This document shows positions 1-32,657 of a DNA stretch of 32,657 nucleotides, piece by piece. Position numbers and translations under genes: made by a program. Location: positions 1 to 32,657 of the IMG/VR virus record IMGVR_UViG_3300025120_000275. The stretch is one strand, 5' to 3'. Numbering within the stretch: the stretch's first letter is position 1; every line of letters begins with the position of its first letter. Source of the DNA: a virus. Below the pieces are notes generated by a model. It searched no databases. It saw only the letters and a program-made list of their open reading frames with translations, and was not told where the DNA came from.

Positions 1-352
1 TATAAGTTTCCCAAAAATTTACAAATCTAAGGAACATTTGCCATACATGAGTAGGCATTTTAGGATTTCCATTATCATATAAAAATGTAATTTCTTTTCC
101 ATTTAACCAATCTTCAATCATTTCATGGACTAATGTACCCTCTTCTGCTGCTTTCTTAACAATCCATTCAGCACTATACCCTACTTTTTTAAGCCAGTCT
201 TCAAAATACTTACCTTTTGGGTAAGAACTTAAGACATGAGTTACTGATGGGTAATACTTCCCATTACGTCTGTAATACCTAGAATCAGGCATTGTAACTT
301 GTTGATAATCATCCGAAATTTCTAATAGTCTCTTGTATGATTTTTTGATCAT
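1..352 (-). CDS. RecB/Cas4-like PD-(D/E)XK nuclease, N-terminal part (runs off window)
   Basis: This is an open reading frame of 117 codons that starts at 352 and continues past base 1, so only the N-terminus is visible. The ATG overlaps the primase stop codon as ATGA, which suggests coupled translation. The visible part reads YYRRNGKYYPSVTHVLS (about residues 25-41), then a helical stretch and GTLVHEMIEDWLNG (about 72-85). That arrangement, a short beta hairpin leading to SVTxVL and then GTxVHxxxExxLxG, is the familiar opening of phage RecB-family exonucleases of the PD-(D/E)XK superfamily. These act on DNA ends in replication or recombination. The catalytic Asp and ExK residues would lie beyond the window, so activity cannot be judged. 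Its place after the primase fits a DNA-replication cluster. The family call is by motif resemblance only. Confidence 0.7.
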   Translation of the reverse strand, partial: MIKKSYKRLLEISDDYQQVTMPDSRYYRRNGKYYPSVTHVLSSYPKGKYFEDWLKKVGYSAEWIVKKAAEEGTLVHEMIEDWLNGKEITFLYDNGNPKMPTHVWQMFLRFVNFWETY

Positions 353-1278
353 ATTGATAGTTTTTGTTCCATTAAGTCATAGTAGGTCAATGGAACTGTG
401 TTTTGTATTAATCTAGTGAAATTTTCGAAACCCATTTCACTCGGGTCCTTATCTTGTAAATCTACAAGATAGACTTCTTTTCCTTCTGCCATTAACTTCT
501 CGCAGAATTTTAAAGCTTGTTTAATTGCATCCCTATCTAATGCAATATAAATTTTATCTACTACAGATGTAACTATTTTTTTCATTAAACTACTCTGTAT
601 GTTTTTCCCTAATAGTGGGATTGCGTTTCTTTTTATAGCCATAGCATCAAATAGCCCTTCACATAAAATAATGGGTATATTCCAATTAATTAAATGCTCG
701 TTAGGTACTACATCTCTACTTGCTGATGGGTTTCTGTATTTAATGTAAGGTTCTTTTTCAAATGAACGGGCAGTAAAATAGTTTAATCTACCATCTGCGT
801 CATATGTTGGTATTATAATCATGTTTTTATATAAACCTTCTTTACAATAACCTATGTTATACTTAATTATATCGTGTTTACTCACGTGTCTATTTTTTAA
901 GTACGCAAGCGCGTGTCTAGCCATAATACCGCTAGTATCAACGTTGTATAGGCTAATATATTCATTTGGTAATGCAACAGTGGATACAATCTGTGTTTCT
1001 TTAATAGATTTAGAAGTTACAACCAAAGATTTAAGTTCTGTAAATTTACTTACATCTGCTTTTAATTGTTTAAATAAATTGTATATAGTAGTACCTCGCA
1101 TATCGCAAGCCCAACAATGCCAAGGGTTTTTACCTTCACGGTTTTCAGTTAAATTAACTTCTAATTTTGGTTTGTGGTGATGACAAAAGGGACAATGGTA
1201 AGCATAGTTATTTCGAGCAGTTGCTTTGCCCGAACCCAATACAGAGTTTACTAACGTAACTAATAATTGATTTACCAT
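349..1278 (-). CDS. DnaG-type DNA primase with CHC2 zinc finger and TOPRIM domain (T4 gp61-like role)
   Basis: The 309-residue protein is predicted to make RNA primers for lagging-strand synthesis beside the replicative helicase. The N-terminus has a zinc-binding site, CPFC at 29-32 and CWAC at 55-58, typical of CHC2 primase fingers. Residues 142-185 resemble the DnaG N-terminal catalytic subdomain (IIIPTYDADGRLNYFTAR). The TOPRIM core follows: EGLFDAMA with E207, ALDRD with D248 and D250, and DLQDKDP near 273-279. The length is close to T4 gp61 (342 residues), and there is no sign of a fused helicase or a long C-terminal helicase-binding domain. It starts 18 bases after the GIY-YIG-like gene and its stop overlaps the next gene's start. 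The primase assignment is firm; the equivalence to gp61 is inferred from context. Confidence 0.9.
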   Translation of the reverse strand: MVNQLLVTLVNSVLGSGKATARNNYAYHCPFCHHHKPKLEVNLTENREGKNPWHCWACDMRGTTIYNLFKQLKADVSKFTELKSLVVTSKSIKETQIVSTVALPNEYISLYNVDTSGIMARHALAYLKNRHVSKHDIIKYNIGYCKEGLYKNMIIIPTYDADGRLNYFTARSFEKEPYIKYRNPSASRDVVPNEHLINWNIPIILCEGLFDAMAIKRNAIPLLGKNIQSSLMKKIVTSVVDKIYIALDRDAIKQALKFCEKLMAEGKEVYLVDLQDKDPSEMGFENFTRLIQNTVPLTYYDLMEQKLSI

Positions 1279-1296
1279 ATGTGGTAATATATGAAA

Positions 1297-1779
1297 CTAT
1301 TTTCGCTCCTTCACGAGATCTTCAAATTCAATATCTTTTAAATCTTTGGTAAAAAATTTACCTAAAATATTATCATTAAAAAATTCATCTGGTTTTTCTA
1401 ACACTTGATAAAGCATTTGATATTTAATTTCAAAATAGGTCATTGATTTTTTATCAGGGCACATTTTTAAAATTGTACGTTCGAATTCACCTTTTTTACC
1501 TTCTAATAGTAATTGTTTAATATCTTTTTGGGAACCATAATAGTTCATCCAATCCGATTCTTTAACTACTAATTTATATGAAGGTCTTCTACCAACAACC
1601 CCAGTTATAGCTGCTAATTCTTTTTTACCTAATTTTTTCTTTTGATTATGAAATAGTACTTTTTTCCCAATATATGATTTACCCGAAGGTTTGTGTGTTG
1701 TCATATAAACGAAACCGAATGTATTTTCTGGGAATTGAGTAATATCTCCTATTTCGTGTGTTTTATAGGTCCAACTCAT
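1297..1779 (-). CDS. GIY-YIG-like nuclease domain protein
   Basis: The protein has 160 residues from the start chosen at 1779 (MSWTYK). An upstream ATG at 1854 in the same frame would add 25 residues but would overlap the end of the glycosyltransferase gene by 49 bases, so the shorter form is preferred. Residues 21-40 read FGFVYMTTHKPSGKSYIGKK, matching the two short strands of a GIY-YIG core (here FVY and YIG, spaced as in the family). YYGS follows at 80-83, and E117 within TYFEIKYQ could be the metal-binding Glu. Such stand-alone proteins in T4-like phages are often annotated as homing endonucleases, but no DNA-binding domain is obvious here. It lies between the glycosyltransferase and primase genes. 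The fold call is moderately sure; the biological role is unknown. Confidence 0.65.
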   Translation of the reverse strand: MSWTYKTHEIGDITQFPENTFGFVYMTTHKPSGKSYIGKKVLFHNQKKKLGKKELAAITGVVGRRPSYKLVVKESDWMNYYGSQKDIKQLLLEGKKGEFERTILKMCPDKKSMTYFEIKYQMLYQVLEKPDEFFNDNILGKFFTKDLKDIEFEDLVKERK

Positions 1780-1805
1780 ATTTTTATGTTTTGTGATTAT
1801 AAGTA

Positions 1806-2513
1806 TTAACCAATCCCATCCCAATATATTTTTTCTGGGGATAAGTGGATACAATGTGTATTAAGTGAAATTACTTGGTAAAATAGTTGTTTAAACACAT
1901 AATCATCCGTTCCAGCATTATTTGACATTGTGGGATAAATTTGATAAAGGTTTTCGTATACTTTTTTTAAAGCTTTTAAGTTAAATAATTGGAAATAACC
2001 CCAACCTAACCATTCTTGAACTATTTTATTCTCCATTTTAAATACTTCTTTAAAATTAATTTCATTAAGATTTTCATCTCCATCAAGATTAATTCTACCC
2101 ATTGTATATAAATAAAGTGCATCGGGCATTGTACCTAATTCATGTTTATGCGGTAATACACGTTCTAAATACGTATGTCTAAGTTTTCCATTAATATGCG
2201 TTGAATTAAAGGTTGATGGAAAATTATCTTGTAATAAAACGTCTGCATCTATATGGCAATACCATTCTTTATCTTTACCTAGGTAATCAAAACCTTCATT
2301 AATTGCAGATCCTTTATTAAATACTCTTTTATATATAGTTTTAGATAAAATGTATTCTAAATTATGTTTTTCACAAAGTTTAATAGTATCAGTATCATCT
2401 TTATGAGTTACAATAACCCATCTTTTAAAAAATCTTTTGTTAGAAATGCAGTGTTTAAGATAATGAGAATAATTTACACAGACTGTAACTGCGTTAATAT
2501 CTATTGAAATCAT
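1806..2513 (-). CDS. GT-A fold glycosyltransferase
   Basis: The 235-residue protein has no signal peptide, so it should be cytoplasmic. It resembles family-2-like GT-A glycosyltransferases: an N-terminal nucleotide-binding half with VIVTHKDD at 33-40, a KGSAINEG segment at 67-74, and HIDADVLL with the metal/nucleotide-sugar-binding D89-x-D91. The C-terminal half contains GWGYFQLF and AGTDDYVF, acceptor-side motifs common in these enzymes. The donor and acceptor sugars cannot be told from sequence. It follows the sulfotransferase gene by 27 bases and probably shares its transcript. Together they could decorate a phage virion protein or alter a host surface glycan. The enzyme class is well supported; the target is inference. 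Confidence 0.75.
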   Translation of the reverse strand: MISIDINAVTVCVNYSHYLKHCISNKRFFKRWVIVTHKDDTDTIKLCEKHNLEYILSKTIYKRVFNKGSAINEGFDYLGKDKEWYCHIDADVLLQDNFPSTFNSTHINGKLRHTYLERVLPHKHELGTMPDALYLYTMGRINLDGDENLNEINFKEVFKMENKIVQEWLGWGYFQLFNLKALKKVYENLYQIYPTMSNNAGTDDYVFKQLFYQVISLNTHCIHLSPEKIYWDGIG

Positions 2514-2540
2514 ATAATATAACTAATTAAAAATAAAACT

Positions 2541-3371
2541 TTACGAATAGTCGTTCCACAAACTATAGTCTAAATGTGGATATAAATCTTTTACTCCTTC
2601 AACATCACTAGCAAATATAGGTTTTAAGTAATCCTTAGTTGAAGATAATATTGAACTACTATAATCCCCCGCAAATATTTTATGAAATGATTGAGTATCT
2701 TCAAAAGGGTCAACTCCCAAAAATGTACATATTTTATTGTATTCTTCTAAAGGGTTTGTTTCTATACTTTCTTGTAAAGCAACATAAACCTTATCTGATC
2801 CTATAGCTGTTACCCATGCTGTTAGATTTGCTAAATATTTACTTCTAGAAACTAAATTATTGCCCCCTGTTTTTACTACATCAATAAATGAGATATCATG
2901 GTAATCGCTACCCCAACTTGGTCTTTTTGAATCTATATGATTCCAATGACTATAAGCTCTAGTAATTGGGTCTCTTAATAAAATAATTACTTTAGCATCT
3001 GGTAAGTCTGATGCTATTCTAGTTGCTGCTCCACCATTGTTAGCCTCATCTAAAGGAAAATAATTAGGGGAAGATTCTCCTATTGCATCTAACTTTCTTG
3101 GAAAAAATGATTTGTATATATCAAATGAACCAGATAAATTATAATTAGTATTTAAATTAAAATAATCCATTTCTTTATTTTTTCTTTTCATATTGCCAGC
3201 CCAATCCTCTGTTTGAACAGCATAGTTATACTCTTCATTACTTAAAACCCTATCTTTCCAATATTGAGTTAAACAAAATATAAGAGGATGCTTATTTAAG
3301 TTAAAAGCAGCAGCTGTTGTTCCTGCTTTCATGACTCCTGCTATAATAAAATTTGGTGTGTTTGAATTCAT
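2541..3371 (-). CDS. PAPS-dependent sulfotransferase (heparan-sulfate sulfotransferase-like)
   Basis: The 276-residue enzyme is predicted to transfer sulfate from PAPS to an acceptor, most likely a sugar hydroxyl or amine. The 5'-phosphosulfate loop is GVMKAGTT (12-19, K15). GESSPNYF at 98-105 matches the EKSANYF-type motif of NDST/3-OST enzymes, in which the Glu (here E99) is the catalytic base. The 3'-phosphate site is RDPITRAYSHW, with R133 and S141 at the expected spacing. The later RSKYLANLTAWV and ICTFLGVDPF segments also fit the family, so all key residues are present. A TATTTATA motif precedes the gene by 12 bases, marking a likely transcript start just after the tail-fibre gene. The sulfotransferase call is strong; its substrate (fibre, capsule or LPS) is unknown. 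Confidence 0.85.
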   Translation of the reverse strand: MNSNTPNFIIAGVMKAGTTAAAFNLNKHPLIFCLTQYWKDRVLSNEEYNYAVQTEDWAGNMKRKNKEMDYFNLNTNYNLSGSFDIYKSFFPRKLDAIGESSPNYFPLDEANNGGAATRIASDLPDAKVIILLRDPITRAYSHWNHIDSKRPSWGSDYHDISFIDVVKTGGNNLVSRSKYLANLTAWVTAIGSDKVYVALQESIETNPLEEYNKICTFLGVDPFEDTQSFHKIFAGDYSSSILSSTKDYLKPIFASDVEGVKDLYPHLDYSLWNDYS

Positions 3372-3383
3372 AATACTATTTGT

Positions 3384-3391
3384 TATAAATA
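3384..3391 (-). promoter_or_regulatory. Putative late-gene motif TATTTATA before the sulfotransferase
   Basis: The sense strand reads GTATATTTATAACAAATAG, ending 12 bases before the ATG at 3371. It is one of six such motifs in gene-start gaps in this window. The role as a promoter is inferred from recurrence and position. Confidence 0.5.
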
Positions 3392-3410
3392 TACGTAATA
3401 ATTTTAAGTT

Positions 3411-5699
3411 TTACAAGTTATTTTTGTAATTTAGTTTTTCAGTTTTTGTTTTTTCACGTACAACACCTTTCCATGCCTTGGTTGCTGCTATATCTTTTCT
3501 AGTTCCTACTAACATTATATTATACTTACCATCTTCATTTGATGTAATTTTAATTTTAGTAGCACTAATATTTACTAAACCAAAAGCTTTTCCAAAATGT
3601 CCATCTGCACTAACCCATAATTGGCTATCTTTATTTAAATATCTATAATATTCAGGTAATATAATTTCTGCTTCATTATTAATTGTTATAGCAGAAAATC
3701 TATAAATATTATCTCCTGCAGTAGGTGATTCAACAAAACTATGATATAAATCATGTGTTTCAGATAATTCTGGGTTAGGGTGGTTTATTTTAAATGTACC
3801 AGAAGCTTTACTTAAAGACCCAAGTATAACAGCATTACAAGTATAAAATGTATTATTACATGGATCAATAGTCTTATTACAAGTTGCAGCTATAACAAAA
3901 TTACATGCCTTACTTGCTGGTACTATACTAATATTACAACCACCTAAAATTGCACTTGCCTTTGAGTTTCTTAAATTATTTCCTTGTCCTCCAATAATAT
4001 TTGATTGTACGGATCCTGATATTATGTTACTAGTGCCGCCAATAATAGTATTATGCTTTGTAACATCAGTAATTTTAGAATCACATATTTTGTTAAAAGC
4101 ACCTCCAACAATAGTATTACTTCCTTTCCAACATGCACTGCAATTGGGTTCAATTTTAATACAATTGTTTTGTCCACCTAATATAGAATTACGACCATTA
4201 AACGAACCTGAAATCGATCCTGAGTTTGCTATAATTTTATTATCTTTACCACCTGTAATAGTATTATATGCAAAGCATCCAATATGTCCTATTATATTAT
4301 TACCACTTCCACCTAAAATTGAATTATCAAACCCTCTCCCATATGTAGAAGTATTACAAATAAAGTTAGAAAAACCACCAACAATAGAGGAATTATGTGA
4401 AAATTCTTCAATTTTATTTAGTTGACCTGCACCTATAAAATTATTACCATCAATTGATGCAGATGCTCCTGTAATTAAATTTCTATCTCCTGCTACAATA
4501 GCACTATAATCAGAACCTAAATTTAAATGTCCTTGAATTTTATTTCCTTTACCTGCTCCAATAAATGATGCATGATCACAACTTCCACTAATAAAACTAC
4601 CAGAACCTGCTCCAATAAAACTACAGCTAGCTGATGATGAATTATTTACTCCTCCTACTATAGATGAAAAATTTGAACCAGAAATTGTATTTCTACAACC
4701 CGTACCTATAAAATTGTGATTCCCAGAACCAGTTATTATATTATTACATCCACTTCCTATCACACTATATGCAGTAGTAACTATATTAGCTCTACCCGCT
4801 AAAATTACAGAGCAACCTGATCCTGCAGGAGTTTCAACACAGTTATTGAATCCAGTTATAATAGCGCTGCAACTACCTTTAGTTATTTTATTAGATGCAC
4901 CACTCCCAATGACTGAACCATCAGCATCTGTTATACAATTAGAAGTACCATTACCAATAAAATTATAGGATTTACTAGATCCATCTATGCAGTTGCCACT
5001 ACCTCCAACAATTATACCGTATCCTCCTAGTCCAGATATATTTATAGTATTTGTAGTACCCCCTCCAATAAAACTATTACAAGCTTGAATATCATTTCTA
5101 CATCCACCTACAACAACATTACAACCAACACCAGCTGCATTATTACAAAATCCACCTCCTATAAAACTGTATGCAACTGAGGCTGTGTTTAATGCACCAC
5201 CTACTACAGTTGAATTTAGACCCGTTACTTGGTTACATAATCCACCTCCTATAAAACTACTTGCTCCTGATGCTGTGTTTAATGTACCACCTCCTATAAA
5301 ACTACAATTTGAATTGATTTTATTATTATTACCAGAGGCAATTGCAGAATTAGCACCAGTGTTATCAAATGTACCAAATCTATTTGGTATTATGTTTATT
5401 GTATTTGAACCTGTTTTGTAAACATGAAACCCCTCAGTGGATGCTGGGATATTTATACTTGAAGTTAATGCTTTATATACTTGACCTGTTGTATCATTAT
5501 AAGTTAATAGGTAATTTTGACCCGTAGTTAATAAAAGGGAAGGTGTTATACTTAAAGAACTTGTTAAGTTAACAGAACCAGATATTGATATTGCATAATC
5601 TTCAACACCAGTAAACGCATCAACTGATTGTGATACATGCCATGATTGGACTATTTCTCCTTGTTGTATTTGTGATTCGTAATTAAGTACTTTTGCCAT
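3411..5699 (-). CDS. Tail-fibre/adhesin protein: cysteine-rich YadA-like beta-roll repeats plus conserved C-terminal domain
   Basis: The 762-residue protein has three parts. Residues 1-117 form a beta-rich N-terminal region that probably anchors it to the tail. Residues about 118-630 hold roughly 29 degenerate units of 14-24 residues built on SFIGGGxxNxIxG, the pattern of left-handed beta-roll or trimeric-adhesin head repeats. Residues about 634-745 form a C-terminal domain (FKINHP at 636-641, HSFVESP at 653-659, GTRKD at 732-736). Similar C-terminal domains end many marine phage fibres and repeat adhesins and may act in folding or receptor contact. All 26 cysteines lie inside the repeats and none outside. 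The gene heads a short transcript after its own TATTTATA motif and is followed by the sulfotransferase. The receptor-binding role is inferred from architecture and place. Confidence 0.75.
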   Translation of the reverse strand: MAKVLNYESQIQQGEIVQSWHVSQSVDAFTGVEDYAISISGSVNLTSSLSITPSLLLTTGQNYLLTYNDTTGQVYKALTSSINIPASTEGFHVYKTGSNTINIIPNRFGTFDNTGANSAIASGNNNKINSNCSFIGGGTLNTASGASSFIGGGLCNQVTGLNSTVVGGALNTASVAYSFIGGGFCNNAAGVGCNVVVGGCRNDIQACNSFIGGGTTNTINISGLGGYGIIVGGSGNCIDGSSKSYNFIGNGTSNCITDADGSVIGSGASNKITKGSCSAIITGFNNCVETPAGSGCSVILAGRANIVTTAYSVIGSGCNNIITGSGNHNFIGTGCRNTISGSNFSSIVGGVNNSSSASCSFIGAGSGSFISGSCDHASFIGAGKGNKIQGHLNLGSDYSAIVAGDRNLITGASASIDGNNFIGAGQLNKIEEFSHNSSIVGGFSNFICNTSTYGRGFDNSILGGSGNNIIGHIGCFAYNTITGGKDNKIIANSGSISGSFNGRNSILGGQNNCIKIEPNCSACWKGSNTIVGGAFNKICDSKITDVTKHNTIIGGTSNIISGSVQSNIIGGQGNNLRNSKASAILGGCNISIVPASKACNFVIAATCNKTIDPCNNTFYTCNAVILGSLSKASGTFKINHPNPELSETHDLYHSFVESPTAGDNIYRFSAITINNEAEIILPEYYRYLNKDSQLWVSADGHFGKAFGLVNISATKIKITSNEDGKYNIMLVGTRKDIAATKAWKGVVREKTKTEKLNYKNNL
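3810..5348 (-). repeat. SFIGGG-type repeat-coding region within the fibre gene
   Basis: About 29 protein repeat units are encoded here. Most have diverged at DNA level, but 5143-5202 and 5233-5292 still match at 52 of 60 bases by direct comparison. They are offset by exactly 90 bases (30 residues, two units), suggesting a fairly recent in-frame duplication. Confidence 0.8.
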
Positions 5700-5715
5700 T
5701 TTTATACTTGTTTAT

Positions 5716-5723
5716 TATAAATA
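5716..5723 (-). promoter_or_regulatory. Putative late-gene motif TATTTATA before the fibre gene
   Basis: The sense strand reads AATATTTATAATAAACAAG, and the octamer ends 16 bases before the ATG at 5699. It matches the core ATATTTATAATAAA shared with the motifs at 23039, 26387 and 30197. Confidence 0.5.
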
Positions 5724-5727
5724 TTAA

Positions 5728-6810
5728 CTACCTATCTATATTTACTAGAATTGTAGTATCTGTTGTAGCAGATGTCTGTAAAGGTTTACCTAATTTTCCT
5801 ACTGCTAATAAATTAAAATTATTATCATATAATCCTATTGTAGTTATATAAGGTTCAAAATAAGACCCAGTTGCAAAATCTAAAGGTCTTCCATAATATG
5901 AAGAAGTTAATGAAGGTTGGGATTGAGTAAGATTAGTAGAAAATGTACTTCCTGTTACTATAGTAGGGTTGGTTGAATAATTAAATTCATCTTCATTTAA
6001 TGTTACCTGGTATTGAGTTTCAAATATTTTATATGAACTTGAAAATGACATTGTTACTTGATTTGAATTAATAAATGCATCAATAAAAAGTTCAGTTTCA
6101 ATAACGTTAGGACCATAAATGGCTTCTCCATAACGGGAAGACCCATAATTATTATTTGAGTCAACACCTACTAATTTAGCATCAAATAAAGTAACTATAC
6201 CATGTTCATAAATAATATTACCTGCCATAAATTGTACAGGTACATTATTTTGATTTTTAAAATTATAATATAATCTACCTTCTCCATCATCACCAATAGA
6301 ACCACTTTCATTATGTTCTATTAAAAAAGATTGAGGTTGAATGTAATCACCATATAACTTAGATGGAATTGATATTACTCCTATAGGTACAGAAGCTGTT
6401 GCTGCACTTGCAGTTGGAAAATCTCTATTAGCCCATAAAGTTGTTTGAGGATAATCATAAAAATTAGTATTTTGGATAGGACCTATACGTTCATTGCCCG
6501 CTTCATCTGATCCTAAAACAATGCTAGATGTTATCGCATCTCCTATGAACCCGCCACTTCCAGAAACATAATTTCCATAATAAAGTTGACGTATTGATTC
6601 ATATACTAAAACTGTAGGTATTTGAGAGCTATTAATAGTCCCAGTCATTTGACTACTTGATTCTAAATAATTCCCTGATCTTCCTAAATATCGTGCAATA
6701 CCAACATCAGAGCCTGTTAGGGATTCACCTCCTACAAAGTAAAAATTTTTGTTTACTTCAAATGGAGATACAATTAAGTCTTGCGAATTTAGTGTTTTGT
6801 AAGCGCTCAT
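5728..6810 (-). CDS. Virion appendage protein, paralogue of the gene at 6816-7877
   Basis: The 360-residue protein is rich in Ser, Thr, Gly and Asn with no signal peptide or membrane segment, as expected for a beta-structured virion protein. It shares both ends with its upstream neighbour. The N-terminus has TLNSQDLIVS (7-16) against RLDPEDFVVS. The C-terminus has EFNYSTNPTIVTGST, then TTIGLYDNNFNLLAVGKLGKPLQ, against EFNYSENPTFVSGST and TTIGMYNDSNELLAVAKLSKPLQ. The middle has diverged, though IGVISIPSKLYGDYIQPQSF still parallels YAISIERARYKQTLLPGSI. The conserved ends suggest a common attachment module with a variable centre. It sits five bases after the paralogue and before the fibre, so a tail-fibre or baseplate adaptor role is likely. 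No named family is recognised. Confidence 0.65.
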   Translation of the reverse strand: MSAYKTLNSQDLIVSPFEVNKNFYFVGGESLTGSDVGIARYLGRSGNYLESSSQMTGTINSSQIPTVLVYESIRQLYYGNYVSGSGGFIGDAITSSIVLGSDEAGNERIGPIQNTNFYDYPQTTLWANRDFPTASAATASVPIGVISIPSKLYGDYIQPQSFLIEHNESGSIGDDGEGRLYYNFKNQNNVPVQFMAGNIIYEHGIVTLFDAKLVGVDSNNNYGSSRYGEAIYGPNVIETELFIDAFINSNQVTMSFSSSYKIFETQYQVTLNEDEFNYSTNPTIVTGSTFSTNLTQSQPSLTSSYYGRPLDFATGSYFEPYITTIGLYDNNFNLLAVGKLGKPLQTSATTDTTILVNIDR

Positions 6811-6815
6811 TCATT

Positions 6816-7877
6816 TTAGAAATCTAGTTTCACTCTTACTAGAGCTTCTTTTGTAAAATCTTTTTGCAATGGTTTTGACAGTTTAGCTACTGCTAACAAT
6901 TCATTTGAATCATTATACATACCAATAGTTGTTGGAAAAACAGTTGGGTTATTTATAAAATAAGTATAAATTACTTCCCCAGTTGATCCAGATACAAATG
7001 TTGGATTTTCTGAGTAGTTAAATTCTGTGTTTCTTGTTCTAATAAATACAAAATCAGATGTTAATGTTTCTTGAGAATTAACTTCAAAAACATTAGTTAT
7101 TGCTGGGCTAGCACTAGAAGTTGAAAATACCGTAAATAAAGTTTCGGGGTTTTGAGCATTAACATTATTGGTTCTGTTTGTAACCATATTAATACCTTCT
7201 GGAAGGTTACCATCACTAGAAGCTAAAGCATATGGGTTTAATAAAATTGTTGAAATATCGGGTAGCACCCACCCATAAGAACCACTATTTAGTGTAAATC
7301 CTGTTCCCCCATCATATGAAGAGCCATCAGATCCACTAATTAACTGGTATACTCTAGTTGTACCATAAAAATCAGGAGTTGGAACCATATTTGAATTATC
7401 TGTTAAATGCAATGCAGCTAATTCTGGGATTGAACCAGATAATACAATATTTATAGATCCTGGGAGTAGTGTTTGTTTATATCTTGCTCTTTCTATACTT
7501 ATAGCATAAAAGTCATTATCATTACTTCCTGTAAAATCTGTACCCCAAATGAATTGAGCATTTTCATCCTCTAAAACTAGGGCTCTATATTGACCGTAAA
7601 TTGTTGATGTTGCAGAAACATTTGGTACAGCTCCATCATAATCTACTCCTCCACCACCATTTTTATTCCCATAAGCAATTTGAAATTGTACTTCAGATTG
7701 TGGGTCTGAAGATGCTGTGTTATATATACTAATATAAAAGGGGCCTGAAGCTCCTTCTTTTTGAATTGAAGAACTAAAGAAACTGTTTAGTGAAGGAGCA
7801 TTATTACTCCATACTGTTGATGTTACTGAATCTGAACTTACTACAAAATCTTCAGGATCTAATCTTTTAAATGCCAT
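6816..7877 (-). CDS. Virion appendage protein, paralogue of the gene at 5728-6810
   Basis: The 353-residue protein is beta-rich and low in charge. Its N-terminal RLDPEDFVVS (5-14) and C-terminal EFNYSENPTFVSGST ... TTIGMYNDSNELLAVAKLSKPLQ are clearly homologous to the downstream 360-residue protein, so the pair arose by duplication. The central part carries different loops, including GGTGFTLNSGSYGW. It begins six bases after the 222-residue protein and is probably co-transcribed with it from the motif at 8566. Placement between the giant baseplate-type gene and the fibre gene suggests a tail appendage or fibre-attachment component. The exact function cannot be read from sequence. Confidence 0.65.
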   Translation of the reverse strand: MAFKRLDPEDFVVSSDSVTSTVWSNNAPSLNSFFSSSIQKEGASGPFYISIYNTASSDPQSEVQFQIAYGNKNGGGGVDYDGAVPNVSATSTIYGQYRALVLEDENAQFIWGTDFTGSNDNDFYAISIERARYKQTLLPGSINIVLSGSIPELAALHLTDNSNMVPTPDFYGTTRVYQLISGSDGSSYDGGTGFTLNSGSYGWVLPDISTILLNPYALASSDGNLPEGINMVTNRTNNVNAQNPETLFTVFSTSSASPAITNVFEVNSQETLTSDFVFIRTRNTEFNYSENPTFVSGSTGEVIYTYFINNPTVFPTTIGMYNDSNELLAVAKLSKPLQKDFTKEALVRVKLDF

Positions 7878-7883
7878 ATCTTA

Positions 7884-8552
7884 TTAATTTAATGCTTGTT
7901 GAGTTACTGTTACTGGAATGGTTAGTCTTGCACCACTATCTAAACCTGTTACTGTTAAAGTTGTTTTTAATTGAGTTAAACTACCAAATAAGGTATTAAC
8001 AGTTGTTGCTGTTAAATTAAATTGTGTACCAATTACAGTTTTAGAAATACTAGTACCAATAGTAGTTGTTGCTGTTTGGTTTGCTGTTATAGCAGCTTCA
8101 GTTTGAATTCCTTGTCCTATAAAAGTATTCATTAATCTTACATCTCCAATAGTTGCACTATATCCTGATGTTTCAAAAACTTGTTCATTACCTAAGTAAT
8201 TTAATGTTTGTGGTGTTATTGATAATTGCGCTCCTTGTTTTAATACAATACCCGCATAACCTAAATCTAATACAGGTAATTTAGCTGTACCTCTAGGTAA
8301 TGTAGTTAATTTGTATTTCATTATTTGATTTTCACTTGGAAATGCTTCTAATAAAGGCATGTTATCAATTGCTTCACCGTAATATGCAGAACCAGATGGG
8401 TGATTTGGATTATAAAGTGTATAATCAATTTCATCATCAGCTAAAGCGAATTGTGTAATTTGAAAAGAACCATCATTTCTTGCTAATAATTCTCTTCCTT
8501 TTGTAGTTAATATAGCGTCAACTGTTACTACCGCATTGTTTAAATATCCCAT
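7884..8552 (-). CDS. Small virion/baseplate-associated protein
   Basis: The 222-residue protein opens with GYLNNAVVTVDAILTTKGRELLARNDGSFQITQFALADDEIDY. This type of opening, with a TxKGRELLA helix followed by a FALADDE strand, recurs in structural proteins of T4-like marine phages. The C-terminal half (from about residue 150) is a Thr/Ala-rich beta region ending LTVTGLDSGARLTIPVTV, like an Ig-type domain. It heads a transcript: a TATTTATA motif lies 13 bases before its start, and the two paralogous appendage genes follow within a few bases. A linker between the baseplate and side fibres is plausible but unproven. No catalytic motifs are visible. Confidence 0.6.
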   Translation of the reverse strand: MGYLNNAVVTVDAILTTKGRELLARNDGSFQITQFALADDEIDYTLYNPNHPSGSAYYGEAIDNMPLLEAFPSENQIMKYKLTTLPRGTAKLPVLDLGYAGIVLKQGAQLSITPQTLNYLGNEQVFETSGYSATIGDVRLMNTFIGQGIQTEAAITANQTATTTIGTSISKTVIGTQFNLTATTVNTLFGSLTQLKTTLTVTGLDSGARLTIPVTVTQQALN

Positions 8553-8565
8553 TGTTGTATTTTTA

Positions 8566-8573
8566 TATAAATA
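8566..8573 (-). promoter_or_regulatory. Putative late-gene motif TATTTATA before the 222-residue gene
   Basis: The sense strand reads CAATATTTATATAAAAATAC, and the octamer ends 13 bases before the ATG at 8552. A second, imperfect copy (ATATTTATGACATATAAC) lies just upstream, within 8575-8597, in the gap after the giant gene. Confidence 0.45.
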
Positions 8574-8602
8574 TTGTTATATGTCATAAATATATGATTT
8601 TT

Positions 8603-11600
8603 TTAAGATTTTATTATTCCTTTAGAAATTAAATTATTTATTATCTCAGATGAGCTATAATTAATAAATTCTGATGGGAATGTTGGTAAAATTAACCCTG
8701 CAGATGAATATTCTGATGATGATAAATTAACATTTGTAATATCAGCATCATATGGATAATCTATATCTAAATATGCTACACTTGCATCATCAATAGGTCT
8801 TCTAACTAAAAAGAAATTTTTATTAATAGTACCATTAACTTCCTTATTTAGTTTAAGTTTAACTTTTCCTTGTCCTGTACTAGTAATATTTTCTTCTGGT
8901 GGGGTTACGGCTATAACGGTATAAGTATATGTTTCGTTATTTACAAATCTTATTTCATCATTAACTTTAATTTGGAGTGGTTTAGTAATCCTTGGGAATC
9001 TAGTATTTGTGGGTTCAAAACCACCTTCAAAGTATTGGGAACCACCTGCTTCATAAGGTAAATATCCTTGAGTAAATGCTGATCCATAAGCTTCATTAAA
9101 ATTAGGGGATGCCATTTCTATATGGTCTAATTCAGAACCTGAAAACTCCCAATATGGTGCTGATGCTGAGTTATCTCCATCAGCTGAATCGTATGCCCCT
9201 ACAACTGAAAAGTTTGTTGGTAAGTAATATTTTTCTCCTTGTCTAGATTCATACCCTTGAGGGTAAAAAACATTTAAGTAAGCTCTTCCACCACCTGTTG
9301 CCATATTACCAAGTAATTCAAAATGTACTTGATCACCAGCATTAAAATTACGACCTTCTGTGTTGTATGTTAATTTCCATTCGAAATATTCAACAGGTCC
9401 TCCATTTTCAACTCCACCTTTTGGTTTCCATTGTACCCCCCTATTTAATAATAAAGATTTTATAACTGGGTCCTCAAACAACATATTATATCTCTTACTA
9501 CTATCTTGTTGTACGGTAATACTTTCACCTCCAGTAGGTGTAATAAACTGTACCATTCTTCCTGATCTCCAACTACCTCCATTTTCTAATTGACCAAGTA
9601 CACTACCACAATATCTACTTTGACCTAAATAATAAACAGTTAATTCTAAATCTACTAAATTAAAATCAATAAAATTAGCAACCCCACCACCACCAGGGGC
9701 TAACTTACATCCAAGCATTATTCTCATTTCATCTGTACCTGATTCATATAAAAAGGATGTTACAAAAGTAGTTTCACCATATATTGTTTGTGGGTTTTTT
9801 AATGGTTGACCTGCAACATTATCAATACTACTTGTAAATCTAAAGATTCCATCAGAATACGGTGGGTATATTGGTGGTTGTGGATTAGCATCAGCATTAT
9901 TATATGAAGCAGTAATTATACTTGCAGTTGGTCTTAATCTATAAAATTCACTTGTTGCCGCAGAATTTCCTTTTATATGAGAATTACCAATTAAATTATT
10001 GATATCATCGGTAGATGTTACACCTCCACCCATAATTGACGTTGCATAAAATGTTTTTGAATTAGCACTTCCTACATTATCATAAACAGATATTCTTCCA
10101 GATCCTGATAATGGTATCTCATTTGTATACCCATTACTTGATGTTTGTGAAAAACAAATTGGCTCATATCTTTGTCCTACAGATTTTATATTTTGAGTAC
10201 CATTTAATTCTTGTAAAATGTTACTACCTGAGTTTATTTGTATAGAGACTTCACTTTCTGATGGGTAAAGTGTATTTATTATTTCATAACTTTGTCCACC
10301 TAATGAAGGAGGTAGTGCATTTTCTTGTTCATCAATTAAATAAGCTATATTTAGTTGGGTTGCATTATTATATAAAGGGTAAGGATTGATAATAGATTCA
10401 AAATAAGCAAAATAAGCTAATCTACTCTCAATATTAGGTAATTGACCATAAGTACCAATATCTCCATAAGTAAATACATTTATTTGACTACATATAGATC
10501 TAGAACCTGTGTATCTAGGAATTGTCCATGATTTTGACGAATAGTTAGAATCAGGGACTGATGCTCTAGTTGCTATACCCTGTAAAATTTGATTTTGATT
10601 AACTGGTATAATTGGGCCGGATTCATTAGAATAATCAATATCCATAATGTAAGAACTTTTTCTATTTTCATTATAGTTATTTAATAAAGGTTGACAATCT
10701 AAAGCTAAACCAAAAGGTAAAACCCCATTTTGGTAAAAAGTTGGAATAGAAAATTGTGTTATAGTTGGTACCCTATATACATTTGGAGATAAAACTGAGG
10801 CTGTTATTGGTGAATAAATACTTTGTCCCGGAGATATTCCAAAACTTGAAGATATTATTGTTACCCCAATATTAGATCCTTGTCTAATAACATTAAAAGC
10901 CATTCTTAATGAATCATTTATTTTCCAACCATCACTAGTTCTTGGGAAAAAACTTCCTGTAAAAGAATAATGCCCTACTGAAGCAGAATTTAATACTGAA
11001 GCTGATGGGACTAAACCACTATCATATTGAATTACTTCCCCAAAAGTTGAACGATCTGAAGGATTACCATAAAGAATTTGTGGGAATATACTAGCTGTTG
11101 GGTCAGCTATTGCTGATGCCGCTATTGTTACTGATTGGGTTATAGCTATAGATTGACTAGAATTTGGTATATAAGCAAAATCATAAGTATCTGTAAAATT
11201 AGAATCATAATTACTCATAGAATATTCTATATAATACATCCCACCAGATAAATTTGTAGTTGATGAAGTATTATTTGCAGCGTATGGTACATTATTTGTA
11301 AATGTTCCAACAGCATTAGATGCCGTTTTTTCAAAATCTACTATTGCACTAGGATATATATCGTATGTTACATTATTTGTTGATGTTATTATAGTATCAA
11401 CATTTACAATAGTATTTGTACCAGTATCATATGTAGAACCTGTATATTTTAAAAATGCCTGAGCATCTATAGATCCAGATTGTATAGCCCCTGCTGTACT
11501 AGGAGTAAAGAAATTTTGGAGATCAGATGCATTACCTAACCCTGTACTTTTAAATGTACCATTCGTATTTGTTATGGTAGAAGATCCAGATATCTGCAAA

Positions 11601-14600
11601 AGAGTCCAACGTGCCGTAACTTGTTCAACATCCCATTCATTCATATAAAAAAGAAAAGATGTATCTGATTCAACTGCTAATCTAGTTTTAAAAGGTTGTG
11701 TACTTAAAGGTTCCAAAATATTATTGGATGCTAGTCCACTATTCAAATCAAAAAAATAAGAGTCATACAGTCCAGATACACCAGTTGTTGGGTCTGTTAG
11801 TGAAATTGGAGTAGTATTTGCACGAGGAGATATATTATTTCTTGTAGCATTACCTGCACTTACAAATTCATTCCCACCCGCTTGATGTTGTACTGAAGCT
11901 GTTGCATTAATTGTTGTGCCAGTAGGTACATAGACATTTATATTATAAGAATAATATATTTCTAAACGGTTTAGAAATGCGTCTACATCTTGAAAAAGTC
12001 CACCAAAACTTACAAGTGATGATATATTTGTCTGCCAATTACTCCAATTAGTTGAAGAAAGTGTATATGCTCCATCCCCACCTAAATCATTATCCCCCCA
12101 ATATGATCTATTTCCATCAGGACTATCCCATACACTATTGTTTGATGCTGATAGACTACCAGAAAAGGGGGCAGTAAGAATAGATGTTGCTGTTGTAGGA
12201 GTTCCACTAAATTGGATTCTTCCAAAATTATAATCTAATGAAGAAGTACCTCCTTGAGCTATTTTTGGGTGACCTGATGGTAGGCCTAATAATAATGTGT
12301 TAGTTGTTAATGCGGGGAATGAACCTGAGTTACCTGGTATTAAATTATTTAGGTTATCATTAAAGGTAGGTTCTCCTACACCTTCAAATTGGGTAGAAGG
12401 AATAAATAAACCACTTATTACTGAATTTGCTGTTACATCTTCTCCAGTTAATTTACTTGTATAATTACCATTAGCTCTGTACAAAGCAGAAAACTTAGGT
12501 GAGTTAGAATCGTATCCTACCTGTGTACCAAATGGGTCTGAAGGGCCTATCCTACCTACTCCAGCAAATGAACCATCTGAAGGAAGAAATAATGGATAAT
12601 ATCGTACGTTAAAGGCATCGGGAATATAACCAGCCCAATTAATAGTTAATGAAGAATTAGCACTTAATACTGTACCTGCTGTTGAGGTAATAGAGACTTG
12701 TGCACCAAAGAAGTTACCGGGTGTGAAAATACTTGCAGTATTTGTTGGTGATAAACCTCCTGCTGTGATTGCAGCAGAAATTGTAGTGAACCCAGATCCT
12801 GTAGTTGTATTTAATGTTTCTGCGTTTAATGTTAATCCTGTACCATTTAAAGTAATAGCTTGGGATGTTATACCAGCATTATTTGGATTATATCCCTGTC
12901 CATTATGAATTAATCCTTGTACTGAGAATGACTCACCACCACCTCCACCACCTGTGGATAAATTAGAGGCACTATAATAAAAGGACATTGAAAAATTTAA
13001 AGGTATATTAGGTGTTCTATACAAATTATAAGATGAGTATCTCCATATATCTTCTGTAATAAAACGAGAAGCATCTTCAAATTCAAAGACAGACTTTCCT
13101 GAATCTACCCACTCTTTATATTCTTGTTGGTTTGCAGGAAGTAACATCCCAGCTGCTAAAAACTGGCCAGTACTGCCTTGCCCATTTGATTCTCCTAAAA
13201 GTAGTGGTTGGGCATTATTATAACTTCCAGTAGAAGACAAACCATCTGGTCCAAACCATGCATTTTTACCCCCAACTGAGTTTATAATGGGTTCGTTATA
13301 ATTAAGGGTTTTTGCTAATGCTGGGGTAGAATATACTGTGACAACCTCTTGTTGATTTAAATTTGTAGGATGTTTAAATACATTTTGTTGAGTTAAACTA
13401 GAATTATTTACCCTATCATCTGATGAAGTGTATGTTGTTGTTGCAACAAATGACCAATTTTCAGATCCCCCATTTTCTGAAGAGGTTATTGGGAAAAAAG
13501 CTTCTCCATCAGATCTTAATCTTATATTAAATTTCTCTGAAACTGTTGGTAAAAGTGCAGTAATAGGTTGTAAATTTACTGTATTAGCATCTACATTAAA
13601 CCTAAAAATATTGTTTTGGGAATATGAAGTATCTAAAAATGCTCCCGAATAATTATAAGTTATTACATTATTTCCTGTGGCATTTGATTTATAATTTATT
13701 TCTATAACCCCATTACCTGACCCCGCTTGTTGGGAGGCAGATGCAAATATACTTCTATAATCATTATCGAATGATGAAGAAGGTATTAAAAAACTTGTTA
13801 TTAAGTATGGATTTAACACGTTTGTGTCAGAAGTACCAGAACTATTTAACAAACTAGATGATATTAAAACCCCGGGTGTTGATGGGAAGGTATCCCTTTG
13901 ATAAAGAAGGTTATCACTAACGATAGATGGATTAGAAGTTTTATTATCCCCTTTTTCTAAAGCAATTCTTAATCTTACAGAATTAGCTTCAGGTATTACT
14001 CCTTCTACTATATAAGTTGGTATACCTTCCCCAAATGCTGGGGCCGAAGGCATATTAACTTGTATTTCAGTTCCAGCTTCAACATAATCTGTTACATCAT
14101 TACCATCAATATCTCTTCTAGATAGTTTTATAGAATAAACATAATTAAAATTTGGGTCTGCCCCCGTTAAAGATAAAATTTGGGGATTTGTTGGTTTTTT
14201 AGAAAAAATCCATGCAAATCCATCTAAGGGTTCATTATTAGGGTTATTAAAGGAATCTATATTAACTGTTCCTTGTTCATTTAAGTTTATTTCTCCATTA
14301 AAAAATAAAGGATTATATCTAGCCCCTTTATCAACTACATTTAAATAAGGTGCACAGCCAGGATTTAATGATTGTGTAGTGGCTACTATTTTAGACCCGC
14401 TAAATTCACCATCATAAAATTCATGTTGTGAGTTTACAACTTCAATTCCCCTACCTTGATATGAAGCACTTAAAAACTGCGAACTACTATAGTTAAAAAA
14501 GGTACTATTAATAACTGAATATTCATTAGGACTTCTTTCTGTTCCAATGGTATTATAACTTTGTGTTATATTAAATCTATTGTTAGGATATATAAGTTTC

Positions 14601-17600
14601 TCTAATATATTAGTATCAACTTTAAATTTTAATTCTCCTGTAACCCCAGTTTTTATATCTGATCCATTTACAACAATAATATCTCCAACATTAAATTCAG
14701 CTAATGAAGAAGATGTTCCAAAGACTGGTCCAACATTACCATTACTGTTAAAAGTAATACTATTAAAAGTTACCTCAACTGTTCCACTATCTGCTGTTAT
14801 AGCATATCCTCGTACATTATTAAAAGTTTCTGAAACAGGTATTGGAGAAATTGAGTTATAAAATAAATTACTTCCTATTTTTGTAGGATTTCTTATACTA
14901 GAAAGTGTTAATTGGTATGTTTGCATACCATTCCACTTATTTACTGAACCACCAGCACCTCCTGTAAATTTATATATGGCTGAACCGGATGTTGAGTATT
15001 GGGGGTAATCTAATGACCCCGAACTATAATCTTTTGGTAGATTAACTACTAAAGCTTCTAATGTTTCATTTGAAGATGAAACTTGAGCTGGTCTTTGTCT
15101 GTTTCTTTCTAATAAATGTTGTTTTACTACTATACCAGAAGCTAAACTTGTTCTAGCAGGAGTAAAATCTTTAATCATTTTAAATAATGAATTATCAAAG
15201 AATTTAATTAATCTAATAAAATCAACTACATCATAGCTGTTTATATATTTTTCAAAATAAGCATCTCTTAACCTATCTAAATTAGGATAACTACGAGCTG
15301 ATGATGAAATAAACCTTGGATCACCAATATAATCTCCAATATTAAAATATCCTAATTGTGCATTAATATCATCATTAATTTGATTAGCAGGTGAAAAAGC
15401 AACTTCTAAATAATTAACATTAGGTGTATAACTTTGGCTAGTAAATGAGTTTTGTTGTAATGATCTCATTGGGGATAATGCTGATGCTGTTATTATACCT
15501 TGTGTAGGTAAAATATCTCCAGTGCTATCCGGTGAATTTTCATTATAACCATATGGGGCCTCTGCTAAACTACTACTTTTTAAAATAACTTTTTCAGTTA
15601 TTCTATTTTTCATACCTACTGGTACTTGGTCTTGGAATATATCTTCTACATTTGTAACCCATTGACTATCTCTATTACTTGGAACGTCCAAATAAAACTC
15701 ACTATTAGTAGCAAAGGATTGTGTAATTTGTACAGCTGAGCCTGTTACCCTAGGATGAATGGATGTTCTACTAGCAGTATCTAATTGTGTACCCAAATCC
15801 GCTCTAAATAACAAACTATCTGGGGTATTATTTATGGTGTTTCCCTCAATTGAATATGGATTAACAACATAATCAAAAAAAACATCCTCATCTAATGATG
15901 CGGACCAATATCTTAATTCTTGAAATGAACCTGAGAATGGTTTATATATAGTTCCATCAGTAAATACATAATTTGAATCATCATTTAAGTTTGCTTTATC
16001 TGCAGTTTTATAATAAGAAGAATCGTATCCTGTAGTTGAATCTGAAGCACTGAATCCTATCTTACCATTAATTTGATTTGCTGTAAATAAAGATGCTGTA
16101 AGATTGATTAGCCCCCCACCATTATCTTCTAATGGCATATTAATTTGAGCTGACCACCAACCTCCATCAAAAAATGGTAAATACGCACTAGCTGATCTAC
16201 TGGGGTTATCATCTTGAGCTGGCACCCATTTTAATGTTCCATAATAATCATAAGGATTTATTGTAGAACCTGAATATGAACCTGATATTAATCCTGAACC
16301 TGTATATTCTAATACTAGATTTCCCCCTTCAGAACTTCCGAACCATAAAGACTGAGAATATCTTATATCGGAACTAGCTACATTTGATGAAGCAGTTGGT
16401 ATCCCCGCTGTTTTAAATCTTAATTGTATAGTTTGGGGGTTCTGGCCTGCTGTGTTAAATTTAGTATTAATATTTATCCCGAAAGATGAACTTACGTAAT
16501 TATTAGCACTAGGACCAGTATTAAATGCATAATTAAATACATTTTGTTTTAAATCATAATCTTGTGCTTCATTTCTATCCTTACCCCCAAATTCATTAAT
16601 TCTTAAAATTGTATCTGGGATTCCATAAGAAGTAATTAATGCTCTTATACCAGCTATTGTACCTTTAGTTTTAAGTAAATATGGTATATTATGGTATATT
16701 CGTTTATATAATCGTTTATTTACATCATTTAAGGGTACTATATCATTAGATGCTGATATTTTAGTATCTACGTACTCATACCCAGATGGTGTAGGTAAAC
16801 TACCAGTTATATTTGGGAAGGGGAATGCACTACCTGATGGAGTTAATCCTAAAAAAGCAGTAAATAAGTCATCAGTATTAAAATTATTTGAATATAATTT
16901 AACAGAAAAATCTTTAATTGCATCTGCTACTAAATCTTTAGATATACCATAATCTAAACGGTTATCAGCATCAAATTTATTCGTAATATCTTTAGTATAT
17001 ACCCAAACATTATCATAATATTGGCCAACCATATCAACAAATAATTCATATCTTTTATTTTCAGGGTCATCTCTTAAATATTCTGGTATTGAAAAATATA
17101 ACCAATCCCTATTATTTTCATCATAATTAGAAGCTGATAGAGCTTGTCCACCATAATTTAAACTATTAGGGTTTGCATTACCTAACCATGTTAATACTTC
17201 TGTTGAACCCGTTGAATATAATTGGAATGGGGGTTCTGTATTAGATTTAGGATAAGAATATAAAGATCCACTATTAAAATATAAGAAATACTCATACCCA
17301 TCAAAGTTTTTAATTATATCATTAATTTGATTTTTTAAGGTTGCTGTACTAGCACTAAAAAATTGTTGGTTAACAGTTCCACTTGATACTTGCCCATAAA
17401 AATTTTCTAAATCATTACTTGCTGATTGTATTAGTCCTACTTTATAATAAAAGTTTTCTAAACGTGTTTTAGCAGAACTAAAATTAATAAAATTTCCATA
17501 ATTTTCATAATCAATATTTATGTTTATTTCTTTTTCATTTAATAAACTTTGAATTTGATTAATTGAACTTGTAATATCTGAATTAAGAAGAGTGCTATAA

Positions 17601-18352
17601 GAAAAATCTTCTGAAGGCGTACCAGTTTGTTGTGATATATTTAAACTATAATTTGGACCTGATAAATATGTAAAATTTTGTTCAATTATAGGATCAAAAG
17701 GAAATACTACTTCATATGCTTGAGGAGAAGATATTTCGGTTACAACCCATAATTCATTTTTTATATTAAATTTAGAAGGTAAAGGTTCATATAATTTAAC
17801 TAAAATTGTTGGGTCTACATTATCATCAATATCTAATTTTATATTATTAGCAATTACTGTTCTATTATTACCAAAATTTAGATAAAAATCAACAAAATAT
17901 TCTGAATTTTCTCTAGATTGTATAAATGAGTTTGATGATGAAATTATTAATTCATTTGCAATTTCATTACTATCTAACCTAATTTCTGTTCTATCAGATG
18001 ATATTTCTGAAATAAAATATTTTTCGGTATTATTTGATGAAAGTTGTTTTCTATAAAATTGATATAAAATCTGATATGTACCTATATCAAACCCATTAGT
18101 TTCTAAATTTAGTTCTGGGTCTAGTAAAACATCCCCTTCCCTTACATTATATTGTACTAAAGGAACTGTTGTTGAAGGGTAAACTAAAACATTATTTGGG
18201 TTATATACATAATATTCTATGTAATCAGTTGAAGCAGTAAAAGCAGTATCAAGATTAGTTTGTACAATTAATCTTTCATCTGAATTTTCATATGTTTGAA
18301 ATTCAAATGTTTGTGAATCTAATATTGGTGTTACCGTTGTTTTTAATTTCAT
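8603..18352 (-). CDS. Giant (3249-residue) baseplate/tail structural protein
   Basis: This intact frame of 9.75 kb is the largest gene here. Residues 1-230 look like two beta domains. A helical region around 250-350 follows. Residues about 415-595 contain DWLYFSIPEYLRDDP, YDNVWVYTKDITNKFD and LPYLLKTKGTIAGIRALITSYGIP-type segments. The KGTxxGIRALxxxYGIP part recalls the C-terminal motif of P2 gpI/T4 gp7-class wedge proteins (resemblance only). Residues about 610-900 resemble a LamG/concanavalin-like sandwich (FSGSFQELRYWSASLDED). About 1035-1085 is a conserved helical stretch (DVVDFIRLIKFFDNSLFKMI, then ARTSLASG). The rest is long, Ser/Thr/Asn-rich beta sequence with a six-Gly run near 1804 and a distinct C-terminal domain (about 3130-3249; FFLVRRPIDDASVAYLDIDY). 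Its position after gp25, gp6 and the DNRLRE-like protein is where T4 has gp7-gp12, so it may replace several of them. Confidence 0.75.
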   Translation of the reverse strand: MKLKTTVTPILDSQTFEFQTYENSDERLIVQTNLDTAFTASTDYIEYYVYNPNNVLVYPSTTVPLVQYNVREGDVLLDPELNLETNGFDIGTYQILYQFYRKQLSSNNTEKYFISEISSDRTEIRLDSNEIANELIISSSNSFIQSRENSEYFVDFYLNFGNNRTVIANNIKLDIDDNVDPTILVKLYEPLPSKFNIKNELWVVTEISSPQAYEVVFPFDPIIEQNFTYLSGPNYSLNISQQTGTPSEDFSYSTLLNSDITSSINQIQSLLNEKEININIDYENYGNFINFSSAKTRLENFYYKVGLIQSASNDLENFYGQVSSGTVNQQFFSASTATLKNQINDIIKNFDGYEYFLYFNSGSLYSYPKSNTEPPFQLYSTGSTEVLTWLGNANPNSLNYGGQALSASNYDENNRDWLYFSIPEYLRDDPENKRYELFVDMVGQYYDNVWVYTKDITNKFDADNRLDYGISKDLVADAIKDFSVKLYSNNFNTDDLFTAFLGLTPSGSAFPFPNITGSLPTPSGYEYVDTKISASNDIVPLNDVNKRLYKRIYHNIPYLLKTKGTIAGIRALITSYGIPDTILRINEFGGKDRNEAQDYDLKQNVFNYAFNTGPSANNYVSSSFGININTKFNTAGQNPQTIQLRFKTAGIPTASSNVASSDIRYSQSLWFGSSEGGNLVLEYTGSGLISGSYSGSTINPYDYYGTLKWVPAQDDNPSRSASAYLPFFDGGWWSAQINMPLEDNGGGLINLTASLFTANQINGKIGFSASDSTTGYDSSYYKTADKANLNDDSNYVFTDGTIYKPFSGSFQELRYWSASLDEDVFFDYVVNPYSIEGNTINNTPDSLLFRADLGTQLDTASRTSIHPRVTGSAVQITQSFATNSEFYLDVPSNRDSQWVTNVEDIFQDQVPVGMKNRITEKVILKSSSLAEAPYGYNENSPDSTGDILPTQGIITASALSPMRSLQQNSFTSQSYTPNVNYLEVAFSPANQINDDINAQLGYFNIGDYIGDPRFISSSARSYPNLDRLRDAYFEKYINSYDVVDFIRLIKFFDNSLFKMIKDFTPARTSLASGIVVKQHLLERNRQRPAQVSSSNETLEALVVNLPKDYSSGSLDYPQYSTSGSAIYKFTGGAGGSVNKWNGMQTYQLTLSSIRNPTKIGSNLFYNSISPIPVSETFNNVRGYAITADSGTVEVTFNSITFNSNGNVGPVFGTSSSLAEFNVGDIIVVNGSDIKTGVTGELKFKVDTNILEKLIYPNNRFNITQSYNTIGTERSPNEYSVINSTFFNYSSSQFLSASYQGRGIEVVNSQHEFYDGEFSGSKIVATTQSLNPGCAPYLNVVDKGARYNPLFFNGEINLNEQGTVNIDSFNNPNNEPLDGFAWIFSKKPTNPQILSLTGADPNFNYVYSIKLSRRDIDGNDVTDYVEAGTEIQVNMPSAPAFGEGIPTYIVEGVIPEANSVRLRIALEKGDNKTSNPSIVSDNLLYQRDTFPSTPGVLISSSLLNSSGTSDTNVLNPYLITSFLIPSSSFDNDYRSIFASASQQAGSGNGVIEINYKSNATGNNVITYNYSGAFLDTSYSQNNIFRFNVDANTVNLQPITALLPTVSEKFNIRLRSDGEAFFPITSSENGGSENWSFVATTTYTSSDDRVNNSSLTQQNVFKHPTNLNQQEVVTVYSTPALAKTLNYNEPIINSVGGKNAWFGPDGLSSTGSYNNAQPLLLGESNGQGSTGQFLAAGMLLPANQQEYKEWVDSGKSVFEFEDASRFITEDIWRYSSYNLYRTPNIPLNFSMSFYYSASNLSTGGGGGGESFSVQGLIHNGQGYNPNNAGITSQAITLNGTGLTLNAETLNTTTGSGFTTISAAITAGGLSPTNTASIFTPGNFFGAQVSITSTAGTVLSANSSLTINWAGYIPDAFNVRYYPLFLPSDGSFAGVGRIGPSDPFGTQVGYDSNSPKFSALYRANGNYTSKLTGEDVTANSVISGLFIPSTQFEGVGEPTFNDNLNNLIPGNSGSFPALTTNTLLLGLPSGHPKIAQGGTSSLDYNFGRIQFSGTPTTATSILTAPFSGSLSASNNSVWDSPDGNRSYWGDNDLGGDGAYTLSSTNWSNWQTNISSLVSFGGLFQDVDAFLNRLEIYYSYNINVYVPTGTTINATASVQHQAGGNEFVSAGNATRNNISPRANTTPISLTDPTTGVSGLYDSYFFDLNSGLASNNILEPLSTQPFKTRLAVESDTSFLFYMNEWDVEQVTARWTLLQISGSSTITNTNGTFKSTGLGNASDLQNFFTPSTAGAIQSGSIDAQAFLKYTGSTYDTGTNTIVNVDTIITSTNNVTYDIYPSAIVDFEKTASNAVGTFTNNVPYAANNTSSTTNLSGGMYYIEYSMSNYDSNFTDTYDFAYIPNSSQSIAITQSVTIAASAIADPTASIFPQILYGNPSDRSTFGEVIQYDSGLVPSASVLNSASVGHYSFTGSFFPRTSDGWKINDSLRMAFNVIRQGSNIGVTIISSSFGISPGQSIYSPITASVLSPNVYRVPTITQFSIPTFYQNGVLPFGLALDCQPLLNNYNENRKSSYIMDIDYSNESGPIIPVNQNQILQGIATRASVPDSNYSSKSWTIPRYTGSRSICSQINVFTYGDIGTYGQLPNIESRLAYFAYFESIINPYPLYNNATQLNIAYLIDEQENALPPSLGGQSYEIINTLYPSESEVSIQINSGSNILQELNGTQNIKSVGQRYEPICFSQTSSNGYTNEIPLSGSGRISVYDNVGSANSKTFYATSIMGGGVTSTDDINNLIGNSHIKGNSAATSEFYRLRPTASIITASYNNADANPQPPIYPPYSDGIFRFTSSIDNVAGQPLKNPQTIYGETTFVTSFLYESGTDEMRIMLGCKLAPGGGGVANFIDFNLVDLELTVYYLGQSRYCGSVLGQLENGGSWRSGRMVQFITPTGGESITVQQDSSKRYNMLFEDPVIKSLLLNRGVQWKPKGGVENGGPVEYFEWKLTYNTEGRNFNAGDQVHFELLGNMATGGGRAYLNVFYPQGYESRQGEKYYLPTNFSVVGAYDSADGDNSASAPYWEFSGSELDHIEMASPNFNEAYGSAFTQGYLPYEAGGSQYFEGGFEPTNTRFPRITKPLQIKVNDEIRFVNNETYTYTVIAVTPPEENITSTGQGKVKLKLNKEVNGTINKNFFLVRRPIDDASVAYLDIDYPYDADITNVNLSSSEYSSAGLILPTFPSEFINYSSSEIINNLISKGIIKS

Positions 18353-18362
18353 ATTTTATTAT

Positions 18363-18902
18363 TTAATCATAACTAGCATTTCCTGAAGCATCGCCTCCTT
18401 CACCAGATATACTTCCAGCCCCTACACTTATATCTATATCATAATCAGCTGCTGCATCTTGTGAAGCGCCCGCTGCTGCACTAATTAATGCTTGATTAGC
18501 ACCTACTAATTCCGATTCTAGTTCAGCTAATGAATTATCTGTTTCTGGACTATTAGAACTCGATGCTGCTACTCTTATATTTGCCATTTGAGCTTGAAGT
18601 AAATCACTTCTTAACTGTGCTATTTCAGCTTGTAATGCTGATACTTCTTCGTTTATTTCATCAAAATTAATATAATCACCACTTGTTTTAACTAAATATT
18701 GGTGAGAATTAGTATCACCTAAAGCGGGTATATCATAAAAAAGAGAATTATATAATCCAAAGAATTCTGAAACTGTTGATTGAGTTTGTAATTCTTCTGT
18801 TAGGGAAGTAACACCCAATTCTTCAAAACTAGTATTTATAGTTTTAATATATTGAGTTTTATTAAAAACTTCTTTTCTAAGATCTATACTTTCTTCAGCC
18901 AT
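18363..18902 (-). CDS. Coiled-coil structural protein
   Basis: The 179-residue protein has a helical N-terminal half and a clear heptad-type coiled coil at about 82-107 (INEEVSALQAEIAQLRSDLL). A second acidic helix follows (SLAELESELVGANQALI, about 123-139), then an Ala/Gly/Asp-rich tail. The pattern suggests an oligomeric (perhaps trimeric) stalk or connector. Its start overlaps the stop of the DNRLRE-like gene by one base (TAATG) and it ends ten bases before the giant gene, so the three are probably translated together. That context suggests it bridges baseplate parts. No known family is recognised. Confidence 0.6.
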   Translation of the reverse strand: MAEESIDLRKEVFNKTQYIKTINTSFEELGVTSLTEELQTQSTVSEFFGLYNSLFYDIPALGDTNSHQYLVKTSGDYINFDEINEEVSALQAEIAQLRSDLLQAQMANIRVAASSSNSPETDNSLAELESELVGANQALISAAAGASQDAAADYDIDISVGAGSISGEGGDASGNASYD

Positions 18903-20335
18903 TATCCATTAACTATTTTGAAATAATAATTATCATCTTTAACTATTGTGCTACCACTAATAGAAGTTTGTATTAATATTTTATAATATCTTTCGGGTTG
19001 TAACCCTGCCATATAAACATCAAAATAATTACTTTTAGCATCACAACTTATTTTTGTAAACTCGGGGTCAAAATCAACAATAAATTCATTAGTATCTAAA
19101 TCTTTAATAGCCCACATAGAACCTTTAGGTAAATAATGGTTTATTGTATCAATTGATTGGGTCATAAATACTCTTGTTGGATAATCTGGTCTACAATTTA
19201 GTCTGAATCTGTTAATACTTTCACTATAAAATACACCAGGATTATTATCTAAAGCAACAAATAAATCTGATGTTGTCATTGGTGGTAAACTTCCAGTATT
19301 AAATAATTGATCATCCCATTTTATTTCTAATACAGGTGGAAAAATAGTATTAGTATCAACAGAATAAAATTGTATAATAGGTTGAATAGCATCCACTGAG
19401 CTAAATTCTATAGCATCTTCCCATTTTACAATAAATCCATCATTAGACATTGTTGTAAAAGTTACTCCAGCACCTGTTGCATTTTTAGAACTTGAGTACC
19501 AAGTTTGGACAATATCAGTTACATTAACATCTAAATCTTTTTTAGATCTTTGTTTAAATGATTGTGATACTTCAATTTGCATATTTGAATCTAATGAACC
19601 TGTATACCAATTTCCTCCACCAGTTGATCCAGAATAATATGCAGTTACATAAGGTTCTCCATAATCTATAACGTCTTGTGTAATATCAATTGTTATAGGA
19701 GTTAAATTTCCTGTAAATCCTAAAGTAGTTAGATCAGAAGCAATTAATAAAACAGTATCTACTTCATTCCATGTAGAATCTGAAGAATTAACTGTAATTG
19801 ATGTAAATACCCCACCATTAGCAACTATTGTTATATTTGCAGTACTTTGTCCCGCAACATCGGTTATATTACCTGAAAGTGTAGCATCATTAGGGGTTCC
19901 ACCTCCTGTAAATGATAAATTAGCTCCTATTTTTAAAGAACCTATTGAATCCCATTCTCCTGCTCCTTCATATAGTCTATAATTCCAACTGCATCCATTT
20001 GTTGTAAAAGGGATATCTAAATAGGTACCAGTACCATTATTCCATGACCCAGATACAGGATATATTTCTAGATTGGTATTAAAATCTATTCCTTGGGCAT
20101 TTGCAACATAACATTTTAAACTACTTGAAAATTGCGCACTTTTTACTACTGTATCTACTACAGTATTGATCTCATTTTGGTCAAATTCAATTAAATATCT
20201 AAATACTTGAGGTACTGGGTTTATATTTACATTAAGGTTACCTGCTTCAATCATAGCATCTATTCCTGTGTTCATATTAGGATAAAATGAATATATTGTA
20301 GTGTCTTGTAAAGGGAATAATTTATATACTGCCAT
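18902..20335 (-). CDS. Baseplate-region structural protein with DNRLRE/CBM96-like beta-sandwich
   Basis: The 477-residue protein starts LFPLQDTTIYSFYPNMNTGI (6-25), followed by RYLIEFD (46-52), LEIYPVSGSWNNG (89-101) and later DVNVTDIVQTWYSSS (about 269-283). These correspond to the ordered signature of DNRLRE-type (disaggregatase-related, CBM96-like) sandwiches: DTTI..P..NxG, FDL, W..G, and DVTxxVxxW. An Ig-like insert rich in Thr and Ser (about 138-235) interrupts the sandwich. The C-terminal 150 residues form a further beta domain. No enzyme motif is seen. It lies directly after gp6, where T4 has gp7/gp8, so a baseplate wedge or carbohydrate-contacting role is reasonable. The fold call rests on eye-matched motifs. 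Confidence 0.6.
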   Translation of the reverse strand: MAVYKLFPLQDTTIYSFYPNMNTGIDAMIEAGNLNVNINPVPQVFRYLIEFDQNEINTVVDTVVKSAQFSSSLKCYVANAQGIDFNTNLEIYPVSGSWNNGTGTYLDIPFTTNGCSWNYRLYEGAGEWDSIGSLKIGANLSFTGGGTPNDATLSGNITDVAGQSTANITIVANGGVFTSITVNSSDSTWNEVDTVLLIASDLTTLGFTGNLTPITIDITQDVIDYGEPYVTAYYSGSTGGGNWYTGSLDSNMQIEVSQSFKQRSKKDLDVNVTDIVQTWYSSSKNATGAGVTFTTMSNDGFIVKWEDAIEFSSVDAIQPIIQFYSVDTNTIFPPVLEIKWDDQLFNTGSLPPMTTSDLFVALDNNPGVFYSESINRFRLNCRPDYPTRVFMTQSIDTINHYLPKGSMWAIKDLDTNEFIVDFDPEFTKISCDAKSNYFDVYMAGLQPERYYKILIQTSISGSTIVKDDNYYFKIVNG

Positions 20336-20346
20336 AATTTTTTATT

Positions 20347-22239
20347 TTAATATCCACCTAATGCGGTACCTGTTCCTTGTTGAAATGTTCCTGTTCCCAT
20401 TGATACTACTCTTCCTTTTATATCTGTTGAAGGGTATTTAACTTCAAATATCATAGGATCTATTGAAGGATAAATTATTCCTCCTTGTGTTGCACCACTA
20501 ATAGTATAAGCATATTCAGAATACCCAACATTTACACCTGCTTTATTTTCAATATTTATGTTAGCTACAGTTTGAACCCCATCAATAGCATCTAATAAAA
20601 TAGAAATATCTCTTAATATAATAGGTTGGTTTATTTGCCAATTATCAATATTAAAATAATTTGTTAAGGCTGTTATACAACTAAATAATACTTCACTATT
20701 ATTATAATTAGGTAAAGTTATTATATCAAAAGTACAATTTATATTAATTATAAAGGCATCTTTTATATTAACAGTATCACCAATCATTCGGTATTGGTTA
20801 ATATATGATTGTAAATTATTTTTAAGTGATGTAGAAGCTTTATTTAAATTTTTATTTGAATTATAAGATAAAACATATAAATCTAAGGTTGTATCAGGGT
20901 CATTAGCTGCTGGTTTTTGTGTGTGTGCTTTTGAAATAATACCATAACTAGGGGGCATACTTAAAGCTCTAATTAAATAATCGTCTGCTGTTACATTTCT
21001 TAATTGTGTGTTATAGCTAGCTAACGAATTTTGTCTTATTTCTTCTATAGAATCTCCATCTTGTCCTCCACTAGCTGCCTTTAAGTTATTAACAGCTGTT
21101 GAATTAAAAACAAAATTAGCAATTGAATTATTACTAATATCAGCACTTACAAAAGAAATGCCTGATGTTGATAGTTGATTAATAGTATTAGCATTAACAT
21201 TTGATTGTACCCCTCCACCTGTTAAATATCTTATAGTTAATGTAGTATTACTTGGAGCAATACCATAAGTATTTGTAAATATAAAATTAGTTGGACTATA
21301 AGCTGTTGTTAGTTTACTTTGTTCAAAAGGTAAACCTATACCAACATTATCGGGGTTTGGGATTACTTTTTCATCTGTTTGTAAAGGTTTCCCGGCTCCA
21401 AATTGAATTTGTAAGGTTGTTTCATTTAAAAATCTAGTAGTAAACCTTCTATTTACTGATTTTGTTTGTAATAGATATGGAGCATTATTACTATCTACAT
21501 AGTTATTGGGATCATTTATATTAGTATTTTTAATACTACTAAAAACTAAATCCTGACCCAAATAGTCTACTTCATTCCATTGATTTCCTTCTGAATCAAA
21601 AACATCTATAATTCCTCCTATATCACTAACATTTAATTCAATAGTTGGAAATTCTTCATAAGCACCCATAGTAATATTTTGGGATTGAATAGTTCCTGAT
21701 GTACCATTACGTGTTTTTTTTAATAAATAAAATTCTGGTTCGTTATTATTAATTTGGGCTACAGATACGATTGTTGGATCCATTGAATTAGATACTGTAA
21801 AATCTATAGCTTCTGTTATTATAAAAGATTCTCCTGTTGTTGATGAAACTGTTGTATTTGCATCAAAATATAAAGCATAATCAAAATCAGGTACAGTTTC
21901 GGCTCCTACAGTTTTCGATGGTACTTGTTGATAAAAAGCTAATTCAACAGAAGCTAAACCTGTTACTTTAGGTTTATAACTAAACATGTAAGCAAGATCA
22001 TACAAATTATCAAATTGTCTTGCATACTGTAAATAAGTTTCTTGAATTTGATTATCTAAATAAAAAGATAATACATCAGATACGTAAGCTGATTGTTCTA
22101 AAAACATCATCCCTGGGGAAGATGGACTAAAATCTGTATAGGTATTAGGAAAATAAGTTTGGGAAAAATTTATTAATTGAGCCCTAATATCATTAAAGTC
22201 TTTATTTACATATACTATATCTTTATTTGCTACTGCCAT
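20347..22239 (-). CDS. Baseplate wedge protein, gp6/baseplate J-like
   Basis: The 630-residue protein matches T4 gp6 (660 residues) in size and neighbours. Its N-terminus, YVNKDFNDIRAQLINFSQTYFP (10-31) and then DFSPSSPGMMFLEQSAYVSD, is the hallmark opening of gp6/gpJ-type wedge subunits in marine T4-like phages. The middle segment VTADDYLIRALSMPPSYG is typical of the baseplate_J core, and DGVQTVANINI near the C-terminus fits the terminal ferredoxin-like domain. Gp6 dimers form the inner ring of the baseplate around the hub. The start codon shares one base with the gp25 stop (TAATG), consistent with coupled synthesis of wedge parts. This assignment is confident. Confidence 0.9.
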   Translation of the reverse strand: MAVANKDIVYVNKDFNDIRAQLINFSQTYFPNTYTDFSPSSPGMMFLEQSAYVSDVLSFYLDNQIQETYLQYARQFDNLYDLAYMFSYKPKVTGLASVELAFYQQVPSKTVGAETVPDFDYALYFDANTTVSSTTGESFIITEAIDFTVSNSMDPTIVSVAQINNNEPEFYLLKKTRNGTSGTIQSQNITMGAYEEFPTIELNVSDIGGIIDVFDSEGNQWNEVDYLGQDLVFSSIKNTNINDPNNYVDSNNAPYLLQTKSVNRRFTTRFLNETTLQIQFGAGKPLQTDEKVIPNPDNVGIGLPFEQSKLTTAYSPTNFIFTNTYGIAPSNTTLTIRYLTGGGVQSNVNANTINQLSTSGISFVSADISNNSIANFVFNSTAVNNLKAASGGQDGDSIEEIRQNSLASYNTQLRNVTADDYLIRALSMPPSYGIISKAHTQKPAANDPDTTLDLYVLSYNSNKNLNKASTSLKNNLQSYINQYRMIGDTVNIKDAFIININCTFDIITLPNYNNSEVLFSCITALTNYFNIDNWQINQPIILRDISILLDAIDGVQTVANINIENKAGVNVGYSEYAYTISGATQGGIIYPSIDPMIFEVKYPSTDIKGRVVSMGTGTFQQGTGTALGGY

Positions 22240-22646
22240 TAGTTAAAATTTAATTCTAAAGTATCATTTATACCTGTATTAGGAATGCTGTACGTAATAT
22301 TTATTTGAATGGTATTTTCATTTACACTTTGTAAAACTTCAATATCATTTATTTCTAAATCAGAAAAATTATTATCTATTTTTTGTTGTAAATCTTCTTT
22401 AATAAATTCTAAATTATTACTTTCAATTTGAGAAAAAATATACTCTCTTAATCCTGCTCCAAATAGAGGATTATCAACTCTTTCTCCAGGATTTGTTAAT
22501 AAATAATTAATTAAATTATTTTTTATTGCATCTCTAGTTTGAAAATTTGGAGTAAAAGAAATAGGACCACTTAATGGTAAATTAACACCAATAGCAACTC
22601 TAGGTCGTAAATCATTAGGATATACTCTTCTTTCTCCAAACGCCAT
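22239..22646 (-). CDS. Baseplate wedge subunit gp25-like (GPW/gp25 family)
   Basis: The 135-residue protein matches the usual length (T4 gp25 is 132). The family core LLTNPGERVDNPLFGAGLRE (49-68) is fully present; in T4 gp25 and relatives the EPR/ERV-type motif binds the sheath-like ring and nucleates sheath assembly. The C-terminal half has the expected beta strands (NTIQINITYSIP). It begins two bases after the preceding gene's stop codon, and its stop overlaps the gp6 start. Older annotations call the family lysozyme-like, but a structural role at the wedge is the accepted one. The assignment is confident. Confidence 0.92.
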   Translation of the reverse strand: MAFGERRVYPNDLRPRVAIGVNLPLSGPISFTPNFQTRDAIKNNLINYLLTNPGERVDNPLFGAGLREYIFSQIESNNLEFIKEDLQQKIDNNFSDLEINDIEVLQSVNENTIQINITYSIPNTGINDTLELNFN

Positions 22647-22648
22647 AT

Positions 22649-23023
22649 TTATCCTTTATTTTGCATTAATCCCATTATTTGATCCATACTTACATTACCA
22701 TCTGGTAAGCTACCATTTGGGGAAGTTGTATCACTGCTACCAACTTGTAATGGTATATTTGCTGTTGTAGCTGATAATGTTCCATTTGCCCCAGGCATCA
22801 TACCTCCTAACACATTTTGAATATTTTCTTTCATTGCCATTCTTTTATCTTCTGGCATTTTTTGTTGTGCTATAGGATTCATTGAGGGTGGTGTAACTGT
22901 TGAATTTTCATAAACTACAGATTTAGGAGCACGGACAGCTTCTATAAGAATGTCTTTCATCTCCTCTTGTATAGCCTCTTTTACAGCTTCTTTTACAATA
23001 GTTTTTAATTGACTTAATTTCAT
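22649..23023 (-). CDS. Small helical tail-cluster protein
   Basis: The 124-residue protein begins with a long amphipathic helix (KLSQLKTIVKEAVKEAIQEE, 2-21). A Met/Pro-rich middle (IAQQKMPEDKRMAMKENIQN) and a Gly/Ser/Thr-rich tail ending MDQIMGLMQNKG follow. There is no signal peptide, catalytic motif or membrane segment. It heads the gp25-gp6 transcript, with a TATTTATA motif 15 bases before its start, and gp25 begins two bases after its stop. A minor virion component or assembly chaperone is possible. No family is recognised. Confidence 0.55.
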   Translation of the reverse strand: MKLSQLKTIVKEAVKEAIQEEMKDILIEAVRAPKSVVYENSTVTPPSMNPIAQQKMPEDKRMAMKENIQNVLGGMMPGANGTLSATTANIPLQVGSSDTTSPNGSLPDGNVSMDQIMGLMQNKG

Positions 23024-23038
23024 GTTATATTGATTTAT

Positions 23039-23046
23039 TATAAATA
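23039..23046 (-). promoter_or_regulatory. Putative late-gene motif TATTTATA before the gp25-gp6 operon
   Basis: The sense strand reads TAATATTTATAATAAATCA, and the octamer ends 15 bases before the ATG at 23023. It matches the 14-base core ATATTTATAATAAA exactly. Confidence 0.5.
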
Positions 23047-23051
23047 TTAAA

Positions 23052-24758
23052 CTAGTTAGCTTTTAAATCGTTTTGTTGTATATAAAATACAAGTTCATCG
23101 ATTAGTATTTGATCTGATGAACTAAATGAAGGTTCACCTTTTAATAAAGTTACTCCCTGTTTATTTTTAGCAACAGCAAATCTACGTTTTAAGGTTCCTA
23201 CAGGATTTTTATTATCAGTCTCTACACTAAATATAAACCCATTTAAATTATTTATTATAGGATTACCATCTTCTTTTTCTTCTTCTGCAATTGCTAATAA
23301 TTCAGCATTAATAGCTTCTAATTGTAAATCTGTAGCTCCTTGTTCTTCAGCACATTCTTGAATTAATTTATCTACACCTTGTAATAAAAGTATAACTGTT
23401 ACAGTACCAGCTATTAAAAAAATTAATGAAGTTAAAGTTGATCTATTCATACCTTCATATCTTTCTTCTAATTTTTCTAATTCATCATTAATATGTTGTA
23501 ATTTTGCTGTAAAAGAATAAGGTTGTGCAAATATTAAACCCCCAAAATCTTTTGCAGGGAAAATTCCAACTGCTTGAGGTGCAGGTATAGCGTCCATAGC
23601 TAGTCTAACTCCCTTTAACGCTTTTGATAAAGAAAGAAATACTACTGCTAATATAGTATTAGATGTTATTGTTAAATATATTTGATTTAATTGTCTTACA
23701 GTTCTGTTTCTCTGTTGTAATACATTATTTAAACTTGCAGGTGTTGGGCATGTTTTTCTGTTAGATTGGGATAATTTTGATATTCCAAAAGCAACTAACA
23801 TTCCAATAGCAAGAGGAATTAATTTTGTTTTTATAGCATCTACTACTTTTGCTATACTAAATTTTCTAGCTGATATAATTCTATCAAAAATATTCATTGA
23901 TATAGCTCCTACTGCTGATTGTGCTAAATCTATTTTATCAGTAAATTCTTGTGATAGTTTTTCTGAGGCTTCAGCTATGTTTAGTAAACTAGAAGCTGAT
24001 AGTGATGTTTTTACTGTTCTATCACCCTTTACAATAGGAGATGAATTGGGAAGAAATCCTCCTTTAGTATATAATAAAGCTATATTTAATGGTACTTTTT
24101 GAGTAGCGGGTATTACTGGTATTTTCATCTTTATTGAAAAATTACCTTGTGAATCCGTTATTACAGGTCCATTTTTAATTAGACCCGGGATTGGAGTATA
24201 AATTAAATCATTGGGATCCGGAAGATCAAATTTGTTTGATATTAATTGTTGTGCCTCTTCATTTCCATTAAGTTTGGGCTGTTCAATTTTTGCACCAAAT
24301 TGTTGGGGGCTTATTCCAGGTTGTATTCTAACTCCTTGTAATACATTACCTGTGTTTTGATCAAATATTCTTCCAGATATTGTAAATTCTTCAAATCTTG
24401 GAATTTGGCTTTTAAGCTTATTTTTTAATAACTGAATTTCTGCTATTATTTTTTGAGACGCTAATTTAGGGTCTAAGTTTTGTTCAGTTAACCTTTCTTG
24501 TAATCTTTCTAATGCTGTTTGTTGTTTACCTTGTCTTTTTTTTCTTCTTTCTTCTCTAGTTAAGTTACTACCTATGCTAAAATTAACATCATCAATATTA
24601 ACATTTTTTAAATTATCTAAATTTATACTATATTTAGTTTGTAATTCTTCTATTCTTGAAGATATACCAGCAAGGTCTAAATCACCACCTAATAAAGATT
24701 TACCTTTAGGGGTTTTTAGGGATTGATTTACTAATTCTAATATTTGATCTTCACTCAT
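23052..24758 (-). CDS. Tail-cluster structural protein with carboxypeptidase-regulatory-like domain and hydrophobic segments
   Basis: The 568-residue protein has a helical, charged N-terminus (1-120). A CarboxypepD_reg-like beta-sandwich spans about 125-230 (TISGRIFDQNTGNVLQGVRI, then ITDSQGNFSIKMKIP). Three hydrophobic stretches follow near 313-327, 364-380 and 441-460, separated by helices. The soluble C-terminus carries GTLKRRFAVAKNKQGV and SFSSSDQILIDELVFYI. It sits between the gp5-like spike and gp25 genes, so it is almost surely tail-related. The hydrophobic segments could serve in membrane penetration during DNA entry or pack inside the tail as in tape-measure proteins. The size is near T4 gp29 (590) but no specific similarity is visible. 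The function is open. Confidence 0.6.
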   Translation of the reverse strand: MSEDQILELVNQSLKTPKGKSLLGGDLDLAGISSRIEELQTKYSINLDNLKNVNIDDVNFSIGSNLTREERRKKRQGKQQTALERLQERLTEQNLDPKLASQKIIAEIQLLKNKLKSQIPRFEEFTISGRIFDQNTGNVLQGVRIQPGISPQQFGAKIEQPKLNGNEEAQQLISNKFDLPDPNDLIYTPIPGLIKNGPVITDSQGNFSIKMKIPVIPATQKVPLNIALLYTKGGFLPNSSPIVKGDRTVKTSLSASSLLNIAEASEKLSQEFTDKIDLAQSAVGAISMNIFDRIISARKFSIAKVVDAIKTKLIPLAIGMLVAFGISKLSQSNRKTCPTPASLNNVLQQRNRTVRQLNQIYLTITSNTILAVVFLSLSKALKGVRLAMDAIPAPQAVGIFPAKDFGGLIFAQPYSFTAKLQHINDELEKLEERYEGMNRSTLTSLIFLIAGTVTVILLLQGVDKLIQECAEEQGATDLQLEAINAELLAIAEEEKEDGNPIINNLNGFIFSVETDNKNPVGTLKRRFAVAKNKQGVTLLKGEPSFSSSDQILIDELVFYIQQNDLKAN

Positions 24759-24759
24759 T

Positions 24760-26028
24760 TTATACTGCTTTTACAATTTTAGAAGTGTAATCTTTTAAGT
24801 TATTTAACATTAAAGATATTTGAGTTTTTGCTGAACCTGCAGTACCCCCACTTAGATATAACTTGGGTTCTATAGATAATGTTTGACATAAAATTTGTAA
24901 CTTATTTAATAAATCTTTAAAATCATCCATAAATTTATCCCCTAAAATAATAGATTGATTAGCATTAGAATCTCCTAATTTTATTTGATTTTTTGAAGCT
25001 TGTAGTACAACATCTCCTTCTTGTGAAAATATACCTATAGACCCCACAGAAGATAAAGAAATTGTTTTTTGTGAATTTAATATAATACTATCTGCTTTGC
25101 TGTTAAATACTAATCTATCCGAGTTTATCATTACTTGACTACCTTCGTAACTAGATATAGATTGTGGTGGATTATCTTTAATTGATGGGTTTGAAGTTAT
25201 GGTTGTTTGTAAAGGTATTGTTTGATTTGAAGTTAAATATATAGAAGATAAATCTTCATTAATATTTTCAATAATAGGTAAATATCCTTCTTCACTAGCA
25301 TCTATTGGTTGACCATTTCTTATTATAGTAATAGGATTACCATCTTCTCCAGTATTAGACCAATCATTATTATAAGTCCCACTTTGAATATTAGCAGTAC
25401 TACCAAATCTTATACTATTACCCCATCTTCCTTCTATTATAATATCACCTGCATAAGCAAGTAAGGGATGAATATTTGATCTTTCAATAAAAGTCCCTCC
25501 AACTAGTGGAGAATTGTAATTATAATTTATTTCTTCCCCACTTGATTTACGAGTTTGACCTTGTTCTATTGCTTGGTAGGATTTTTGTTCACTTTGTTGA
25601 ATTTGGGGTGCTAATTCTAAATTTGGAAAAGCATTTAAATGTTGGTTATTCCATAAAGAAATAGGATTTAAATAATAATATTTAGTTATATTAGTTTTTT
25701 CTAAAACCTGATTAGAAGGTAATTTAAATAATAAAACAAATTCATTAACTACTGGGTAGTTTTTTATATAAGGTATTAAAGGAGTAGCAACTTTATCTGT
25801 TTTAACATTTGTACTACTTAATTCTATAGGACTAAAAAACACAGTACCTATACCACTCCACCCACCATTGTTATCAAATTCAGGATGTTGGTCATCTAAA
25901 ATTATATCTACTACTCTAGCATAAATAACACTTTGTTTTAACTCATTTAATTCAGATGCATCGGCACCTTTTGAATTAGATTCATTTACTTGTTGATTTA
26001 CACTAGCAAATCCAAATTTATTTGCCAT
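24760..26028 (-). CDS. Baseplate hub/spike protein, gp5-like, without lysozyme domain
   Basis: The 422-residue protein has an N-terminal region (33-120) starting SVIYARVVDIILDDQHPEF and containing GGWSGIGTVFF. This matches the OB-fold opening of gp5-type hub proteins in marine T4-like phages. The C-terminal part (about 295-360) shows short alternating strands (DRLVFNSKADSIILNSQKTI, SIGIFSQEGDVVLQ), as in the triple-stranded beta-helix of gp5/VgrG spikes. A helical tail closes the protein. T4 gp5 (575 residues) carries a lysozyme domain in its middle; no lysozyme motif is seen here. The gene overlaps the upstream 118-residue gene by 11 bases and precedes the next by one base. The spike call is good; the missing lysozyme is what the sequence shows. 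Confidence 0.75.
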   Translation of the reverse strand: MANKFGFASVNQQVNESNSKGADASELNELKQSVIYARVVDIILDDQHPEFDNNGGWSGIGTVFFSPIELSSTNVKTDKVATPLIPYIKNYPVVNEFVLLFKLPSNQVLEKTNITKYYYLNPISLWNNQHLNAFPNLELAPQIQQSEQKSYQAIEQGQTRKSSGEEINYNYNSPLVGGTFIERSNIHPLLAYAGDIIIEGRWGNSIRFGSTANIQSGTYNNDWSNTGEDGNPITIIRNGQPIDASEEGYLPIIENINEDLSSIYLTSNQTIPLQTTITSNPSIKDNPPQSISSYEGSQVMINSDRLVFNSKADSIILNSQKTISLSSVGSIGIFSQEGDVVLQASKNQIKLGDSNANQSIILGDKFMDDFKDLLNKLQILCQTLSIEPKLYLSGGTAGSAKTQISLMLNNLKDYTSKIVKAV

Positions 26029-26374
26029 CTTTCTTTTGTTCGAAATTAGTATTAAGTTTATCTAATTCCTCCATTAATTGTTGTTTTTCTTCTTCCGTTA
26101 TTCCTAGTGAATCTTCACCACTACTATTATTAAGCGCACGTTGTACTATAGTAGCCATTTTAATTAATTGTTCATCGTTACGAACACCAATTTCCATGTA
26201 TTCTTTAATAAGTGGTACGATTAAAGTAGCATCACCTATATCATTTATAAGTGGTTTTAATTCTGATATTAAACCTGTAATTTGAGCTTCTTTTTTCTTT
26301 TGATTATCGTAAATTTCACTTAAAATATCCGAAAATTTCTTTTTTTTAAATACAATATTATCTAATGATCCCAT
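26018..26374 (-). CDS. Small helical protein at the head of the tail operon
   Basis: The 118-residue protein is highly charged and almost entirely helical in character. It has a lysine-rich start (NIVFKKKKFSDILSE), a central region LIVPLIKEYMEIGVRNDEQL and an acidic C-terminal helix (ITEEEKQQLMEELDKL). It lacks a signal peptide or membrane segment. It starts 12 bases after a TATTTATA motif, and its end overlaps the spike gene by 11 bases, so both should be made together. A chaperone or minor hub component would fit. No family is recognised. Confidence 0.55.
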   Translation of the reverse strand: MGSLDNIVFKKKKFSDILSEIYDNQKKKEAQITGLISELKPLINDIGDATLIVPLIKEYMEIGVRNDEQLIKMATIVQRALNNSSGEDSLGITEEEKQQLMEELDKLNTNFEQKKDGK

Positions 26375-26386
26375 AATGTGTTTTAT

Positions 26387-26394
26387 TATAAATA
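26387..26394 (-). promoter_or_regulatory. Putative late-gene motif TATTTATA before the hub operon
   Basis: The sense strand reads CCATATTTATAATAAAACA, and the octamer ends 12 bases before the ATG at 26374. It lies in the 36-base gap after the late sigma factor gene and matches the 14-base core exactly. Confidence 0.5.
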
Positions 26395-26410
26395 TGGATG
26401 TGGGAAAGAT

Positions 26411-27121
26411 TTAGAATCTAGCGTAACCATTTTCTAAATAAAAGATATATTGTGATTTAAATATCACATGAAGTTTATCTGCTATTTTGGTAATTTTTGG
26501 GGTTTTTACATCAACCATTTCCCTAATATAAATGTAAAGTGCTTTTTTATTAAATACTTCTAATGCCTCTCTTTTTCTAAATAATTCTAAAATTGCATCT
26601 GCTATTTGAGCATCATTCTTTTTTGGAAACAATTCAAATATATGTTCTGATGTATAATCAACAAATAAATCAACATATTTATCTAAATCACTTTTTATTT
26701 TTTCATCCCCCTGAGAATAAGTATGGGTAGAATTTTCATTAGTTAGTACCTCAACTCCAACTTTTTTAATTTTTTTATTATAATTTTTAGTATTATATAA
26801 TATTAACCAACGCTTAACAATAGTACCAAAATAAGAATATGCTTTTGCACCTCTACCTGGGTCAAATAGGTGTATTTTTGATAATAAAAATGTTATTATT
26901 TCATGTTGAAGGTGTTCTAAATTTTCAACTTCAGTATGATAAAATTTAAATGTGTGAATTATATTTTGGGTTAGTTTAAAAAACGCGAAATGGATTTCAC
27001 GTTCATATATTTTTGATCTAACCTCAGAATCTTTAGTATTATTATATAATACAATAGCATCTTCAGTATCTTGAGTAAAGTAGTTTTTACTCTTTTTTCT
27101 TCTTTTTCGTATTTGAGTCAT
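26411..27121 (-). CDS. Late-transcription sigma factor, gp55-like
   Basis: The 236-residue protein resembles T4 gp55 (185 residues) and related phage sigma factors that direct host RNA polymerase to late promoters. A basic N-terminus (IRKRRKKSKNYF) precedes a sigma region-2-like helical core: ENLEHLQHEIITFLLSKIHL, then FDPGRGAKAYSYFGTIVKRW at 86-105. The FDPxRG-K-xSYF signature is shared by phage and bacterial group members. The C-terminal part (TPKITKIADKLHVIF) may be a small helix-turn-helix. It overlaps the upstream membrane-protein gene by one base. It likely controls the structural genes on either side, which carry the TATTTATA motif. The assignment is confident; the promoter link is inference. 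Confidence 0.82.
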   Translation of the reverse strand: MTQIRKRRKKSKNYFTQDTEDAIVLYNNTKDSEVRSKIYEREIHFAFFKLTQNIIHTFKFYHTEVENLEHLQHEIITFLLSKIHLFDPGRGAKAYSYFGTIVKRWLILYNTKNYNKKIKKVGVEVLTNENSTHTYSQGDEKIKSDLDKYVDLFVDYTSEHIFELFPKKNDAQIADAILELFRKREALEVFNKKALYIYIREMVDVKTPKITKIADKLHVIFKSQYIFYLENGYARF

Positions 27122-27399
27122 TATTGGTTTTGTCTAAATTGAGATAAATCATTTTGGATTATTTTAATTTCATTAAAAAACCAACCTATTTCATCATCAC
27201 TTTTAAATACTTCCTTTTCATCTATTTTTTTTAAACGTTCACTAGAAAATTTGATATGTTCTTCTATTTTATCAATAAATTCTTGTTGGGAAAGTAATAC
27301 ATCTTCAGCATATTCATTTTTACGTAAAAGGTTAAAAGTCGTATATCCGAAGATAACGACTAATAAAATTAATATTGTAATAATGATTTCTAATATCAT
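27121..27399 (-). CDS. Small single-pass membrane protein with cytoplasmic coiled coil
   Basis: The 92-residue protein begins with a strong membrane helix (LEIIITILILLVVIFGYTTF, 3-22) with no lipobox or cleavage site. A charged helical tail follows (LSQQEFIDKIEEHIKFSSER). The topology resembles small phage inner-membrane proteins, including i-spanin-like proteins, but no partner o-spanin gene is next to it. Its start overlaps the HD-hydrolase stop by four bases and its stop overlaps the sigma-factor start by one base. It is a conserved-looking phage membrane protein of unknown role. Confidence 0.65.
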   Translation of the reverse strand: MILEIIITILILLVVIFGYTTFNLLRKNEYAEDVLLSQQEFIDKIEEHIKFSSERLKKIDEKEVFKSDDEIGWFFNEIKIIQNDLSQFRQNQ

Positions 27400-28169
27400 A
27401 AACTGTCTAACATATTCTTTAATCCGGGACTTGAAATTGTATTAAGTGCTTTAGATTTGGATGATTTTATGTTTCCCTTTAAGGTATAATTCTTTTTTGA
27501 CGCATCCACGCTATTTTGAGTAAACTTTGGTAACCATTCTATCTCAAATTCAATACGTGCGGCCATCATATCAGCTTGATGCAAAATAAATGGCAATGAT
27601 GTGCGAGGTTTTTGTTCGGGCATGAATGCTTTTAAATATTTTTCATTTGCAGAATCATATAAACCATCGTGTGTTTGAATAGCTATCATTTCGTTAAATG
27701 AATATGTAATATCATGCTGTTGAAGTAAAAATAACCCTCTATCTGGGACAGAAGCAAATGCTAATTTTTTATTAAACATATATTCTTCACCTAATTTATC
27801 ACGTCTCCAATTGTCAGTTTGGGGTATGTATGCTTCATGTTCTTTATCTCCCATTTTACCTAAGTCATGGTTAATAGCGGAAAATACTAATTCTTCAATA
27901 GTAAACGTAGAAGTGTCCATCCCAAATTGTTCCCAAACACCATACATTTTTAAAGAGGCATCAACAACTCTATTAACATGGTCAACATAACCACCTGGAA
28001 ATGCTGAATGGTATTCTTTTTTATGTGATGCAGGCATCAACATAATACGTTCTTCGTACCGTTTATAAAAATTAACTAAACATTCCCCTCTATTACCTGG
28101 GATATGTTCTTCAATATTATTTAGGAATATTTCCCAATTTGCCTGAATTTGTTCTGCTGATAATTTCAT
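27396..28169 (-). CDS. HD-domain metal-dependent phosphohydrolase
   Basis: The 257-residue protein carries the HD-superfamily metal ligands: H64 in GGYVDHVNRV, H101-D102 in AINHDLGKMGD, H152 or H167 as extra ligands (QQHDI, QTHDG), and D200 in HQADMMA. This is the H...HD...D pattern of phosphohydrolases acting on nucleotides, cyclic nucleotides or phosphodiesters. It has no membrane segment. It could help turn over host nucleotides or signalling molecules during infection, but the substrate is not visible. It overlaps the following membrane-protein gene by four bases and lies five bases from the zinc-type protein. The class is well supported. Confidence 0.82.
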   Translation of the reverse strand: MKLSAEQIQANWEIFLNNIEEHIPGNRGECLVNFYKRYEERIMLMPASHKKEYHSAFPGGYVDHVNRVVDASLKMYGVWEQFGMDTSTFTIEELVFSAINHDLGKMGDKEHEAYIPQTDNWRRDKLGEEYMFNKKLAFASVPDRGLFLLQQHDITYSFNEMIAIQTHDGLYDSANEKYLKAFMPEQKPRTSLPFILHQADMMAARIEFEIEWLPKFTQNSVDASKKNYTLKGNIKSSKSKALNTISSPGLKNMLDSL

Positions 28170-28174
28170 AACTT

Positions 28175-28543
28175 TTATTTTAAATTTTTTACTAACTCGT
28201 CTGCTGTTTCTTTATCCTCAATAAATTTAGCCCATTTTCCTTCGGGGCATGATGATATTAAAGATCTTGTTTTACTAGCCATTTGACAGCCACATAAACT
28301 ACAACAGGGTTGTGTGCCTGGGACTGTGCAACTTTTACCTATAGTATCTAAATGTTGACATGTTTTACAAATAGACCATCTAATAGCAGCAATTTCTTCA
28401 ACATCTTCTCTTTTAAAAACTCTGTTTTTGATGCCCTCATAAATTGCTGGCATGTTACCAAATGCTTTTATTAATTGGTTTATTCTTCTCAATTTAGCGA
28501 ATTGCACTATTTTGTTCCTGAGCGGAACGAGGTTCTCTTTCAA
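28175..28543 (-). CDS. Cysteine-rich, probably zinc-binding phage protein (start uncertain)
   Basis: From the ATG at 28543 the protein has 122 residues, but this start overlaps the upstream gene by 50 bases. A TTG at 28492, one base after that gene's stop, and an ATG at 28453 are alternatives. The C-terminal part holds eight cysteines (59, 62, 72, 80, 81, 84, 86 and 99 in the long form) in the order CxxC, C, CCxxCxC, C, ending CPEGKW. The CxxCGC ... CPxGKW ending recurs in small phage proteins and looks like one or two zinc ribbons. A nucleic-acid or protein contact role is plausible. Gene reality is likely; the start is not settled. Confidence 0.6.
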   Translation of the reverse strand: MKENLVPLRNKIVQFAKLRRINQLIKAFGNMPAIYEGIKNRVFKREDVEEIAAIRWSICKTCQHLDTIGKSCTVPGTQPCCSLCGCQMASKTRSLISSCPEGKWAKFIEDKETADELVKNLK

Positions 28544-28697
28544 TCATAGATCTAATATCATTACATAACCCTTGGGCTTTTATAATGTTAGCTTTATAAG
28601 CTTCAATAGGTTCCTGAGTGTTTACTATTCGTTGTAAATTAATTAGAGTATGTTCTAATGTTTCTAATTTTCTGTAGGTTAATTCTCTATTTATCAT
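28494..28697 (-). CDS. Small helical protein
   Basis: The 67-residue protein is nearly all helix-forming (LETLEHTLINLQRIVNTQEP, then ANIIKAQGLCNDIRSM) with a charged C-terminus. It starts right after the 133-base gap containing a TATATATAAAA stretch and a perfect dyad, so it may be first in the transcript leading to the zinc-type protein, the HD hydrolase and the sigma factor. It has no known family. Supporting evidence is limited to frame length, position and absence of a better frame. Confidence 0.5.
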   Translation of the reverse strand: MINRELTYRKLETLEHTLINLQRIVNTQEPIEAYKANIIKAQGLCNDIRSMIEREPRSAQEQNSAIR

Positions 28698-28830
28698 AAC
28701 TTTTATATATATTAACAGGGTATCCCTGAATTACTTTTATGCCTTTATTTCCAACCCCTTCTTATTCCATTTTTCCAACAAACCTGTAATACCAATTTAC
28801 GAGGGATTTTTTGTATATCCTAATTATCTT
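28698..28830 (-). other. Intergenic gap with dyad and promoter-like stretch; no gene
   Basis: This 133-base gap has no credible open frame on either strand; the longest pieces are under 25 codons. It contains the dyad at 28716-28728 and, on the sense strand, TATATATAAAA (28711-28701) ending four bases from the ATG. It also holds a 16-base stretch (28807-28822) identical to part of the T5orf172 gene at 30625-30640. The latter may be a decayed gene fragment or chance. Confidence 0.4.
28716..28728. repeat. Perfect inverted repeat CAGGG-TAT-CCCTG
   Basis: Five-base arms around a three-base centre give a GC-rich dyad in very AT-rich surroundings. It sits just upstream of the promoter-like TATATATAAAA before the 67-residue gene. 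It could be an operator or a short RNA hairpin; it has no adjacent U-run as a terminator would. Confidence 0.45.
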
Positions 28831-29256
28831 TTAAATTTTTTTAACTACTTCTCTTATTGTATGGAGGTGTGCACATTTTTCATATTCTTCATATTGTTCA
28901 AAAAATTGAATTGAATTACTTAATACTTTAGAAAATATTTTATTATCAAAATTTATAATAGCATTTACATCATCATGATTATCTAAACTGATGTCTTTTA
29001 TATAGGACCATGCTCTATTATATACAGTAAATTCAGATGCTTCTTTTGTAGACTCTACATTATAGTTAGGTTGTTCTTTTTTAAGGAACTTTTCTAATTT
29101 TTGATGAAAAATCTGATGATTTTGGATTAATTTAACAAACATTCCTATTTTAGCAAAGGGACCATTCATAAAATCCTTAATTTCAGATTTAGTTTTATCA
29201 TCCGAAATTTCTTTCCCATCAACAAATAATTGAAATATTTTATCTTTATCTATCAT
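28831..29256 (-). CDS. Hypothetical helical protein
   Basis: The 141-residue acidic/basic helical protein includes DKIFQLFVDGKEIS (4-17), HQIFHQKLEKFLKKEQ (48-63) and an acidic C-terminal helix (NSIQFFEQYEEYEKC). It lacks a signal peptide, membrane segment or recognisable catalytic motif. It lies six bases after the 306-residue virion-like gene and is the last gene before the 133-base gap. No family is recognised. A minor virion or regulatory protein are both possible. Confidence 0.5.
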   Translation of the reverse strand: MIDKDKIFQLFVDGKEISDDKTKSEIKDFMNGPFAKIGMFVKLIQNHQIFHQKLEKFLKKEQPNYNVESTKEASEFTVYNRAWSYIKDISLDNHDDVNAIINFDNKIFSKVLSNSIQFFEQYEEYEKCAHLHTIREVVKKI

Positions 29257-29262
29257 TTTTCA

Positions 29263-30183
29263 TTAATTAGGAAATGATTTCAGGATTGAAGTTGTTATAT
29301 AAGTTAAATCAGTTGTTTTACCATCTCCTGTATTTATAACAGTAGCACCATTTAAATCTACTGCTGTACCAGCCATTGACAGTCTATCTGCAGTTAATAC
29401 ATCAGAATTAATTGTTAATGTAATTGCTCCTGTCCCATCAAAAATATTTCCTGCGGTAGATGTTAAAGTTTGTCCTGGGGAGTAAGTAGCTGCAGATGCT
29501 GACGTTAAAAATGTAATTGTATCTAATCCATCTCCAGCACCATTGGTTCTAGTATCGGTTTTAACATTTTGGAACCCTGTTCCACCTGTTCCTTGAGCTG
29601 CTGTAAATGTGACATTAGTACTATTTACAGCACCCGTCATACCATCTAAGGTATTAGTAGTAATTGCATCAACAAGAGAAATATCTGCTGCAATTACATT
29701 TGCGGCAACTGTACCTGAATTATTAGGAGATGCTGGTAGGTCAGATGCAAATCTCATTTGTAACCCTGTTGATTCATAGTATGTATATCTTATAGTTGAA
29801 GCACTACCACCACCTAACTGATCATTATTAACATCAATAAATGGGATACCACTACCAGTATCTACAGTAACTGCTTCTTTTAAAGTAATTAATATTTGAG
29901 TTTCACCACCACTTATAGTTTTTATTGATACATTAAGAGGATTAAAAACAGCAGATAAGAGTTCCTGTTTAGCATATCTTTTCCCTGCTTGATGCAATTG
30001 ATTATTTAATTGCGCAGAATTATTCTGTAGATATTGTTGAGATACTTGACTTGAAACAAAATTTTCAAATAAAAGTTGTTCTTTATAAAATTTACTTTTA
30101 AGTTCATTTATAGAAAGATTCTGATTATCTAATCTTTTTGTAAAAGAAAACCAAGATCCTGGTGATTGTTGGAATATTGCCAT
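29263..30183 (-). CDS. Virion-like beta-rich structural protein
   Basis: The 306-residue protein opens with a helical N-terminus (about 24-80: INELKSKFYKEQLLFENF), followed by a Gly/Thr/Ala/Asn-rich beta region. That region contains repeated Ig-like strand patterns such as GAGDGLDTITFLTSA and GTGAITLTINSDVLTADRL, and ends TSILKSFPN. The composition matches other structural proteins in this window. It heads a transcript with a TATTTATA motif 13 bases before its start, as the tail genes do, supporting late expression. It could be a head or tail decoration protein; no specific family is recognised. Confidence 0.55.
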   Translation of the reverse strand: MAIFQQSPGSWFSFTKRLDNQNLSINELKSKFYKEQLLFENFVSSQVSQQYLQNNSAQLNNQLHQAGKRYAKQELLSAVFNPLNVSIKTISGGETQILITLKEAVTVDTGSGIPFIDVNNDQLGGGSASTIRYTYYESTGLQMRFASDLPASPNNSGTVAANVIAADISLVDAITTNTLDGMTGAVNSTNVTFTAAQGTGGTGFQNVKTDTRTNGAGDGLDTITFLTSASAATYSPGQTLTSTAGNIFDGTGAITLTINSDVLTADRLSMAGTAVDLNGATVINTGDGKTTDLTYITTSILKSFPN

Positions 30184-30196
30184 TGTTATATTTTAT

Positions 30197-30204
30197 TATA
30201 AATA
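30197..30204 (-). promoter_or_regulatory. Putative late-gene motif TATTTATA before the 306-residue virion gene
   Basis: The sense strand reads GTATATATTTATAATAAAATA, with the octamer ending 13 bases before the ATG at 30183. It carries the exact 14-base core ATATTTATAATAAA. Confidence 0.5.
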
Positions 30205-30208
30205 TATA

Positions 30209-30403
30209 CTATTTATCTAAATCCGCTAAATCAGATTCAATATCTTTCTGGATTTGTTTTAATATTTCATATTCTTTAATAACATCTTTTTTCTTTGGGT
30301 TATCTGGGTGGTATCTCCAAACTTCTTCCATTACTGTTGATGTTGCCATTAAATCTTCTATTAATTCTGCTTTTTGCTGGTCTAATTTTTCTTGTTTTGA
30401 CAT
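30209..30403 (-). CDS. Small helical protein
   Basis: The 64-residue protein is charged and predicted helical throughout: EKLDQQKAELIEDLMATS, then KKDVIKEYEILKQIQKDI. It carries a YHPDNPKKKD turn near 31-40. It begins one base after the T5orf172 gene's stop, so it is probably translated from the same message, and it ends shortly before the motif at 30197. No family or function is recognised. Confidence 0.5.
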   Translation of the reverse strand: MSKQEKLDQQKAELIEDLMATSTVMEEVWRYHPDNPKKKDVIKEYEILKQIQKDIESDLADLDK

Positions 30404-30404
30404 A

Positions 30405-30881
30405 TTATTTAAATTTATTTCCTATTAAGTTAATTGTTTCTTTTGCCTCTTCCAAACTAATTTGAAAAAATTCTTTACTACTATTGATACGTTGTGCCTT
30501 TAATTTATGATGTACTTCTCTTTCAACCATTTCACCATTAAAACATTGGTAAGCCCATTCTACTTTGTAAGGTAAAGCAACTCCAGTAGCGGAAGATATT
30601 TGTTTGGCTCGTTTTTCTGGTGAGTTTTTTGTATATCCTATTTTTAATAACCCAGGTTGTGTGGGGTTTGATAATACATATACCCATTGATCACCATTAC
30701 CTTTATCCGCATATAACCCATATTTTTTATCGGTATAATACGTTACATTTTCCCATCCATCCCCTTTTGCGCTAGGTGTTAGGGTAAAATATTTAGCATA
30801 TTCTAAATCCGTGTTTCCATAGTTTTCCCTTAATGGGATAAACTTTTTAGCTTCTTGAATTGTAATTTTATCTAGACTCAT
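30405..30881 (-). CDS. T5orf172-type GIY-YIG domain protein
   Basis: The 158-residue protein has a poorly defined N-terminal 60 residues. A T5orf172/MUG113-type GIY-YIG domain follows: WVYVLSNP (66-73), LLKIGYTKNSPEKRAKQIS (78-96, with R91 as the likely family Arg), E120 in MVEREVHHKL as the probable catalytic Glu, and SSKEFFQI (134-141). Proteins with this domain are common in phages and eukaryotic viruses, often as uncharacterised nucleases. It overlaps the lipoprotein gene stop by four bases and continues into the 64-residue gene. The domain call is strong; the target and role are unknown. Confidence 0.8.
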   Translation of the reverse strand: MSLDKITIQEAKKFIPLRENYGNTDLEYAKYFTLTPSAKGDGWENVTYYTDKKYGLYADKGNGDQWVYVLSNPTQPGLLKIGYTKNSPEKRAKQISSATGVALPYKVEWAYQCFNGEMVEREVHHKLKAQRINSSKEFFQISLEEAKETINLIGNKFK

Positions 30882-31495
30882 TCGAATATAATTTTAAATT
30901 CTTTTTCTATTTCTATATTATTAGGAAATATAGTTTTAATAAATACTTTAGCTGTATCTCCTACCATTTGATTATCAAAAAATATCTGTTGTTGTGGGTG
31001 AGTATTATATTTACTATAAGTACCCAAACTATTAATATTAGAATTAGGGTTATATGAATACCCCGCTATATTTAATGGTGGGAAATTATTAGCCATATCC
31101 TCAATTGTATAAGTTAAATTACCTATTGGAATTGGGTTATTAAAATCACCGTCTGTAAAGTACCCTAACACACTATATAAAGGTACTGTGAAGTTAACCC
31201 CATTTATCCATATCCAATAATCAGAATCAAATATAGTTTCAATTAAAGGTACCCCATTTACAACATAATCTGGGTGTAATTCACTTGTTATACCTTTTAA
31301 AGTAAAATACTGTATACCTTGGTGTGAAATATGCCAATAATCGTTAATATCTTGATATACTCCTGGTGATACTAATGGATCTATTGTAAATTCTACATTA
31401 CAATCTCCCCCAATACAAGGATAATTATTAATAAGCTCCTCTGGGCTACATGCCCAAAGGAAACTTATTAAGGTTATGTAAATTAACTTTCTCAT
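30878..31495 (-). CDS. Predicted lipoprotein, possibly surface exposed
   Basis: The 205-residue protein begins MRKLIYITLISFLWAC, a compact lipoprotein signal with the lipidated Cys at 16. The next residues, SPEE, put two acidic residues just after the Cys. This resembles the lipoprotein export signals that send Bacteroidetes lipoproteins to the cell surface (S/K followed by D/E). The mature part is aromatic-rich beta sequence (DYWHISHQGIQYFTLKG, DSDYWIWINGVNF) ending in a Thr-Ala-Lys-Val-Phe-Ile-Lys type strand, with no known enzyme motif. It lies between DUF932 and T5orf172 genes with 1- and 4-base overlaps. Phage lipoproteins often block superinfection; that role here is inference. Confidence 0.75.
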   Translation of the reverse strand: MRKLIYITLISFLWACSPEELINNYPCIGGDCNVEFTIDPLVSPGVYQDINDYWHISHQGIQYFTLKGITSELHPDYVVNGVPLIETIFDSDYWIWINGVNFTVPLYSVLGYFTDGDFNNPIPIGNLTYTIEDMANNFPPLNIAGYSYNPNSNINSLGTYSKYNTHPQQQIFFDNQMVGDTAKVFIKTIFPNNIEIEKEFKIIFE

Positions 31496-32304
31496 TATGC
31501 TACTAATTCTAATGCTTTACTAAACATTTTTTTATTTACGTCCTGATCTTGCTTAAAATTCTTAATAACTCGAGCTTGACGAATTTTTCCACCTTGAGTT
31601 TTATACTCAAAATTACCTTCAATAATATTCTCCTGGACTCTATTAAATACTTCCCAAAGCATATTACCTTCATCTTTTTTACGTTGAGATTCTAAAACGT
31701 CTTCAATTGCTTGATCATCGTAAGTATTGTTAGTACCTTCTACTCTAATATCTAGAAATGATTTAGCAAGATTAAACATTTGCTCTTCTTCTAATTCAAC
31801 AGCTTTCATTTTATTCATTGCTTCTACTGTTAAAGGTAATTTTTCAACCATACCTCTAATTAATACTTGCAAATCCTCAAACGTATAACCCATATGACGC
31901 ATTTTTAAATCTGCAAATTCATCTGTAGCTATAATTAAACCATTTTCACAAATCATTCTAAACAATCCTGCTGTAAATTGGAAGGCATTTTTACCATCAT
32001 GAGAATTAGTAATTAATATTTGAGGATAAACTGTATCACCATCTTCTCCATTAATCACAACATCATCATTTCTAAATACCAGCATATGCTTTTGAACACC
32101 CTGTGTATTTTTAGTTCTTGCTTTAACTTCCTTAGCATCAACTGGTTTCCAACCTAATAACTCCATATCATCAATCACTCTTTCCGTAGGAATATGTGTA
32201 TATTTTTCTGATACTTCGCTTGAAGGTTTCATTGTGAAGATACTTGGAGCGATTTCACTTAACTCTTTTTTGCTTAAAAACTTACTACTTTCTAAATTTA
32301 ACAT
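31495..32304 (-). CDS. DUF932-family phage/plasmid protein
   Basis: The 269-residue protein fits the DUF932 (phage/plasmid-like) pattern. The N-terminus has HIPTERVIDDMELLGWKPVD (37-56), then KHMLVFRNDD (72-81), ITNSHDGKNAFQFTAGLFRM (98-117) and CENGLI. The C-terminal half is helical and charged and ends in a repeat of basic residues (RQARVIKNFKQDQDV). The family is widespread on phages and plasmids but its function is not established. Its stop shares one base with the lipoprotein start. A TATAAT box (sense) lies at 32331-32326, and the sense sequence AAAGGT just before the start is the nearest thing to a Shine-Dalgarno site here. The family call is confident by motif. Confidence 0.8.
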   Translation of the reverse strand: MLNLESSKFLSKKELSEIAPSIFTMKPSSEVSEKYTHIPTERVIDDMELLGWKPVDAKEVKARTKNTQGVQKHMLVFRNDDVVINGEDGDTVYPQILITNSHDGKNAFQFTAGLFRMICENGLIIATDEFADLKMRHMGYTFEDLQVLIRGMVEKLPLTVEAMNKMKAVELEEEQMFNLAKSFLDIRVEGTNNTYDDQAIEDVLESQRKKDEGNMLWEVFNRVQENIIEGNFEYKTQGGKIRQARVIKNFKQDQDVNKKMFSKALELVA

Positions 32305-32325
32305 ATGACCTTTATTTAATTAATT

Positions 32326-32331
32326 ATTATA
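32326..32331 (-). promoter_or_regulatory. Possible -10 box (TATAAT) before the DUF932 gene
   Basis: The sense sequence CGTATAATAATT lies in the gap between the hairpin and the start at 32304. No good -35 element is seen, so it may be a phage or host-type promoter with only a -10, or chance in AT-rich DNA. Confidence 0.3.
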
Positions 32332-32353
32332 CGTGAATATACGAAGGATAGCC

Positions 32354-32372
32354 CGGGAAGCCAAGCTTCCCG
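32354..32372. terminator. Strong hairpin, probable terminator or RNA-processing site
   Basis: CGGGAAGC and GCTTCCCG form a perfect eight-base-pair stem with a three-base loop, 14 bases after the stop of the 89-residue gene. This is the most stable dyad seen. No U-run follows on the minus strand and only weak T-rich sequence on the plus strand, so it may stabilise or process RNA rather than act as a classical terminator. Confidence 0.55.
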
Positions 32373-32386
32373 TGCATTACTTTCGA

Positions 32387-32656
32387 TTACTTTTTAACTA
32401 GCAAACTTGGTGCTACTGTATATGAACCTCTATCACCTTGAACTTTAATATTTTTAGCATTAATTTTAATAACTCTAAATGTTTCATTAGGAGATATTTT
32501 TTTATGATCAATACCTACATTATCACCTATTCTAAATGATAATTTAGCATCATAGGCAAGTTCTGTTTTTCTAATAGAAACTGCATTTTTAATTTTATTA
32601 AATTCTTGTAAATCTGAATTTTTAATGAATTCTAACACTTCGTTTAAATTTGACAT
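32387..32656 (-). CDS. Small protein with helical N-terminus and SH3/KOW-like C-terminus
   Basis: The 89-residue protein starts at 32656, one base from the window edge, so an upstream start cannot be ruled out. The N-terminal 35 residues are helical (VLEFIKNSDLQEFNKIKNAV). The remainder has short strands (FRIGDNVGI, ETFRVIKINAKNIKVQ, GSYTVAPSLLVKK), as in small SH3-like barrels that bind RNA, DNA or protein. A strong hairpin follows its stop codon. Similar small proteins occur in T4-like phages without assigned roles. Confidence 0.6.
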   Translation of the reverse strand: MSNLNEVLEFIKNSDLQEFNKIKNAVSIRKTELAYDAKLSFRIGDNVGIDHKKISPNETFRVIKINAKNIKVQGDRGSYTVAPSLLVKK

Positions 32657-32657
32657 A

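Follow-up and report, generated by a model that had tools for sequence, protein, structure and literature searches.

Late transcription in phage T4 depends on the sigma factor gp55 and also requires gp33 and the clamp gp45. The T4 late promoter, a gp55-dependent box of eight AT-only base pairs (TATAAATA; PMC2988020, PMC7892883), has no −35 element and is followed by an AT-rich downstream segment (PMC2988020). Late promoters of the same gp55-dependent class and architecture (NATAAATA) are described in the cyanophages S-PM2 and Syn9 (PMC2984593), and Aeromonas phage Aeh1 provides a T4-family precedent for a shifted late-box consensus, with a/gC replacing TA at −13/−12 (PMC2988020). The phages considered here form a very common and barely studied group; literature searches found nothing relevant on the motif described below or on Flavobacterium phage late promoters, no published promoter for the group, and no published transcript 5' ends or time courses for these phages.

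The window analysed is a stretch of viral DNA of 32,657 nt (IMG/VR record IMGVR_UViG_3300025120_000275, positions 1 to 32,657). An earlier note on this DNA had placed an octamer, TATTTATA, at 3384, 5716, 8566, 23039, 26387, and 30197; all six positions are exact, every copy falls in a gene-start gap on the minus strand, and the reported spacing of 12–16 nt to the ATG holds at every site (Table 1). The extended context is a perfect ATATTTATAATAAA in four cases, ATATTTATAACAAA in one, and ATATTTATATAAAA in one. The 124-aa gene behind one of these boxes is the first gene of a gp25/gp6 baseplate unit; in Flavobacterium phage immuto, a tail-spike gene located in the part of the genome that corresponds to the 762-aa fibre-like gene is also preceded by a box (95182).

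Table 1. Candidate promoter elements and the putative sigma gene in the window
Feature	Position	Strand	Remarks
Candidate late-promoter box ATATTTATAACAAA	3379..3392	-	12 nt before ATG of sulfotransferase gene
Candidate late-promoter box ATATTTATAATAAA	5711..5724	-	16 nt before ATG of 762-aa fibre-like gene
Candidate late-promoter box, variant ATATTTATATAAAA	8561..8574	-	13 nt before ATG of 222-aa gene; kept at 7/7 orthologous starts and in immuto (90661)
Possible second, upstream box copy, G-ending variant TATTTATG	8585..8592	-	Proposed from sequence; variant also used in Mel-JY01
Candidate late-promoter box ATATTTATAATAAA	23034..23047	-	15 nt before ATG of 124-aa gene; kept at 74/74 orthologous starts
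Candidate late-promoter box ATATTTATAATAAA	26382..26395	-	12 nt before ATG of 118-aa gene; kept at 67/68 orthologous starts
Putative late sigma factor of gp55 type (236 aa), candidate reader of the box	26411..27121	-	Weak domain matches, colinear profile match, weak model likeness
Candidate late-promoter box ATATTTATAATAAA	30192..30205	-	13 nt before ATG of 306-aa gene (29263-30183); matrix score 20.4, the maximum
Candidate early-type (host-like) promoter: CTTG, then TATATTCACG	32332..32365	-	TATATTCACG begins 24 nt downstream, the exact spacing of immuto early promoters

Frequency alone proves nothing here, since the total of 14 copies of TATTTATA on both strands of the window equals the 14.8 ± 3.8 predicted by composition; plain octamer counting was dropped as uninformative. 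Sense copies in gaps, by comparison, number six against 0.45 expected, with six or more found in 0 of 2000 dinucleotide shuffles, and antisense copies in the window's gaps number zero. TATTTATA is also the top 8-mer of the 40-nt upstream regions of the window (6 versus 0.60 expected). A gap frequency no higher than composition predicts, which the earlier note had given as grounds for discarding its proposal, was thus not what was found; its "only a few" other copies do all lie inside genes, but there are eight of them (two sense, six antisense). When matches in the window were scored with a matrix built from relatives, the window itself left out, the six gap sites took ranks 1 to 6 and all eight intragenic octamers fell under the score threshold. 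Rfam returned no matches, and a scan for E. coli-type promoters gave fewer sites than in shuffles.

We read the box as a T4-style single-element late promoter, recognized by a gp55-like sigma factor and giving short leaders lacking Shine–Dalgarno sites, in phages whose early genes use a host-type −33/−7 promoter; we put the probability of this reading at roughly 0.8. Like the T4 late promoter, the box is an 8-bp AT-only element without a −35, identical to TATAAATA at six of eight positions, with an AT-rich segment directly downstream (here the tail AAYAAA); it heads structural, presumably late, gene units, and a putative gp55-family sigma is encoded. It differs from T4 in the replacement of the central AA by TT, in its extended AAYAAA tail, in a distance to the ATG of 12–16 nt rather than mostly 24–28 nt, in the gp45-type clamp not being found here, and in a longer sigma with an added C-terminal helical part. 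The S-PM2 and Syn9 late box retains the central AA, unlike that of the window, and the Aeh1 change affects the 5' end of the box, whereas the change in the window box is at its centre.

The earlier note had described the motif as opposite in strand sense to that of T4. This is not supported: that TATTTATA and TATAAATA are reverse complements follows solely from TATNNATA, which is palindromic except for its two central bases. Reading in the same sense, six of eight positions are shared with T4 (T-13 A-12 T-11.. A-8 T-7 A-6), and on sequence grounds the box is T4's TAT-AA-ATA with TT at the centre; its two deviations (−10, −9) exceed the single deviation allowed for a T4-type box. The reverse complement of the octamer does equal the T4 consensus, so that the sites might be thought true TATAAATA promoters facing the opposite way and giving antisense or divergent transcripts. 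This is scarcely credible, as no genes point the opposite way at these sites, the strand-specific AAYAAA tail lies on the gene side of the box, box orientation within 40 nt of starts in relatives is 198 sense to 17 antisense (81 loci), and the Microcystis phage Mel-JY01 carries its box in the same sense. Neither the window nor immuto shows enrichment of TATAAATA itself ahead of gene starts. The remainder of the earlier interpretation, a phage late promoter with a gp55-like gene nearby and very short leaders, is retained.

Scans of IMG/VR identified 533 stretches encoding a gp6 relative, and the scan for the sigma gene returned at least 600 rows. IMG/VR relatives retain the box at orthologous first genes (Table 1). 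Its spacing to the start ranges from 5 to 25 nt. It is absent from the neighboring co-directional starts of gp6, gp25, p422, and the sigma gene (0/80, 0/75, 0/69, and 0/65, respectively, in IMG/VR relatives); equal conservation at the internal genes of the units was checked for and is not the case. The motif logo is sequence-strict in the core and in the downstream, gene-side AAYAAA tail, with unconserved surroundings that are flat upstream. In immuto, the box marks structural blocks, occurring in 16/38 late-block gaps versus 7/79 others (p = 9e-5), the latter seven falling outside the late blocks; the early motif shows the reverse (1/38 versus 22/79). The box is absent from the immediate gap of the immuto major capsid gene, and no box pattern was seen in LR756508, a 40-kb stretch.

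These distributions bear on RNA processing, a possibility raised in the earlier note, and more broadly on an element for processing or stability situated in leaders that belong to longer transcripts. The box is AU-rich and lies in gaps between co-directional genes, so that read-through transcripts would include it, and among the T4 late 5' ends that have been mapped, some may be processing products (PMC2988020). Yet strict core and tail amid unconserved surroundings, concentration in late blocks, occurrence in Mel-JY01, and the accompanying gp55-like gene make such an element very unlikely. The variable spacing of the box, its lack at later genes of a transcription unit, and its place before a Shine–Dalgarno sequence in Mel-JY01 likewise speak against it.

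The late promoter proposed here must also be set against promoters of the host. Bacteroidota sigma-A promoters have two elements at fixed spacing, the −33 element being TTG. Their −7 box has the consensus TAnnTTTG (PMC9723704). Promoters of this kind head the immuto early genes (GTTG-N20-TATATTTAG), where GTTG or TTTG lies exactly 24 nt upstream in 21/23 early boxes. The window has one candidate of this early type (Table 1), at the head of the genes running towards the sigma gene. In contrast, the logo and the spacing check show the late box to be one element with no conserved −33/−35 partner; an upstream GTTG/TTTG occurs at 4/23 immuto late boxes, scattered, and at 1/66 in relatives. A variant host sigma-A promoter, working without a phage sigma, might account for an AT-rich, −7-like box, the host consensus being TAnnTTTG (PMC9723704), and at site 3384 a TTG does lie ~23 nt upstream of a TATATTTA. 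We consider this explanation unlikely, however: TATTTATA breaks the TTTG part of the host consensus, late boxes lack the −33 partner, the two motif types, early and late, fall in separate genome blocks, and a cyanophage has the same box although its host's sigma-A differs.

In Mel-JY01, whose sigma is 36% identical, TATTTAT[AG] lies 23–36 nt before the terminase, gp20-position, tube, and other late genes, a layout like that of T4, with a Shine–Dalgarno sequence between box and late-gene start. This comparison concerns one cyanophage genome, searches for Mel-JY01-like and LR756508-like relatives having given 0 and 2 loci. A box beyond the Shine–Dalgarno sequence argues for a promoter and against the translation signal that the earlier note had also considered. 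A Kozak-like initiation signal would suit the closeness of box and ATG, the A-rich tail directly before the ATG, and the lack of Shine–Dalgarno sequences in Flavobacterium mRNAs (PMC6847099). Against this, the box is missing from almost every gene further along these units, its spacing to the ATG varies, and in Mel-JY01 it is upstream of a separate Shine–Dalgarno sequence; initiation signalling of this type is highly improbable.

The putative reader of the late promoter, noted earlier as a gp55-like gene within the region, appears to be a remote gp55 homolog. No Pfam or PHROG sigma match exceeded threshold; among its homologs, 25/32 match Sigma70_r2 and 24/32 the late sigma phrog_234, all weakly. 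Against Pfam Sigma70_r2, even the T4 gp55 protein reaches no more than 14.5 bits, compared with 13.3 for the window sigma. Profiles of the sigma and gp55 families are colinear over 151 columns (hhalign, E = 5e-4; three unrelated controls, 0.4–0.76), a significance reached only with the gp55 family profile and distant sigma relatives; alignment to T4 gp55 alone was unconvincing (E = 0.035). A PDB sequence search with the sigma or its profile gave no match. The AlphaFold model (pLDDT 81, pTM 0.47) matches bacterial sigma factors repeatedly and weakly (best Foldseek PDB E > 0.1), and is taken as support only. In the gp55 family the C-terminus carries the epitope that binds the sliding clamp; in the sigma considered here this end is conserved and finishes with FYLENGYARF. 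In T4 gp55, Tyr97 stacks on A-12 (PMC7892883); this residue is invariant in 76/76 sigma sequences. H95, of the T4 A-9 pocket, is replaced by Y/F in the family, and base −9 is T here; F also occupies position 95 in the fetched cyanophage gp55 sequences. T99, of the T4 A-8 pocket, is replaced by G/Q/S, yet base −8 is still A. Of the other promoter-pocket residues, F86 is kept, L54 and R57 are replaced by I and T, respectively, and N13 is unaligned, with no counterpart. The alignments thus point to a partial correspondence of pocket residues and bases with T4 gp55.

In immuto and Mel-JY01, neither a gp45-type nor a DnaN clamp was detected with PF09116, PF02916, and PF00712; the T4 control was positive for PF09116 and PF02916, and a divergent clamp could escape such searches.

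Sigma–box recognition, transcription start position, and timing are inferred from these comparisons. TATTTATA, extended to ATATTTATAAYAAA, would act as the −10-like element of the promoter; the gp55-like sigma would bind the host RNA polymerase core and melt the AT-rich box, with transcription starting ~6 nt past the last box base; T4-type late promoters have their start roughly one helical turn beyond the box. Late mRNA leaders would then be ~6–11 nt in the window. In one clade the spacing between box and ATG is 5 nt, which would leave a leader of 0 nt and is compatible with +1 at the A of ATG; early genes would be driven by the host-type −33/−7 promoter. Such short leaders may be tolerated, and the box may lie so unusually near the gene start, because these phages use no Shine–Dalgarno sites. 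A broader picture, of a large uncultivated T4-like lineage with an altered-specificity gp55-family sigma (TT for AA at −10/−9), no gp45-type clamp, and one clade leaderless from the A of ATG, is tentative, and we lean somewhat against it in full.

The box is most likely the late (structural) gene switch in T4-like viruses of Flavobacterium-type bacteria, and as such a likely late-gene switch for a large phage group. It would extend the gp55 paradigm to phages without Shine–Dalgarno sites, and the natural pair TATAAATA and TATTTATA, together with the sigma substitutions at H95, T99, and N13, may serve to study −10 box recognition by a minimal sigma. Should the gp45 clamp prove truly absent, the activation of late transcription would need another explanation. 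The box would also allow late transcription units to be called in contigs mostly without known gene relatives.

The window comprises 32,657 bases at ~30% G+C, and almost every gene lies on its minus strand; though a whole IMG/VR entry, it is possibly a genome fragment. Its genes encode a DNA primase, homologs of the baseplate wedge proteins gp6 and gp25, and many proteins without families. By gp6, the nearest isolates are Flavobacterium phage vB_FspM_immuto (NC_055915; 45% identity), which carries T4-type gp20, gp23, and prohead protease genes, and Microcystis phage Mel-JY01 (PP395634; 42%). Shine–Dalgarno-like cores were found at 1/26 starts in the window, 9/233 in immuto, 40/89 in Mel-JY01, and 20/27 in T4; their rarity in the window sequence would suit a putative Bacteroidota host. 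PHROG comparison gave no match for the 3249-aa ORF of the window, and the immuto gene at the corresponding place encodes 1265 aa. A 762-aa protein with repeated SFIGGG..N-like units (weak Pfam LbR_Ice_bind match) is perhaps a beta-solenoid fibre. The window also encodes a sulfotransferase (Pfam Sulfotransfer_3, E 1e-13), with no homolog found among ORFs of the gp6-anchored loci.

As the earlier note stated, six TATTTATA octamers (the candidate late box) lie on the minus strand in gaps, 12–16 nt 5′ of an ATG. The window total of 14 copies equals chance expectation; in its gaps (~1.1 kb), however, six sense copies are observed against 0.45 expected, a count reached in 0/2000 dinucleotide shuffles, and no antisense copy occurs there. 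TATTTATA is also the top 8-mer upstream of window starts. A weight matrix built on 56 nonredundant sites from relatives, with the window excluded, ranks the six gap sites 1–6 among all window positions on both strands; none of the in-gene octamers reaches its threshold. A second variant adjoining the box at 8566 may form a tandem late promoter with it.

Coordinates of the candidate late boxes and associated features
Record	Feature	Position	Strand	Context
Window	TATTTATA box	3384	minus	gap
Window	TATTTATA box	5716	minus	gap
Window	TATTTATA box	8566	minus	gap, ahead of 222-aa gene
Window	TATTTATA box	23039	minus	gap, ahead of 124-aa gene
Window	TATTTATA box	26387	minus	gap, ahead of 118-aa gene
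Window	TATTTATA box	30197	minus	gap
Window	Second box variant TATTTATG	8585–8592	minus	just upstream of 8566 box
Window	Sulfotransferase gene	2541–3371	minus	own late box
Window	762-aa protein	3411–5699	minus
Window	3249-aa ORF	8603–18352	minus	between baseplate genes and fibre region
Window	gp55-like sigma gene	26411–27121	minus
Window	Host-type −33/−7 promoter	32332–32365		ahead of genes running towards sigma gene
Window	Inverted repeat GGGAAGCTTGGCTTCCC	~32354–32371
Immuto	Early-promoter inverted repeats, e.g. GTTGCCTCTTCGGAGGCAA	~60988–75055		around or just 3′ of −33 GTTG
Immuto	Small-gene array, cassettes ...TATATTTAGGTATCAATAATTAAAAC	67665–73856		~one gene per promoter
L053, L054, L058, L081, L085–L088	5-nt box-to-ATG spacing			start of 124-aa gene

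Across 80 IMG/VR loci carrying a gp6 relative, boxes within 40 nt of a start number 198 in the direction of the gene and 17 against it. The box stands at 67/68 starts of 118-aa gene orthologs, 74/74 of the 124-aa gene (with protein identity down to ~40%), and 7/7 of the 222-aa gene, and is missing from co-directional neighbors: gp6 (0/80), gp25 (0/75), a 422-aa gene (0/69), and the sigma gene (0/65). This retention at orthologous starts and absence from neighbors indicates that the box is a marker of transcription-unit heads. Its logo reads ATATTTATAA[T/C]AAA, with no strongly conserved position farther upstream.

Mel-JY01, a genome that uses Shine–Dalgarno sites, encodes a sigma homolog (36% identical) and carries TATTTAT[AG] 23–36 nt before 7/26 late-block starts (0.5 expected), including those of terminase, the next gene (gp20 position), and tail tube. 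A Shine–Dalgarno sequence lies between motif and ATG at most of these starts, which argues for a promoter rather than a translation signal. The T4 late box, TATAAATA, lies mostly 24–28 nt ahead of late genes; in relatives lacking Shine–Dalgarno sites the modal distance is 13–15 nt. Distances of 6–9 nt are almost missing, a shortage that is at most suggestive because sites share descent. One clade has a spacing of 5 nt, its start codon fixed through alignment with homologs. If, as in T4 (PMC2988020), transcription starts one helical turn away from the box, this spacing would place +1 on the A of the ATG, and the clade is predicted to make leaderless late mRNA. Leaders in F. psychrophilum have a median length of 24 nt, and 5.5% of its mRNAs are leaderless (PMC9723704).

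The earlier note rightly proposed a late promoter, but its strand sense is not opposite to that of T4. The box is oriented with the gene and its AAYAAA tail lies downstream, so the motif reads the same way as the gene; in that direction, TATTTATA differs from TATAAATA only at two central positions, TT for AA at −10/−9. The two are reverse complements because the remainder, TATNNATA, is palindromic, and the apparent inversion stems from this. The substitution sets the box outside the strict T4 late promoter by sequence; it is a predicted new variant of that class, for which our literature search, with little coverage of subscription journals, found no published description. T4 late transcription requires the clamp gp45 and gp33. 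Despite their T4-like late sigma, no gp45- or DnaN-type sliding clamp was detected in the whole genomes of immuto or Mel-JY01 (T4 was positive with the gp45 models), which separates them from the full T4 late system. The box is nonetheless predicted to work like a T4 late promoter.

The proposed reader of the box is a strongly conserved 236-aa product. Single-family matches are weak: Pfam Sigma70_r2 matches 25/32 homologs and PHROG 234 (late sigma) 24/32, and T4 gp55 itself scores just 14.5 bits with Sigma70_r2 (13.3 bits for the window sigma). Scanning immuto with PHROG 234 recovered the sigma homolog alone (E 0.008). When 76 homologs are compared profile to profile with a gp55 family alignment, the match runs colinearly through 151 columns (E = 5e-4; 0.4–0.76 for three unrelated families of the same loci), and by these sequence comparisons the gene is a remote relative of gp55. 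Its AlphaFold model is helical (pLDDT 81, pTM 0.47); the best PDB neighbors are mostly sigma factors, every E above 0.1. In T4 gp55, Y97 reads A−12, N13 and H95 read A−9, and T99 reads A−8 (PMC7892883). Among the 76 homologs Y97 is invariant, H95 is replaced by Y or F, T99 by G, Q, or S, and nothing aligns with N13; the late box has A at −12, T at −9, and A at −8. Retention of Y97 and change of H95 go in step with −12 A and −9 T, though −8 remains A despite loss of T99, and the correspondence is partial.

Immuto, whose genome is complete, carries the box ahead of terminase, gp20, sheath, tube, tape measure, and further structural genes, with copies in 16/38 structural-block gaps versus 7/79 elsewhere (Fisher p = 9e-5; blocks drawn from annotation, not measured timing). 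The reverse partition across these annotation-drawn blocks (1/38 versus 22/79) is seen for another motif, TAT[ACT]TTTA with a purine-rich, GTA-like sequence after it. GTTG or TTTG stands exactly 24 nt upstream of 21/23 early boxes (TAT[AC]TTTAG), which by sequence are putative Bacteroidota −33/−7 promoters; the host −7 consensus is TAnnTTTG (PMC9723704). Late boxes have GTTG/TTTG 22–26 nt upstream in 4/23 cases, at scattered offsets, and in 1/66 sites among relatives; the late box thus lacks a −33/−35 element. Early promoters frequently include an inverted repeat, with a counterpart in the window, as if the preceding gene's hairpin or terminator were fused to the next promoter. Immuto also contains an array of many small genes behind nearly identical promoter cassettes.

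In the most likely mechanism, the host's own polymerase and sigma would transcribe early genes from −33/−7 promoters, and the early unit headed by the window's host-type promoter would read through to the sigma gene, yielding the phage sigma. This factor would then bring core polymerase to TATTTATA boxes, and structural units would be transcribed from points very near their start codons.
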